Source of the DNA: Nitrospiraceae bacterium
Lineage (GTDB): Bacteria; Nitrospirota; Nitrospiria; Nitrospirales; Nitrospiraceae
Reading direction: 5' to 3'
NCBI GenBank assembly: GCA_013140715.1
Contig: JABFSG010000005.1
Span: forward strand, 25,576-89,575
Length of the DNA stretch: 64,000 bases
The notes under the pieces are model-generated. The model was given only the letters and a program-made list of their open reading frames with translations. It did not search any database and had not been told where the DNA came from. Positions within the stretch are counted from its first letter, which is position 1, and every line of letters starts with the position of its first letter. This document shows, one piece after another, positions 1 through 64,000 of this stretch. The position numbers were made by a program, and so were the translations under genes.

Positions 1-769
1 CTGCGATCTGTTGGGCGTGACTCGTGTGACGGCCTCCCCTGTGAATGTGGGGGCTGGGACGCTGCAATCGGCCCACGGAATTCTGCCTGTGCCAGGTCCG
101 GCGGTCGCCATTCTGGCGAAAGGGATTCCCATATATAGTGCAGGCCCTGCCCGGGAACTCACAACACCGACCGGCATGGCATTGTTGCGCACGCTGACAT
201 CGGAGTTCGGCTCCATGCCGGTGATGATGCCGACCGGCATTGGCTATGGAGCGGGCGATGCTGACCCCGCAGACTGGCCGAACGCCTTGCGTGTGTTGCT
301 TGCGAAGCCCTCATCCCGAGGAGTGCGCGAACAGGATACTATATTGCAGCTCGAAACCAACCTCGACGATGTGAATCCACAAATGTACGAGTATGTGATG
401 GAACAGTTATTCTCCTGTGGGGCGCTGGATGTTGCGCTCGCGCCGGTCATCATGAAACGTGGACGACCAGGCATTGTGTTGACCTGCCTTGCGCCTCCGG
501 CTCAGCTGGATGAGATTCTGGACGTCTTGTTTCAGGAAACGACATCGTTGGGAGTCCGGGTCCGTGAGGTGACGAGACAGATTCTTCCCCGGCGTTTCGT
601 TTCGGTGAAGGTGCGTGGGGGAGTCGTCCGGATCAAGATCGCCGATGTGAGCAAGACGGCGGCCAAAGCGGCTCCGGAATATCTCGACTGCAAGCGAATT
701 GCCGAGCGAACGGGCCGTCCCCTCAACGATGTGATGGAAGAAGCGCGTGGCGCTTATCGGCGCGCGTGA
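1..769 (+). CDS. larC: Nickel pincer cofactor biosynthesis protein LarC (DUF111), 5' truncated by window edge
   Basis: ETNLDDVNPQMYEYVMEQLF and ALDVALAPVIMKRGRPG motifs typical of LarC; ORF open at window start. Confidence 0.85.
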   Translation, partial: CDLLGVTRVTASPVNVGAGTLQSAHGILPVPGPAVAILAKGIPIYSAGPARELTTPTGMALLRTLTSEFGSMPVMMPTGIGYGAGDADPADWPNALRVLLAKPSSRGVREQDTILQLETNLDDVNPQMYEYVMEQLFSCGALDVALAPVIMKRGRPGIVLTCLAPPAQLDEILDVLFQETTSLGVRVREVTRQILPRRFVSVKVRGGVVRIKIADVSKTAAKAAPEYLDCKRIAERTGRPLNDVMEEARGAYRRA

Positions 770-1770
770 CGGTCCTCCTCTACAGCCTCCTTTTCCTCGT
801 TTCCGTCGCAGTGACGTTGGGCGCCTGCACACTTTTTACCAACGCCATCGAATGGGTGGGCAAGCGTTTCAATCTGTCCGAAGGCGCGGTCGGCGGTGTG
901 TTGGCCGCCATCGGGACCACGCTGCCTGAAACGTCGATTCCCATCATCGCTATTTTTTTTGGGGCTAGCCAGGCTGAAGTGGAAGTGGGGTTGGGCGCGA
1001 TTCTCGGCGCTCCCTTCATGCTCAGCACATTGGTGATTCCCATCTTGGCCATCTTACTGGTGGTCTATGCCGGGCTTAGAAAGCGAACCGCCGTCTTCCA
1101 CTTGAACTATCGCGATGTGAAGGGCGATCTTTCTTTCTTTGTGGTTGCCTACAGCGTAGCGCTGGCCTGTGTCTTTATTCCGTCTCGGCTGGTGCATGCG
1201 ATAGCCGCCGTCGGCTTGATGGGGCTCTACCTCTACTACGTCAAGGTGAAGTTCAGCCAGACGGATGAGGAGGGGAGCGAGGGTGGGCTTGACCCGTTGT
1301 TCTTTGCGAAAAAATCCGCCATTCCGTCGTTTGGCATCATCGGCCTTCAAGCGGTCATTGGCTTGGCCGGTCTCGCGCTCGGCGCGCATCTCTTCGTGCT
1401 CGCAGCAGAAACGATTGCGGGAGCCTTGTCGATTTCTCCATTGATCCTGGCCCTCCTCATCGCACCCTTGGCGACCGAGTTGCCCGAGATGTCGAATAGT
1501 TTTCTCTGGCTCTATCGAAAGAAGGATCGCTTGGCGGTTGGGAACGTCACGGGTGCGATGGTCTTTCAGGGTACCATTCCCGTTGCGATCGGGCTCCTGG
1601 GGACAGAGTGGGTACTGGCGCCGACGCCGCTCATTACCATGGTGCTTGCAGTGACGGCCTCTACCTTCTTGTTGGCACAGGCTGCGTGGGGTGGTCTCTG
1701 GCGACCCTGGTTGCTAGGCTGCAGCGCCTTCCTTTATATAGGATATGCGGTGTATCTCTATGGTTGGTGA
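766..1770 (+). CDS. Calcium/sodium antiporter-like membrane protein (CaCA family)
   Basis: Multiple TM segments; GGVLAAIGTTLPETSIPI and LATELPEMSNS repeat motifs; GTG start overlaps the larC stop. Confidence 0.8.
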   Translation: MTVLLYSLLFLVSVAVTLGACTLFTNAIEWVGKRFNLSEGAVGGVLAAIGTTLPETSIPIIAIFFGASQAEVEVGLGAILGAPFMLSTLVIPILAILLVVYAGLRKRTAVFHLNYRDVKGDLSFFVVAYSVALACVFIPSRLVHAIAAVGLMGLYLYYVKVKFSQTDEEGSEGGLDPLFFAKKSAIPSFGIIGLQAVIGLAGLALGAHLFVLAAETIAGALSISPLILALLIAPLATELPEMSNSFLWLYRKKDRLAVGNVTGAMVFQGTIPVAIGLLGTEWVLAPTPLITMVLAVTASTFLLAQAAWGGLWRPWLLGCSAFLYIGYAVYLYGW

Positions 1771-1839
1771 GCGGTTTAACAATAGTTATTTGGTTTGTCT
1801 GGTTTGTTTAGTTTGTTTGGTTTCAATGGGAGCAGATCA

Positions 1840-2892
1840 ATGAAGACACAACCAAACAAACCAAATGAACAAAATAAACCAAATAAACACGGGCGCGAGA
1901 CGCGCCCGCTTCTTGGAATCACGATGGGCGATCCGGCTGGGATCGGCCCGGAGGTGATTGCGAAGGTCCTGGCAGGCAGAGCCTTGCATCGTCTCTGTCG
2001 CCCGCTGGTTATCGGCTCGTTTCCGGTGATGCAGCAGACGGTCAAGAGTCTGAAGCTCAAGTTGAGCGTCGTTCGTGTGGAGGATCACGAGCCCATGCCT
2101 CCACGGCCAAACGTTCTCGCTGTGCTGGACCCGCTCGACCATCCCCTTGGGCGGTTCTCGCGTGGAGTTGCAGCGGCTGAAACTGGTGCTGCGTCCGTGC
2201 TGTTTATTAAGAAAGCTGTGGAGCTGGCACAGCTTGGCTGCATCGACGGTATGGTCACTGCCCCGATCAACAAAGAAGCGATCAACATGGCAGGCTGTCA
2301 TTTCCCCGGCCATACGGAACTGCTGGCAGACCTGACTAAGACGGAAGAATCCGGCATGATGATTATCGGCGGACCGCTCCGAATCATGTTTGTGACGACC
2401 CACGTTGCGATCAAGGACTTACCGTCGCTTCTCACCCAGGCCAAGATCGAAAAAGCTATCAGACTGGCCCATCTGGCCTTGAGGAATCTGTTTGGGGTTA
2501 AGAAACCGAGAGTCGGTGTCGCCGCGTTGAACCCCCATGCAGGCGAACATGGACTGTTCGGAGACGAAGAGGCGCGGGTCATTCTCCCGGCTGCTCGTGC
2601 GGCACAGGCCCAGGGTATTCGTGCCAGCGATCCCCTGTCGGCCGATACGCTATTTGGCAAGGCCGCGAGGGGGGAGTACGACGCGGTGGTGGCTTTGTAC
2701 CACGATCAGGGGCTCATTCCCTTGAAGCTTGTCGCATTCGGTACCTGCGTGAATCTGACGGTGGGATTGCCGATCATTCGTACCTCGGTGGATCACGGAA
2801 CTGCGTTCGATATCGTGGGGAAGGGCATTGCAGACCCTGGCAGTTTGATTGAGGCAGTGAAGCTGGCTGCCACGTTGGCCAAAAGATGTTGA
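1840..2892 (+). CDS. pdxA: 4-hydroxythreonine-4-phosphate dehydrogenase PdxA
   Basis: ITMGDPAGIGPEV, MVTAPINKEAI, GHTELLAD, ALYHDQGLIPLK; ORF extends upstream into a repeat, start uncertain. Confidence 0.93.
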   Translation: MKTQPNKPNEQNKPNKHGRETRPLLGITMGDPAGIGPEVIAKVLAGRALHRLCRPLVIGSFPVMQQTVKSLKLKLSVVRVEDHEPMPPRPNVLAVLDPLDHPLGRFSRGVAAAETGAASVLFIKKAVELAQLGCIDGMVTAPINKEAINMAGCHFPGHTELLADLTKTEESGMMIIGGPLRIMFVTTHVAIKDLPSLLTQAKIEKAIRLAHLALRNLFGVKKPRVGVAALNPHAGEHGLFGDEEARVILPAARAAQAQGIRASDPLSADTLFGKAARGEYDAVVALYHDQGLIPLKLVAFGTCVNLTVGLPIIRTSVDHGTAFDIVGKGIADPGSLIEAVKLAATLAKRC

Positions 2893-3009
2893 GAGGGTTG
2901 GTTTGTTTTGTTTGTTTGGTTGTCAGAAACCTCAACTAAACAAACCAAAAAACCAAATAAACTAAATAAACCAGATGAACCAACCAAACCAGATCAACAG
3001 GACCTATCG

Positions 3010-3336
3010 ATGACCAATCAATCGGGCGCGGCAAGTGACATGCTTCAGAAGCAATTGAAGGAATTGGACCAGATTTTTCAGGACACCATAGAAACGCTCA
3101 ATATTGCCTCTGGAACTGAACGGGTGATGAAGTGGAGAGCCAGAACCATCGCGCTTATCAGTGAGTCTGTGGGCCAGAAAGAAGGGCAGAAGTTTGCGGC
3201 CCTGCAACCGGGGCCTTCTTTTACCAACGATCTGGTCGAGGAGTTTACCGATCTCATCGACTATTTCAGAGCTCCGCTGGCCGATCTGGCGAAACAGCAG
3301 CTACAACCCTCTCCTCCTCCTTCCGGCGGGAATTGA
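3010..3336 (+). CDS. Conserved hypothetical protein
   Basis: ORF continues upstream into repeat; likely ATG at 3010 (MTNQSGAASDML). Confidence 0.6.
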   Translation: MTNQSGAASDMLQKQLKELDQIFQDTIETLNIASGTERVMKWRARTIALISESVGQKEGQKFAALQPGPSFTNDLVEEFTDLIDYFRAPLADLAKQQLQPSPPPSGGN

Positions 3337-3339
3337 CCG

Positions 3340-4143
3340 GTGCCGATCCCCGACTTCCCTCCGCCCATCAAACGGCTCGGCCAAAATTTTCTGATCGATC
3401 CCAACATCGTGCGCAAAATCGTTTCGTTGGCAGGACTAGCCTCCAGCGACTATGTGCTGGAAATCGGTCCGGGCCGCGGTATCTTGACAGAGGCGCTGTC
3501 CCGTGCGGCCGGTCGTGTCACAGCGGTCGAAGTGGATCCACGGCTGCATACCTATCTCGAAACCAGGCAGGCGGAACTCCCAAATGTTGAGCTGGTCTGT
3601 GAAGACGCGCTGACCTATCCGGTCGAGATCCTGCCGATGGGCACGGTTGTCGTTGCCAATCTGCCCTACTATATTTCGACGCCGTTGCTCTTCAGGTTGC
3701 TCGATCAGCGTGATCGCTTCCCTCGTATGGTCCTCATGCTTCAAAATGAAGTGGCAGATCGATTGGTGGCCAAGCCTGGAGGGTCAGATTATGGGGTGCT
3801 CTCGGTCATGGCGCAGTACGCGGCAGAGATCACTAAAGCCTTCCGCGTCTCGGCACAATGCTTCAGGCCCAGGCCGGATGTTGGTTCTGCGGTGGTCTTG
3901 TTGCGAACAAAAACTCGGAGAGCACTAAGCTCCGAGGAAGAACCAAAGTTCGCCGCGCTGGTGAAAGCCTCCTTCGCTCACCGGCGCAAGACGCTCGTCA
4001 ACTCACTCAAGGACGAAGGATACGATCAGAAGTCAGTAACGGAAGCATTGAACTCACTCAACCTCTCTCTACCCGCCCGTGCTGAAATCCTCTCAGTCGC
4101 CCAGCTCATCGAGTTGACCCGCCGGATACCATCTTCAGCATAG
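3340..4143 (+). CDS. rsmA: 16S rRNA dimethyladenosine transferase RsmA (KsgA)
   Basis: LGQNFLIDPNIVRKIV, LEIGPGRGILTEAL, VANLPYYISTPLL; GTG start. Confidence 0.95.
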   Translation: MPIPDFPPPIKRLGQNFLIDPNIVRKIVSLAGLASSDYVLEIGPGRGILTEALSRAAGRVTAVEVDPRLHTYLETRQAELPNVELVCEDALTYPVEILPMGTVVVANLPYYISTPLLFRLLDQRDRFPRMVLMLQNEVADRLVAKPGGSDYGVLSVMAQYAAEITKAFRVSAQCFRPRPDVGSAVVLLRTKTRRALSSEEEPKFAALVKASFAHRRKTLVNSLKDEGYDQKSVTEALNSLNLSLPARAEILSVAQLIELTRRIPSSA

Positions 4144-4146
4144 GAA

Positions 4147-4292
4147 GCTAGTGTAGTGCGTCTTACGCTTCTTGACATATCCTGTTCGCCCTGAGCTTGT
4201 CGAAGGGCTCATGGTTCCGATGGTTTCCGTTCATGCTTCGACAGGCTCAGCACGAATGGTGTGTAAAGCCATTTCTGACGCACTGCACTAGC
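4147..4292. repeat. Palindromic intergenic element with terminal inverted repeats
   Basis: GCTAGTGTAGTGCGTC ... GACGCACTGCACTAGC, with inner IR containing CCTGAGCTTGTCGAAGG / CTTCGACAGGCTCAG. Confidence 0.8.
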
Positions 4293-4502
4293 AAAGTTAT
4301 GTTAGATGGTTCGAGCAGCTCGCAGTGCGCTTTCGATACTTCAGGTAAATTGTTCGAATTCCGTTTCGGGAGCTTTCTCAGCAGATCATCTCGCACCTAA
4401 ACTGCCGCTTCTTTTGCAAGTCTATTCTCTGGATTTGAATATGCTGAGGAGATGGAAGAGATCCTGGCTCAGTTTTCTCAGTAGGGAGGGGCATCCTCTC
4501 TC

Positions 4503-4928
4503 TCAATCCGTCATTTCCTTCTGAGCGGCAAGCAGCCTCAAGAAATCTGCTAGCCGAAGAATTTTAACCCGTTCATATTGCATCAGAGCCAGCAGCTGTC
4601 GGTCGCCTGTGACGATGAAGTCTGCCTGGGCTTTTACGGCGCATTCGAGAATACGGTTGTCAGGTTCATCGCGTACCACTCGGAGGCGAGTGCCGCCCGC
4701 AACGACAGTGGCGACATGGCTGATTGCCTGTACCAATGTCCGGGCTTTTTCTTCAGACCATTCAAATTTATTTTGGAGAACAGTGGCCGTCTCGGTGAGG
4801 ATGGGCACAGAGGTGAAGAGCTCGAAACGATCGTGAATCGCGCCAAGGTATGCGTCTTCTGCTTGGCCACCTGGAATGGCGAAGGCCGACACATAGATGT
4901 TGGTATCGAATACCACCCGCACGGTCAA
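4503..4928 (-). CDS. PIN-domain toxin (type II TA)
   Basis: VVFDTNIYVSAF start, D-E-D acidic residues; stop/start overlap with upstream antitoxin. Confidence 0.85.
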   Translation of the reverse strand: MTVRVVFDTNIYVSAFAIPGGQAEDAYLGAIHDRFELFTSVPILTETATVLQNKFEWSEEKARTLVQAISHVATVVAGGTRLRVVRDEPDNRILECAVKAQADFIVTGDRQLLALMQYERVKILRLADFLRLLAAQKEMTD

Positions 4929-5170
4929 CGGCCCTGAAATACGAGGGCCTCAACGTCGGCTTCCGTTAAGACGCTCTTCTTTCGAGCCTGCTTTGCGCCA
5001 TATCGCTGCAGCGCCAAAAACTCATTCTCCCGGCGGCGCTGTTCGTAGACAGACACCATTTCTCGGAAGAGCTGACTCTTGTTCTTTGCCTCAGCTTTGG
5101 CAAGCTTCTCAAACTTGGTGGCCAACTCTGAAGGGACCGACAGGGTTACGGGAACACGCCCACGTTTCAT
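4925..5170 (-). CDS. Ribbon-helix-helix type antitoxin
   Basis: VTLSVPSELATKFEKLAKAEAKNKSQLFREM; overlaps PIN toxin by 4 bp. Confidence 0.75.
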   Translation of the reverse strand: MKRGRVPVTLSVPSELATKFEKLAKAEAKNKSQLFREMVSVYEQRRRENEFLALQRYGAKQARKKSVLTEADVEALVFQGR

Positions 5171-5388
5171 AGATCACCTCACTGTATGACAAAATCATAC
5201 AATGGACATAATGGGCTGGTCAACGCAAAGTTTGTCGCCCAGATGGATTGGTTGGTTTGATATTGAGCCTGAACTGGCAGGGGTGGAAGACGGAGTTGTG
5301 TGCCGAGTGAGAAAAACACCTTGTCCCATCGGATGATCGCTCGGCTGATCGTTTGAATTGATCGATTCCCTGTGCTAGCATCGCGCTC

Positions 5389-7803
5389 ATGGCTGTCACC
5401 ACTTCGGCCAAGCGGGGCGAGGCCCGCGGTGCCGCGTCCCCCCCATCCCATATCAAACGAGAAGTGATCGGAGTCGTCCTGATCGCGTTGGCGCTCTTGA
5501 CGCTTCTCAGTCTGCTGTCCTTTGTGTCGGGGGAACTCAAAACCGGGACCTCTGCGACGTCTCCATCCAGAAACCTCATCGGTTCGGTCGGGGCATTTTT
5601 TGCGTCTACCATTTTCTGGTCGATCGGTGCGGCAGGCTATATGTTTCCGGTCCTCCTTGGCCTCATGGGTGCCCGCTGTTTTACGCAGGACAACCTGTCG
5701 ATCCGTCTGAGAAACGCCGGGGCCTCTCTGGCGGCATTGCTGTTTCTCGCGGGCTTTCTCCATCTCGAAGTCACGGGGGTGCCGACTGTTTCTAGCGGCC
5801 TGATTTATCGAGGCATGGCGGGAGGCGTCTTCGGGCGAATAATGGCCGAGAGCTTACGCATCTATTTTGCGAGTACCGGCGCCCACATTTTGATCATTGC
5901 GGGATTCCTGGTGTCGCTCCTCTTCACGACATCCCTTTCTCTGGCGGCGATCGCTCAGCGGATTCCCGGTTTAGGCAATTGGATGTTCAACAGGGCCCGT
6001 GCCTTGATGCCTGACCGACCGGTGGAAGAATCCGTTTCTGAACCCCTTCGGAAAACCAAACAGAGATCGTCGAAATCTATCCGTGCGGTCATTGAAGAGG
6101 CGCTGCCTGAGGCGGCTGGGGAGCCGGAATTGGATTGGCCGGTCATTCAGCCGTCGCGCCAACCGGCTTTCGAACCGGTTGAGCCGGTCGAATCAGAGCC
6201 GGAGCCGCAGATCGTTGTCGCTCAGGCCAAGGCGGGAGACTATATCTTGCCGGATCCGGCCCTGCTCTTGAGTGAACCTTCAGGCCCGCTCGGACGTGTG
6301 ACGGAAGAGGAAATCAAGGCGCAATCGGATGTCCTGACTCGTGCCCTGCTCAGTTTTGGCATCGCCGGGAAAGTCACGGAGGTTCGTCCCGGGCCGGTTG
6401 TGACGATGTACGAGTTCGAGCCGGCGTCTGGAACCAAGGTTGCGCGCATTGTGAACCTGGCCGACGATTTGGCCTTGGCGCTGAAGGCGATCAGCCTCCG
6501 GATTGTCGCGCCGATTCCAGGAAAGTCGGTTGTAGGGATTGAGGTGCCGAACCTCTATCGCGAGACTGTGTCCATGAAAGAAGTGATGACCAGCGACGCA
6601 TTTTCACGCGCCAGATCGAAGCTCAGCTTGGCCTTGGGGAAGGACATTTTCGGAGCCCCTCTGATTGCCGATCTGAAAACGATGCCGCATTTGCTGGTTG
6701 CCGGCGCCACAGGGGCAGGGAAAAGTGTCAGCCTCAATACGATGCTGCTGAGCCTGCTGTTTTCGGCTCGACCCAATGAGGTCAAGCTGCTCCTGATCGA
6801 CCCCAAGATGCTCGAATTTCAAACGTACGACGGCATTCCCCATCTGCTGCGTCCGGTCATTACCGACCCAAAATCAGCGGCTCGCGGACTCAGTTGGGTC
6901 GTCGCGGAAATGGAGCGGCGCTACAAATTGCTTGCCGAGGCGGGAGTGAGAAATATCGATGCCTACAATCGAAAGGTTTCAGGAGGGCAGGGGGTGTCCG
7001 AGGTAGACTCGGCGGCCAAGTTGGAGCAGCCGGAATTGCCCATCCAGTTTCTACCTGAAGAGGAGCGGCTCTCTGCCGGAGAAACGACACTTCAGGATGG
7101 CAGTCCCGGATCGTTCTTGCCGCCGCCGACTCCACCGGAACCCTTGCCCTATATCGTCGTGATGATCGATGAGTTGGCGGATCTGATGATGGTGGCACCG
7201 AAGGAAGTGGAAGACAAGATTGCGCGTTTAGCGCAAATGGCCCGTGCGTCAGGCATCCATCTCGTGCTGGCGACCCAGCGTCCGTCGGTCGATGTGTTGA
7301 CCGGTTTGATTAAGGCGAACTTCCCGGCCCGCATCGCATTTCAAGTCTCGTCGAAGACCGATTCGCGCACCATTCTGGATGCCAACGGCGCGGAAGCGCT
7401 CCTGGGTCGTGGGGACATGCTCTATCTGGCCTCTGGGACCGGGCGCCTCATGCGGGGGCACGGGTCGTTTGTCTCGGACGACGATGTCCGCCGCGTGGTC
7501 GAGTTTGTGAAGGATCAAGCCAGACCTGCCTATAATCAGGAACTGCAGATCGCCTTGAAGCAGGAAGAGGCAAAAGAGGAAGAGGCGTTGGACGAGGTGT
7601 ACGAACAGGCGAAAGAACTCGTGCTGACGACCGGACAGGCGTCTGCATCGTTGATTCAGCGACGGCTGCGGGTGGGGTATCCTCGGGCAGCCCGGATGAT
7701 CGAGCAAATGGAGGCAGATGGCGTTGTCGGCGCTGCTGGCCGCGATGGACGGAGAGAGGTGGTTGGACGGCGAGGGCCGGTAGGAGCAGGAGAAGAAGCA
7801 TGA
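5389..7803 (+). CDS. ftsK: DNA translocase FtsK/SpoIIIE
   Basis: N-terminal TM region, GATGAGKSVSLNTML Walker A, LATQRPSVDVLTGLIKANFPARIAF, C-terminal gamma winged helix. Confidence 0.95.
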   Translation: MAVTTSAKRGEARGAASPPSHIKREVIGVVLIALALLTLLSLLSFVSGELKTGTSATSPSRNLIGSVGAFFASTIFWSIGAAGYMFPVLLGLMGARCFTQDNLSIRLRNAGASLAALLFLAGFLHLEVTGVPTVSSGLIYRGMAGGVFGRIMAESLRIYFASTGAHILIIAGFLVSLLFTTSLSLAAIAQRIPGLGNWMFNRARALMPDRPVEESVSEPLRKTKQRSSKSIRAVIEEALPEAAGEPELDWPVIQPSRQPAFEPVEPVESEPEPQIVVAQAKAGDYILPDPALLLSEPSGPLGRVTEEEIKAQSDVLTRALLSFGIAGKVTEVRPGPVVTMYEFEPASGTKVARIVNLADDLALALKAISLRIVAPIPGKSVVGIEVPNLYRETVSMKEVMTSDAFSRARSKLSLALGKDIFGAPLIADLKTMPHLLVAGATGAGKSVSLNTMLLSLLFSARPNEVKLLLIDPKMLEFQTYDGIPHLLRPVITDPKSAARGLSWVVAEMERRYKLLAEAGVRNIDAYNRKVSGGQGVSEVDSAAKLEQPELPIQFLPEEERLSAGETTLQDGSPGSFLPPPTPPEPLPYIVVMIDELADLMMVAPKEVEDKIARLAQMARASGIHLVLATQRPSVDVLTGLIKANFPARIAFQVSSKTDSRTILDANGAEALLGRGDMLYLASGTGRLMRGHGSFVSDDDVRRVVEFVKDQARPAYNQELQIALKQEEAKEEEALDEVYEQAKELVLTTGQASASLIQRRLRVGYPRAARMIEQMEADGVVGAAGRDGRREVVGRRGPVGAGEEA

Positions 7804-7811
7804 GATGGTAT

Positions 7812-7907
7812 GGGGTCGCTAAGGCGCTCTCCTTGCTCGTGCAACGCGCTGTCTCGGAAGACCCTCGTTGGACACGCGCAGTAGGGAGCACCTCAGCGAC
7901 CCCATTA
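7812..7907. repeat. Family B hairpin element (AACGCGC...CTCGTT core)
   Basis: Outer stem ATGGGGTCGCT/AGCGACCCCAT; core CAACGCGCTGTCTCGGAAGACCCTCGTTG. Confidence 0.85.
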
Positions 7908-7988
7908 GGCCCGGTGATGGTGGGACCGGCTCGTGTGTATGTCGGTTCTCGCGCCAGCGCCGTTCCTCAGCGCTGAGGAGGTGTGAGG

Positions 7989-8078
7989 GGAGCGGAGGGG
8001 CATTGCTGTGCTCGCAGAACGCGCACGATGAAACTGTGCTCGTTCGATGCGCGCAATGACACCTCCCCTGCCCGCTCC
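7989..8078. repeat. Family B hairpin element
   Basis: Core GAACGCGCACGATGAAACTGTGCTCGTTC; outer arm GGAGCGG.GGGG / CCCC.CCGCTCC. Confidence 0.75.
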
Positions 8079-8103
8079 ATGCAAGAGAGTTACAGTGAGG
8101 GAC

Positions 8104-8862
8104 ATGCTCCTGATGAGGTTGTACGCGTTGGATAAAATTAAGAGCAAGGCAATCTTATCGGTACTTCCCGCGTTGTTCTTTGGACTCCTGTTGCTGGTTC
8201 CATCCTTTGCTTTCGGGGATGAGGATAGTGAGAAAGCGTCGGGGGAGGTGCGGGAGGTGGTCAGGCAGCTCCAGGCGCGGTATGAGAAAACCAAAGATCT
8301 CCAGGCGGACTTTACGCAGAAGACCACGATCGAGGGGTTCGAACGGCCGATCACGTCCACGGGGAAGGTCTATATCAAGAAGCCGGGCCGGTTACGCTGG
8401 AACTATCTCGACCCGTCGATCGAAGACATCTATGTCAATCGAGACGATATCAAGGTCTATGTGCCGGAGCATAAACAAGTGTTGGTCGGAAAGCTGACGC
8501 AAATGGCGGCCTCCAAAGCCCCATTGGAACTCTTGCTCGGGGCTGCTACGCTGGAGGAGTCGTTCGTCATTGAGCCGACGCCGGGAAAGGGACGTGGCGT
8601 CGGGGGAATCCGGCTACTGACCCTCCTGCCCAAGTCGCGTGATGGCGAGGCGGGAAGATCGTTACAACGGATCGTGCTGGAAGTGTTTCCCAAGACCTAT
8701 TTCATTCGGACGATTTCTCTCTACGAAGTCAGCGGCAATGTCGCGAGTTTTGAATTTTCTTCGCTCCAATCCAACATAGGCCTCAGCAACTCGGTGTTCG
8801 ATCTGAAGTTGCCGGCCGATGTGGCAGTGATGAAGGCTCCGGTGTTCAGTATTCCGCAGTGA
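8104..8862 (+). CDS. lolA: Outer membrane lipoprotein carrier protein LolA
   Basis: LQARYEKTKDLQADFTQKTTI...GKVYIKKPGRLRWNY; signal peptide; ORF open from 8047. Confidence 0.88.
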   Translation: MLLMRLYALDKIKSKAILSVLPALFFGLLLLVPSFAFGDEDSEKASGEVREVVRQLQARYEKTKDLQADFTQKTTIEGFERPITSTGKVYIKKPGRLRWNYLDPSIEDIYVNRDDIKVYVPEHKQVLVGKLTQMAASKAPLELLLGAATLEESFVIEPTPGKGRGVGGIRLLTLLPKSRDGEAGRSLQRIVLEVFPKTYFIRTISLYEVSGNVASFEFSSLQSNIGLSNSVFDLKLPADVAVMKAPVFSIPQ

Positions 8863-8890
8863 GTGTGGACGGGATGCGGGAGGGTTGATC

Positions 8891-8970
8891 CGGTTCGTTT
8901 TGTTTATTTGGTTCATCTGGTTAGTTTCGTCTAACCGAAAAAACCAGATGAACCAAATGAACAAGACAAG
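8891..8970. repeat. Family A 9-nt-periodic inverted repeat
   Basis: GTTTATTTGGTTCATCTGGTT / AACCAGATGAACCAAATGAAC. Confidence 0.9.
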
Positions 8971-9020
8971 CTGGCGGATTTTTCAGCATCCTGCCAGGCG
9001 AATGAGGAAAAGGTGAGCCT

Positions 9021-9785
9021 ATGAATCAGTCCATGGTTGGTTCCTTCGTCGACAGGGTTGATGATGCGGTCAAGCAATTGGATCTTGACCGGCTCTCGCA
9101 TGACTATTGGGAGCAGAATGAGTTCCTCGTCATACCGCAGTTTCTTCCTCGATCGGTGGTGGAGGAACATCTCGTTCCTCAGGCGCAGGGGGTGAAGGGG
9201 GACCTGAATCGTAATTTTATTCCCGGCCACAAGAAGGGCGGGAGTGTGAGTTACTATACGGTGATAGAAAAGGCCCCGCGGTTTCTCGATCTCTATCGAT
9301 CCGAAGCCTTCATCGAATTCTTAAGCCGTTTGGTGCGGGCTAAGCTTAGCCTGTGCCCTGAGAACGACCCCCATTCCTGCGCCCTCTACTACTATACGGA
9401 GCCGGGAGATCATATCGGGTTTCACTATGACACGTCCTATTACAAGGGGGCTCGCTATACCATTCTCATGGGGTTGGTGGATCGGTCTACGCAATGTAAG
9501 CTGGTTTGCGAACTGTTCAAGGACGATCCTGTGAAAGCTCCCAAGCATCTTGAGCTGATTACACAACCGGGTGATCTTGTCATTTTCAATGGAGATAAGC
9601 TCTGGCATGCAGTGACTCCGCTCGGCGAGGGGGAAGAACGGATCGCCCTCACGATGGAGTATGTCACCGACCCCGATATGGGAACCTTTAAGCGGCTCTA
9701 TTCCAACCTCAAAGACTCCATCGCGTACTTCGGCCTCCGCACAGTGTTCAAACAGGCTATTACTGGTTCCAATCGACGTTCTTAG
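9021..9785 (+). CDS. 2OG-Fe(II) oxygenase-like protein
   Basis: GFHYDTSYY HxD-like motif, PGDLVIFNGDKLWHAVTPL, downstream R/S residues. Confidence 0.7.
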   Translation: MNQSMVGSFVDRVDDAVKQLDLDRLSHDYWEQNEFLVIPQFLPRSVVEEHLVPQAQGVKGDLNRNFIPGHKKGGSVSYYTVIEKAPRFLDLYRSEAFIEFLSRLVRAKLSLCPENDPHSCALYYYTEPGDHIGFHYDTSYYKGARYTILMGLVDRSTQCKLVCELFKDDPVKAPKHLELITQPGDLVIFNGDKLWHAVTPLGEGEERIALTMEYVTDPDMGTFKRLYSNLKDSIAYFGLRTVFKQAITGSNRRS

Positions 9786-9966
9786 GAGCCTGTCCGACAT
9801 AACCGTTCTACTGCGGCGAATGATCTGCACCATCTGCGTCGTTCTCGGCCCCGACAAATCCTCAACGTATTCCAGTGAATACGCCTCCGGTTTCTCGGGG
9901 CCTGCGGCCTCGCATCTGGCCGCATCTCCTTCGCCTCGTCACGAAGGCAATGTCGGACAGGCTCCT
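9784..9966. repeat. Family D MITE-like palindromic element
   Basis: TIR AGGAGCCTGTCCGACAT ... ATGTCGGACAGGCTCCT; central CAACGTATTCCAGTGAATACGCCTC. Confidence 0.9.
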
Positions 9967-10093
9967 TGCAGGTTGCTGAAAAAGTCCGCCAGCTTCGTTC
10001 TCGCGTCGCTCAGAGGTTCAACGTACTGAAGCGTACGCCTCACCTCTTCGCTCGCTGCGGCTTTGCTGGGATGCCATTTTGAGCATCCTGCAG
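9967..10093. repeat. Family C MITE-like palindromic element
   Basis: GCAGGTTGCTGAAAAAGTCCGCCAGC ... ATTTTGAGCATCCTGC; central CAACGTACTGAAGCGTACGCCTC. Confidence 0.88.
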
Positions 10094-10328
10094 GAGCGTT
10101 TTCTTGTTAAGCCTGACATGCGAGCCGTCGAAGTTTTGTCAGGCACAATCCTCTTTTCGCAGTTTGCCGGGTGGTATCCCGTGCTCGCGTAATTCGCGAT
10201 CTCAGAAGCGGATGGCGAGGCAACTGGCATGGCCTCTGTGCTCGTGAAACGCGCGGCCGAAGACTCCCCTCGTTGGACGCGCGCAGTGGACAATGCTGAA
10301 GACAAGGGGTTTCTGTCGTCAGTCCCCC

Positions 10329-10643
10329 TCACGCATGAACTACATCCGCAAACGCCTTCACCTTGATTTTTTTGGCCCGTTCTTTCACCTGGGCCGCATC
10401 ATACTGAAACTGCAACCGCATCCATCCGTCCGGCGTACTGCCAAACGCCTTGGCTATGCGAATAGCCATATCCCAAGACAGGTCTGCATTCTCGTTCACC
10501 AGATGACTCAACGCAGACCGCGACACGCCAAGCACCTTGGCTCCTTCGGTCACGCTCAATCCATGCGGCTCCAGACAGTCTACGCGCACCGAAAATCCAG
10601 GATGCGGTGGGTTCTTCATTTTCAAAGCCTTCAAAGCCTTCAT
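10329..10643 (-). CDS. higA: HigA-family XRE antitoxin
   Basis: HGLSVTEGAKVLGVSRSALSHLVNENADLSWDMAIRIAKAFGSTPDGWMRLQ. Confidence 0.9.
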   Translation of the reverse strand: MKALKALKMKNPPHPGFSVRVDCLEPHGLSVTEGAKVLGVSRSALSHLVNENADLSWDMAIRIAKAFGSTPDGWMRLQFQYDAAQVKERAKKIKVKAFADVVHA

Positions 10644-10656
10644 AGCCTTCTCCTTT

Positions 10657-10935
10657 TCAATGGTAATCCTCTAAATTCACATCAAGCGCGTACCCTTCCT
10701 CAAACCGAAAGGTCACGCGCCGGTTGGCCCTCACCGTGACGCCCCATTCCCCTTTCCGGCTTCCCTTCAACGGATGAAGCCTGTAGGAATGGACGTTCAT
10801 GTCCTCAATTGCTTCCGCTTGGTGCAACCGCGCCAGAATAGCCCTGATCCGGTCCACCATATCAGGCGGCAGCTTCCGGGGATCATCCTCCTCGAAAAAC
10901 CTTTTCAGTCCCCGGTGCTTGAAACTCCCTATCAT
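10657..10935 (-). CDS. higB: HigB/RelE-superfamily toxin
   Basis: IGSFKHRGLKRFFEEDDPRKL...YRLHPLKGSRKGEWGVTVRANRRVTFRFEEGYALDVNLEDYH. Confidence 0.92.
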   Translation of the reverse strand: MIGSFKHRGLKRFFEEDDPRKLPPDMVDRIRAILARLHQAEAIEDMNVHSYRLHPLKGSRKGEWGVTVRANRRVTFRFEEGYALDVNLEDYH

Positions 10936-11141
10936 TCTTTCAGTGTAGTGCGTAGCGCATCACAGGTCAACGTGATTTTCTTGCAACAGCCCGATTTGCA
11001 TAAGAAGGATAAAGGCGGGTCAGGCATGACTATTGAGGAATCACACCGCGGTCATTGTTTGACCTTGTGCCTGACGCTCTCGCCAGATTGCCTCTACTGC
11101 GTCCCATCCCTCCAGTCCCATACTCCCTTGCAGGGCTCTTG

Positions 11142-11232
11142 CCTATCTGGTCTATTCGGTCTGTCTGGTCTGTCTGGTTGGCAGAATCGGATAACTAAAG
11201 ACACCAGAGAGACTGGATAGACCAAACAGACC
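11142..11232. repeat. Family A 9-nt-periodic inverted repeat (GGTCTGTCTGG variant)
   Basis: CTATCTGGTCTATTCGGTCTGTCTGGTCTGTCTGG / CTGGATAGACCAAACAGACC. Confidence 0.75.
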
Positions 11233-11333
11233 TCTCCCCGTCTCGCCCGTCCGCTCGACTATCCTGACCCTGCGCGCATCGTTGCTTTCACGGTGGCTGC
11301 CGTCTATAGTTTGCTCGACTGTTGCGGGCATAA

Positions 11334-11434
11334 CTGGTTGATCTGGTTTGTTTGGTTTGTTGGTCTGTCTGGTTTTCGGTTAAACGAAATCAACCGGATG
11401 AGCCAAATCAACCAGATAAACCAAATGAACAAGA
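11334..11434. repeat. Family A 9-nt-periodic inverted repeat
   Basis: GGTTGATCTGGTTTGTTTGG ... CCAAATCAACCAGATAAACCAAATGAAC. Confidence 0.85.
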
Positions 11435-11444
11435 CGGGCTGACC

Positions 11445-12509
11445 ATGAATCGCCTTCTCCAGCATAACGCCATCCTGCTCTTCTCCCTGTGCCTCACTGT
11501 AGTTTCCCCCCTTGTCTTGGTCTCGAAGGCAGCTGAGCAGCCGGATGCCGCGCAACGTCAGTATGAGCGGGGCGCTACGCTGCTGCGAAAAGGCGATCTT
11601 GCTGCTGCATCCGATGCTGTGAGGAAAGCCATCGAATTGAATCCCTCGTTCGCGGAAGCGCATCACCTGCTTGGCATGATCGCGTTCAAGGAGAGGAAGG
11701 CGACCCAGGCTGTCGATGCTTTCCTCCAGGCGCTCAAGCTGAAGCCGGCCTATCCCGACGCCTTGAACGATCTGGCCGAGGTTTATCTGATCCGAGGAAA
11801 ATCGGCCGAAGCGGAACAGGCTCTCAAACGGGCGACCGAGATCGATCCAAAACATGCCGATTCATACTTCGATTTAGCCAGGTTGTACGAGCAACGTCGC
11901 GATGTCGCTGCAGCCACCAGGGCCTACCGATCATTGTTAACTGTCTATCCGAGCCACCATGGTGCCCTCTACAATCTCGCACTGCTCTACGAGGTGCAAG
12001 GAGACAGTCCCGGCGCACGAGAGACGGTGGGCCGGTTGCTCAAACTCGATCCCAAGAATGCCGATGCCTGGTACCTAGCCGGACGTATGGCGGAAAAGAA
12101 CAACGATCTCGCGGAAGCAGCCCATTCCTATAGGCAGGCCATCGCGGCGAAGCCCTCGTTAGTGGACGCGCACTATAACCTCGCATTCATTCATCGGAGT
12201 CAAGACCGGCCGATAGAAGCGGAGCGGGAGTTTTTAGAAGTCTTGCGGTACCGCCCTGAGTATGCCGAAGCTCATATGAATCTGGGTGTGATCTACACTG
12301 GTCTGAATAGGCTTGAAGAGGCGGAGCATTCGTATGAGCGGGCCGTGGAGTTGAAGCCGGAATATGCCGAAGGGCACTACAACTTGGGGGTCTTCTATGA
12401 GTTGCATCGAAAAGACCTTCCCAAAGCCCTGGTGCAATATCGCACCTACCTTGACCTCGGCGGGCGCGACGATCGTGTCGAGCGAATCGTCGGCTCCGGA
12501 GGTCGGTAA
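11445..12509 (+). CDS. Tetratricopeptide repeat protein, exported
   Basis: Successive TPR motifs (e.g. AEAHMNLGVIYTGLNRLEEAEHSYERAVELKPEYAEGHYNLG); signal-like N-terminus at 11445. Confidence 0.9.
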   Translation: MNRLLQHNAILLFSLCLTVVSPLVLVSKAAEQPDAAQRQYERGATLLRKGDLAAASDAVRKAIELNPSFAEAHHLLGMIAFKERKATQAVDAFLQALKLKPAYPDALNDLAEVYLIRGKSAEAEQALKRATEIDPKHADSYFDLARLYEQRRDVAAATRAYRSLLTVYPSHHGALYNLALLYEVQGDSPGARETVGRLLKLDPKNADAWYLAGRMAEKNNDLAEAAHSYRQAIAAKPSLVDAHYNLAFIHRSQDRPIEAEREFLEVLRYRPEYAEAHMNLGVIYTGLNRLEEAEHSYERAVELKPEYAEGHYNLGVFYELHRKDLPKALVQYRTYLDLGGRDDRVERIVGSGGR

Positions 12510-12699
12510 CGATTCTGTGTGTAGGATGAAGAGGTGAGGCGCTATCGACGAAACCATTGGCCGTTGAGGAGGTCGCCTAAATGCCTCGGAGGTCCGAATG
12601 GAGCCGAGGCATTGCTATTTTTGGTAGATAGGCAAAACCAAACTTGGCAGAACAGTCGTTTGATGGTCCGTATGTTTTGGGCAACAGGAGCGCTGTGTA

Positions 12700-12827
12700 C
12701 AGGATGCTCAAAAAGACCGTCCAGCAAGGCCGCAGACGATGAAAGCACCGGAGGCGTAGCCTCTGGGCTACGTTGAGGATGCTTTCGAGGGGAGAATGAA
12801 GCTGGCGGGATTTTTCAGCATCCTGCT
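12700..12827. repeat. Family C MITE-like palindromic element
   Basis: AGGATGCTCAAAAAGACCGTCCAGC ... GGATTTTTCAGCATCCT; central GAGGCGTAGCCTCTGGGCTACGTTGAGG. Confidence 0.88.
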
Positions 12828-12828
12828 A

Positions 12829-13368
12829 TCACCAGTAGGGCCAAGGCCGCCAGTAAGGACTCCAATACGGCCCCCAATAGGGACCTGGTCCCATATAGGG
12901 GCGGATACGGGGGGCCGCGTCTTCCGATTTGTTCCAAACACGTAGTTGTTTGATATTGATGACGGGATAGGTATAGTCGGTTTCATCCAAGGGTAACGTG
13001 GTGGAACCGGCGATTTCGCCGGTCACGGTCACTCTGGTCCCTGGTGGGAGGGTGGCGGGATCGAGGAATTCTCGCTGGAAGGCGATGAAGCGGCCTTGCG
13101 ATTGGGTCAAGTCGTACCCAGGCCGCATCGATCGATCGAGCGGTAGTTGCAAGATTTCGATTCTCGTGCCGTCTTTCAGCCGTCGGCCCGATAAGACATT
13201 GCCGCCGAAGACCGCCGCTTGACCCTTCACGGAGTCCGGCGCCGTCTTTACTTGCTGGAATGTCAGCGCCTGTGCGTCCGAGCCGTCCCCCGCCTCTTGC
13301 ATCGAGGCGCAGCCCCCTGTGAGCATGACGAGCAGGGCGACGATGGAGAGCAGCGTACGTGCCGACAT
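12829..13368 (-). CDS. Slp-family-like outer membrane lipoprotein
   Basis: Lipobox LTGGCAS; VAVFGGNVLSGRRLKDGTRIEILQLPLD; Pro/Tyr/Trp-rich C-terminus. Confidence 0.65.
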   Translation of the reverse strand: MSARTLLSIVALLVMLTGGCASMQEAGDGSDAQALTFQQVKTAPDSVKGQAAVFGGNVLSGRRLKDGTRIEILQLPLDRSMRPGYDLTQSQGRFIAFQREFLDPATLPPGTRVTVTGEIAGSTTLPLDETDYTYPVINIKQLRVWNKSEDAAPRIRPYMGPGPYWGPYWSPYWRPWPYW

Positions 13369-13451
13369 GGCGACAAGTCTAACACAAAGAGTCAGGAGTA
13401 AGTTCTCAGCACATTCGATATAATGAACGGCAGCGTCGATCCAACAAAGGA

Positions 13452-14108
13452 GTGGATATGATGAATAGACAGGGTGCGCGATGGGTCTTGGCGGCCTGTG
13501 CGGTGGTATGGAGTATCGTCGTTTTGTGGGGCTCACCAGCCGTTGCCCTGCCCCTTGATTTGAAGGGCAAGTTCGAAGTTCTCAATGGGGAGGTGTCCAC
13601 CCATACCCTTGGCAAAGTGAAGTTGATTGAGTTTGCCGATTTCTATTGCCCCCATTGTCACCGGTTCGATGGAGAAGGTCTTGTGCTGTTACAGAAAGAG
13701 TTTGGAAACAAGCTTGAGGCCACGATGGTGGGATTTCCGGTGATACAGGGGAAGCTCCCGACACCGTTCGATATGTATGAGCAGGCCAAGATGATGGGAA
13801 AGGGGAATGAAATGAAAAAGGTCCTCTTTCGCACCATCCATACAGATAAAATCACGGGAGTGTTGGATCGTTCGCTACGGGAAGTCCTGATCAAAGAGGT
13901 CGGACTCGATCCGAAAGCGTTTGAAGACGGAATGGCCAGCGGGAAGCCGGCCAAAGTATTCGAGGAGGGGCGCAAGTGGGGTGAACGGATTAATGTCCAG
14001 TCGACTCCAACTGTGCTCATCGATGGGAACATTAAAGCGGTGTCCATCGATCCAGAGAATCTCAAGCTGATTATCCAGAGTATTTTGGATGCAGATGCCA
14101 AGAAGTGA
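13452..14108 (+). CDS. DsbA-family thiol:disulfide oxidoreductase
   Basis: EFADFYCPHCHRF CPHC active site; QSTPTVLIDGN cis-Pro region. Confidence 0.88.
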   Translation: MDMMNRQGARWVLAACAVVWSIVVLWGSPAVALPLDLKGKFEVLNGEVSTHTLGKVKLIEFADFYCPHCHRFDGEGLVLLQKEFGNKLEATMVGFPVIQGKLPTPFDMYEQAKMMGKGNEMKKVLFRTIHTDKITGVLDRSLREVLIKEVGLDPKAFEDGMASGKPAKVFEEGRKWGERINVQSTPTVLIDGNIKAVSIDPENLKLIIQSILDADAKK

Positions 14109-14271
14109 TGGGTAAGGCGCGGGGCGAGCGAGACTGGCAGGACAGGCGAGAAATGGTCGAGAACATTCGCAGAAACAGGTGTGCAATGTCCGCTCAAGCC
14201 AATGTATCGTCGGTGATCCATGCTTGCCCTGTGCGCTTCACGTTTCACGCTTCACGCCTCACGGTGTCGTG

Positions 14272-16812
14272 ATGGCGATCGATCCGATCTGTGGAATGAC
14301 GGTCGAGCCGGCTACGGCAGCCGGAAGTCACGAACATCGGGGCCAGCGCTATTATTTTTGCGGCCTCTCCTGCCTGGAACGATTCAAGGCCGACCCAGAA
14401 CGGGCGTTGCAGCCACAGTTGGTGAGTTCCCCTAAGCCGACCACAAGAAGACCCCTTCCGATGATGCAGCCAGCTCCTGCTTCGATGGGAGCTTCGGCGA
14501 TCGATCCCGTCTGCGGCATGACGGTACAGCAGGCCACGGCGGCCGGTTCCTCTGAGTATCAAGGCAAGACCTACTACTTCTGTGCGATGAGTTGTCTGGC
14601 TAAGTTTCGCGCTGAGCCGCTCTACTATCTGACTCCTCCTGAACAGCGAGCGCCCCGAGAGATGCCTGTTCCCTCCGGTGGGGCGGTTGAGTACATCTGT
14701 CCGATGGATCCGGAGGTGCTTGAAACCCAGCCGGGAGCTTGCCGGATTTGCGGGATGGCGCTGGAACCAAAAGTGATCTCGCTCGAAGATGAAGGAAATC
14801 CCGAGCTGGAGGATATGACCAGACGGTTTTGGGTCTGTCTTGGGCCTTCCCTCTTGGTGATGCTCCTGGCCATGGCTGACATGATTCCCGGCCTGTCCCT
14901 TCCACAAGCCCTCGGTGGTTCGATGAAGAACTGGGTGCAATGGCTGCTGGCGACTCCGGTGGTGCTCTGGGGCGGCTGGCCGTTTTTCCAGCGAGGCTGG
15001 ATTTCGGTGGTAAACCGGGCTCCCAACATGTTCACACTCATTGCGATGGGAACCGGAGCGGCCTATGGATACAGTGCTCTGGCTACCCTTGCGCCGACGC
15101 TGCTTCCCGGTTCATTCAAATTACATGACGGCTCGGTTGCGGTCTATTTCGAAGCTGCGGCCATCATTACGGTGCTGGTCATGCTTGGCCAAGTCCTGGA
15201 ACTGAAGGCCCGCAGCCAGACAAGCTCCGCCATTCGTTCTTTGCTCCGCCTCGCACCAAAGACAGCTCGGTTGATCACGTCTGACGGACGGGAAGAAGAT
15301 GTCCCGATCGAGCATATTCAAATGGGCCATCGACTGCGTGTCAGGCCGGGAGAGCGAGTGCCGGTCGATGGGATGGTTCAAGAAGGCACGACTTCTGTGG
15401 ATGAATCCATGATCACGGGTGAGTCGATCCCGGTTGAGAAAACGGTTGGGGTGCGAGTGACCGGGGGCACTATCAATGGCACAGGCGGGATGGTGATGGT
15501 CGCCGAACGAGTCGGGCGAGACACGATGCTTGCCAGGATTGTGCAGATGGTCGGAGAAGCGCAACGGAGCCGGGCGCCGATCCAGCGTCTTGCCGATGTA
15601 ACCGCGGCCTATTTTGTCCCACTCGTTGTGGCTGCCGCATTGATTACTGCAGCGGCCTGGACACTCTGGGGACCCGAGCCGAAACTGGCCTATGCGTTGG
15701 TCAATGCCGTGGCGGTCCTGATCATTGCCTGTCCTTGCGCCTTGGGATTGGCAACGCCGATGTCGATCATGGTCGGGACCGGTCGTGGAGCGACGGTCGG
15801 TGTCTTGGTGAAGAAGGCTGAAGCGTTGGAGGTGTTCGGTAAGGTGGATACGCTCGTGATCGACAAGACCGGGACTCTGACCGAGGGTAAACCGAAACTA
15901 CTGTCGGTGCTGGTGATGCAACCCTGGTTGGATGAAGATCTGTTGCGCGTCGCAGCAAGTCTTGAACGGAGCAGTGAACATCCGTTGGCTGTCGCAGTGG
16001 TAGCGGGAGCGGAGGCGCGAGGGGTTGTTAGTGCCCCGGCCGAGAAGTTCCATTCTGTGACGGGGAAGGGTGTCACAGGGATAGTCGCTGGTCGTCGCGT
16101 CGCCATTGGGACTTCTGTGTTCTTGCAAGCCGACATCGGGGTGGCCGGCCAAAGCTTCGCACAGTTTGAGGACAAAGCGGCCTCGCTTCGTCGCGAAGGG
16201 CAGACGATACTGTTTGTCGCCATCGATGAGCAGGTTGCCGGTATTCTCGGCGTGGCAGACCCGATCAAGGTCTCCACTCGTGACGCGGTGAAGGCCCTTA
16301 TGGCTGAAGGGATTCACGTCGTCATGGTGACGGGAGACCATCGCGATACGGCTGATGCGGTGGCTCGGCAACTCGGCATTGAGGAGGTCATGGCTGGAGT
16401 TTTGCCGGATCAAAAGAGTCAGATCGTGGCCAAGCTCAAGTCGCAAGGTAGAGTGGTGGCAATGGCCGGAGACGGGATCAACGATGCCCCGGCCCTTGCC
16501 TTGGCCGATGTCGGGATCGCCATGGGAACTGGGACGGATACGGCTATTGAGAGCGCGGGCATCACGCTGGTCAAAGGAGATCTGCGCGGGCTGCTCCGCG
16601 CGCGAAGGTTGAGCCAAGCCACGATGCGGAATATTCGGCAAAATCTGTTGTTCGCTTTTCTCTACAATGTGATCGGGGTGCCGATTGCGGCTGGCCTGCT
16701 CTATCCGTTCTGGGGCCTCCTCCTGAGCCCCATGATTGCCAGTGCCGCCATGACCTTCAGTTCGGTATCCGTCATTTCTAATGCCCTCCGGCTGCGTCAT
16801 GTGGAATTGTAA
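14272..16812 (+). CDS. Copper-type P1B ATPase with two N-terminal YHS domains and a heavy-metal-binding domain
   Basis: DPICGMTV / [11 protein letters not shown] repeats, [56 protein letters not shown]. Confidence 0.95.
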
Positions 16813-16855
16813 GTGCGCCTTTTACGTACGCATGTTAGGCTAGCGCCTAGTTCAT

Positions 16856-16945
16856 GGTTTGTTTCGTTTATTTGGTTGATTTGGTTTATCTGGTTAATTC
16901 CGTTCAACCAAAAAACCAAATCAACCAAATAAACGAAAAGAACGG
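16856..16945. repeat. Family A 9-nt-periodic inverted repeat
   Basis: CGTTTATTTGGTTGATTTGGTTT / AAACCAAATCAACCAAATAAACG perfect arms. Confidence 0.92.
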
Positions 16946-16952
16946 TTTTTTT

Positions 16953-18368
16953 ATGCTGCTTCGCCCCAGTCTCATATCGCGAATCGTGATCGTGTTCTGT
17001 CTTGGAGGCTCGATCGTCGGTGGATCGGCCCTGGCCGGAAGTCCAGCGATTTCTGTGGCTGGTGCGACGGAACTCCAACCGCAAATCAAAGCGACTGCGA
17101 CAAAAGTCATCCCCGCTGTCGTCAGCATTGCCTCCACGGTCATGGTCCGCGATCAAGGATTCAGCGACGAAGCGCTTCCATTCGGATTGTTCAAGGATGC
17201 ACCGGCGCGGCGGCAATATGGTCAGGGCTCCGGCGTCATTGTGTCATCTGACGGATATATTCTTACGAACAACCATGTCATTGCCGATGCAGTCGATGTG
17301 GATGTGATCCTCGCCGATCGGCGGCAATATAAAGGACGAGTGGTGGCCACCGATCCGAAGACCGACGTGGCCGTGGTGAAGATTCACGCGAACAATCTGC
17401 CGGTAGTGACGTGGGGAGATTCGAGCAGCCTTGCTGTCGGCGAGTTTGTGCTGGCGATCGGGAATCCGCTTGGATTGAGTCGTAGCGTGACGTTCGGGAT
17501 CGTCAGTGCCGTCGGTCGAGCCGATGTCGGTGTCGCCGACTTCGAAGATTTCATTCAAACCGATGCGCCGATCAATCCCGGCAGTTCCGGCGGGGCCTTG
17601 GTGACTCTCAATGGAGAATTGGTGGGGATCAATACCGCCATCGCCAGTCCCACAGGTGGAAGCGTCGGTGTCGGCTTCGCCATTCCGAGCAATATGGCCC
17701 GATCTGCCATGCAGAGTTTGATCAAAACCGGACGTGTCGTCCGTGGGTTCCTCGGCGCCTCGACCCAAGATGTCACGCCCCTGTTGGGTAAAATATTTCG
17801 TCTCCCCGATGTGAAGGGCGCGATCGTCACCGATGTGCAGACGAAGGGGTCCGCCGAGAGAGCCGGACTCAAGCGGGGCGATGTGGTCGTGCGATTCGAT
17901 GGGCGCGACGTGATGGACAGCGGCCATCTTCGAAACCTCGTCGCTGCTGCTACGATCGGAAGTAAGCACAAGCTGGATCTCATGCGTGAGAGTAAGCCGT
18001 ACCAGGCTGAATTGATTGTACAAGAGGCTCCGCGTGAACGGACCAAAAAAAGCCAGACCTCATCGACCTCTGCCGCCACGGCCCATCCCCTTGCCGGCGT
18101 GGTCTTCGACGATGTGACTGCTCCCTTAGCCCGGCAGATGGATCTGTCCGTCTCGACCGGGGTGGTGGTGACGGACATCGAGGAAGGCAGTCTGGCTGAA
18201 TCGTCCGGTCTCCAGCCAGGCGATGTTGTGATGGAGCTCAATCGACAGCCAACTCCCAACTTCGCTGTATTTCAGCGACTAGCCGACCCGATTAGGCCAA
18301 CCGATCTTGCTCTCCTGCTGATCAATCGGCAGGGGAACGCGCTCTATATTCCGATTCAAAATGAATAG
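16953..18368 (+). CDS. HtrA/DegP-like periplasmic serine protease with two PDZ domains
   Basis: TNNHVI, DVAVVKI, GNPLGLSRSVTFGIVS, NPGSSGGALV; two PDZ segments. Confidence 0.93.
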   Translation: MLLRPSLISRIVIVFCLGGSIVGGSALAGSPAISVAGATELQPQIKATATKVIPAVVSIASTVMVRDQGFSDEALPFGLFKDAPARRQYGQGSGVIVSSDGYILTNNHVIADAVDVDVILADRRQYKGRVVATDPKTDVAVVKIHANNLPVVTWGDSSSLAVGEFVLAIGNPLGLSRSVTFGIVSAVGRADVGVADFEDFIQTDAPINPGSSGGALVTLNGELVGINTAIASPTGGSVGVGFAIPSNMARSAMQSLIKTGRVVRGFLGASTQDVTPLLGKIFRLPDVKGAIVTDVQTKGSAERAGLKRGDVVVRFDGRDVMDSGHLRNLVAAATIGSKHKLDLMRESKPYQAELIVQEAPRERTKKSQTSSTSAATAHPLAGVVFDDVTAPLARQMDLSVSTGVVVTDIEEGSLAESSGLQPGDVVMELNRQPTPNFAVFQRLADPIRPTDLALLLINRQGNALYIPIQNE

Positions 18369-18369
18369 A

Positions 18370-18620
18370 AACGGGCGGAGTGGCCAGGTCCGCCTCATTG
18401 CTCGCGCAACGCGCACAGTCCGAGGCGAGACCTGGTCATCCCGCTTTGAGGAAGAATGGGTTCTAGAAAGAAGGCACACGATGAGACGGTGGTCGCTCGA
18501 TGCGCGCAGTGAAGGGCAGCCTTGGCCACTTTTTCTAAGAGAGGTATGGAAAATTGAAGACTCTCGTTGGGCGCGTGCAGTGAAGGAGGGTTTGCTTGCC
18601 CCCTCTTGAGAAGGTGAAGA
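18370..18620. repeat. Composite/degenerate family B hairpin elements
   Basis: GCTCGCGCAACGCGCACAGTCC..., GTCGCTCGATGCGCGCAGTGAAGGGCAGCC, CTCTCGTTGGGCGCGTGCAGTGAAGG. Confidence 0.65.
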
Positions 18621-19002
18621 AGCAGAATCGTCTTGTTGGACGTGCGTAGTTCGAGACCTCCCGCACTACGCACCAGGCTGAGAGAAAAGGCGAGATCTGA
18701 AAGTCCTGGCCCAAGAAACTATAGGCCTTGTCTCACCGCTTCAGCGTATGTTTTACCGGAACCCATTTATCGAAAGCCTCTTGAAAGCGGACGCACTTGT
18801 CGTGGCCTGAAGACGGATTTCATGCTGAAATGGAACGAAGCCCGATGAGCTATTTCGCGGCACGTGGCAGACTCGCTTTCATGTTCTTCGTGCGTGGATT
18901 GCCCCTTGTCTCATGAGCGAACCGTTGACCCCTACCAATGGAGGGGTTGAGCTCTGACGTGCGCTCCGCATAATCTGCGACACCACAGAGGGTGCGGATC
19001 TA

Positions 19003-21402
19003 ATGCGACGTTCTCGCGCACTTCTTACTCTGATCATATGCGTATGCTGCCTGACTTCCTGTAGTGGAGGCGGTGGGGGTGGAGGAAGTACAAGTAGTGG
19101 AGCAGTTGCTCCCACGATCGTGTCAGGCTCGGTGCAAGCACCAAATGGGCAGATTGTTTTCTTCCAGCCTTTCGGATTCATGGATCGTGTTGCCAGCCTG
19201 TTTAGCTCATCAGCATATGCTTCCCTCTCAGGCGCGAGTGAAGTCTCTGATGGAACGCTTGTTGAGTTAGGCAGATACAATGCCGATGCCTCGAACTTTT
19301 CACTCCTTGCCACAACAAAAACCGCTGGGGGACAGTACTCGTTCAATCTAACGAATCTAGGCGTACAGTATTCTAATGATCTCATCATTCGTGTGACGAA
19401 CAGCTCGCTCCAAATGCGGGCGTTTGTCGTAAGCTCCACGGTGGATTTGGATCCTGTATCTGAAACCGTCGTGCGACTGGTTACCGAGCAATTAATTGCC
19501 AACCCCGGTGCTACGATAGATAGCTTCACCGTTCAAGAGTTGGTGGATATTGCTGGGGCCATCGACGTGCTGGTAATAGCCAAGCAGCTAAGGGCCAGCA
19601 CAATAGAGGCGGCCGTAACCACAGTGCGAGGGGCTGCCATGGCAAATCTTGGCTTTGTCGCCTTTCTTACTGCTGCGGCGGGGGCTGGTCAGACAACGGA
19701 AGGTCCTGGAGATATCGGCAACCATTTCCCGCTTGCCGCCAATAGTCAATGGCAATACTCAGGCTCCGAGTCCATTAGCGGTCAGCCCACCGTGACCTAC
19801 GCCAACACGAGAACCATAAGTGGCACGAAGATCTTTGGAGCAGCGACTGCCCTTGTTTCTGCAGAAACCAACTCCAACCCATTGACTGGAGAAGCAGGTG
19901 AAGAGTACCTGGTTAAAAATACGGTCGGCATTACGAACTGGGGGAATAATGATCCAACGGATTTCCTGACTGCCCATGTCGGGCCCTACCTTCAACTACG
20001 ATTTCCTCTTCAACAAGGCTCAAAGTTCGAGTCTTTCAACAAGCAAGGGATAAATCTTGGCCTAGACCTGGATCGAGACGGAAAAAATGACACTTTATCT
20101 CTAAAAGCTGAAGTAAGGGTGACGGGGATTGAAACGGTCACGGTACCAGCTGGCACCTTTCCCAATACCATCATGGTAGAAGCCACAATTACCACGGTGG
20201 TCACTCTTTCGAGGGACCGGAGCGTAATTAGAGCGACTGAAGCTCAAACCATCTGGCTTGCTGCTGGAACTGGGCCTGTTCGATTGAGAGATATCACTGC
20301 ATTCGATGGCCATACAGCCATAACCACCATCGAAGAATTGACAAGCTTTGTCGGTGGGTCTGGAGTCGATACTGCTACTGAGGTGCGGAAGCTGACCCTG
20401 GATACTAACGACCTTGTATTTGACCCTGTTTCAAGCAAACTCTACGCTTCACGCCCGGGGAATCCTGGAAGTGTGGCAGCCATTGATCCCGCCACCGGAT
20501 TAATCCTATCTTCGATCCCTGTGGGAACTGGCCCATCGACCACTGGCAATGGCCCAACGAGTTTGGCGCTCTCCGATGATGGGCACTACCTCTATGTTGC
20601 GCTCAATAGTGAATCGGCTATCCAACGAATCGATCTCCGGACCTTTACGGCAGATATCAGGCTCACGCTGGGAGCAGATATAGTTCAGCCTGAGTGTGCC
20701 TTACAAGTATCCGACATGAAACCCCTTCCTGGGAATGGTCACGCGCTCGCGGTGTCCAAGCTCACCATGTCACTACCGGGTATCGCCTGTGGGGAAAATT
20801 TCTATGAAGTTGCCATTTACGATGATGGGGTCCAACGACCCACCACGGTGAGGGTATTTTCACCACCTTCATTCAATGGGGTGCCAATTCTTATTGAACG
20901 ACTTGCTTTTGTGACAGACGCTACCAAACTCTATGGATTTAATACCTCGTCTAGCGCAGAGGGATTTTTTGAAATGACCCTCACTGGGACAGGGGTTTCT
21001 GTGACCAATGCAGCTGGATTAACGGCACCAGTCTTTCAGACGCTCATGGAACCAGGGAATGGCCAAATTTTTATGAGTGCGGGCTATATTGTTAATCCCG
21101 CAACGCTCGCAATCACCGGGCGATTCGCCGCCTTTCCCACCCCGGATCAGTATCTGGTTCGCCCAGACTCTGCTTCGGGAAGGGTCTTTTTCTTGCCAAC
21201 AACCGTACTGAACCCCCAAGCGATACCCGTGCTGGCCTATGACATGACGAGCCTCCAGCTTATCGGGACGGTGAACATTCCCGGATCCACAGCGGGTCAA
21301 ATAATCAGTGCCACGAGCCTCATTCGGTGGGGTTCGAACGGTCTAGCCTTCCGAACAGATAATCACGAAGTCTTTCTCATCAATACGTCCTTGATTCCTT
21401 AA
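19003..21402 (+). CDS. Exported lipoprotein with Gly-rich linker and C-terminal beta-propeller-like (YncE-type) region
   Basis: CCLTSCSGGGGGGGSTSS lipobox/linker; PATGLILSSIPVGTGPS...LALSDDGHYLYVALNSESAIQRIDL. Confidence 0.7.
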   Translation: MRRSRALLTLIICVCCLTSCSGGGGGGGSTSSGAVAPTIVSGSVQAPNGQIVFFQPFGFMDRVASLFSSSAYASLSGASEVSDGTLVELGRYNADASNFSLLATTKTAGGQYSFNLTNLGVQYSNDLIIRVTNSSLQMRAFVVSSTVDLDPVSETVVRLVTEQLIANPGATIDSFTVQELVDIAGAIDVLVIAKQLRASTIEAAVTTVRGAAMANLGFVAFLTAAAGAGQTTEGPGDIGNHFPLAANSQWQYSGSESISGQPTVTYANTRTISGTKIFGAATALVSAETNSNPLTGEAGEEYLVKNTVGITNWGNNDPTDFLTAHVGPYLQLRFPLQQGSKFESFNKQGINLGLDLDRDGKNDTLSLKAEVRVTGIETVTVPAGTFPNTIMVEATITTVVTLSRDRSVIRATEAQTIWLAAGTGPVRLRDITAFDGHTAITTIEELTSFVGGSGVDTATEVRKLTLDTNDLVFDPVSSKLYASRPGNPGSVAAIDPATGLILSSIPVGTGPSTTGNGPTSLALSDDGHYLYVALNSESAIQRIDLRTFTADIRLTLGADIVQPECALQVSDMKPLPGNGHALAVSKLTMSLPGIACGENFYEVAIYDDGVQRPTTVRVFSPPSFNGVPILIERLAFVTDATKLYGFNTSSSAEGFFEMTLTGTGVSVTNAAGLTAPVFQTLMEPGNGQIFMSAGYIVNPATLAITGRFAAFPTPDQYLVRPDSASGRVFFLPTTVLNPQAIPVLAYDMTSLQLIGTVNIPGSTAGQIISATSLIRWGSNGLAFRTDNHEVFLINTSLIP

Positions 21403-21710
21403 CAGGAAAATCCTGGCATAGCGATGGAAGAACGCCGCAGGCAAGCCCTTTCTGCATTCTGCTAGAGGGGGAGCAGTTTGAGGTCGAGCGCCCGTTCGAT
21501 GAGCCAGGCTGATGCAAGGGCTGCGATGACGAGGGAGCCGGTTATGAGTGCGAGCTGTCCTACCTCCACTCCCAGGTCGAAACTCACCGATATTAGCCCC
21601 AGAGACCGTGATGACCGCATGGCCCATTTCCCGGTAGGCCCGTATGTTAATTCCGGAGTCCGGATGGGGGCGGCTCCACGCTGCCCCCATCCGGGTAGCC
21701 TCAAGCCTTG

Positions 21711-22202
21711 TCAGTGCATGGATGCCATCGGCTTTTCGACGATGTCGCCCTTCATTGGGCCCAGTGCGCCGAGTAGTTCACTCTTCTCGCGCTCCGGGAC
21801 CTTGAACTTGTTGAGCGTGGCGGCCAGATCCCCGACCAGCGCATCAAAGTCGCTGCTGCTCACTCCCATGCCGGTATGGGTCGCCTTCATGCTGCGGCCG
21901 CTGTAAGTGCAAGGACCGCCGGAGGCCTGGCAGATCTGTTCCACCAGCAGCATCTTCAATCTGGGAATGTCGGTGTTGGCGAACTTGCCGTTGACGCGAT
22001 TGTCGGCTGCGACGCGACCGACGAAATCATCGACGACGGCGGTGATAGCTGCTTTGCCGCCTAAGCGATCGTAGAGCGGTTTGTCTGCCATGACCATCGG
22101 TTTGGACATCGCAGAGCCGGATGCCGGCTCCATGCTGTTACAGCCGGTGAGGCCGAGCGCAAATCCGCTGATGATGAGGCACGATACGATACTGGTCTTC
22201 AT
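21711..22202 (-). CDS. Exported group-1 truncated-hemoglobin-like lipoprotein
   Basis: Lipobox GLTGCNS; PLYDRLGGKAAITAVVDDFVGRVAADNRVNGKFANTDIPRLKMLLVEQICQASGGPCTYSGRSMKATHTGMGV. Confidence 0.88.
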   Translation of the reverse strand: MKTSIVSCLIISGFALGLTGCNSMEPASGSAMSKPMVMADKPLYDRLGGKAAITAVVDDFVGRVAADNRVNGKFANTDIPRLKMLLVEQICQASGGPCTYSGRSMKATHTGMGVSSSDFDALVGDLAATLNKFKVPEREKSELLGALGPMKGDIVEKPMASMH

Positions 22203-22460
22203 GGTCCTACCCTCCTAGTGAGTGAACGAGAAATGTTAAGTGACCCGTTGCCTTGTCGGCACCTGTGCTCTACGTCTCTCACTACGCGGGGTTTGTGAAT
22301 TTGGATTTGTCCGTCGCGCGCTGCAGTGAAATTATTTGCGTGCGAGTGTTTTGCCGGTCTGACTATCTGTACGACGGGAGAAGATACCTGTGGGGCGATT
22401 CAGCGAACCTGCCTCCAGTTTGATTGGAGCGATGACGTGTTGATTTGCGCCTCGTGCGAT

Positions 22461-22483
22461 GTTACGTTTCTAAAAATCGTAAC
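22461..22483. promoter_or_regulatory. Candidate NikR operator, inverted repeat GTTACG-N11-CGTAAC
   Basis: Perfect 6-bp dyad 16 bp upstream of the likely nikR ATG. Confidence 0.5.
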
Positions 22484-22498
22484 ACTTGGAAGTTCGCC

Positions 22499-22915
22499 AT
22501 GAAAAAGCTTATTCGGTTCGGCGTGTCGTTGGACCATCATCTGCTCGACGATTTCGATCTGCACATCAAGAAGCGTAAGTATACGAACCGCTCGGAGGCG
22601 CTACGGGACCTGATTCGCGACAACCTGGTCGGGCAGGAATGGGGCGACAATAAAGAGACGGTCGGGACGATTACGTTTGTGTACGACCATCATGTGCGCG
22701 ACCTGACAAGAAAGCTGACTCATATTCAGCATGATTTCCAAGGCCACATCATGGCCGGGATGCATGTCCATCTCGACCATGACCATTGCCTTGAGGTCTT
22801 GGTGGTGAAAGGCAAGGGGACGGAGATTAAGAAGGTGGCGGATGCTTTGCTATCGGTCAAAGGCGTGAAGCATGGCAAACTCACCATGACGACAACCGGT
22901 AAGGGCCTGGTGTAG
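22499..22915 (+). CDS. nikR: Nickel-responsive transcriptional regulator NikR
   Basis: RFGVSLDHHLLDDFDLHIKKRKYTNRSEALRDLIRDNLV; VYDHHVRDL; MHVHLDHDHCLEVLVVKG. Confidence 0.95.
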   Translation: MKKLIRFGVSLDHHLLDDFDLHIKKRKYTNRSEALRDLIRDNLVGQEWGDNKETVGTITFVYDHHVRDLTRKLTHIQHDFQGHIMAGMHVHLDHDHCLEVLVVKGKGTEIKKVADALLSVKGVKHGKLTMTTTGKGLV

Positions 22916-22918
22916 GCA

Positions 22919-23344
22919 ATGCGTGTCTGTGTGATCGATGGGCGTGGCGGTGGGCTTGGCTCTCGGCTGGTCGCAGGACTCCAATCGGAACTCGGTCTGG
23001 CCCATAGCATTGTCGCGTTGGGGACCAATACGGTGGCGGCGGCGGCGATGAAACAGGCCGGCGCGACGCAGGTGGGTGTCGGACCACGTGCGATTGCCGA
23101 CACATTGCCGACGGTGGATGTGATTGTCACTTCGTTGAACTTGGTCTTGTCAGGCGCGATGCTCGGTGAGGTAACTCCTGAGATCGTCCACTCCATCCTT
23201 GGTGCACGGGCCACGAAGGTCTTGCTGCCGCTCAATCGGGCTCGCGTGGAGATTGTCGGCGCGGGGGCCGACAATCTCGAGGTATTGATTACCCAGTCCT
23301 TGTTACGAGTCCGTGCTTTGGTCGGCTCGGTCCGACCCGCCTAG
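22919..23344 (+). CDS. DUF3842-like protein
   Basis: MRVCVIDGRGGGLGSRL...ALGTNTVAAAAMKQAGA. Confidence 0.7.
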   Translation: MRVCVIDGRGGGLGSRLVAGLQSELGLAHSIVALGTNTVAAAAMKQAGATQVGVGPRAIADTLPTVDVIVTSLNLVLSGAMLGEVTPEIVHSILGARATKVLLPLNRARVEIVGAGADNLEVLITQSLLRVRALVGSVRPA

Positions 23345-23442
23345 GCCGGTTCTTCCAGGTCATAGTTGTTGCCAGGCCACGAGGGTCTGCGCCAGTCGGT
23401 GAGTCGACTGTCGAAAGATCATCGTGGACGTCTCATCCGTCC

Positions 23443-25515
23443 ATGCTTCTGTATCTATGGGGTGAGACCATGCGGTGCGTTCTGCTCTTGCTGGTTACCG
23501 TGATTGCGCTCTCGATCGTCGTTGAATCTGTACAGGCCCATGATCCGGAGCAGGATATCCTCGAAATCCCTGAAGTCAGAGTCATCGCTGAAAAACCGGT
23601 GGCGGCCTCTTCTCAGCAGTTTATCCCGGACAAAGAAATTGTGCTGCAGCCTCAAGGCAGGCCGGCCCAGATTCTGCGCCTGATTCCCGGCATGCTGGCT
23701 GTCGAGCATTCCGGCGGGGCCGGGAAAGCCGATCAATATTTTCTGCGTGGCTTCGATGCGGATCACGGTACAGATGTGGCCTTGTTTACCGACGGGATGC
23801 CGATCAACTTGCGCACCCATGCGCATGGGCAGGGCTATGCCGACCTCAATTTCATCATTCCGGAAACCATTGAGGGGTTGGATGTCAATAAAGGCGCCTA
23901 TCTACCAGAATACGGCGATTTTGCCACCGCCGGGGCGATCAATTTCAAATCTCGACAGGTGGTGCAAGAAGGGATCGCTCAGGCGACCGGTGGGCAGTTC
24001 GATACGCAACGCTATCTGCTCATGTTTTCCCCCACGAAAGAAAAAGTCCGCACCCTGTTTGCGGCGGAAGGCTTTTACACGAACGGTCCGTATGAACATG
24101 ATAACCGCTATTTTCGGGGCAATCTGTTCGGGAAATTGACGACCAATCTGAGCAGTCGCGATGAACTCAGTGTGACCGGGACGTTTCAAAGTTCGAAATG
24201 GAATGCTTCCGGTGAGATTCCCCTTCGTGTCGTCGAAGCCGGCACACTCGGGCGATTCGGTTCCATCGATCCTTCTGAGGGGGGTAACACGCTTCGCAGC
24301 ACGATCCGGATGAACTATCACTACGACACCCCCTCGGGCGGCCAGTTCTTTGCGAATGCGTACGGCCAGTATTACCGGCTGGACCTCTTCACCAACTTTA
24401 CGTATTTTCTCAACGATCCGGTCAATGGAGACGGGATTCAGCAAGCCGACCGTCGGGTCATGTATGGAGGAGATTTCGGATACAAACAGCATGGTGAAGT
24501 CTTGGGCATGCCGAGTATCGGGACAATCGGGTTTCAGACCCGAGTCGACGACATCCATTTGAGACTGGGGACTCAAACGACGCGCACGCCGACCGGAACG
24601 ATCGTCGACAAGGATGTGCTGTCGGCGTCCTATGCGCCATATGTCAAAGCCGAGGTCCAGCCGTTGCCATGGATGAGGCTCACAGGCGGGTTGCGTGGCG
24701 AAACCTTCACCTTCGACGTGCATAACCGTTGTCCTGCCTGCGCGGAGCAAGCGGACGGCAGAAAAAGCTCTGGCATTATCCTGCCGAAAATCAACCTGAT
24801 TCTCGGGCCCTGGGTCGGCACGGAATTCTTTGTCAACTATGGGGAGGGATTTCATAGCAACGATGCACGCTCGGCCGTTACGCCTGGTTCGTCGCCCTTG
24901 GCCCGGTCCAAGAGTTACGAGGTGGGGGTCCGGTCGAGGCCCTGGGGGCCGGAGGGGGTTGAACTCATTGCCACGGCCTGGCTCTTGGATCTCCAGTCGG
25001 AACTCGTGTTTGTGGGGGATGAAGGGGCGACCGAGATTCGTGGACGGAGCAGACGACAGGGGCTTGAGGGTGCCATGCGTGGTCAAGTGTGGGGCCCGAT
25101 TTATGTCAACGGCAGCGTGACCTGGACGAAGGCCGAATTTCGCAACGGCGATGCGATTCCATTAGCCCCTGAGCTGACGGCCTATGGCGCGCTGTTGGTG
25201 CGGTGGCCGGAAGGCTTGACATCACAATTGCAAGCCACCTATCTCGGCGTCCGCCCACTGACCGAGGACCGGAGCGTCAAATCGCCCGCGTGGGTTGAAC
25301 TCGACCTCACGGAGCGCTATCGACTGCCGATCACACTCTCTCACGGACGATTGGAGGCGTTCTTCTTTATTCGAAATCTGCTCGACACGAAGTGGGAGCA
25401 GGCCATCTTTGCCTTTGAATCGAGATTGCGGAACGAGGCGGCTGGGGTCTCAGATATTCACTTCGTGCCGGGAAATCCGCGGATGTTTATGGGCGGCGTA
25501 GCCTGGTACTTTTAG
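23443..25515 (+). CDS. TonB-dependent outer membrane receptor
   Basis: Plug domain GRPAQILRLIPGMLAVEHSGGAGKADQYFLRGFDADHGTDVALFTDGMPIN; C-terminal aromatic WYF. Confidence 0.93.
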   Translation: MLLYLWGETMRCVLLLLVTVIALSIVVESVQAHDPEQDILEIPEVRVIAEKPVAASSQQFIPDKEIVLQPQGRPAQILRLIPGMLAVEHSGGAGKADQYFLRGFDADHGTDVALFTDGMPINLRTHAHGQGYADLNFIIPETIEGLDVNKGAYLPEYGDFATAGAINFKSRQVVQEGIAQATGGQFDTQRYLLMFSPTKEKVRTLFAAEGFYTNGPYEHDNRYFRGNLFGKLTTNLSSRDELSVTGTFQSSKWNASGEIPLRVVEAGTLGRFGSIDPSEGGNTLRSTIRMNYHYDTPSGGQFFANAYGQYYRLDLFTNFTYFLNDPVNGDGIQQADRRVMYGGDFGYKQHGEVLGMPSIGTIGFQTRVDDIHLRLGTQTTRTPTGTIVDKDVLSASYAPYVKAEVQPLPWMRLTGGLRGETFTFDVHNRCPACAEQADGRKSSGIILPKINLILGPWVGTEFFVNYGEGFHSNDARSAVTPGSSPLARSKSYEVGVRSRPWGPEGVELIATAWLLDLQSELVFVGDEGATEIRGRSRRQGLEGAMRGQVWGPIYVNGSVTWTKAEFRNGDAIPLAPELTAYGALLVRWPEGLTSQLQATYLGVRPLTEDRSVKSPAWVELDLTERYRLPITLSHGRLEAFFFIRNLLDTKWEQAIFAFESRLRNEAAGVSDIHFVPGNPRMFMGGVAWYF

Positions 25516-25709
25516 CAGCCGCTGAAAATGGTCGCCAGCTTCGTTCTCGGCTACCGAAACTCCTCAACGGGGACCCGGCCGCCTCACCGACTCGGCGGCG
25601 CGCACAGACGTGGTGCTCCTTATTCGTCGCACCGTGCGCCCCAGAGGGTACGCTTCCGGGTTTCGGGGCGCCTGCGGCCTTGCTGGACGACCATTTTGAG
25701 CGGCTGCTC
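25515..25709. repeat. Family C-like palindromic element with variant terminal repeats
   Basis: GCAGCCGCTGAAAATGGTCG ... CGACCATTTTGAGCGGCTGC. Confidence 0.8.
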
Positions 25710-25877
25710 ATTCACTGAAACGACCTCCAACGGCGTTCTCGTCTCGCTCTTCAGAGCCGTGAAAGGTAAAATGTAAAACGTGAAACGCGGCCTTGCCTGG
25801 GGCAAGGCGCGTCTCGGCTCGCCAGGGTTGGGTGGGGGAGAAAAGAGATCGTTTTGAGCAGCCTATAGTGAAGCCAT

Positions 25878-26465
25878 ATGAAGCCAACGCCAAGAGTGTT
25901 GCCACGCAGCTATTTCAACCGCCCCACGCTTACAGTGGCGCGGTCGCTTGTGGGTAAATATCTCATCCGTTGCATCGATGGCAGAGAGATAGCGGGAAAG
26001 ATCGTTGAGGTGGAGGCCTATGTTGGGTCGGAGGATAGGGCCTGTCATGCTTCGAAAGGGAGAACGAAGCGGACTGGGGTGATGTTTGGCCCAGCAGGAG
26101 TCGCCTACGTCTATCTTATCTATGGGATGTACCATTGCCTGAACGTGGTGACCGAGCGGGAGGAGTTTCCTGCAGCCGTCTTGATCAGGGCCATTGAAAT
26201 CGATGGGGAGTTGATCGATGGACCGGGGCGACTCTGTCGTACGTTGCAGATCGATCGCGCCTTCAACCGTGTCGATCTCACGACCGGAGAGTTTCTCTGG
26301 TTCGAGGATCGAGAGGCAGCGATGAAGAGAGGGGATGTGGGGACTCACCACAGAATCGGTGTCGACTATGCAGGCCAGTGGGCCAAGAAGCCTTGGCGAT
26401 TCCGACTACGAACGGCTGTTCCTTCTCGGACGAGGCGCACCAAAAAACAGGGGGGTACCGGATAG
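25878..26465 (+). CDS. 3-methyladenine DNA glycosylase (AAG/Mpg family)
   Basis: LARSLVGKYLIR, VEVEAYVGSEDRACHASKGRTKRTGVMFGPAGVAYVYLIYGMYHCLNVVT. Confidence 0.93.
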   Translation: MKPTPRVLPRSYFNRPTLTVARSLVGKYLIRCIDGREIAGKIVEVEAYVGSEDRACHASKGRTKRTGVMFGPAGVAYVYLIYGMYHCLNVVTEREEFPAAVLIRAIEIDGELIDGPGRLCRTLQIDRAFNRVDLTTGEFLWFEDREAAMKRGDVGTHHRIGVDYAGQWAKKPWRFRLRTAVPSRTRRTKKQGGTG

Positions 26466-26503
26466 GTCCGGTACCCCCTGCCGTATCCCGATAATGGGCT
26501 CGA

Positions 26504-26869
26504 CTATTCGATCTTCCGATCCCCTGCGATCTTTGTGGCGGAGGTAACCGGAGGAGCGATCTTGATCTGTGGCCCCTGCACGGTCGGAAGCTGGCCCGCT
26601 CCCTGGCCTTTGGTAATCCGCTCATTGTCTGCCTTCATGAGGCTTTGCTGGGCATTCTTCACGGAGTCGGCTGACTTCTGCAGAGAGTTCTCGCCGCGCG
26701 CGTCCGATTGACCGGGATCGTTAGCGGTCGGCTGGCCCGTCACGGGGCTTCCACTGTTTTTCATCGGGTAGCCTTCATGCTTGGGGAGAAGCGATGGATT
26801 CGCCGAGGCCATCGACAGCGCAAAGAAAACACCGGAGACGGTTGCAACAGCGCCGATTATGAGCTTCAT
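26504..26869 (-). CDS. Hypothetical exported protein
   Basis: Signal peptide-like N-terminus, Asn/Gln-rich mature region. Confidence 0.5.
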   Translation of the reverse strand: MKLIIGAVATVSGVFFALSMASANPSLLPKHEGYPMKNSGSPVTGQPTANDPGQSDARGENSLQKSADSVKNAQQSLMKADNERITKGQGAGQLPTVQGPQIKIAPPVTSATKIAGDRKIE

Positions 26870-26979
26870 GTGCTACTCCTTTAAATAAATGGTGGCTGGA
26901 TACAATAGTTTTTCAAGTATTCGATCGAATCAAGTGTCTCGAATCATAGCCAGGAGGAGGGTGCTTCTGTCAAGGGGGA

Positions 26980-27078
26980 AGGGGGAGTGGCCAGGTGCCC
27001 TTCTTGCTCGCAGAACGCGCACGCTCAGAAGGTGCTCGTTCGATGCGCGCAGTGAAGGGCAACCTCGGCCACTCCCCT
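26980..27078. repeat. Family B hairpin element (long form)
   Basis: GGGGAGTGGCCAGGTGCCCTTC ... GAAGGGCAACCTCGGCCACTCCCC; core GAACGCGCACGCTCAGAAGGTGCTCGTTC. Confidence 0.92.
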
Positions 27079-27126
27079 TGGGGGCGAAGTGGGGGAAAAT
27101 GACAAGAAGGGAAGGTACGGCCTGTT

Positions 27127-27200
27127 GAGGCTCCTGTGCTCGCGCAACGCGCGGCCTCAGAAGGCCCTCGTTGGACGCGCGCAGTGAAGGGCAACCGGTC
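27127..27200. repeat. Family B hairpin element (short form)
   Basis: CAACGCGCGGCCTCAGAAGGCCCTCGTTG core. Confidence 0.8.
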
Positions 27201-27297
27201 TAACCGTCGTTGCGCTGCTTCTCCGCTGTGAAATTCAAGGGGTTGCTGCAGTGACAAAAGCTTCAGCCGTTGGCCTTCAGATCCTTGTCTGTTTCGT

Positions 27298-28161
27298 TCA
27301 TGGCTTCAATAGCGGGGCGGGTTTCTGCTTTGGGCTGTCTTGCCCGGGGTTCAGGCTGTCGAGTTGTTTTTTCATGGATTCCAATTCCTGCTTGAGGGTG
27401 TCCACCTCCTGAGCCAAGGTCTCTGTGGAGCGAGCCTCGGCCGCGCGATGTGCCTGGTCCAGTAGCTGATAGTCGACGACGACAAACCTGTCAGTCGACT
27501 GTTCCATTGTCGGCGGATTCGAGGCATCGGCGTTGAGAGCGGCTTTCGGAGTGAACCGCAGCGCAAAATACTTGAGGCCTGAATAATCGAATGGTTCCTG
27601 CGATCGGTAGGCGATATCGCCCTTGACCAGGTTCGTCCGCATCGGGTTGTAGCGATATTGGGAGAGGATCACATACAGCTGTCGGCCATGGGCGTAGAGA
27701 GAACCGGCGGTAGTTTCCGTGGCCGGTGATTGAAATCTATTCGAACCTTCGTACGTGGTCTGGACTCGATACGCGATAGCCTCATCAGGCGCAGCCATAC
27801 GTAAGCCCTCTGCAAGCAGTGGCGCGAGAAACTTGATCTGATCTTCCGTGAAGACTGGGGCGGGAAATAGCTGCCATGCAAAGCCCGCGACCGTACGACG
27901 GGGTCCAAGACGTTCGTCATGAATCTTGAGGCCTGTCAATAGCTGGGCGAGCAGGGCTGGTTCCAGGTTGATGGGATGAGTAGCACGAACCGAGCGATCG
28001 GACATCGTCTGAAAGGACACAGTCCCACGCTGGTCCTCAAAGAGGATTTTTCCAGTCGGAGCGGTTGTGCTGCAGGCGGCGCCAGCCAGGCATAGCAGGG
28101 ACAGCAGAAGTAAACGACCGTAGGACGGTTTCCCTTTTTGATATGTTGGTGAAGGAATCAT
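27298..28161 (-). CDS. Hypothetical lipoprotein
   Basis: MIPSPTYQ...LCLAGAACSTTAPTG lipobox; longer ORF upstream runs into repeats. Confidence 0.65.
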   Translation of the reverse strand: MIPSPTYQKGKPSYGRLLLLSLLCLAGAACSTTAPTGKILFEDQRGTVSFQTMSDRSVRATHPINLEPALLAQLLTGLKIHDERLGPRRTVAGFAWQLFPAPVFTEDQIKFLAPLLAEGLRMAAPDEAIAYRVQTTYEGSNRFQSPATETTAGSLYAHGRQLYVILSQYRYNPMRTNLVKGDIAYRSQEPFDYSGLKYFALRFTPKAALNADASNPPTMEQSTDRFVVVDYQLLDQAHRAAEARSTETLAQEVDTLKQELESMKKQLDSLNPGQDSPKQKPAPLLKP

Positions 28162-28366
28162 CGGTGTGAGTGATTTTAACACAGACGATCGCTCCATCCC
28201 AGAAGGGTGGGAAGGGAGTAGCCGGATCATCCTTCTTGCTTGCCGAGGCCGCACGATCAGAAGGATGCGAGGGAGCAGGCAATCATCCCTCTTGCTCGCA
28301 GAACGGAGGAGGGGATGGGGCCTGATGATCTTCCGTGCTCGCGCAACGCGCGGCCTCCGAAGGTGT

Positions 28367-28464
28367 GGCGCAAGGGCATGAGGAGCTTTCTTTGCTCCCG
28401 GAGCGCGCGCCCTCAGAAGGGCCTCGCTCGACGGCCGCAGGCAAAAGCTCCTCACGCCCTTGCT
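28367..28464. repeat. Family B hairpin element with about 20-bp unique outer stem
   Basis: GCAAGGGCATGAGGAGCTTT ... AAAGCTCCTCACGCCCTTGC; core GAGCGCGCGCCCTCAGAAGGGCCTCGCTC. Confidence 0.92.
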
Positions 28465-28799
28465 TAGCTGGGTATTGAAATGCGGATAAGAACGCGAATG
28501 GACGCGCGCAGTGGAAGATCAATCAAGCTTGATCACCGGATAGAGAACGAGCGAGCCCTGAAAGATCATTTATAACCTCGCTCAATGGGCGCAGTGGCTT
28601 CAACACACCTATTTATTTTCCAACATTTGTTTTGAACCGCCTCGGATTTCGAAGATGGTTTCTTCCAGAAACGTCCCCATTGCCCGCTTCGAAAACCTCC
28701 CTCAGAAATTGTAGGAAATAGGGGTCGATTTTCCGAATGATTTGAATTATCCTCTGGTCTGTTTGAAACAAATAAGTTAGGAGAAGGGAGGTTTCGTAT

Positions 28800-29099
28800 A
28801 TGAAAATGCTATTCATTGTGGCTCGGGACTCAATGTTAAGTGAGTTGGAAGAGCTTTTACGAGACAATGGCATTAGTGCGTACACCATAATTAACAACGT
28901 AAAGGGTCAGGGTCTCACTGGTAAACTGTATGGGACCTTCCTCCATCCTGACATCAATTCCATCATTTTTTCGGCTCTCCCATCTGATCAAGCAGAGAGA
29001 GCCGTCAACGCCCTTACGGCGCTTCACAAAAATTTGGCTACCCAGGGGCAACCGGTCCCCCTCAAGGTGTTTACCTTGCCTTGTGAAGAACACGTGTAG
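28800..29099 (+). CDS. Small PII-like/transporter-associated protein (tentative)
   Basis: MKMLFIVARDSMLSELEELLRDNGISAYTIINNVKGQG ferredoxin-like fold pattern. Confidence 0.5.
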   Translation: MKMLFIVARDSMLSELEELLRDNGISAYTIINNVKGQGLTGKLYGTFLHPDINSIIFSALPSDQAERAVNALTALHKNLATQGQPVPLKVFTLPCEEHV

Positions 29100-29319
29100 G
29101 GCTGCTCTTCCTCGCTCAATGTCGGCATTAGGTGTTTTCCAAAAACAGTTGCTTTGACCTCTTGTAGATTTCAATCTTTCAACCCAAGAAGATCTATCGG
29201 ATATCAGCTTCTGATTTGGCACCTTTGGGGACTATAGGTTTCCTAAACCGCAGGTCGTTCGGCAGGTAGCTCTAGTCTAACTCCCTAACTTCAAAACTCG
29301 GGTGGGGCATCCTGTAATA

Positions 29320-29448
29320 AGGGATGGGGTCATTGCTTGACTTTGCACCTCCATCTGCCTCCGTTCACACGGAGATTGAATCAGCTCCTTGTACATGGAG
29401 TAGCAACAAGCCATGGCTCAGTGCACAGTCAAGCAATGCCCCCATCTC
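29320..29448. repeat. Inverted-repeat-bounded element
   Basis: GGGATGGGGTCATTGCTTGACTTTGCAC ... GTGCACAGTCAAGCAATGCCCCCATCTC with two inner small hairpins. Confidence 0.7.
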
Positions 29449-29522
29449 TTCATACATGTCCTTCATCGAGGGCCAGCTGGTGTCCGCAGTCCGCTGGACG
29501 GGATGTGAGCCCATTCAATGAG

Positions 29523-29552
29523 GGGATGTTATGCGAATCCGCATAACATCCC
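29523..29552. promoter_or_regulatory. Perfect 13-bp palindrome with 4-nt spacer; recombinase/regulator site candidate
   Basis: GGGATGTTATGCG-AATC-CGCATAACATCCC. Confidence 0.6.
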
Positions 29553-29706
29553 GTGATAAATCGCCCTGCAGTCGCAACTCATTGAACCGGCAATGGTTAT
29601 GGCGTATTGTTCACGAAGATTAGTGGCGTGTTATACGGATAAAAATTGGCAGATTCGCTCTTATGCGGAACCGCCTAAACATTGTTAGGCGCACCAGGGT
29701 TTCAGA

Positions 29707-30501
29707 ATGCGAATCGTCAAACTGAGCGACGCGGAGACGGGGTTCGGCACCCTCGATGGCGTGAGACGCTTCTTCCTCGAGGAGCTCCGCCACCGCATGC
29801 CTCCAGGCAAATTCCAGGTCACACCGGGACGCATCGCGCAAGATGGATTGAGCCCGGGCGAACTCCTACTCTTCACGTACCGAGCCCGCATAGTGTTCAC
29901 CGCGCGTGCAGGGAGTGGCCTTGAGCCCAGTCACGGCGACGAGTCTCAGAAATATCCACACTATTTCTTGGTAAATCTCGCCACGTTACGTGAGGCCGAC
30001 GAGGATTTTCACGATGTCGAACGATGGTACATAGAGGCAACCGGCGCTGACGTCCACCTGGTTCAGAGCCAAGGCTGGAGCAGGCTACCGGATTCCATTC
30101 ATACCAACCAGCTCTGGGAGCGGTTGCGCGATGCGACCGCATTCAAGCTCCCGGAGGAAGTCATCGATCAGGCCGGCCTGATTGAAGGAGCGACTCGCAC
30201 AATTTCGATAAATTCGTATGAGCGAAATCCGGAGGCCCGTCAACGTTGCATCGAGCATTACGGCCCAAGTTGTTCGGTCTGTGGCCTGAATTTCGCTGCG
30301 GTGTACGGAGCAGTGGCCGAAGGCTTTATTCATGTCCACCACCTCCGCTCATTAGCTGATATCAGGGCTGAGTACGTTGTCGATCCGGTGAAGGACTTGC
30401 GGCCGGTTTGTCCCAACTGTCATGCGGTGCTACACCGTCGCGTCCCGCAGTACGCCATTGAGGAAGTGAGAGATTTGTTGCGGCGTCGGAGTGGCGTGTA
30501 A
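29707..30501 (+). CDS. HNH endonuclease domain protein
   Basis: CSVCGLNFAAVYG...EGFIHVHHLRSLADI...DPVKDLRPVCPNCHAVLHRR. Confidence 0.88.
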   Translation: MRIVKLSDAETGFGTLDGVRRFFLEELRHRMPPGKFQVTPGRIAQDGLSPGELLLFTYRARIVFTARAGSGLEPSHGDESQKYPHYFLVNLATLREADEDFHDVERWYIEATGADVHLVQSQGWSRLPDSIHTNQLWERLRDATAFKLPEEVIDQAGLIEGATRTISINSYERNPEARQRCIEHYGPSCSVCGLNFAAVYGAVAEGFIHVHHLRSLADIRAEYVVDPVKDLRPVCPNCHAVLHRRVPQYAIEEVRDLLRRRSGV

Positions 30502-30592
30502 CACCGGCTGCACCCGACGGCGGCGCGTGATCATGTGCCGCCGCGGGTAAGCCGGAAGCGTTTTGCCGTCAAGTCCGCGAAGGAGGAACTAG

Positions 30593-30856
30593 ATGGGCAC
30601 TTGGGACAAGATCAGCGGGAAAACCGTGGAGGACAAAGTAACGGAGTATAGCGAGGTCTACGGCGAGGTGCTCCTTGGATTGCACCGGGACTTAGAGCGG
30701 CAGAATCGCTTCCTCCAAGAGGGCAAAAAGCGTCGCTCCTTCGTCGCTCTACTATTTGCGCGCGACGGGGACTGCCACCCTTCTACTTGGTGGCTGTCCC
30801 CGTCCCCTCGCCCGGCAAGGCCAGGGCCAGTCCCCTTCTGTACGTTGAGCCTCTAA
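30593..30856 (+). CDS. Hypothetical protein; 3' end runs into a repeat remnant
   Basis: MGTWDKISGKTVEDKVTEYSEVYGEVLLGLHRDLERQ. Confidence 0.4.
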   Translation: MGTWDKISGKTVEDKVTEYSEVYGEVLLGLHRDLERQNRFLQEGKKRRSFVALLFARDGDCHPSTWWLSPSPRPARPGPVPFCTLSL

Positions 30857-30995
30857 GCGATGCGAGAACGCCGCTGGCGGACTTTGTCAACAGCCTGGTC
30901 CAACAACCATCGGAACTGGCGGCTTTGCCTCGGATACATAGCGATGCGGGCTAGATGATGGTTCGCACGGGCGACGCGAGTCCGGCCTGTCCGGC

Positions 30996-31030
30996 TCAAC
31001 CAAATAAACAAGACAAACCAAACAAACCAC
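30996..31030. repeat. Family A half-element (one arm)
   Basis: CAACCAAATAAACAAGACAAACCAAACAAACC. Confidence 0.7.
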
Positions 31031-31048
31031 TGAAACTGGATTTCAGCT

Positions 31049-32854
31049 CTAGCGGCGTGAGGGAGGCCGGCGTCCACGGCCACGGTAGGACGGGCCATGG
31101 CTGAGGCCTGGGAGGCGGATGGTAACGGTGGTGCCTTCATCTGGCGCGCTGCCGATGGCGATCGAGCCGCCATGTTCTTCAACGATTTTTTTGACCGTGG
31201 CGAGGCCCAAACCGATCCCGGTCCGCTTCGTGGTGAAAAACGGCTCAAAGACCTTATCGACGATTTCTGCTGGGATAGGCGCTCCGTCGTTCTTGATGAG
31301 GATCTGGTCTTCTACTCCACGCCCCGCTCGATGTTGCGTGACCTGAATGTGGAGATGCCCGCCCGGGCTCATCGCTTCGCTCGCGTTTCTGAAGATACTG
31401 AGAAATACTTGCTGGAGTTTGGCTTCGTCGCCGCGAACCGGAGCGATGACGGTCGCATAGTCCTTGGTCACCTGTATTCTGGTGACTTCGAGGTCGGTTG
31501 CGACAACGGTGAGAGCGCTTTCGATCACTTCGGGGATGCGGAGGAGCCGCCGAGTCAGTTTGAGCGGTTTGGCAAAGTCCAGAATCTCGTTCAGGATGGC
31601 TTCGATACGGATCAGATTGCGCATGGCGTTCTCGACGCGCGTCTGCGGGTCGAAATCGAGGATGCCTTCACCTGTGACTTCCTCCAGCTGGGCGCGGATC
31701 GAGGCGAGCGGTTCACGCACTTCCGTGGCTAAAAACATGCTGAACTCACCGATCGCGGCCTGCCTCTCTTGCTTTCTGATGATGGGTTCCGAGGGAGCAG
31801 GGGCTACGGCTGCTCCGGGGGCGCCGGATGGTCCGGCGGCTGAGGGTTGGCTGATCGGCGCCGGCGCTTGAAGAATATCCGCGATCTTCATGATTGTGGG
31901 CTCAAGCGTGCGGGCATCCGTCTGTTGGTAGCGTCCGGCTTCTTTCGACGCCAAGGTAATCGTTCCGCCGACTTGTCCTCGTACGAAGAACGGGACGACA
32001 AGCGAGGAGAGAATCCGGTCTTTGAACAGATATTTGTGATCGAGGAACCGTCCCTGGGTGGAGGCGAGATCATGATCGACGCGAGGCTTCCGGTGGCGGA
32101 CTGCCCATCCGGAGGCTGAGCTGTCGAGCGCCAGTCGGTGGCCCGGCTTCAGATCTTTCTTTCCATCCTTCTGTTCGCTCTTGAGATCTCCGGCCATTCC
32201 CAGGACTTCGACATTGCCTGCGAGCGGATCGTAATGGCAGGCCCAGATGCGATCGTAGGCCACGTATTGGTTGGCATCCGTCAAGACGGCGATAATTTTG
32301 TCCTGGAGTTCCGGTGTGAGCTGTGACACTGGAGCCGGGTACATGTCTGCGGCAGTGGGTGCCGCAGGGACCGGCTCGTGCGCGACAAATGGCCGGCTGA
32401 GCAGGATATTCATATCGAACAGGTTTTCGCGATCCAGTGCTTTCGTGACCTCGTCGCTGGATTGCTCCATCAGGCTCTTCTCTTTTTTGGCGAAGGTGGC
32501 GCTTTCTTTTCGCCCGATGACGAGGAAACCGTATGTCTTGTTTCGATGGATGAGGGGAATGGCGAGCAACGACTTGGTGCCCGGCGTAATCAAACGGAGA
32601 CGAATGGTGCGCCCGCTCTCCTGATCGCTCGTGGGGGCTGTGGCAGCGACGGCGGGAACTGAAAGCGCCCGGAGGATGGCCTGTACATCGCGAGGAGTGA
32701 AGCCCCGCGCGACATGGCCGACGAGCGGGCCTTGGTCACAGTGGAATAGGGCGGCCAGGGCCGCGTCGACCGGCAGCTCGTTGAGGACAGACGTTAAGGT
32801 CCGTTGGAGCGACGTTTCGGGAACCGGCTTGCTGTGCTGAGCTGTGGTTGTCAT
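31049..32854 (-). CDS. GAF-domain sensor histidine kinase
   Basis: EFSMFLATEVREPLASIRAQLEE (divergent H-box), QQVFLSIFRNASEAM N-box, FFTTKRTGIGLGLATVKKIVEEHGG. Confidence 0.88.
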   Translation of the reverse strand: MTTTAQHSKPVPETSLQRTLTSVLNELPVDAALAALFHCDQGPLVGHVARGFTPRDVQAILRALSVPAVAATAPTSDQESGRTIRLRLITPGTKSLLAIPLIHRNKTYGFLVIGRKESATFAKKEKSLMEQSSDEVTKALDRENLFDMNILLSRPFVAHEPVPAAPTAADMYPAPVSQLTPELQDKIIAVLTDANQYVAYDRIWACHYDPLAGNVEVLGMAGDLKSEQKDGKKDLKPGHRLALDSSASGWAVRHRKPRVDHDLASTQGRFLDHKYLFKDRILSSLVVPFFVRGQVGGTITLASKEAGRYQQTDARTLEPTIMKIADILQAPAPISQPSAAGPSGAPGAAVAPAPSEPIIRKQERQAAIGEFSMFLATEVREPLASIRAQLEEVTGEGILDFDPQTRVENAMRNLIRIEAILNEILDFAKPLKLTRRLLRIPEVIESALTVVATDLEVTRIQVTKDYATVIAPVRGDEAKLQQVFLSIFRNASEAMSPGGHLHIQVTQHRAGRGVEDQILIKNDGAPIPAEIVDKVFEPFFTTKRTGIGLGLATVKKIVEEHGGSIAIGSAPDEGTTVTIRLPGLSHGPSYRGRGRRPPSRR

Positions 32855-32918
32855 TCGTGAGTTAGGCTAGCGAAGCGTGGGCATTGTAACAACGCAAGCT
32901 AGGCAATTCAATCAACAT

Positions 32919-33002
32919 CCGGTTGGGTTGGTTTATTTTGTTTATCTGGTCAATCTTCTTCAACCAAACGAACGAGACAAACCAAATAAACCAACCCAAC
33001 CA
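32919..33002. repeat. Family A 9-nt-periodic inverted repeat
   Basis: GGTTGGGTTGGTTTATTTTGTT / AACCAAATAAACCAACCCAACC. Confidence 0.9.
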
Positions 33003-33009
33003 TCTTATA

Positions 33010-33468
33010 TTATTCGTCGGGATTGATAATCCTGGGCGGACGTTGGGGGAGTGGGCGATGTTCGGTCCGGCGGTCGTCGGAGGTCCATAAATTGAGGATC
33101 ATGGTGACCAGACTGATCACGACCGCACCGCCGACGGCAGGCCAGAACCCTACTACCGAGAATCCTGTCACCAGCCAGGCAGTGAGTTCCAGCAGGAGTG
33201 CGTTGACGACGATGAGAAAGAGCCCCAGCGAGACAACGATTAAGGGAAGGGTCAGTACGAAAAGAAGGGGGCGGACCAAGAGGTTGAGAATTGTGAGCAC
33301 GAGGACTGCGGCGATTCCGGCGCCCAGGGAATCGACTCCCAGGCCCGGCACGATCATAACCGCCAGAAATACCGCGATGCCGGTGATGAGGACTCGAATG
33401 AAGGCCGTGCGAATCCCGCCGCTCAAGAAATGGTGCTTGATCTCTCCTGTGCCCTGAAGCGTCGGCAT
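33010..33468 (-). CDS. Phage holin family (4 TM) membrane protein
   Basis: VLVLTILNLLVRPLLFVLTLPLIVVSLGLFLIVVNALLLELTAWLV. Confidence 0.8.
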   Translation of the reverse strand: MPTLQGTGEIKHHFLSGGIRTAFIRVLITGIAVFLAVMIVPGLGVDSLGAGIAAVLVLTILNLLVRPLLFVLTLPLIVVSLGLFLIVVNALLLELTAWLVTGFSVVGFWPAVGGAVVISLVTMILNLWTSDDRRTEHRPLPQRPPRIINPDE

Positions 33469-33476
33469 GGAGCACC

Positions 33477-33857
33477 CTACTCGACTGGAGCCGGTTCTAC
33501 GGAGGCCGGGATGCGCTTGCCCGTGGAAAAGTGGATTTCTGTGGCGACCAACAGGGGGTCGCCCTTCTTGGCGCCCTTCTTGTCGATCTTTGTGGCCATG
33601 ATTATGACACGATCCCCCACTTCGGGCAGGCTGAAGCCTTTCGGATTGTGCCCATCCTTGAACCGGGTCTTCTTGTCGATCTGCAGATCCACCGGGCCCT
33701 TGTGTGTCTTGACTTCGATATGTTTCTCGTCGATGGCCACGACTATACCAAGCACATGTTGATCGGTGCTGGCGCCGGTGCCAGTGCCAGTGCCAGCGGC
33801 GAAGCTTGGCGTCGAAATGAAGAGACATATGAGTGTTGTTATCAGGCCTAACCACAT
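33477..33857 (-). CDS. Hypothetical exported protein
   Basis: Signal peptide; GIVVAIDEKHIEVKTHKGPVDLQIDKKTRFKDG. Confidence 0.6.
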   Translation of the reverse strand: MWLGLITTLICLFISTPSFAAGTGTGTGASTDQHVLGIVVAIDEKHIEVKTHKGPVDLQIDKKTRFKDGHNPKGFSLPEVGDRVIIMATKIDKKGAKKGDPLLVATEIHFSTGKRIPASVEPAPVE

Positions 33858-33946
33858 AGTGGCTCCGGTCTCCCTATTTCGTCGTCGGTGCATGGGTCAT
33901 GAACCACTCTGCACTATACAAAGTCTGTTGTCCGATTGCCAATGGG

Positions 33947-34756
33947 TCACCCAGACGGAGCGCCGCGCCGCATTCCTGTGAGGCGAGCGATCAGCAGTGC
34001 GATGACAGGGAGATGCATCAGCAGACCGCTCATTCCCATGAATGATTCGCCGATCCAAAAGGTCATGCTGAGATTGAAGACCAGGACTCCGTAGTAGAGG
34101 CCGACTCCCAGCAGGATGAGCAGCGTGATCGATGGAGGAGGCAAAAGATCGGGGAGTCGTCGTTCGAGCGGAAAGTAGATGGCGAGGGAAAGAAATCCGA
34201 CGACAGCCCACCCGACATAGTTGGCGAAGGGCACACCGAAATGAAAGCCTGGATCCGGATAGTAATAAATCTTCCCTAGGAACCAGCGGTCGCCGCGGAG
34301 GGCCACGGGATCGATCACCATATCGATGAAAGCAAACAAGAAGGCCGTGCACAACAGCACGGGCCAACCGGTCCGTGCGAGGCGATCGAAGCGCAGCGGC
34401 TTGAGCAGCGGCTGCGCGGCAGACGAGGATTGCGCGATTGGGAGGAGGAGGCAGAGAGCGACACAGTAGGCGGCATAGAGCAGAAAACTGAATGAAATCG
34501 AGTCCATGAAGGGGACGTCGAAAAAATAGAGTTCCTGGCCCACGGTCGAACCGTTGTAGTGGTACCACCCGAAGGGAATGCCGGTGCGCGTGGACGAAAA
34601 CTCACAGACGAAGGCCGTGGCCCAACTGATCATCCAAAACCGCCAGGTTCTCGGCCAACCGATCAGCTGGATCGCTACGAACAGGAATGCAGCCAGAAAG
34701 ACGAAGACGTAGGGGCGAAAGAGGATGGTCTTGAAAAACAGTTCGACAAATTCCAC
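33947..34756 (-). CDS. Carotenoid biosynthesis protein, CruF/DUF422 family
   Basis: FSSTRTGIPFGWYHYNGSTVGQELYFFDVPFMDSISFSFL. Confidence 0.85.
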   Translation of the reverse strand: MEFVELFFKTILFRPYVFVFLAAFLFVAIQLIGWPRTWRFWMISWATAFVCEFSSTRTGIPFGWYHYNGSTVGQELYFFDVPFMDSISFSFLLYAAYCVALCLLLPIAQSSSAAQPLLKPLRFDRLARTGWPVLLCTAFLFAFIDMVIDPVALRGDRWFLGKIYYYPDPGFHFGVPFANYVGWAVVGFLSLAIYFPLERRLPDLLPPPSITLLILLGVGLYYGVLVFNLSMTFWIGESFMGMSGLLMHLPVIALLIARLTGMRRGAPSG

Positions 34757-34768
34757 AGCGGCAGGGCC

Positions 34769-35752
34769 TCAGGCGTAGTGGTGCTCGCGGAACCAGCGGA
34801 CCGCCTTCTCCAGCGCCACCTCCGGTGGTGTTTGAGGAATGCCGAGTTCCCTGATCGCTTTGCTGCAGTCGTAGTGCATCTTGTATTTCGCCATCTTTAC
34901 CCCTTCGAGTGGAATACGAGGGGGCTGGCCGGTTATGTTGGCGATCCATAGATTGAGATAGGCCAGAGGGAGAATCGCCAGTCGGGGGAGTTTAATCGTG
35001 GGCGCCTTCATGCCGGTCAGGCGACTCAAGATCTCCAGCACCTCACGCAGCATCAAGTTCTTACTGCCGAGAATATAGCGCTCGCCGATCCGCCCCTTCT
35101 CCATCGCAAGTAGATGGCCGGCGGCGACGTCATCGACGTCCACGATGTTCAACCCGGTCTCGATATAGGCAGGCATACGGCCCTTCATGAAATCGACGAC
35201 GATCTGCCCCGTCGGGGTCGGCTTTACATCTGCTGCGCCGACCGGGGCGCTTGGATTCACGATGACGACCGGCAGCCCTGCCTTTGCAAGCTTCAAGACC
35301 TCTTGCTCTGCCAGGTATTTCGACCGTTTGTAGTGGCCGGCCATCTGTTCGAGCGAGACGGGAGTCTCTTCTGTGCCGAGCCCTCCTTCGGGCGGCAGGC
35401 CGATGGCGCCGATGGTGCTGCAGTAGACGATCCGTTCGGTGCCGACGTCTCTGGCCGCTTTCAGGAGATTCTTCGTGCCGGTGACGTTGACGTCGTAAAA
35501 GATCGAAGGGTCCTTGGCCCAGAGCGCATAGTGCGCTGCCACATGGTAGAGCTGTCGGCAGCCGGTGAGGGCCTTGCGTAACGAGGCTTCATCTCTCAGA
35601 TCGCCCTCGATCCGTTCGACGTTCAGTCCCTGTAAGTTCTGGAGATCGGCGCCGGCGCGGGCTATGACGCGGACATCGATGCCGCGGCTGACCAGCGCAC
35701 GTGCCACTGCGCCGCCGACGAATCCGGTTGCCCCGGTAACCAGAACTTTCAT
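34769..35752 (-). CDS. hpnA: NAD-dependent epimerase, HpnA (hopanoid-associated sugar epimerase) type
   Basis: VTGATGFVGGAVARAL; YHVAAHYALWAKDPSIFYDVNVTGTKNLL; YKRSKYLAE. Confidence 0.88.
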   Translation of the reverse strand: MKVLVTGATGFVGGAVARALVSRGIDVRVIARAGADLQNLQGLNVERIEGDLRDEASLRKALTGCRQLYHVAAHYALWAKDPSIFYDVNVTGTKNLLKAARDVGTERIVYCSTIGAIGLPPEGGLGTEETPVSLEQMAGHYKRSKYLAEQEVLKLAKAGLPVVIVNPSAPVGAADVKPTPTGQIVVDFMKGRMPAYIETGLNIVDVDDVAAGHLLAMEKGRIGERYILGSKNLMLREVLEILSRLTGMKAPTIKLPRLAILPLAYLNLWIANITGQPPRIPLEGVKMAKYKMHYDCSKAIRELGIPQTPPEVALEKAVRWFREHHYA

Positions 35753-35862
35753 GGACGAGTAAGGCGTGAGGGGTAAGGGGTAAGGGGTTGGGTGAAGCTC
35801 ACGTCAAATGCTGCTTTCATCAGGGTGTCTCTCCTCACCCCTAACGCCTAACCCTTTACCGG

Positions 35863-36753
35863 TTAGTTTTTTCGCGATGTGATGTAACGGGCCAGTTCGC
35901 AGAGCGGGTCGGCGGCTGGACCGAAGGGGGAGAGGCGCACGATTGCGCGGGCCACACAGTCGTCCGCCAATTTTCTAGCTCCCTCTGCTCCGTAGAAGGT
36001 CGGATAGGTCTTCTTCCCTCGTTCCGCGTCGGTATTGGGATTCTTGCCCAGTTCCTCGCGCGTTCCCGTCACGTTGAGCACATCGTCCGCGATCTGGAAC
36101 GCCAGTCCCACATCCTCGGCATAACTCGTGAGGTCGTCCAGTTGGCGGTCCTCTGCACCGGCGGCGATGGCGCCCATCCGTACCGCTGCGCGGATCAACA
36201 TGCCGGTCTTATGCTTGTGGATGTTCTGGAGCGTCGGGAGATCGATGTCTTGGTTCTCAGCTTGGATATCAAAGACCTGGCCGCCCACCATGCCCATGTT
36301 TCCCGAACCGTAGGCCAGTTCTTGAATCAACCGCACTTGGCGCGCCGGGTCGCAGCCCTTCATGAGATCCGGACGGCTGATCAGATCGAAGGCCATCGTG
36401 AGCAAGGCATCGCCGGCCAGAATGGCCATCGCGTCGCCGTAGACTTTGTGGTTCGTCGGCTTTCCGCGCCGGAAATCGTCGTTGTCCATTGCCGGCAGGT
36501 CATCGTGAATCAAGGAGTAGGTGTGGATCAGTTCCAGCGAACAGGCAATCGGCATCAACCCAGGCGACGGCTGCCCCACCGCTTCTGCGGCGGCAATGGC
36601 CAGAATCGGGCGGACTCGCTTTCCTCCAGCCAAGAGGCTGTATCTCATGCTCTCATGCAGGGTTGTCGGCGCGGTTGTGGCAGGGGGACTCACGGAGTCC
36701 AGAAATCGATCGACCTCAACCCTCTTCTGTTCGAGATAGTCCTTGATGTTCAT
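35863..36753 (-). CDS. ispA: Polyprenyl (farnesyl) diphosphate synthase
   Basis: LLAGGKRVRPIL, HTYSLIHDDLPAMDNDDFRRGKPTNH, AFQIADDVLNV. Confidence 0.95.
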   Translation of the reverse strand: MNIKDYLEQKRVEVDRFLDSVSPPATTAPTTLHESMRYSLLAGGKRVRPILAIAAAEAVGQPSPGLMPIACSLELIHTYSLIHDDLPAMDNDDFRRGKPTNHKVYGDAMAILAGDALLTMAFDLISRPDLMKGCDPARQVRLIQELAYGSGNMGMVGGQVFDIQAENQDIDLPTLQNIHKHKTGMLIRAAVRMGAIAAGAEDRQLDDLTSYAEDVGLAFQIADDVLNVTGTREELGKNPNTDAERGKKTYPTFYGAEGARKLADDCVARAIVRLSPFGPAADPLCELARYITSRKN

Positions 36754-36908
36754 AGGGGTAAATGTGATCTCGTCGCAACGGGCCGTGAATCGGCGCGGAG
36801 CGTAGCAAAAGGTCTGGGGGCTGTCAAACAAGGAGTGGGATGGAGCCTGATGATCTTCCACTGCGCGCGTCCAACGAGCTTCTTTCCGATTCTTCATACT
36901 GCTCTTAA

Positions 36909-37006
36909 GGGGAGTGGCCGAGGCTGCCCTTTACTGCGCGCATCGGACGAGCACATTCCGATCGTGCGCGCTCTGCGAGCAAAAAGGGCACCTGGACACT
37001 CCCCTC
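36909..37006. repeat. Family B hairpin element (opposite orientation)
   Basis: GGGGAGTGGCCGAGGCTGCCCTTTACTGCGCGC ... GCTCTGCGAGC...GGGCACCTGGACACTCCCC. Confidence 0.85.
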
Positions 37007-37050
37007 CTTCTCCTTGTGTTTCCGCCGACCGCTTCGCTATACTCAACGCT

Positions 37051-37341
37051 ATGAGTATCAGAAATCTTGCTGGGACATGGGAGCCAATGCTGTTGGGGAT
37101 TGAACCCAGGAACTGCAAGGTCTGTAAGGAAGGGCTCTACCGCAACAAGACCTTTTTCAGCGGCGGGTGGTCTCGCTGTGCCTTGTGCGAAGACTTCGTC
37201 CATTATAGTTGCCTGGCCACCGGTAAAGTGTCGTTCTTGAAAGCCCGCCCCCGCGTGTGCAAGGTCTGCCGCGCTGCTCATGAGGCTGCTCCTCCGTCAC
37301 CTGTGCCGAAGGCGCCGACTCCCGCGGCCGTCGGGTCGTGA
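37051..37341 (+). CDS. Small cysteine-rich putative zinc-binding protein
   Basis: CKVCKEGLYRNKTFFSGGWSRCALCEDFVHYSCLATG...CKVC. Confidence 0.65.
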   Translation: MSIRNLAGTWEPMLLGIEPRNCKVCKEGLYRNKTFFSGGWSRCALCEDFVHYSCLATGKVSFLKARPRVCKVCRAAHEAAPPSPVPKAPTPAAVGS

Positions 37342-37673
37342 ACCCCAGCTCACAATCGAGCCAGATTGAAACCCGCTTGGGGAGGCATGCCCTTGTTCCA
37401 AACCTAGTCCGGTTTGCCCTGGCGCCGCCGGTTCTCTTCTTCGGCGGATTTTTCACGACGAGTTTCCTCATCAGTGGTCAATACACTTGGTCCCGGACAA
37501 CTCAGACGGTGGCGTTAACGTTTGCGATGCTGATCCTTTCCTATGAGTTCGTTTACAAAGAGCATCTGTCGCTCAACGGGTCGTCGAACCGTGCATGGTC
37601 GGCCCTGCTCTATTCCTGTGTGTTCCCCTATGTGATCGGGGCGGTGGTGGTGTTGGCTCTGTGGGTGTTCTAG
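37338..37673 (+). CDS. Hypothetical membrane protein
   Basis: Four hydrophobic segments; overlaps preceding ORF stop. Confidence 0.6.
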   Translation: MNPSSQSSQIETRLGRHALVPNLVRFALAPPVLFFGGFFTTSFLISGQYTWSRTTQTVALTFAMLILSYEFVYKEHLSLNGSSNRAWSALLYSCVFPYVIGAVVVLALWVF

Positions 37674-37683
37674 GAAGATCGTT

Positions 37684-37760
37684 CTTTGGTTTGTCTGGTC
37701 TGTCTGGTTTGTTTGGTTGGACGAAACTAACCAGATAAACAAAACAAACCAGATGAACCG
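37684..37760. repeat. Family A 9-nt-periodic inverted repeat
   Basis: GGTTTGTCTGGTCTGTCTGGTTTGTTTGGTTGGACGAAACTAACCAGATAAACAAAACAAACC. Confidence 0.88.
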
Positions 37761-37793
37761 GGCTAGCAACCTGTTTCGGTGCGAGAAAGATCG

Positions 37794-38162
37794 ATGGCAG
37801 AGATTATCCGCAGCGGGGCCTTCCTCCAGCAATGTTGGTCGGTGCATCCGCTCTGTCTGACGGTCAAGCGCGTCGAGCCGGATCGCATCGTGGTGCTGAC
37901 CTGCAGTTCATGCCGTATGGTGCATCGTGTGACAACCGGCATGGTCACCAAGAAGGTATCGACAGGGGACTCTTCCCTCCCTGAACCGGATCCTGCGCAG
38001 CCGGATGGACTCGCGGCCCTTAAAGGCTGCATGGGGACCCATGCTCCTGCCCTCTCGGTTCGGGAGATGGATGTGTTTCAAGATGCGGTGTGGGTTCGTT
38101 GTGCGGAATGTCGTGCGCAGTATGACCTAACGGTCTCTCAGTTCGAAACACATCAGAAATAA
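37794..38162 (+). CDS. Hypothetical Cys-rich protein
   Basis: CSSCRMVHRVTTG ... VRCAECRAQYDL. Confidence 0.55.
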   Translation: MAEIIRSGAFLQQCWSVHPLCLTVKRVEPDRIVVLTCSSCRMVHRVTTGMVTKKVSTGDSSLPEPDPAQPDGLAALKGCMGTHAPALSVREMDVFQDAVWVRCAECRAQYDLTVSQFETHQK

Positions 38163-38270
38163 CCGGCGCCCTTTTGGCGCCTCCTCTCTATCAGGCTACG
38201 GGAAAACATAGTTTATGCCAAACTACTCCCACGGTGATCGTAAGAATGGTACTGGAATAAGAACGGTTCG

Positions 38271-38393
38271 CAGGATGCTCAAAAAGACCGTTCAGCGCGG
38301 CCGCAGCGAGCGAAGAGGCGAGGCGTACGCTTCGGTACGTTGAGCCTCTGAGCGATGCGAGAACAAAGCTGGCGGACTTTTTCAGCATCCTGC
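38271..38393. repeat. Family C MITE-like palindromic element
   Basis: GCAGGATGCTCAAAAAGACCG ... GGCGGACTTTTTCAGCATCCTGC; central GAGGCGTACGCTTCGGTACGTTGAGCCTC. Confidence 0.92.
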
Positions 38394-38409
38394 CAGCCGA
38401 TCGATCACT

Positions 38410-39024
38410 ATGCCATCACAGTTTACAAACGAAGAAGCGGCCTTGATGGCCGATCAGCATTTCTTCCGCGCCAAGGCCAAGATCATGGTGAAGATGCGCC
38501 ACGTGCTCGGAGCCACGCACGCGGCATTGCAAGAGGAAACCGGGTCGGCCTCGCTCCTGACTCCCCAGAATTTCGACCCTGCCAGCTGTCACTTTGTGAA
38601 GGGAGAGCATCTCGAATCCTTTCCCTACCAGTATCTGGACTTCCCAAAACATTTTCATGACTCGAACGCCTTTACCTTTCGTACGCTCTTTTGGTGGGGG
38701 CATCATGTCGTCTGCGCCCTGATGCTGGAGGGGGAGGGGATCAAGCAGCACAAGATGCGAATCCTGGACCGGTTTCACCAGCTTGCCGGTCAGGGACTGG
38801 AATTGTCGTTGGCGCCGAGCCTGTGGGAGTGGAAACGAGGCGAGGGCTACACGTTGCCGATGACTCACGATCGCAAGGCCCAGATCGCCGCCGTGCTGAC
38901 TGAACGGTCTTTCTTGAAGATCGTCCGGTTCCTGCCGTTTACCGATCCAAGAATTCTGTCGGGCCATGTGCCGGAATTCAGCCGCGAGACCTTTCACGCA
39001 CTTCTCCCCATCATGACCCGCTAG
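38410..39024 (+). CDS. Conserved hypothetical protein
   Basis: Long ORF with consistent codon use; no motif recognised. Confidence 0.6.
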   Translation: MPSQFTNEEAALMADQHFFRAKAKIMVKMRHVLGATHAALQEETGSASLLTPQNFDPASCHFVKGEHLESFPYQYLDFPKHFHDSNAFTFRTLFWWGHHVVCALMLEGEGIKQHKMRILDRFHQLAGQGLELSLAPSLWEWKRGEGYTLPMTHDRKAQIAAVLTERSFLKIVRFLPFTDPRILSGHVPEFSRETFHALLPIMTR

Positions 39025-39289
39025 AAAGTGGCAGCATCGGAAGAAGGTTGAGGTCGAGGTTAAGGGGGAAGAATGTTGGAGGCTTGAGGTCCGAGGTCGG
39101 AAGCCGGGAACCATGTTCTTGCCTCACGCCTCTCACCTCCAACCTTTGACCTCAACCTTAGCCTTAACCTTCCAGAGCCCTGGCGGGGATTTTTCAGCAG
39201 CCTGCTTCGGTGTTTGTCTCTGATTCGCAACTTGGGTACACTGGGCCTGCTTCAAGGGTGGAGCGGCCAATCGCAAGGAGGATGATATC

Positions 39290-39946
39290 GTGAAACAGAC
39301 AAGGGGACGACTGGGTGTCTGCATTGCACTCACGGCAGGTCTATTGATGGGGGCAGGCTGTGTCGGTACCGGGAAAACGTTTTACTTGGATCTTCAGCAG
39401 AAACAAGCGGCGGCGCCCTATATGGAGCCGGAACCGGTCAGGATTGTGATCGAATCCTTCGAGGATCGGCGGCTGGAAAATAATTGGCTCGGTATACGGA
39501 CCCATTTGTGGGGCGGGGTGAGCTATTTCAATGTAGTGGGGGAACGTCCGGGAGACGCGGTTGCCCAGGCCCTCGCAGACCGTCTCAAAACGCGCGGATG
39601 GAAGGGGCGAGCCTGGATGGCGCGAGTGGCTTCCAGCAGGGGTGTGGCGAATCAGGGCGATGCCGATATCGTCATCAGCGGACAGTTGATCGATTTTTCA
39701 GCCAACGCCAAGAGCCGATTCTTTTCGACGGTGGTGAACACGAGCAGTAAGGTGGTCATCACCGCAAAGAATATGGGAGACCAGAGCTCGACGACCAGAA
39801 GCATCGAGGGGGCGCAGCGCGATACCGTGATCTGGTTTGGCGAAGCCGATGTACAACAGTTACTGGCTGCGACCTTGAAGGACAGTATCGATCGGTATCT
39901 CGCCGATACGACGATCGAGCAGAAAGCTCTGCGGCCGGCACGGTGA
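39290..39946 (+). CDS. Hypothetical lipoprotein
   Basis: GLLMGAGCVGTGK lipobox; VRIVIESFEDRRLENNWLGIRTHLWGG. Confidence 0.65.
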   Translation: MKQTRGRLGVCIALTAGLLMGAGCVGTGKTFYLDLQQKQAAAPYMEPEPVRIVIESFEDRRLENNWLGIRTHLWGGVSYFNVVGERPGDAVAQALADRLKTRGWKGRAWMARVASSRGVANQGDADIVISGQLIDFSANAKSRFFSTVVNTSSKVVITAKNMGDQSSTTRSIEGAQRDTVIWFGEADVQQLLAATLKDSIDRYLADTTIEQKALRPAR

Positions 39947-39972
39947 TAGGTCGGGGGAAGAGATGACGTACC

Positions 39973-41034
39973 GTGCGTGAACGTCGTTGGGAAACGACAA
40001 CCCCGATGACCTTCGATCAGGTGCTCGCCGTGGGCGAACGGTTGGGTGCGTTGGGATTGAAGCCGGCTGTGCCTGCGAGAGACGTGATTTGTTACGTCGA
40101 AGAATGGACCGTCAAGGCTCCTGAGGATTTCGATCAGCTGGATGCCTGGTCTACGGAAGATGTAACCCTCATCCACATCCGAGAGGGCTGGCGCGGCGAT
40201 TTCTTTCTCCTGGCCGGGGCCTACCATACGGTTTACCAACGTTATCAGGATGTGGGCACCTACTGTTCGATCAGTCATCCCTGGCGCGTTCGCGACCAAT
40301 TACGGCTGCACGATCCTCGCAGTATGCTCTGGCTGGGGTTTCGTCACGCCCATTCGTTTATCCGGGTCCGGCTCCAAACGAACGAGGTCATCACCCCAGG
40401 CGAGACGCGTGCCGATGCCGAACGGATCCAGTGGCTTGAAGAACGGCGTACGGCGTTTTTGGAAGCCATCACGCTCTTGGAGCTTCCGGTCGAGACATTG
40501 GTCGAGCAGCAGCAGCTGGTGTTGCGTCCGGTGGACCCTTCCGTACCCTTCTTCTGCTCCTGGCCCGATGCCTTTGGGCCCTGTCAGGTTGAATACAATA
40601 CGGCGGATGCCTATGAGTTTTTGGTGCCGGCCAGTAAATTGGCTGCGACCTCTTCACCGGAGCCAGCCGGGGTTCGGGCCTACCTGACAGGCTTTTCTGA
40701 GGATGCGCTCCTCGACTTCTACGCGATCGAACCGACTCCCAGATCTGTCTATCGCTGCTCGGTGCATTGTCCGCTCGATGACTTGCCGGAAATTCGATCC
40801 GCCATTGAACCGGACGGCCGCCTCTACGCGACTCTTTGCGAATTCCAAACTCAGGAATTGCTTCCGGATGAAGGGGATGCCTCGGCTATCGTTGGCGTGG
40901 TCGGCTCAGGCGCGGGCTTCGGCATCGAGATTCGCCTCAACAAAGCGCCGTTGAGCGAAGAGATGATGATCGGTTGGCTGGAGCGGCTTATCGGTCATTC
41001 AGTGGTGTATGCGCCTCTCCCCGCCTTCGTCTAG
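39973..41034 (+). CDS. Conserved hypothetical protein
   Basis: Long ORF, stop TAG coincides with start of family C element. Confidence 0.6.
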   Translation: MRERRWETTTPMTFDQVLAVGERLGALGLKPAVPARDVICYVEEWTVKAPEDFDQLDAWSTEDVTLIHIREGWRGDFFLLAGAYHTVYQRYQDVGTYCSISHPWRVRDQLRLHDPRSMLWLGFRHAHSFIRVRLQTNEVITPGETRADAERIQWLEERRTAFLEAITLLELPVETLVEQQQLVLRPVDPSVPFFCSWPDAFGPCQVEYNTADAYEFLVPASKLAATSSPEPAGVRAYLTGFSEDALLDFYAIEPTPRSVYRCSVHCPLDDLPEIRSAIEPDGRLYATLCEFQTQELLPDEGDASAIVGVVGSGAGFGIEIRLNKAPLSEEMMIGWLERLIGHSVVYAPLPAFV

Positions 41035-41157
41035 CAGGATGCTGAAAAAGTCCGCCAGCATCGTTCTCGCTTCACTCAGAGGCTCAACGTACTGAAGCGT
41101 ACGCCTCGCCTCTTCGCTCACTGCGGCCTTGCTGGACGGCATTTTTGAGCATCCTGC
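41034..41157. repeat. Family C MITE-like palindromic element
   Basis: GCAGGATGCTGAAAAAGTCCG ... GGCATTTTTGAGCATCCTGC; central CAACGTACTGAAGCGTACGCCTCGCCTC. Confidence 0.92.
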
Positions 41158-41372
41158 GTGGTGTGATCCTGTTGTCCAAGATGTGCAGGCCAATGAAGTT
41201 CAGGCCCACCCACAGAGTTTTTCGCAGCCTGCTAGCGGACGGCTGAAACGATCCCCGGTGTTCAAGCTTCAGGCTAAGGTCAAGGCTGAGGCTAAGTTGA
41301 AATCGGCTGATGCTCTCGCTCAAGGTTGACCTTGCCTTCTGTATGGATTCGTCATTCTCATGAATCCAATTT

Positions 41373-42521
41373 TTGATTGATGAAATCGGTCGAATTGCAC
41401 AGAGTGGGAGCATGAGTCCATTGTCCAGAGTGCAATCGTTTCTCACCAAGCCGTTTATGCCGGCGGTGTTCTTTTTTTCAGGTGTCGCCTATGACACCTT
41501 GACCCTGACCCGCATCGATCGGCTCCAAGACAACCTGTTGCTGCTGATCTATCTGCTGCTTTTGGGCCTGCTCATCGTGCTGACAGGGCGATTGGGCATT
41601 GAGCCGTCGCCGGATCGGGAGCAGCTCACCTCACTCTCGCCCTTTGCCGGTAAGATGCTGCGATTGCGGGCCTATTTCCCAATGGCCGTGCAGTTTCTCC
41701 TGGGGAGCCTCTTCAGCGCCTACGCCGTGTTCTATTCCCGCAGCGCCACATTCAGCAGCACAGGAATATTTTTCGCCCTGTTGGTCGTGCTGCTGGTCGG
41801 CAACGAATTTTTGCGCGATCGGCTCTCCAGCCTGCGCCTCTTGGTGAGTCTTTACGCGGTGGTCTGCTTTGCCTTTTTCACATTCTTTCTGCCGGTCATG
41901 ACCGGTTTTATGAATGCCGCTGTTTTTTTGGCCGGGGCAGGGCTCAGCGTTGCCGTCATCCTCCGGGTGGTCCAGCTCATTTATCGCAACAATCCGGATC
42001 GCTCAAAGCGCGAGGCAATCGGAGTGACGGTTCCCGCCTTCGCCCTCATCGGGCTCCTCGTGGGGTTTTATTTCCTGAACTGGATTCCGCCGGTGCCGCT
42101 CGCGTTGAAGTTCGGCGGGATTTATCATGAGGTCAAGAGGGCCGGAGACCAGTTCGAACTCACGTTTGAAAAAAAATGGTACGAAGTCTGGAAACGGTCG
42201 GACGATACCTTTCCGGCCAACGAGCCGATCTACTGCTTCACCGCGGTCTTTGCCCCGGTTGCTCTGAATACCACGGTGTACCATCACTGGTACTTTCGTC
42301 CCAATAACGGCAAGTCTTTCACCCACGCCGATAAAATCCCCCTCAAGATTTCCGGCGGGCGCGAAGGCGGCTATCGAGCCTACACCTTTAAGCAGCGGCT
42401 GGATCCCGGCGACTGGCGCGTAGATGTCGAAGCAGAAGACGGGCGCATCATCGGACGTGTCTCGGTCAAGGTTGAAGATCAGGGAACGGCACAGCCGGCT
42501 CTGAGAGCCTTCTCGTACTGA
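41373..42521 (+). CDS. Membrane protein with C-terminal DUF2914-like domain
   Basis: N-terminal TM helices; CFTAVFAPVALNTTVYHHWYFRPNNG...GYRAYTFKQRLDPGDWRVDVEAEDGRIIGRV. Confidence 0.75.
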   Translation: MIDEIGRIAQSGSMSPLSRVQSFLTKPFMPAVFFFSGVAYDTLTLTRIDRLQDNLLLLIYLLLLGLLIVLTGRLGIEPSPDREQLTSLSPFAGKMLRLRAYFPMAVQFLLGSLFSAYAVFYSRSATFSSTGIFFALLVVLLVGNEFLRDRLSSLRLLVSLYAVVCFAFFTFFLPVMTGFMNAAVFLAGAGLSVAVILRVVQLIYRNNPDRSKREAIGVTVPAFALIGLLVGFYFLNWIPPVPLALKFGGIYHEVKRAGDQFELTFEKKWYEVWKRSDDTFPANEPIYCFTAVFAPVALNTTVYHHWYFRPNNGKSFTHADKIPLKISGGREGGYRAYTFKQRLDPGDWRVDVEAEDGRIIGRVSVKVEDQGTAQPALRAFSY

Positions 42522-42529
42522 GTCTATAA

Positions 42530-42937
42530 ATGAAGCGCATCAGTGGCTTAAAGTTGCTTGAGGAGCGAGAGGGTGAGGGGCGGCCAGCTCAGAGGGGGAG
42601 CCCTGTCGTCGATAACATGCGATTATTTCTGGGCAAGGGCGAGGAAGTTCCGCTGAACGAGAAACAGGCTGAGCACCTTTCAAAAGAGATGATCCGCGTC
42701 GAGAATGGCATCACCTTCGTCGATCGCACTATTCGCCTTGGACAGCGCGAAGTCATCGCCGGTGTGGAACATGCGCTGATCGGCATGAAGGCTGGTGGCT
42801 ACCGGAAGGTCCGCATCAGCCCGCATTTTGCCTATCGAAACGAAGGCGTTCTTGATTTGATTCCTGCCGATGCGGTGCTGATCGTGGAGGTCAGGTTGCG
42901 AGAGATTATTCAAAAGCGTACAGTTCATGCGTCATGA
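42530..42937 (+). CDS. FKBP-type peptidyl-prolyl isomerase-like protein
   Basis: QREVIAGVEHALIGMKAGGYRKVRISPHFAY...VLIVEVRLREI. Confidence 0.75.
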   Translation: MKRISGLKLLEEREGEGRPAQRGSPVVDNMRLFLGKGEEVPLNEKQAEHLSKEMIRVENGITFVDRTIRLGQREVIAGVEHALIGMKAGGYRKVRISPHFAYRNEGVLDLIPADAVLIVEVRLREIIQKRTVHAS

Positions 42938-43296
42938 GCATACGGACTCTCTTTCCCTGTCCCTCCAGCCCCAACTGCGTTTCAACCCAAGCTCAGGACG
43001 GAGGCCATGCAATTGCACCGTTCCACTACCGCAAGTCACGGGCAGAGGCGAAGGAGGGGTTGAAGGAAGTCATCCGGTCTCTGCCACGCGCCAAACTCGT
43101 CGAAGAGGACGAGTCCTATCTGCATTATGAGTTCACCAGTCTGCTGCTTCGGTTTGTGGACGATGTCGAGTTTGTCTTCGACGAGGAGGTGAAGACGATT
43201 CATTTTCGCTCTGCTTCACGGACCGGCTACGGCGACCTTGGTGTGAATCGCGCGCGCATGGAGCAGGTACGCGCCCTCGTAGCCGAAAAGCTGTAA
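42934..43296 (+). CDS. DUF1499 family protein
   Basis: CPSSPNCVSTQ ... YLHYEFTSLLLRFVDDVEFVFDEEVKTIHFRSASRTGYGDLGVNRARMEQVR. Confidence 0.9.
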   Translation: MSIRTLFPCPSSPNCVSTQAQDGGHAIAPFHYRKSRAEAKEGLKEVIRSLPRAKLVEEDESYLHYEFTSLLLRFVDDVEFVFDEEVKTIHFRSASRTGYGDLGVNRARMEQVRALVAEKL

Positions 43297-43362
43297 CTTT
43301 TTCTGCAATTCGCTTTGGAGAGATCAGGGCTATTGGTATGATTCTCCCAACAGGAGGGGCGT

Positions 43363-43686
43363 ATGGCTTTTAAGCGAAAGGCATCACGCGTCGAGGCCGG
43401 ACGGGTCGGTCGTCTGCAGCGCGGGTCGCTCTCGGCGCCCTGCAAGGTGTTGGATGTCAGCGAAACAGGCGTCCGGATTGAGAGTCGCATGTTCGTGAAG
43501 AGCGGCGATGTGCTCCAACTTGTGATCGAGCTTGAGCAGGGGAGAACGTTGACCTGTGGCTTGCAAGTCGTCCACGTGCGTTCCCCTCAGCTAGGGACAA
43601 AGATCACGTCGATCAGTTCAGAGGACAGGGAACGACTGACCCATATCCTCGACGACAATGTGCAGACCAGTTTTTCTCGCCGGTAG
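43363..43686 (+). CDS. PilZ-domain protein
   Basis: KVLDVSETGVRIES...LVIELEQGRTLTCGLQVVHV. Confidence 0.65.
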   Translation: MAFKRKASRVEAGRVGRLQRGSLSAPCKVLDVSETGVRIESRMFVKSGDVLQLVIELEQGRTLTCGLQVVHVRSPQLGTKITSISSEDRERLTHILDDNVQTSFSRR

Positions 43687-43689
43687 CCG

Positions 43690-43768
43690 GTCTTGTTTAT
43701 TTGGTTTATTTGGTTTATTTGGTTGAACGAATTTCACCAGATGAACCAAATAAACCAAACAAACCAGG
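43690..43768. repeat. Family A 9-nt-periodic inverted repeat
   Basis: TTGTTTATTTGGTTTATTTGGTTTATTTGGTTGAACGAATTTCACCAGATGAACCAAATAAACCAAACAAACC. Confidence 0.92.
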
Positions 43769-44002
43769 TCAGTGCGCGGGGCTTGGTGGTTTTGGGCCGA
43801 GTCTGGTCGTGTGCTGGAAGACGCACTTCGGGCAGGTGTAGTGGACGAACTGGTTGCCGCCGACGAGGCGCTTCTTCATCGGGAGCCGACACCAGGTACA
43901 GAGGCGATCTGGAAGGTCGGCCGAAGGCGGAGTCCGGTTCGGCTCTGTTGGAGTCGCGTTACCCATGTGGGCATTCTCTCCGACCGCTGAGAACCTTGTC
44001 AA
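43769..44002 (-). CDS. Small zinc-ribbon-like protein
   Basis: LCTWCRLPMKKRLVGGNQFVHYTCPKC. Confidence 0.5.
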   Translation of the reverse strand: MTRFSAVGENAHMGNATPTEPNRTPPSADLPDRLCTWCRLPMKKRLVGGNQFVHYTCPKCVFQHTTRLGPKPPSPAH

Positions 44003-44145
44003 TCGATCGCATGGCCTCGGAGCACCTTCGCGTGAAAAAAAGTTTCCCCACCCTCTCTCATGTGAAAAATTTCGTGATATAGTCCCTCTTGACGGTCCAA
44101 GGCCACAGTTTCTTCACCCTCTTAACAGAAAGGTCTGTAACCTGT

Positions 44146-44586
44146 ATGAATAGTTCGACTGATTCCGAGTCCGCGATCTTTCCAACCGAGTCCCCAGTAG
44201 CTGCTTCCATTGCCCCCCAGGAGATGGTGGGTGAGGGGAAGGCGTGGGGACTCTGTACCGCAGTTGACCTCCAAGATTGTCATCCCGACCTGATTCGCAA
44301 TGCCGACCATATCCGTCGTTATGTCGTTGAGCTGTGCGAGCTCATCGCCATGAAGCGTTTTGGCGAATGCCAGGTCGTCGATTTCGGCTCAGGCCGCGTG
44401 GCCGGGTATTCCATGGTGCAGCTGATCTCGACGTCGTTGATCAGCGGCCATTTCGCGAACGATACGAATAACGCCTACCTCGACATTTTTAGTTGCAAGG
44501 GTTATGACCCTGCCGTCGTTGAGGCATTCTCCAAAGACTTTTTCGGCGCCCGTCGCAGCACCGCGACCGTTACGCTTCGTTACTAG
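44146..44586 (+). CDS. S-adenosylmethionine decarboxylase (SpeD)-like protein
   Basis: WGLCTAVDLQDCHPDLIRNADHIRRYVVELCELIAMKRFGE...MVQLISTSLISGHFANDTNNAYLDIFSCKGYDP. Confidence 0.75.
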   Translation: MNSSTDSESAIFPTESPVAASIAPQEMVGEGKAWGLCTAVDLQDCHPDLIRNADHIRRYVVELCELIAMKRFGECQVVDFGSGRVAGYSMVQLISTSLISGHFANDTNNAYLDIFSCKGYDPAVVEAFSKDFFGARRSTATVTLRY

Positions 44587-44655
44587 GAAGATACCGGGGG
44601 TCGTGGTCACGCGGCCCCCGGTACCGACCCAAAAGGCACGACCCTCCCACGAATC

Positions 44656-44988
44656 ATGAAACCCACCACGGTCAAAGAATTTTTCAAACTTCTTCCAAGC
44701 CAGCTGGATTCAGATGCTGCCGAGGATCTTGAAGCAATCTACCAGTTCGATCTGAGCGGCGCTCAGGGGGGGCAATACATCCTCTCGATCCGGGAGGGGG
44801 CCTGTCAGGTCACAGAAGGGACCCATGCGGACCCTCATGTTGTGCTCTCGATGGCGGGAGAAGATTGCGTCAAGGTTCTGAATGGCCAGTTGAGCGGGAC
44901 AGTTGCAGCGATGTCGGGCCGGTTGAAGGTCAGCGGAGACCTTGGCCTGGCGATGCAATTGAAATCGCTCTTCCCAACCCTCGGGTAA
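44656..44988 (+). CDS. SCP2 sterol-binding domain protein
   Basis: ADPHVVLSMAGEDCVKVLNGQLSGTVAAMSGRLKVSGDLGLAMQLKSLF. Confidence 0.88.
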   Translation: MKPTTVKEFFKLLPSQLDSDAAEDLEAIYQFDLSGAQGGQYILSIREGACQVTEGTHADPHVVLSMAGEDCVKVLNGQLSGTVAAMSGRLKVSGDLGLAMQLKSLFPTLG

Positions 44989-45090
44989 CATCTCCGCAGC
45001 ATGGCCGAACGAGACTAGTCAAACAGGGTGTGAGCCAATCGGTTCACGTCTCGCTTTTCTCGCAAGTCTCGCCTTTCGCGCGCCGTGGCT

Positions 45091-48000
45091 CTATCGGCCA
45101 GTCGGCACCTGCCCCTGTTCTGCCGGTATCCAGTCAGCGTTCTCAGGAGTCTTGTCTGCATGCCGGGGGAACCATTCCTCCAAGATCACATAGACCGTGG
45201 GGATGAGGAAGAGAGTGAGGATCGTTGAGACGCTGAGTCCCCCGACGACTGCGCGTGCCAAGGGGGCGTTCGTTTCACCGCCGGTTCCCCAGCCGATGGC
45301 CATGGGGAGCAGCCCGACGACGGTGGCCAGGGAAGTCATCAGAATGGGCCGGAGCCGCGTCCGCGCAGCGGTGATCGCCGCATCATGTAACTCCTGCCCT
45401 CGCCGTCGAAGCACGTTCGTATAATCGACCAGCAGGACGCCGTTTGAGACGACGATGCCCAGCATCATAATGATGCCCATCATGGAGGTGGTGGAGAGGG
45501 TTGTCTCGGTCAGGAAGAGGATCAGAATCACTCCGGGGAAGCCCATCGGGACTGAAAACATGATGACGAAAGGATCGATGAGCGATTTGAACTGAGCGGC
45601 CATCACCATATAGACGAGGATCAGGGCCAGGACTGTCGCAAACAGCAGACCCTCAAATGTTTCTCTCTGCTGCTGGATTTGGCCGGCTAACCGGATGCTG
45701 AAGCCTGTGGGCAGCTGGATCTTGGCCAGGGCTTCCTCCAGGTCTGTGGCGATGGCGCCGAGGTCCCGGTCTACGGGGTTGGCGGTCAGATGGATTACCC
45801 GCTGAAAGTACTTGCGATCGATCTTTACCGGGCCGGCATTGAGTTTGAGCGAGGCGACGTTTTTGAGAAGAACCGGTTCTCCGGTACGTGAGGTCAAGAC
45901 GATATTCTCGATGGCGCTGAGGTCCTTTCGGTGTTCTTCTGCGAGCCAGGCGCTAATGTAGTATTCGTTCCCGTTTTGGGGGTCGGTGTAGATGATCGGG
46001 TCGGTTTGGCCGTTCCCATTGAGTGAGAAGAGCACGGCGGTGGCGACATCCGTTTCACTGATACCGAGAAGCGCGGCCTTCTCACGGTCCACCACCACGT
46101 TGACCTCGGGATAGTTCTCCTCGCGGCTGACGTCGATATCGGCGAGGCCCGGTATGCGGTGCATGATGTCTTCGACCTCCCGGATGACCCCCCGCGCTTT
46201 GTCGAAATCGTAGCCGTAGATTTCCACGTCGACAGACTTCTGCGACCCAAAGCTGGTGATGCGCTTGATGATCCCGCCTGGATCGAAATACATTGCGACG
46301 CCCGGAAAGAGGGCTAACACCTTGGGCCTCACGTCGTTCATAATTTGTACTTGGCTTCGTTTCCGTTTGTCCGGCGTAACGAGATGGACGGAGATGCCTG
46401 ACGTATGGGGGCCGGTGTTCGGATTGAACAGGGAAGATCGCCCCTGGGCCAACACCCCGGTACTGGAGACGATGGTTTCCAGTTCCTCGGCAGGGATCTG
46501 CGCCCGCAGGACCCGTTCGACCTCTGCCACTTGCTGCTCGGTTTTCTCCACCCGCTGACCGACCTGCCCGCGCAAGACGATACGGAACTGGCTCTCATCC
46601 GACACCGGCAGAAACTCCGTCCCGATTTTTGGCGTCAACGCGAGCGAGGCGATGAAGAACAGCAGAATGCCTCCGATGAAGAGCCGGCGATGGCTCAAGA
46701 CCCAGCGGAGGGATTCCTCGTAGCCCTTGTCCAAGGACTCGTATCGTTCGCGGCTCCAATCCATCAGTCGCGTAAGCCAGAGCGGCATCGAACGGCGAGA
46801 TTCCTGTTCCGGTTTGAGGAATCGATAGCACAGCGCCGGGGTGACCGTGCGTGACACAAAGAAGGAGGTGAACAATGAGATAGCAATGGTGATGGTCAAG
46901 GGAATCAGTAGTAGACGGGCAATTCCGGCGACGAAGAAAATCGGGAGGAAGACGACGACCGTGGTGATCGTCGAGGCGAGAATGGGCATGGCCACTTCGC
47001 GGGCCGCTTCCAGGATCGCGTCCAAGCGGCGTGTCGTAGTGTTGAGATGGCGTTGAATGTTCTCGAGTTCCACTATGGAATCGTCGACGAGCCGGCCGAT
47101 TCCGAGCGCCAGGCCTCCCAGGGTGAACACGTTCAGGGTTTGTCCGGAGAAGTACAGCACGATAAAGGTCACCATGATCGAGAGGGGAATGGCGACGGAG
47201 ATGATCAGCGTGCTCGTAAAGTTACGGAGGAAGATCAAGATGACCAATGCAGCCAGCAGTGATCCGTGCAAAGCCTGTTCGATGAGGTTGCTGATCGATT
47301 GGCGGATGTAGACCGATTGATCGAATGAAATCCCGACCTTCACGCTGGGTGGAATGCCGACCATCTTCGGCAGAGCCTCGCGCAACGCATCCACCACCGA
47401 CACGGTGTTGGCGATTGGCTGTTTGTTGACCCGTAAGTAGACGGCTCTGGCCCCATCCGTCCTGACGATGTTGGTCTGGATGTCCGACGAATCGGTCACG
47501 GTGCCGACATCCCGCACCCGCACGGGGCTGCCTTGTTGGTTCACCTTGACGATCACGTCCTGGATCGGGTCGACCGTACGGAACTGATTATTGGTGAAGA
47601 CGTTGTAATCCAGATTCCCGGCTTTGATATCGCCGGAGGGGAGGATAAGGTTGGCGGCCTTTACGGATTTGACGACGTCGAGGATCGAAAGACTCCGGGC
47701 GTTCAGCAGTGAAGGATCCAGGTTGATATTGATCTGACGGATCTTCCCGCCTTCCACAGTCGCAGCGGCGACATTGGCGATCTGTTCGATCTGCGGCGCG
47801 ATCGTATTCGAGGCCAAATCGTACAGGGCCCGTTCGTCGAGATCGTCGCTGGAGACCGTCACGAGCGAAACCGGAATATTGGAGACGTCGAACTTGACGA
47901 TGAAGGGTTGCAGAATGCCGGGTGGGAGACTGTTGAGAATTTGGGTGACCCGTTGCATTACCTCCATCTGACCGGCATTAATGTCCGTGCCCCAATTGAA

Positions 48001-48282
48001 CCAGATCTGCACCGCGCCGATGCCTTGTTTGGCGAACGATTCGACGTGCTCGACGTTCGACGCAGAGCTGACGGCCTTCTCGATGGGGTAGACGACACTC
48101 TGTTCGATGTCGAGCGGTGGCGCGCCTTTATAGATGACGCCGACGAACGCGACGGGCACTTGAATCTGTGGAAAGAGGTCGACCGGTAACCGTTGCACGG
48201 AGGTGCCGCCCAAGATCAGCATGGCCAAGGACAGCATCAGGACGCCGATGCGATTGCGAAGTGCGAGAAGCGTTAACCACAT
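45091..48282 (-). CDS. RND efflux transporter permease (AcrB/HAE1-like)
   Basis: 1063 aa; FPQIQVPVAFVGVIYKGAPPLDIEQSV; GRLVDDSIVELENIQRHL; GIVVSNGVLLVDYTN. Confidence 0.95.
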   Translation of the reverse strand: MWLTLLALRNRIGVLMLSLAMLILGGTSVQRLPVDLFPQIQVPVAFVGVIYKGAPPLDIEQSVVYPIEKAVSSASNVEHVESFAKQGIGAVQIWFNWGTDINAGQMEVMQRVTQILNSLPPGILQPFIVKFDVSNIPVSLVTVSSDDLDERALYDLASNTIAPQIEQIANVAAATVEGGKIRQININLDPSLLNARSLSILDVVKSVKAANLILPSGDIKAGNLDYNVFTNNQFRTVDPIQDVIVKVNQQGSPVRVRDVGTVTDSSDIQTNIVRTDGARAVYLRVNKQPIANTVSVVDALREALPKMVGIPPSVKVGISFDQSVYIRQSISNLIEQALHGSLLAALVILIFLRNFTSTLIISVAIPLSIMVTFIVLYFSGQTLNVFTLGGLALGIGRLVDDSIVELENIQRHLNTTTRRLDAILEAAREVAMPILASTITTVVVFLPIFFVAGIARLLLIPLTITIAISLFTSFFVSRTVTPALCYRFLKPEQESRRSMPLWLTRLMDWSRERYESLDKGYEESLRWVLSHRRLFIGGILLFFIASLALTPKIGTEFLPVSDESQFRIVLRGQVGQRVEKTEQQVAEVERVLRAQIPAEELETIVSSTGVLAQGRSSLFNPNTGPHTSGISVHLVTPDKRKRSQVQIMNDVRPKVLALFPGVAMYFDPGGIIKRITSFGSQKSVDVEIYGYDFDKARGVIREVEDIMHRIPGLADIDVSREENYPEVNVVVDREKAALLGISETDVATAVLFSLNGNGQTDPIIYTDPQNGNEYYISAWLAEEHRKDLSAIENIVLTSRTGEPVLLKNVASLKLNAGPVKIDRKYFQRVIHLTANPVDRDLGAIATDLEEALAKIQLPTGFSIRLAGQIQQQRETFEGLLFATVLALILVYMVMAAQFKSLIDPFVIMFSVPMGFPGVILILFLTETTLSTTSMMGIIMMLGIVVSNGVLLVDYTNVLRRRGQELHDAAITAARTRLRPILMTSLATVVGLLPMAIGWGTGGETNAPLARAVVGGLSVSTILTLFLIPTVYVILEEWFPRHADKTPENADWIPAEQGQVPTGR

Positions 48283-48390
48283 AGTTGGTAACGGGTAAGG
48301 CGTGAGGGGTAAGGGGTAAACCGTGAAGCGCCATACGTGAAACGTAACGAGTAAGATGTCGAAGTGGGGAGTCTTTTCACGTTTTACCTT

Positions 48391-49578
48391 TTACGATTCA
48401 CGTTTAACCGGTTGAAGAGGTTGCACCTGCACGGGAGCGCCTTCATGCACGAGGTCTTTCCCGGAGACGATCACCTGCTCCGATCCGTTCAAGCCCTTGG
48501 TAATTTCCACCCGATTGTCGTCGCGGAATCCGATTTCCACCGGCACCCGCTGGGCCTTTCCTTCGCGCACAATGTAGACGTACTGGGCGTCTTCCAATCG
48601 GCTCACTGCGTCAATCGGGATCTGGATCGTGTTCCGATGGGTGCCGACTTGAATTTCTACCCGCGCGAACATGCCGCCTTTCAAGACATGATCTTTATTG
48701 GGGAGGTCCACCTCGATAGTCATCGTGCGGGTGGCTCGGTTCAGCGCCTGGACGACTCGGGTGACGGTGCCCTCGAAGACTCGATCCGGGTAGGCCTCGG
48801 CGCGTACTTCCGCTTTTTGGCCTGCCCGGATGAGCGGGACGTCTTTTTCCACGACTTCGATCAGGATGCGGACGGTTTGGATTTCATGGAGGGTCAGGAT
48901 CCCGCGCGAGGTGGTGGAGGTGCCGGCAGTAGCCCCGCTGACATAGGCGCCAAGATCGAGATTGCGCTCGGCCACGTAGCCGGCGAAAGGCGCGCGGATA
49001 TAGGAGTAGGCCAGGTTTGTTTCGGCCTGCGCCAGGGCGACCTCCATCTGCTGGACCTGGGCACGGAGCGAGTCGAGCGCCGCCACCGCTGCATCGAATG
49101 CGACTTGAGCGTTATCCAGATCCTGTTGCGAGACAAACTGGTCTTTGATCAACGCCTGCATCCGACTGAGCGTGAGGGTGGCATTGCGCAGGCTCGCGTC
49201 CTGCTGCGCGACTCTCGCTCTGGCTGCAGCCAGGTTTGCCTTGGCTTGGTTGACGGCATGCTGATAATCCGTGTGATCGATCTCGATCAGAAGCTGGTTG
49301 GCTTTCACCAGGTCTCCTTTATCGACGTAGAGCTTGGCAATGTAGCCGTTCACCCGTGAGAACAGATTAACCGTCTGGTTGGGGGTGATATCGGCGGTAT
49401 AGGGGAGTCGAATGTCCAGGTCTTGTTTCAGCGGCGTGACGGTGGCGACGGTGATAGTCCTGGCCTTGCGGTTGTCGCTCTTGGCTCCGGTGCTGAGGCG
49501 AAACACAACGAGAGCCATGATGGCAAAGAATACGATGACGCCGAGCGTGACAATCGGATGCTGTTTCAGGGGGTTCAT
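48391..49578 (-). CDS. RND efflux periplasmic adaptor subunit
   Basis: FSRVNGYIAKLYVDKGDLVKANQLLIEID; AYSYIRAPFAGYVAERNLDLG. Confidence 0.93.
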   Translation of the reverse strand: MNPLKQHPIVTLGVIVFFAIMALVVFRLSTGAKSDNRKARTITVATVTPLKQDLDIRLPYTADITPNQTVNLFSRVNGYIAKLYVDKGDLVKANQLLIEIDHTDYQHAVNQAKANLAAARARVAQQDASLRNATLTLSRMQALIKDQFVSQQDLDNAQVAFDAAVAALDSLRAQVQQMEVALAQAETNLAYSYIRAPFAGYVAERNLDLGAYVSGATAGTSTTSRGILTLHEIQTVRILIEVVEKDVPLIRAGQKAEVRAEAYPDRVFEGTVTRVVQALNRATRTMTIEVDLPNKDHVLKGGMFARVEIQVGTHRNTIQIPIDAVSRLEDAQYVYIVREGKAQRVPVEIGFRDDNRVEITKGLNGSEQVIVSGKDLVHEGAPVQVQPLQPVKRES

Positions 49579-50240
49579 GGCGTAGCCCTCCCCGACGTCC
49601 TCCGGATGGCCGGCACCTTGCTCAGTCCGGTGAGAAAGAGATCGACGTAGGTAGCTACCGTATCCTCATGAGATTGATGCATGGGGATGTTGAAGATCTC
49701 ATGAAGCAGACGATGGTGGACCACCACGCCGATGAATGCACGGGCTGCCAGGAGAGGATCGGCAGGTTTAAATGCGCCCTCTTCAATCCTTATGCGAATG
49801 TACGAAGCGAGGTGGTCATAGAACACTTTGAGATGTTTGCCGAAGAACATCTCTGACAGTTCGTGTCCTTCCAGTGCACTGAACAAAAGGAGTCGTAAGA
49901 ACGTCGAATCGACATCGGGGCGAATGCGGTAGCGTGCAATCATCGTAAACACGCGATGGTCGTCTCGTGCCTTGACCGCAGCCTCCATCGGTTCCAGCAG
50001 CTCGTTGAGACTCGCTTTTTCGGCCAGGATTGCGGCGTAGAGCCTCCGTTTCGTCGGAAAGTGCTTGAAGACCAGGGCCTCGCTCACACCAGCCGCTTTG
50101 GCGATTTCTTTGGTGGTGGTGCCGTTGAACCCTTTTGCGGCGAAGAGTGTAGCGGCGGCCGCAATGAGGCTGGCCTGACGATCCTGTCCGGACGCCCGTC
50201 GGCCGTTCTCTTTTACGGGTTGTGCGACTCGCTTTTTCAT
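49575..50240 (-). CDS. TetR/AcrR-family regulator
   Basis: AAATLFAAKGFNGTTTKEIAKAAGVSEALVFKHFPTKRRLYAAIL. Confidence 0.93.
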   Translation of the reverse strand: MKKRVAQPVKENGRRASGQDRQASLIAAAATLFAAKGFNGTTTKEIAKAAGVSEALVFKHFPTKRRLYAAILAEKASLNELLEPMEAAVKARDDHRVFTMIARYRIRPDVDSTFLRLLLFSALEGHELSEMFFGKHLKVFYDHLASYIRIRIEEGAFKPADPLLAARAFIGVVVHHRLLHEIFNIPMHQSHEDTVATYVDLFLTGLSKVPAIRRTSGRATP

Positions 50241-50242
50241 AG

Positions 50243-50260
50243 TAAGTAAGCGCTCACTCA
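50243..50260. promoter_or_regulatory. Candidate TetR operator TAAGTAAGCGCTCACTCA
   Basis: AGCGCT-centred near-palindrome directly upstream of the likely TetR start. Confidence 0.6.
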
Positions 50261-50387
50261 CCATCACCCTAGCATGAGGCATTTCCAGGGGCAAGTATTG
50301 GGGTCGTATTCACGGTCTTAGGGGAGGGGAATGTATAGGCACGCAGAGGGGAGCGATACAGACGAAGTACGTATCGATACAGCGGTC

Positions 50388-50570
50388 TAGGAGCCTATCC
50401 GACATGGCCTTCGTGACGAGGCAGGAGGTGTGGTTAGCTGAGCGGCGCAAGGCTTGAACAAGCCGGAGGCGTATTCGCTGGAATACGTTGAGGATTTTTT
50501 CAGGCCGAAAACGACGCAGGTGGTTGCGCATCCGTTGCCGCAGTAGAACGTCATGTCGGACAGGCTCCTA
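50388..50570. repeat. Family D MITE-like palindromic element (inverse of 9784-9966)
   Basis: TAGGAGCCTATCCGACAT ... ATGTCGGACAGGCTCCTA; central GAGGCGTATTCGCTGGAATACGTTGAGG. Confidence 0.92.
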
Positions 50571-50741
50571 GCCCGCATTATTCATGAGTGCTTCTGCTGC
50601 GACGCGCCTTTGGCGGGCAGGCTCGCCGCTCGTCCCCTCGACGTACTGTTCAAGTACGCCTCGGGGCCTCGCGGCTCCGTATGCCCGTCTCGCACGCGAC
50701 TGCGCGATTTCGCGACGAACCGTCATGAATAATGCGGGCTA
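50569..50741. repeat. Family E MITE-like palindromic element
   Basis: TAGCCCGCATTATTCATGA ... TCATGAATAATGCGGGCTA; central CGACGTACTGTTCAAGTACGCCTCGGGG. Confidence 0.92.
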
Positions 50742-51212
50742 GGGCAGGGATGTAAGATGGGACCCTTGTGGACTCGAATGGTCGACGAGGGTAAACAAGG
50801 GAGGCCCACCTCCGAGCGTGGAGCGATTCATATGTTCCCAGATGAAATGGCGCAGCCTGGTCAGTTCTCGTGCCGTGACGCGAAGGAATTCGATTCCGTA
50901 TTCCTTCTCCTCGGCCCAGACCACTCGAACCTCTGAGATAAGAACCGGCCGGGATGTCTCAGAGATCGTCAGGTAGAGAGCCCAGGTACTGCCGATGGAC
51001 AATGTCTCGGTACAGCAGATTTTGCAGCCGGTTTCGGATAGGTTGGGGGCCATCCCATTGCCAAGTTGAAATCTATCTGTTGCTGAAAAGCGGGCCACGA
51101 CCTCAACCGAAGCTCGCTGAGCTCCTCTGAGGTCAGTGCCCTGGATTTTAGAGTCGTTGGCCGCTTGTTTACCTACCCGTCGTCGTTCCATTATTGTGTA
51201 CTCCCATGACAA
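50739..51212 (-). CDS. PilZ-domain protein
   Basis: RASVEVVARFSATDR...APNLSETGCKICCTETLSIGSTWALYLTI. Confidence 0.8.
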   Translation of the reverse strand: MSWEYTIMERRRVGKQAANDSKIQGTDLRGAQRASVEVVARFSATDRFQLGNGMAPNLSETGCKICCTETLSIGSTWALYLTISETSRPVLISEVRVVWAEEKEYGIEFLRVTARELTRLRHFIWEHMNRSTLGGGPPLFTLVDHSSPQGSHLTSLP

Positions 51213-51220
51213 TGGCCAAT

Positions 51221-51604
51221 CTAATCGGAAGATGTCAGGTTCGACCGCAAGAAATAGCGGAGCCGGTTTTGTTCTCGTAGGTTCATCTTCAGGATCTCAA
51301 CTCCGAACCGGTGTCCTGATGTCCAAGCCACCCTCGTCTCCATCACAAACAGCGGATCTTGTCCTGGAAGATAAAGAAAAATCATGAGCTCCATCCCCGG
51401 CCGGACCAAGGTGTTACCACGAACCCCTAATCCCGTTGAGGAAAGATCTGTGACCATGCCATCGCCCATCAGGACATCGCCGGAACCGTTTTGAGCCGAG
51501 TACATCAACCCAAATTCAACTGGCGGCCTATGGCTTTGCCTCCGATTGGGCGTTTCTAGGACAGACTGAAGCCGGTTTCCTGATGCGATCTGTGCTCGTT
51601 TCAT
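51221..51604 (-). CDS. PilZ-domain protein
   Basis: NRRQSHRPPVEFGLMYSAQ...TDLSSTGLGVRGNTLVRPGMELMIFLYL. Confidence 0.82.
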   Translation of the reverse strand: MKRAQIASGNRLQSVLETPNRRQSHRPPVEFGLMYSAQNGSGDVLMGDGMVTDLSSTGLGVRGNTLVRPGMELMIFLYLPGQDPLFVMETRVAWTSGHRFGVEILKMNLREQNRLRYFLRSNLTSSD

Positions 51605-51627
51605 GACAGCACCTCCTGGTTACGGTT

Positions 51628-52038
51628 TCAGATGCAACGGTCCTGGTCTAAGTGGGTGATGCGATTCCACAAGAAGCATTGCAGATGAGTTTTTCCCTCC
51701 GGCTTCATTGGTTCCAGTTCCAGTCCGAATTGATGTCCTGTAACCCAGGAGACCCGGCTCTGGGCAATGCACAGAGCCTCTTCCATTCCAGGAAGGTCGA
51801 CAAAGAGGGCTATCCTCAAGCCGGGTGTGACCGCTCGATTCCCGCGAATACCGATCCCGCCCGATGAAAGGTCGGTGACGATGCCGTTGCCAATCAGTAT
51901 CTGGCCATCGTCCATACTGGAATAGAGCAGCGAGAAGAGTGCCGGGGTACGGCTGTCATGGCGACGATCTGATTCACCAGGGAATCCAGTGACTGTGGTA
52001 AAGGGAGTCGCGAAGTGAACACGCATGATTTTCTCCAT
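51628..52038 (-). CDS. PilZ-domain protein
   Basis: DRRHDSRTPALFSLLYSS...TDLSSGGIGIRGNRAVTPGLRIALFVDL. Confidence 0.82.
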   Translation of the reverse strand: MEKIMRVHFATPFTTVTGFPGESDRRHDSRTPALFSLLYSSMDDGQILIGNGIVTDLSSGGIGIRGNRAVTPGLRIALFVDLPGMEEALCIAQSRVSWVTGHQFGLELEPMKPEGKTHLQCFLWNRITHLDQDRCI

Positions 52039-52054
52039 GCCCTTAGATCGGGCG

Positions 52055-52537
52055 TTAGACGATCCGGAATGCCGTTCGCCGATGGTCTAGGGTCGATAGG
52101 CTGATATTTTTAAAGATCACGTCCTGCAGTCGTTTCCGTTCATCCGATGACAGCTTAGGAAATTTAACGGAAAAGGAGTCTTTGGCGACCCAGGAGACGA
52201 GGGAATCGACGAGTCGCATGGGGGCTTGCCCATCCTCCAGATAGAGGAGAAGAGTGAGGCGGCAACCCAGTGAAATTGTGGCCGTACACAAGATTTTACA
52301 GCCGGTTTTGGAGAGGTTTTTCAGATCTCCCTCTCCTGTGACGATTCGCGCGCCTTCCGTTCCGGAATAGGCCACTCGGTACCGGATTGGAATCCGTTCG
52401 GCATAGCGTCGGTCCAAAAGAGAATGAGCCTTCTGATCGTTGGCCTTGTATTGAGGGTGGGCCGGTTTCATCGGTGTCTCCGTAACAACCTTCACCGTAT
52501 CTTCTCTGTCCCTTGCGACAGCTTGAGAGTACCGCAC
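52055..52537 (-). CDS. PilZ-domain protein
   Basis: DRRYAERIPIRYRVAYSG...LKNLSKTGCKILCTATISLGCRLTLLLYL. Confidence 0.82.
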   Translation of the reverse strand: MRYSQAVARDREDTVKVVTETPMKPAHPQYKANDQKAHSLLDRRYAERIPIRYRVAYSGTEGARIVTGEGDLKNLSKTGCKILCTATISLGCRLTLLLYLEDGQAPMRLVDSLVSWVAKDSFSVKFPKLSSDERKRLQDVIFKNISLSTLDHRRTAFRIV

Positions 52538-52754
52538 CCAAGAATTTCAACCATCCCTCAGGAGGGGGGATTTCTGTCCCACCAGAAGGGGGGGATGGCC
52601 ATGGAGATGGCCTCGCTGAATCGTTCGGCTTGTGGGAACCGCTGGAGACTCGGTATGTGACGATATTCCCTATGGCTGAATGTCAGGAGGCGCTACGCTG
52701 CTGCAACCAGTGGAATGGTTAAGGGAAAGCCGGGCTGGTGAGGGGTGGAAACTG

Positions 52755-53294
52755 TCAAAAAACGGTAGCTGAGTTGCCTTCGGTGATTTTTCGGCGGAGC
52801 TCCTGGCTCTCGAAAAAGATAATGCCGCGATCGGTTTCGGCCTCGTAACGGAGTGTCACGTCGGTTTCAAACCCAGTCCAGCTGTGAAATTTGACAGGGC
52901 CGCCTGCGATCTGTCCCGGGGTGCGGTCGAGGGAACCATAAAGAGATTGGAGATAGGCGAGAATCTGATCGTGGGTTGCCTTGCCTTGGTAGCGGACGGT
53001 GACACGCGCGAATTGGCCGTCGGAGGTCACAAATCGCATGGAGTCAACTTTCACCGGACCGAGCGAAGGAGTCCCGGTCTTCAGCTCATAGGTTTGCGAC
53101 CGACCGGCGTCCTCGACTTTTTTGAAGGTGTCGGTTTCCAAAAATGTCGCACCCCAGGGAATTCCTTCGAACCCGTTCGGATCGTTTTGCATCGGTATTG
53201 CAAAGGCCAGGGTGCCCTGCAGGATACATGAGAGGAACAGGCAGATGGGGAAGGCACGACGGATCCAAAGGGCGGTGAGGGGGCGGTGAGCCAT
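52755..53294 (-). CDS. Hypothetical exported protein (paralog of next)
   Basis: PMQNDPNGFEGIPWGATF...RVTVRYQGKATHDQILAYLQSLYGSLDRTPGQ. Confidence 0.75.
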   Translation of the reverse strand: MAHRPLTALWIRRAFPICLFLSCILQGTLAFAIPMQNDPNGFEGIPWGATFLETDTFKKVEDAGRSQTYELKTGTPSLGPVKVDSMRFVTSDGQFARVTVRYQGKATHDQILAYLQSLYGSLDRTPGQIAGGPVKFHSWTGFETDVTLRYEAETDRGIIFFESQELRRKITEGNSATVF

Positions 53295-53298
53295 TCAA

Positions 53299-53832
53299 TT
53301 ACTCGGCGGAGTCGGTAATATGATCGTTGAACCGAGGGGCCAGGGTGCGGCTGTCGATAAAAATAAATCCACGCTCCGTATTCGCGTGATAGGTCAAGCT
53401 AATCTCGGTGTCAGTCCCGCGCCAAACATACTGTTGGTTGAGCCCCCGCATCATTTGCCCTGGGACGCGTTCAAGGGAACCGAATTGGCGTTCCAGATGG
53501 GTGAGGATTTGCTTGTGCCGATCGTCGCCCTGGTAGCGGATGGTCACGCGGGCGAATTGTTCATCGACCGATAAGAAGTGAAGGCTTTCAACCGGAACCC
53601 CGGCAAACGACGGCTGGGTATCCCTCGATTGATATTCGCTCACATGTGGACCTGCTTTTGCAATTTGCAAGTCCGGTCTCGTGGCCAGGGTTGTCCCCCA
53701 AGTAAGATTCTGAAAACCGTTTGGATCGTTCACCATCGGCACAGCATGGGCTGGAAAGGGGTAATTCATACAGAACAAGAGCCCTAGCAGAGCAAGGTGC
53801 CGGCCTGGCTGATATCGCTGTCGTCTGATCAT
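53299..53832 (-). CDS. Hypothetical exported protein (paralog of previous)
   Basis: PMVNDPNGFQNLTWGTTL...RVTIRYQGDDRHKQILTHLERQFGSLERVPGQ; longer ORF rejected. Confidence 0.75.
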   Translation of the reverse strand: MIRRQRYQPGRHLALLGLLFCMNYPFPAHAVPMVNDPNGFQNLTWGTTLATRPDLQIAKAGPHVSEYQSRDTQPSFAGVPVESLHFLSVDEQFARVTIRYQGDDRHKQILTHLERQFGSLERVPGQMMRGLNQQYVWRGTDTEISLTYHANTERGFIFIDSRTLAPRFNDHITDSAE

Positions 53833-53955
53833 GCTCAGAACGCTACCATGGTCGGTTACATGCTGCAACTGTCCCAGTTTTGTTGAGAATGTCTTGAGGC
53901 ATAGCTTATAATGCGCGGGTTTTTCGGGGTCTATTCGGAGTGGAGAAACGGCACG

Positions 53956-54453
53956 ATGATTGAAAGCGATGTGTTCGTCCAAGCGTTGCAAGATATTGGG
54001 GTGGATTTCTACACGGGGGTTCCGGATTCGATCCTTGGCGGCATCATTGCCGAGTTGATGGAGCGGCGTCTCTATACCCCGGCTGTTCGGGAAGATGAGG
54101 CGGTTGCGATGGCTGCCGGGGCCTATATGTCCGGCAAGGTCCCCGCCGTGCTGATGCAGAATTCCGGACTGGGCACATCCCTCAACACCCTCATTTCGTT
54201 GAACATGATTTATTGCCAGCCCTGTATTCTCATCGTGTCTTGGCGCGGATACCAAGGCAAGGACGCGCCGGAACATCTGGTCATGGGCGAGGTGATGCCG
54301 CAGTTTCTCGACACGATGAAGATCCCCCATCGGACTCTGTCGGAAAAAACGGCGATTGAGGATCTGAAATGGCTGGCGGAGACCTTTATGAAGCAACGTA
54401 TTCCAGTTGCGCTCCTGATTACGAAGGGTGTTGTGAAGGGATTGCACCCATGA
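53956..54453 (+). CDS. Phosphonopyruvate/sulfopyruvate decarboxylase-type protein, N-terminal (alpha) subunit
   Basis: ALQDIGVDFYTGVPDSILGGII...VREDEAVAMAAGAYMSGKVPAVLMQNSGLGTSLNTLISL. Confidence 0.88.
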   Translation: MIESDVFVQALQDIGVDFYTGVPDSILGGIIAELMERRLYTPAVREDEAVAMAAGAYMSGKVPAVLMQNSGLGTSLNTLISLNMIYCQPCILIVSWRGYQGKDAPEHLVMGEVMPQFLDTMKIPHRTLSEKTAIEDLKWLAETFMKQRIPVALLITKGVVKGLHP

Positions 54454-55028
54454 GGCCAGAGCAAGGAACGATGCAGAGCCGAGCGATGGCGATGGCGGCC
54501 TTGTTGGAGCTCCTCACTGATCAGCCGGTGATTATTTGCAACGGGTTTCCCTCGCGTGAAGCCTACAAAATTGCCGACCGTCCGACCCATTTCTATATGA
54601 TCGGATCCATGGGAAATGCGCCGGCCATCGCGCTTGGTGTTGCGGTTGCCAAGCCGAATAAGCAGGTGGTCGTGTTCGATGGGGACGGCAATGTGTTGAT
54701 GGGTATGGGAACCTTGGCGACGGTCGGCGCCTTGAGGCCGAAAAATTTTATTCACGTGGTCTTCGACAATGAAGTCTACGGCACGACGGGAAACCAACCG
54801 ACAATTTCCAACGTGGTTCCGCTTGAAAAGGTGGCGAAGGCGGCCGGGTATGTGAATGTCGAGCGGGTGCGGGAACGGGAAGACCTCGTCTACGAGTTCA
54901 AGGACATGCTAAAGAAAGACGGGCCGAGCATGTTGCTGGTGAAAGTCAACGAGATGGTAGAGGATGTCGGGCGGGTGATGCTCGATCCGCCGGATATTAC
55001 CAAGCGGTTCATGAAAGCGATACAATAA
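54450..55028 (+). CDS. Phosphonopyruvate/sulfopyruvate decarboxylase-type protein, TPP-binding (beta) subunit
   Basis: FYMIGSMGNAPAIALGVAVAKPNKQVVVFDGDGNVLMGMGTLATVGALRPKNFIHVVFDNEVYGTTGNQPT; ATGA overlap. Confidence 0.88.
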   Translation: MRPEQGTMQSRAMAMAALLELLTDQPVIICNGFPSREAYKIADRPTHFYMIGSMGNAPAIALGVAVAKPNKQVVVFDGDGNVLMGMGTLATVGALRPKNFIHVVFDNEVYGTTGNQPTISNVVPLEKVAKAAGYVNVERVREREDLVYEFKDMLKKDGPSMLLVKVNEMVEDVGRVMLDPPDITKRFMKAIQ

Positions 55029-55115
55029 GCGATCGAGCCGCTCCCTTGCTCGCGCAACGCGCGGCTTGGGAAAGCCCTCGTTGGACGCGCGCAGTCGGAG
55101 CGGTCTCGATCACTT
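55025..55115. repeat. Family B hairpin element
   Basis: GATCGAG.CCGCTCC ... GGAGCGG.CTCGATC; core CAACGCGCGGCTTGGGAAAGCCCTCGTTG. Confidence 0.9.
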
Positions 55116-55142
55116 ATTTGGGGTGAGGGGAAGAGCGACGAA

Positions 55143-56225
55143 ATGATCTTATTGAATCCAGGGCCGGTGAATGTCTCGGAGCGGGTGCGGCAGGCGCTGT
55201 TGCGTCCGGACGTCTGCCATCGGGAATCGGAGTTTACGGAACTGTTGCACGGGATTCAGGCGAAGCTACTGAAACTCTTTGTGCCGGGGGCGGAAGCGGA
55301 TTATGCAGCGGTGGTCCTGACCGGATCGGGCACTGCGGCGGTCGAGTCGGCCGTCATGTCGGCGCTCCCGCACGGCAAACGGATGTTGGTACTCAACAAC
55401 GGTGTGTATGGCGAGCGTATTTCTCAGATGGTCGGCCTCTATCGCCTGGGGGTGTCCGAACTCAAATACGATTGGACGACAAGACCGGATCCTGAACGGT
55501 TGCGGTTGGCGTTGCGACAACATCCTGAAGCCCACGCGGTCGGCATGGTCTATCATGAGACGACCACCGGACTCATCAATCCAGTCAAGGAGATTGCGGA
55601 CGTCGTCGACAGCCAGAATCGGGTATTTATCCTGGACGCGGTCAGTGCGTTAGCGGGGGAGCCGCTGGATATCGCCGGGTCTCACATCTATATGGTGGCC
55701 GGTACAGCCGGAAAATGCATCCAGGGATTTCCGGGTGTGTCCTTCGTGCTCGTCCGCAAGGGGTTTCTGGAGCGGATGCGGGCCTACCCCAGACGCTCGA
55801 TCTATTTGCATCTCACTCAATATGTGGATGACCAGGGCCGTGGAACGATTCCCTTCACGCCGGCTGTGCAGGTCTACTATGCGTTCGACGAAGCGTTGAA
55901 CGAACTCATGGAGGAGGGGATAGCCAAGCGGATTCAGCGCTATAAGAAATCGGCGACTCTCATTCGAGACCGCATGGCGAAACTCGGTGTGAAGCCGCTT
56001 CTGACTCCCGAAAGATATTCCAACACGATTACGTCCTATCATCTTCCAGAGGGTATCGTCTATCGGTCGTTGCACGATCGATTAAAAGAAGCGGGCTATG
56101 TGATCTATGCGGGGCAAGGTCAACTCGAAAGCAAGATTTTCCGTGTGGCGAATATGGGCGCCCTCACCGAGGCGCAGTTGGCCGGATTTCTCGATGCATT
56201 CGAAGGGATTTGCGGCGCGGCATGA
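55143..56225 (+). CDS. Class V aminotransferase, 2-aminoethylphosphonate:pyruvate (PhnW)-like
   Basis: LLNPGPVNVSERVRQALLRPDVCHRESEF; VYHETTTGLINPVKEIADV; AGTAGKCIQGFPGVSFVLVRK. Confidence 0.85.
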   Translation: MILLNPGPVNVSERVRQALLRPDVCHRESEFTELLHGIQAKLLKLFVPGAEADYAAVVLTGSGTAAVESAVMSALPHGKRMLVLNNGVYGERISQMVGLYRLGVSELKYDWTTRPDPERLRLALRQHPEAHAVGMVYHETTTGLINPVKEIADVVDSQNRVFILDAVSALAGEPLDIAGSHIYMVAGTAGKCIQGFPGVSFVLVRKGFLERMRAYPRRSIYLHLTQYVDDQGRGTIPFTPAVQVYYAFDEALNELMEEGIAKRIQRYKKSATLIRDRMAKLGVKPLLTPERYSNTITSYHLPEGIVYRSLHDRLKEAGYVIYAGQGQLESKIFRVANMGALTEAQLAGFLDAFEGICGAA

Positions 56226-56941
56226 AAGCCATCATCCTCGCAGCAGGGGTCGGGAAGCGTCTGTGGCAGGTCACGCAGCATCGCCCGAAGTGTCTCATCG
56301 AAATCGGAGGGCGGACCCTCCTGCGTCGCTACCTCACATCACTCAGGAGCGTCGGGGTTCAGCGCGTCGACATGGTTGTGGGCTACAAAGAGGACATGAT
56401 TCGAGCCGCGGTGGCAGCGGATTCCTGCGGTGTGCGCGTAAATTTCCTCGTCAACGAACAGTTTCACCGAGGCAGCATTTCTTCGCTCTGGATCGCGCGG
56501 GAAGCGTTAGATGACGACGCGATCGTGATGGATGCCGATGTGCTTTTCCATCAAGAGATCTTGCGTCGCTTGGTGCAATCCCCCTATGAAAACGCGTTGC
56601 TCATGGATGATACGGTCAAACAGACGGGGGAAGAGTGCATGGTGGTAGTTGAAGGGGGGCGTGTGATTGCGTTGACGAAGAAGATGCCGTTGCATTATGA
56701 CTATGCCGGTGAAGGCGTGGGGTTTCTCAAGGTCCGGCATGTCGATACGCAACATGTGGTGGCGTCGCTCAAGACCCATGTGGATCGCGAGGCTTGGCAG
56801 ATGGAATACGAGGATGCGCTTGTAGGGTTTTTTCGGGACGTCAAAGTCGGACATGAGAAAATCGGCGGGCTCCCCTGGACCGAAATCGATTTTATAGAGG
56901 ATGTGTCGAAAGCGGAGCGGGAGGTGTTGCCGAAACTGTAA
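56222..56941 (+). CDS. Nucleotidyltransferase (sugar/alcohol-phosphate or phosphonate cytidylyltransferase-like)
   Basis: MKAIILAAGVGKRLWQVTQHRPKCLIEIGGRTLLRRYL; DAIVMDADVLFHQEIL. Confidence 0.82.
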   Translation: MKAIILAAGVGKRLWQVTQHRPKCLIEIGGRTLLRRYLTSLRSVGVQRVDMVVGYKEDMIRAAVAADSCGVRVNFLVNEQFHRGSISSLWIAREALDDDAIVMDADVLFHQEILRRLVQSPYENALLMDDTVKQTGEECMVVVEGGRVIALTKKMPLHYDYAGEGVGFLKVRHVDTQHVVASLKTHVDREAWQMEYEDALVGFFRDVKVGHEKIGGLPWTEIDFIEDVSKAEREVLPKL

Positions 56942-57039
56942 AAGCGGGGGTCGTGGGATAACGGGGTAATCGGGATATCGGCTGTTGGGAGCCGGGGTGA
57001 TGGGAATAGCTCTTCCCTGTATGCAACGATAGGGCGATC

Positions 57040-58467
57040 ATGAGCGAGAGCCTCATACAAAAACGTGCCGAGGTGCAGGGGTTGAGCACTGCGATTCTCC
57101 TGCCGTCGTTGAGCCTGTTCGGCGAGCCTGCCGGATTGGATGCCGATGAGGTAGGTCCACTGACCAGCGTTGTCGGCATCGGTCTTTTTCAGCGGGCGGT
57201 GCTGACCCTGCAGCGAGCCGGTATCAGACAACTCATGGTATTGGTCGGGCCGGAGGAGAATCAGCTCCGCCAGGCTCTGTGCAAAGGGCCGCGTGTGACG
57301 ATCCCTGTGCGCTGGATGCCGATTCGTGAGTTTCCGCTGGATGATCCTCGCACGTGGGAAGCGCTGGCTGCCGAAGTTCGGGGTTTCTGCCTCCTGTCCG
57401 GTGTGCAGGCCGTGTTTGCGAGCTCCTTGGTCGAGAGCCTGCGCCAGGAGGTGCAGGAGGGGCAGGCAATCGTTGTGGCACGGGCCGATAGTGGTCGAGA
57501 TCGGCGGCCACGTCAGACGAATTTGCGTGTAAAGGTGCGGTCTGGTCGGTTGCTTTCGATGACGTCGAGGCCGGACGATTCCACATTGGTCGTCACCGAT
57601 CTGGTAGTGCTACCGGCCAGTTTCATGAGTGTTGTCGGTCAAGCCAGCGGAGAGGCCGGCACGGTGCCGATTCGTCGATGGCTCGAACGGGCCGCAGTGG
57701 ACGGGCATGTGCGGGTCTTGTCCACAGAAATGAACCGGTCTCACTGGTATCAAGGCGTGCGCGACGCTGCCGATGTGAAGGTCGCTGAGAAAAAACTCTT
57801 CAATTCCCTCAAGGGCGAGTTCGAAGGGTTCGTCGACCGGTTTTTCAATCGTAAGATCTCCCGCTGGTTCACGCGTATTTTCCTTGCCATAGGCTTCTCG
57901 CCGAATGTCATCACTGTCCTGGCAAGCCTGGTTGGGTTGGGCGCGGCCGCCTGCTTTGGCACTGGGACCTACAATGCCGGCATCGTTGCTGCGCTATTGT
58001 TTCAGCTGGCGGCGATCATCGATTGCTGCGACGGTGAAGTGGCCAGGCTGACGTTCACCGAATCTCCGTTCGGGGCTTGGCTCGATATCGCGATGGACAA
58101 CGTGGTGCACATGGCGATCTTTGCCGGCATTGCGGTCGGCTCGTACCAGCATTTGGCGGGAGGCGAAGGGGCCTGGATTCCTCTTGCCCTGGGCGCGGCC
58201 GCGGTTTTGGGAAATGGGCTTTCATTCTGGCTTGTCACCAGGGCTCAGAAAATCAAAGCTGCCAGCGGATGGAAGACGCCGGTGCAGGCCGCCTGGTCTG
58301 ATTTCATGCTCAAAAATGTCGCGAGCCGGGACTTCTCCGTCGTTGTGCTGGTCTTTGCGGTGCTAGGCAAGCTCGACTGGTTCCTCTGGATGGCCGCGGT
58401 CGGATCCGTGGTATTCTCAATTCTCATGCTGTGGGTGATCAGACCGTCCGCCAAGTCCCGTGCTTAA
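57040..58467 (+). CDS. CDP-alcohol phosphatidyltransferase with N-terminal nucleotidyltransferase-like domain
   Basis: CDP-AP motif DCCDGEVARLTFTESPFGAWLDIAMD; C-terminal TM helices; IPCT/DIPPS-like domain order. Confidence 0.85.
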   Translation: MSESLIQKRAEVQGLSTAILLPSLSLFGEPAGLDADEVGPLTSVVGIGLFQRAVLTLQRAGIRQLMVLVGPEENQLRQALCKGPRVTIPVRWMPIREFPLDDPRTWEALAAEVRGFCLLSGVQAVFASSLVESLRQEVQEGQAIVVARADSGRDRRPRQTNLRVKVRSGRLLSMTSRPDDSTLVVTDLVVLPASFMSVVGQASGEAGTVPIRRWLERAAVDGHVRVLSTEMNRSHWYQGVRDAADVKVAEKKLFNSLKGEFEGFVDRFFNRKISRWFTRIFLAIGFSPNVITVLASLVGLGAAACFGTGTYNAGIVAALLFQLAAIIDCCDGEVARLTFTESPFGAWLDIAMDNVVHMAIFAGIAVGSYQHLAGGEGAWIPLALGAAAVLGNGLSFWLVTRAQKIKAASGWKTPVQAAWSDFMLKNVASRDFSVVVLVFAVLGKLDWFLWMAAVGSVVFSILMLWVIRPSAKSRA

Positions 58468-59479
58468 GATATTCCTCATTTGTGCCGGCCTCCTTACCCT
58501 TGGGTTCCTCGTCTGGCATATCGGGCCCGATCGCATCTACGATACGGCATCGCAACTTGGCCCTGTCGCACTCCTCGTCCTGCTGATCCCCTCCGTCATC
58601 ATGTACACCATCGACGCGTATGGGTGGAAAATCACGCTTGGTCCCTCGGCGAAGCATATTCCGTTCTGGCGTGTGCTGGCGATCAGAACTGCCGGCGAAG
58701 TGGTGAACATGACCACGCCGACCGCCTACGTCGGGGGCGAACCGATCAAGGCCTATCTGCTCACGAGGCATCGCGTGCCGATGGTGGAGGGGCTTGCCTC
58801 CGTTGTCATTGCGAAAACGACTATGACGCTTGCCGAAGTGGTCTTCATCCTTTTGGGTATTGCGCTCGCGTTTTGGGGAGTCGGCGCCGACGGTTCATCC
58901 GGACAGACTATTGCTGCGGCACTGGTGAGCGTCGGTTTTCTCGTCCTGGTTACTGCGGCCTTTGTGTTTGTGCAGCAGCAAGGACTCTTTACCTCGCTAT
59001 TGAAGTTTGCCCGGAAGATCGGGCTCAAGATTCATTACTTCGAAGTGCGTGAGAAGAAACTGCTCTCGCTGGACCGAACGATCTTAGATTTTTACCGTGA
59101 TAACCGCCTGACCTTTTGTTCCTCCATCGGGCTGTTCTTTGCCGGTTGGATGGCTGAGGCGTTGGAGGTCTACATCATCATCTATCTTCTCGGTGGTCCG
59201 GCCGCGGCGCTCTCTGCCATCTCCATCGGTGCACTGTCCGTCTTCATCAAAAGCGGCACCTTTTTCATCCCCGGCAGTCTTGGCGCTCAAGACGGAGGTA
59301 ATATGCTCTTGTTGAGGGCCTTTGGGTATTCCGATGTTACCGGTATCACCTTTGCGTTACTCCGGCGGTTTCGCGAGTTGGTTTGGATCGGGCTCGGGTT
59401 GTTGTGCTTAACCCTTGCCGGCGGGAGGGCGGCGGTTCTTCGAGAAAGTCACGTCGATGACCTCGAGAGTCGTTCCTGA
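58460..59479 (+). CDS. Flippase-like / LPG synthase TM-domain protein, copy 1
   Basis: IRTAGEVVNMTTPTAYVGGEPIKAYLLTRHRVPMVEGLASVVIAKTTMTLAEV; FIPGSLGAQDGGN. Confidence 0.85.
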   Translation: MLKIFLICAGLLTLGFLVWHIGPDRIYDTASQLGPVALLVLLIPSVIMYTIDAYGWKITLGPSAKHIPFWRVLAIRTAGEVVNMTTPTAYVGGEPIKAYLLTRHRVPMVEGLASVVIAKTTMTLAEVVFILLGIALAFWGVGADGSSGQTIAAALVSVGFLVLVTAAFVFVQQQGLFTSLLKFARKIGLKIHYFEVREKKLLSLDRTILDFYRDNRLTFCSSIGLFFAGWMAEALEVYIIIYLLGGPAAALSAISIGALSVFIKSGTFFIPGSLGAQDGGNMLLLRAFGYSDVTGITFALLRRFRELVWIGLGLLCLTLAGGRAAVLRESHVDDLESRS

Positions 59480-59521
59480 CATCTGTCATTGTTTCGGGTG
59501 ATCCAACTTCCGCGGTGACCC

Positions 59522-60541
59522 ATGCTGAAGCTCGCACTCCTCGTTGCCGGCCTCTTCGCAATCGTGCTCATCGTCTGGAATGTCGGTCTCGAGCGCATCT
59601 ACGAAGCGGCGGCGCAACTCGGGCCGGTCGCGCTGATCGTCCTGCTGATCCCCTCCACCATTATGTACCTCATCGAAGCCTACGGATGGAAAGTCACACT
59701 TGGCCCATCAGCCAAGGAGATTCCGTTCTGGCGTGTGCTCGCAATCAAGACCGCCGGTGAAGTGGTGAACTTGACGACGCCGGCCGGCTACATCGGTGGC
59801 GAGCCGCTCAAAGCCTATCTACTCACAAAACATCATGTGCCGATGGTGGAGGGGGTTGCCTCGGTCGTGATCGCAAAAACGACGAAGACGATCGCCGAAG
59901 TGCTGTTCATCCTCTTGGGCATCACGCTTGCTTTTTGGAGAGTCGACAACGACGGGTCATTGGGACAGACCGTTGTCATGGCGCTGGGCAGTGTCGCAGT
60001 GTTGTTCTTCGTGACTTCGTCGTTGGTGTTCGCGCAGCGGCAAGGATTCTTTACCTGGTTGTTGGAATTCACTCGAAAGATCGGGCTGAAGATTTCTTTT
60101 CTCGAAGCGCGCGAGGGAAAAATACGGATGCTCGATCGAATGATTTTGGACTACTATCGCCATAATCGTCGGGCCGTGTATTCATCGACCGGACTGTTCT
60201 TTCTAAGTTGGATGGCGGAAGCATTGGAAGTGTACGTCATTATCTGGTATCTGGGAGGGCCTGCGACAGTCCTATCGGCCATTTCTATCAATGCCCTCTC
60301 GGTCTTCATCAAAGGCGGAAGTTTTTTTATTCCCGGAAGCCTGGGCGCTCAAGACATCGGGAATTTCTTGCTGCTGAAAGACTTTGGGTACTCCGATGTC
60401 GCCAGCGTCACATTCGCGCTGGTGAGACGATATCGAGAGCTGGTGTGGATCGTGATCGGATTGGTCTGCCTTGCGACATTGCGAGGGCGGGCAGCGGTAA
60501 CTCAGGAAAACCGCACACCAGACTCAGGGATGGGCTCCTGA
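59522..60541 (+). CDS. Flippase-like / LPG synthase TM-domain protein, copy 2
   Basis: Paralog of copies 1 and 3. Confidence 0.85.
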   Translation: MLKLALLVAGLFAIVLIVWNVGLERIYEAAAQLGPVALIVLLIPSTIMYLIEAYGWKVTLGPSAKEIPFWRVLAIKTAGEVVNLTTPAGYIGGEPLKAYLLTKHHVPMVEGVASVVIAKTTKTIAEVLFILLGITLAFWRVDNDGSLGQTVVMALGSVAVLFFVTSSLVFAQRQGFFTWLLEFTRKIGLKISFLEAREGKIRMLDRMILDYYRHNRRAVYSSTGLFFLSWMAEALEVYVIIWYLGGPATVLSAISINALSVFIKGGSFFIPGSLGAQDIGNFLLLKDFGYSDVASVTFALVRRYRELVWIVIGLVCLATLRGRAAVTQENRTPDSGMGS

Positions 60542-60642
60542 CACCCTACCCACATTCGACCGATTTCACTGGATCCATGTGCTAGGATTTGTGGTATGCT
60601 CAGTACTAATACCTCCGTGTGATTGCCCCTCCACCACAGCCT

Positions 60643-61662
60643 ATGCTGAAAATTGTACTTCTCTGTATCGGTCTCTTGACCCTTGGGACCATCGTCTGGC
60701 ATGTCGGGCCAGAGCGCATTTACGATGTGACCACGCAACTCGGTCCGATGGCGCTCCTCGCCATGCTGATTCCTTCCGTCATCATGTACATCGTCGAAGC
60801 CTACGGATGGAAAGTCACTCTTGGCCCATCGGCGAATCATCTTCCATTCTGGCGTGTGCTCGCGATCCGGACTGCGGGGGAAGTCGTAAATATGACCACG
60901 CCGGCCGGTTACTCCGGGGGCGAGCCGCTCAAGGCCCATCTGTTGAGGAATCGCAACGTGCCGATGGTGGATGGGGTCACCTCGGTGGTCATTGCGAAAA
61001 CCACGATGACGGTTGCCGAAGTGCTGTTTATCCTCATTGGAATCGGACTGGGGATGTGGTTGTTAGGCGGGAGCGATTCATCAGGCCAGACCGTGGCTGC
61101 GGCACTCTTCAGCGTGGGGCTGCTGGCAGCCGGGACCGCTGCGTTCGTCTTCGTGCAGCGGCAAGGAATCTTTACCTGGTCGTTGCGGTTTCTGCGGAAG
61201 ATCGGACTCAAGATTCGCTATCTTGAAGCCCGCGAGGAAAAATTACGCTCGCTGGATCGCACGATCTTGGACTTCTACCGTTATAACCGTCCAGCTTTTT
61301 ATGCCTCCACCGGGCTGTTCTTTCTCGGATGGATGGCGGAAGCGTTGGAAGTGTACGTCATCATCTATTTGCTCGGCGGTCCTGCCATCGCCCTGTCCGC
61401 GATCTCCATCGGAGCCCTTTCGGTCTTTATCAAGGGCGGCACCTTCTTCATCCCCGGCAGCCTGGGCGCCCAGGACGGGGGGAATTTATTCTTGCTGAAT
61501 GCTTTCGGATACTCCGATATCGCCGGCATCACCTTCGCGCTCCTGAGGCGGTTTCGTGAGCTGATCTGGATCGGGATCGGGCTTCTCTGTCTCCTGCTCC
61601 TGCGCGGGCACATCGCGAAAAACCCTGCAGTCCGCCCCCTCGACTCAGAAGTCGGCCCCTGA
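60643..61662 (+). CDS. Flippase-like / LPG synthase TM-domain protein, copy 3
   Basis: Paralog of copies 1 and 2; likely start MLKIVLLCIG. Confidence 0.85.
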   Translation: MLKIVLLCIGLLTLGTIVWHVGPERIYDVTTQLGPMALLAMLIPSVIMYIVEAYGWKVTLGPSANHLPFWRVLAIRTAGEVVNMTTPAGYSGGEPLKAHLLRNRNVPMVDGVTSVVIAKTTMTVAEVLFILIGIGLGMWLLGGSDSSGQTVAAALFSVGLLAAGTAAFVFVQRQGIFTWSLRFLRKIGLKIRYLEAREEKLRSLDRTILDFYRYNRPAFYASTGLFFLGWMAEALEVYVIIYLLGGPAIALSAISIGALSVFIKGGTFFIPGSLGAQDGGNLFLLNAFGYSDIAGITFALLRRFRELIWIGIGLLCLLLLRGHIAKNPAVRPLDSEVGP

Positions 61663-61790
61663 CACATCCCCGTTCTCTCTTTCCCGAACGTTGCGGTCAT
61701 TTCCGAGGAAGCACAAAGGGCGGTGCTTTACGGTGAAAAATGACGATGCTACAATGTGATAACATTGTATAACCACATGGAGGTGAGCGC

Positions 61791-62015
61791 ATGATTAAGA
61801 AATTGACCAAGCATGGCAATAGTCTAGCCCTCGTGCTCGATCGCGGAGTGCTGGATCTTCTGGAAATCGATGCCGACACTCCACTCAACATCAAGACAGA
61901 TGGGAAATGTCTCATTGTGACACCGGCTCAGGCTCCCGCACGGCAGAAAAAGTTCCAAGCGGCGTTGGAGGAAGGAAACCGTCGATATGGGAAGATGCTA
62001 AAAAGGCTGGCATAA
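61791..62015 (+). CDS. AbrB/MazE-type antitoxin
   Basis: MIKKLTKHGNSLALVLDRGVLDLLEIDADTPLNIKTDG. Confidence 0.85.
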   Translation: MIKKLTKHGNSLALVLDRGVLDLLEIDADTPLNIKTDGKCLIVTPAQAPARQKKFQAALEEGNRRYGKMLKRLA

Positions 62016-62018
62016 TGA

Positions 62019-62408
62019 ATGGCTAGCCCGCTATTTCTCTCAGTCGAGGACGTCATTGAGATTCACGCCGACCAAATTCAGCGGTACGGTGGGAGCCTTG
62101 GCATTCGCGGTGCTGATCTCTTGCAATCTGCACTCGGAATGCCAGAAGCTGGGTTCGGAGATCAATATCTTCATGTCGACCTGTTCGAAATGGCCGCAGC
62201 CTATCTCTATCACATCGTTCAAAACCATCCCTTTATCGACGGTAACAAGAGAACGGGAACAATGGCGGCATTCGTATTCTTGAAGCTCAATGGCCTCACG
62301 CTCGATGCCGACGAATCGGTTTTTGAAACGCTTGTCCTGCAGGCTGCCCAAGGCCAAGTTGGGAAAGACGCCATCGCAGATTTCTTCCGGCAAAACGCCA
62401 AGCCATAA
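62019..62408 (+). CDS. doc: Death-on-curing (Doc/Fic) family toxin
   Basis: HADQIQRYGGSLGIRGADLLQSAL...HPFIDGNKRTGTMAAFVFLKLNG. Confidence 0.92.
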   Translation: MASPLFLSVEDVIEIHADQIQRYGGSLGIRGADLLQSALGMPEAGFGDQYLHVDLFEMAAAYLYHIVQNHPFIDGNKRTGTMAAFVFLKLNGLTLDADESVFETLVLQAAQGQVGKDAIADFFRQNAKP

Positions 62409-62411
62409 CCA

Positions 62412-62519
62412 ACCGGCATCACCTTCGCGTTGCTCCGGCGATTCAGAGAATTGGTCTGGATCAGGCTAGGCTTGCTCTGCCTGGCACTACCCGGACTGTT
62501 CCCAACCTACTTGGCTTAG
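62412..62519 (+). pseudogene. 3' remnant of a fourth flippase-like gene
   Basis: Reads TGITFALLRRFRELVWIRLGLLCLALPGLFPTYLA*, matching the C-terminus of copies 1-3. Confidence 0.85.
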
Positions 62520-62830
62520 TCCTTCACCCGTTCCATGGGCGCCATGGTTCTGAGAACCGGGAGCGAGCACAGGCTCATCAGCGTCAGAATCATCAGGTAC
62601 GACATGGTCGACTCCTTCCGACGTGAGTAATGCCTTGAAGAAGTGCAATGCCAAGGCCAGCCGCCTAACTAGAAAGAAGTGGGCTGTGGAACTGATTGAT
62701 ATGCAGGAGGCTTTTGTGGAGTTGGCTCAGGGAGTGTGGGGAAAAACTGCCGGGCTCTGGATTTTGATAAGAAACGACTGCAAAAGACGGCACTGAGACA
62801 TGAATTGGCTCGGGGTTCCGAGGGGGAAGG

Positions 62831-62927
62831 AGGGAGTGGCCAGGTGCCCTTTTTGCTCGCAGAACGCGCACGATGAAACAGTGCTCGTTCGATGCGCGCA
62901 GTAAAGGGCAGCCTCGGCCACTCCCTC
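62831..62927. repeat. Family B hairpin element (long form)
   Basis: GGGAGTGGCCAGGTGCCCTTT ... AAAGGGCAGCCTCGGCCACTCCC. Confidence 0.92.
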
Positions 62928-62996
62928 TAAGAGAGCTATGGAGAATTGGAAGACTCTCGTTCGATGCGTGCCCTGAGAAAGGGACGAGAGGGGAGC

Positions 62997-63071
62997 TAGA
63001 TGGTCTCCTGTGCTCGTGCAACGCGCGGTCTCGGAAGACCCTCGTTGGACGCGCGCAGTGGAAGATCATTC
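62997..63071. repeat. Family B hairpin element (short form)
   Basis: CAACGCGCGGTCTCGGAAGACCCTCGTTG core. Confidence 0.82.
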
Positions 63072-63297
63072 AGTCTCCATCCCTGGAAAGATAACGAGCA
63101 AGCTTGGAAAGATCATTGAGCAGAATGCGGAGTGCTCAATGCGCGCAGCGAGAGGCAGCCTTGGTCACTCTTCTATAGAGCGGAGTAGGGAATTAGAAAG
63201 GCCTCACTTGATGGCTGCAGTCAGATCAATACGGGTCCTTTACCGGATGATGTGGCCACTGTTAAGCCACACGAATGTGTTTTGGCAGTAAGGACAC

Positions 63298-63792
63298 TTA
63301 CTCCACAATAAATGTTGGATCGCTTTGTACATAACCATCTAAGTCCACCGACCAGTTGGGCCTTAGTGGTCCCCATCTATCGAAGGCCCGCCTAAACTCG
63401 TCTGAGAACCTAAATATTCGATCCACACCTGTCCAGCTCGCAATGCGGTACATAGGTTCATCTTTGTCCTCGACGGCAATGGTTGAAAAGAACCCAATTC
63501 CTATTACATATAGGCCATGTACATGAGTAGGAGGTCCTAGCTCTAGTTGGATACGACGAAGAGAGTCAGCTATCAATCTTGGATCCCATTTTGGATCAGC
63601 GGGCAATCCGACTATGAAGGATCGAGCGGATACACTCTCTTTATCCGTATATCGAGTGACTTTAGTACGACTACCTGGCTTTGGGACCAAGTAATGCCGC
63701 TGTTTCATTCCTTTCACTTCAACCATATGCTCAATGTCGGTTCGCAGTTTCGTAGCGTCAAGGTGCATGGTTATTTCAACCATGCCAGCCAC
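63298..63792 (-). CDS. Hypothetical protein, accessory-region type
   Basis: 164 aa ORF, lower GC than neighbours, adjacent to IS end. Confidence 0.55.
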   Translation of the reverse strand: MAGMVEITMHLDATKLRTDIEHMVEVKGMKQRHYLVPKPGSRTKVTRYTDKESVSARSFIVGLPADPKWDPRLIADSLRRIQLELGPPTHVHGLYVIGIGFFSTIAVEDKDEPMYRIASWTGVDRIFRFSDEFRRAFDRWGPLRPNWSVDLDGYVQSDPTFIVE

Positions 63793-63873
63793 CGTCTCGA
63801 TCGGAAAAATAGAGTGGGACGGGTCATAGACAAGAGGCGCGGATGCTCTTCTGTCAAAAATAATGCGGTCGAT

Positions 63874-64000
63874 TGAGCTAGGCTCGAAAAAGTGGACACC
63901 TTCAACCTATTATAGAGGTCTGGAGGTGTGGGATGGAAAAGTTACCACGACAGCAGTATACGAAGGAATTCCGCGAGCAAGCGGTGCGACTCGTGCCTGA
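63874..64000 (+). mobile_element. IS3-family insertion sequence, left end and start of OrfA transposase (window-truncated)
   Basis: Terminal TGAGCTAGGCTCGAAAAAGTGGACACC; ATG at 63933 encoding MEKLPRQQYTKEFREQAVRLV. Confidence 0.85.

Follow-up and report, generated by a model that had tools for sequence, protein, structure and literature searches.

The window, by which we mean the whole 64-kb stretch of Nitrospiraceae DNA analysed here, carries numerous copies of a hairpin repeat, including copies in the ftsK-lolA gap and in the gap upstream of 55143. The 3' core sequence CTCGTTSGAYGCGCGCAG, allowing up to three mismatches, matches at 16 positions in the window compared with 0.32 expected from shuffles, and none of the shuffled windows reached 16 matches. 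Upon folding, the window copies each form a single long hairpin. The copies and their remnants are listed in Table 1. In the element at 55025-55115, the base overlaps the stop codon that ends the preceding gene. The element at 27127-27200 is likely a hybrid that arose through nesting and subsequent deletion.

Table 1 Full, degenerate and nested copies of the hairpin element in the window
Feature	Position	Strand	Details
Full element, type A	7812-7907	+	Core 7835-7881; in remnant of old lolA signal-peptide start
Full element, type B	7989-8078	+	Core 8010-8056
Degenerate element	10225-10305	+	Core 10240-10286; arms scarcely paired
Decayed cluster	18400-18649	+	One 5' half (18400-18414), three 3' halves
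3' halves of decayed cluster	18492-18509, 18563-18580, 18632-18649	+	
Full element, type B	26980-27078	+	Core 27006-27052; arm family GGGGAGTGGCC
Element, type A core and B-type 3' arm	27127-27200	+	Core 27138-27184
Three-level nest	28294-28594	+	Remnant halves flanking full element
Outer halves of 28294 nest	B 5' half 28294; A 5' half 28337-28351; 3' half 28577-28594	+	
Full element inside 28294 nest	28367-28464	+	Core 28394-28440
Full element, type B	36909-37006	-	Core 36934-36980
A 3' half, downstream of 36909 element	36861-36878	-	Remnant of nested insertion
Full element, type A	55025-55115	+	Core 55048-55094
Full element, type B	62831-62927	+	Core 62855-62901
Degenerate 3' half	62956-62973	+	
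Full element, type A	62997-63071	+	Core 63012-63058
Conserved 3' tail GAGCAAGCTTGGA of 62997 element	63096-63108	+	

An earlier reading of this DNA from its letters alone (the sequence-only reading) had listed ten copies and a degenerate cluster. Every one of these was found again, with the correction that the 36909 copy lies on the minus strand. The copies at 10225 and 27127 are present with poorly paired arms, the 3' arm of the latter being of type B, and the cluster placed at 18370 is real and consists of half copies (18370-18650). Five half copies had been missed (28294, 28337, 28577, 36861 on the minus strand, and 62956), all of them nested remnants. The compensatory changes described for the inner stem are genuine (GGCCT/AGGCC, GGCTT/AAGCC, GGTCT/AGACC and GCAC/GTGC), as is the replacement of A-T by G-C pairs in the AACG/CGTT stem at 28367. 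The statement that the outer stems are unrelated applies between arm clusters and not generally: the copies at 26980, 36909 and 62831 have arms of the same family, and the arms fall into 24 to 45 clusters genome-wide.

The element is a hairpin of approximately 95-100 nt, in which a 47-nt core of near-fixed length is flanked by arms of approximately 25 bp. The two core halves are exactly 14 nt apart in 105 of 113 full copies, which gives the 47-nt core. On the plus strand and from the base inwards, the core stem comprises pairs 1-45 and 2-44, a T3·C43 mismatch, pairs 4-42 to 7-39, an unpaired GA (37-38), pairs 8-36 to 12-32, a C13·T31 mismatch, and pair 14-30 below the tip. Both mismatches and the 2-nt GA bulge are near-invariant among 96 copies. 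Two main core types are set apart by paired changes; in the same 96 copies, R7-Y39 is mostly G-C (52 copies) or A-T (38), and S8-S36 mostly G-C (50) or C-G (41). The arms fall into 45 clusters when 70% identity is required (the three largest hold 42, 24, and 11 copies) and into 24 when 62% is required; the largest cluster contains 42-51 copies depending on the clustering. Some arms are near-unique, and others are large families recurring at many loci. Terminal inverted repeats common to all copies are absent, as the arms vary by cluster, and it is the core and a 3' tail that are conserved. Among the 26 core-associated copies listed, 25 carry this tail, GAGCRAGCTTGGA, with its first base 53-57 nt from where the 3' core begins. 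It lies outside the 3' arm, and several of its bearers have otherwise unrelated arms. With a short leader and the tail, the whole unit measures about 125-150 bp. It is short (about 100-200 bp), multi-copy, non-coding, and palindromic, as are MITEs and palindromic elements.

The 1.02 Mb fetched from the same genome contains 113 full and 38 half copies. Across the whole genome, 103 sites matched with at most one mismatch (none for the reversed pattern), and a covariance model detected at least 144 copies. Copies were present in all 31 sampled Nitrospira genomes, and the covariance model was positive in 74 of 79 sampled Nitrospiraceae genomes spanning 10 genera and in none of 217 genomes of other Nitrospirota. 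Exact type B 47-mers are confined to Nitrospira and Nitrospirae records, which identifies the source of the window as a Nitrospira. The exact core had no match in the viral contigs searched, and carriage by phages was rejected on this ground. Nitrite-oxidizing Nitrospira carry from dozens to more than 100 copies per genome.

The sequence-only reading had proposed selection on structure, and for the core this is supported by covariation as well as by the near-invariant length, mismatches and GA bulge. Among 46 non-redundant copies, 87.8% of cells in the core structure are paired, compared with 74.9% when the 3' letters are shuffled, and 145 cells are changed on both sides, compared with 57 ± 8 after shuffling. 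The covariation score, which was also computed on the minus strand, is 0.41 against 0.07-0.15 for slid partners. Covariation in the core is thus strong relative to the shuffled and slid controls, as measured without phylogenetic correction by a statistic that ignores the kinship of copies sharing ancestry. A between-species comparison of five orthologous sites showed 23 pairs with both bases changed and 115 that switched between paired and unpaired. Therefore, the structure is clearly conserved family-wide and only weakly at single sites. An Rfam search, which could have assigned the repeat to a named RNA family, returned nothing at the gathering cut-off and no credible weaker match.

The mismatches carry a strand signature. 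Isolated mismatches within the arms, read on the plus strand, comprise 165 A·C and 37 G·T; the counts are 52 and 5 with one copy per arm cluster and 23-31 and 1-6 under the strictest clustering. Read on the minus strand, A·C becomes a G·U wobble, and the T·C mismatch of the core becomes G·A. With DNA parameters, 95 of 106 copies fold more stably as the minus strand, and with RNA parameters 66 of 106 do. Together, the G·U reading and the greater stability suggest that the minus strand is the folding strand, as ssDNA or RNA, and the A·C bias may alternatively reflect strand-biased repair or deamination. The signature and the core covariation would also be expected of a structured non-coding RNA or RNA regulator expressed from the minus strand (antisense relative to the gene upstream), with a protein-bound core and multiplied copies. 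We regard such an RNA as rather unlikely: changes at orthologous sites mostly break pairs, indicating that most single copies are weakly constrained, the A·C excess over G·T in the core is weak (45:28), and many copies are decayed.

An element is repeatedly found inside the tip of another one, whose 5' half then precedes the insert and whose 3' half follows it. The length differences give nested inserts of approximately 125 bp (B-type) and 147 bp (C-type), and GAAGG/GAA-like repeats at the nested junctions could be target duplications. Between species, the presence of the element varies in the ftsK-lolA gap, in the gap upstream of 55143, and at a third orthologous site; at the first two, element-free species often have another palindrome family or a plain gap. 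In the closest genome (G019, 92-97% identical in aligned stretches), intergenic turnover is too high for a clean empty/filled pair, and the comparison revealed no empty site, near-identical in sequence, that had recently been filled. Several species have the element as an in-frame insertion in the part of lolA that encodes the signal peptide, and about 7 nt at the outer end of the left arm of this insertion (7812) are already there in species whose site is empty. This one case is suggestive of arm building from host DNA. Capture of flanking DNA into the arms, as put forward in the sequence-only reading, is otherwise unsupported because the large arm families travel with the element and the tail lies outside the 3' arm beside unrelated arms. 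The sole apparent capture of a gene end (L089) was rejected, since an older and larger palindrome is present there in element-free species too. Hybrid copies exist, such as L056 with one A and one B arm, and the 14-nt tip is replaced block-wise between species; both fit recombination or deletion after nesting.

The pre-existing left outer arm at lolA and the block-wise tips would also be accounted for if the copies were passive palindromes, kept complementary by template switching during replication (quasipalindrome correction) and folding without function. Hairpins with compensatory changes can arise and persist through template switching (PMC8794818), and the Nitrospira element resembles such hairpins in its compensatory changes and stem extension. 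It differs from them in its invariant mismatches and dispersed copies. Quasipalindrome correction would be expected to remove both mismatches (T·C and C·T) as well as the GA bulge, and it leaves the family-wide fixed-length core and the tail outside the arms unexplained. We consider it improbable as a full account, and template switching may help the arms stay complementary.

The copies are mostly intergenic, and 54 of the 76 intergenic ones run in the same direction as the gene upstream of them. Of 85 copies in clean gaps, 20 have a stop codon no more than 12 nt from their 5' base, compared with 2.9 ± 1.5 for randomly placed copies; only two have a stop codon facing the 3' base at that range. 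This setting, and the occurrence of other palindrome families in the same gaps of other species, would suit a 3'-UTR hairpin maintained after stop codons as a terminator or mRNA stabilizer. A TTTT run comes after the hairpin in just 7 of the 113 copies; the elements are therefore not intrinsic terminators, and the terminator activity envisaged for the copies at 7812 and 55025 is unlikely. Moreover, on the mRNA strand the mismatches take the unfavourable A·C form and not the G·U form, and the element is missing at the same gene in many species, so that we give a 3'-UTR role little credence. Relative to replication, 73 of 104 copies are oriented with their plus strand leading, compared with 277 of 495 genes. 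In two closed genomes, the copies listed for G190 (2.95-4.2 Mb) and the exact matches listed for G282 (2.3-3.9 Mb) lie, within each genome, all on one strand.

Candidates for the copying machinery were also considered. Several near-complete many-copy genomes, e.g., G001, have no Y1 transposase; mobilization by Y1/RAYT was rejected, as Y1 is sporadic and absent from complete genomes with many copies. Reverse transcriptase occurs in 8 of 32 genomes and is absent from the window's own genome and from G001 and G005; it was rejected as a required mover because complete many-copy genomes are without it. Both enzymes are thus dispensable now. The 27 ORFs between neighboring copies, judged by reading their translations rather than by a family-library scan, include recognizable housekeeping genes and no evident transposase or autonomous partner. 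Sites of the REP/REPIN, BIME, or integron attC type, mobilized by a Y1 or tyrosine recombinase, which would match the asymmetric structured hairpin with extrahelical bases and the lagging-template strand bias of the plus strand, are highly improbable, since Y1 is absent from complete genomes with at least 68 matches, there are no GTAG/CGTC tag and no conserved outer R boxes, and the copies are ~100 nt rather than 20-40 nt long and dispersed singly rather than in cassette arrays.

We propose that the repeats are a Nitrospiraceae-specific, non-autonomous family of palindromic mobile elements whose core is recognized when folded, and we assign this reading a probability of roughly 0.55. It is favored by the many non-orthologous sites, the polymorphic orthologous sites, the nesting, and the one-sided abutment to stop codons. 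The copy number, clade restriction, covariation, invariant core, arm families, hybrids, and tail argue for it as well, as does the preference of the plus strand for the leading strand (73:31, against 277:218 for genes). From these features we infer transposition. An enzyme encoded elsewhere in the cell would recognize the core in folded, single-stranded form, as ssDNA or RNA, and the element would be copied into DNA exposed at gene ends and in hairpin loops. The arms would then drift, partly with compensation and partly through recombination or deletion between nested copies. A new class of hairpin element confined to this one family, in which the folded minus strand (ssDNA or RNA) is copied after a host-borne enzyme recognizes the bulged core, and which inserts mainly at the stop-codon ends of genes and into the exposed tips of its own hairpins, giving nests of elements, is a tentative and rather unlikely proposal.

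Among known repeats, the mobile element proposed here is probably best filed, by its behavior, with interspersed palindromic repeats such as ERIC and the Rickettsia palindromic elements (RPE). ERIC carries no gene of its own. It is a long imperfect palindrome of about 125 bp that is intergenic, multi-copy, clade-specific, and often located at the 3' ends of genes (PMC10969869). The Nitrospira element is likewise palindromic, mostly intergenic, multi-copy, clade-specific, and often located at gene 3' ends; unlike ERIC, its copies share a 47-nt core between different arms, nest in tips, and abut stop codons with their base in one orientation, and the grouping is one of behavior and not of sequence homology. 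RPE are 100-150 bp long, comprise several families, and insert in frame into protein genes, as the Nitrospira element does in the lolA signal peptide; the latter differs in phylum, sequence, mostly intergenic location, and conserved core with covarying arms. To our knowledge, the copying mechanism of ERIC and RPE is still without explanation, decades after these repeats became known.

REP, BIME, and REPIN sequences are interspersed extragenic palindromes that are also targets of IS elements and are accompanied by a RAYT gene. REP sequences are 20-40 bp long and bear a GTAG/CGTC tag (PMC3733652). The Nitrospira element is an interspersed extragenic palindrome too; it is without the tag, and RAYT/Y1 is absent from G001 and other many-copy genomes. 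Integron attC sites have conserved outer boxes (RYYYAAC/GTTRRRY) and a variable tip and are arranged in cassette arrays. Like attC, the Nitrospira element is an imperfect hairpin in which unpaired bases mark one strand; unlike attC, its outer arms vary, its core is conserved, and its copies are dispersed. The distinctive features of the element are the strictly conserved bulged core between variable arms, the nesting in tips, the one-sided abutment to stop codons, and the strand signature. We found no description of this hairpin repeat in the literature and databases searched.

Thousands of copies occur within a single family of central environmental importance, across many species with sequenced genomes. 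The nested insertions and orthologous sites record the origin of copies, which makes the movement of palindromic repeats directly testable, and the core is precise enough to fish for a binding protein. Covarying hairpins in the gene gaps of Nitrospira should be read as repeats and not as gene-specific riboswitches.

Besides the core element, the hairpin repeat of about 95-100 nt with a 47-nt folded core, we observed a second palindromic family. Its first base immediately follows the stop codon (TAG or TAA, then CAGG), much as a number of core elements abut stop codons, and core elements are nested inside these palindromes, which act as their host. Quite unlike palindrome families (CGTGAGGGGTAAGGCG.., GCGATCAGCCTTCAGC.., and TGCGTGAAGCGTATCTCG..) occupy the corresponding gap behind a stop codon in different Nitrospira species; this comparison took in the orthologues of the gene at 55143 (L128-L155) and those of the L086 site (L216-L243). 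In stretches L274-L303, the gap is enclosed by a larger palindrome: the gene end GTGGCCGGTGT has a distant inverted match, ACACCGGCCAC, which is also present in species without the core element.

Two kinds of core variant were also seen. The insert found in some type A cores lies between CTCG and TTGCGCGC, precisely at the unpaired bulge. The tips of other cores are swapped for long imperfect repeats.

Second palindromic family and core variants, with their sites
Feature	Sequence	Sites
Second palindromic family	GCAGGATGCTGAAAAAGTCCGCCAGC...CGGCCTTTTTGAGCATCCTGC	L078:8408-8694, L061, L085, L090 and others
Insert (~50 nt) in A cores	CCNGGGCTAATGGCACGTCTCGGCGTGCCAGTGGGTGGGCGGGTGAGAAAG	L074, L105, L110, L116
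Replaced tips	e.g. TGTCTGGTTGGTCTGTCTGGTT..AACCAGACAGACCAGA	L045:10682, L084:7610, L248, L255

Arm mismatches are concentrated at two distances from the core, about 9-12 and 17-20 nt, which are approximately 9 nt apart. This clustering holds even among unrelated arms, and on the plus strand most of these mismatches are A·C.

The density of core elements along the closed genome G190 may be uneven, because no covariance-model copy lies at 0-1.1 Mb among the matches listed, which are part of 44.
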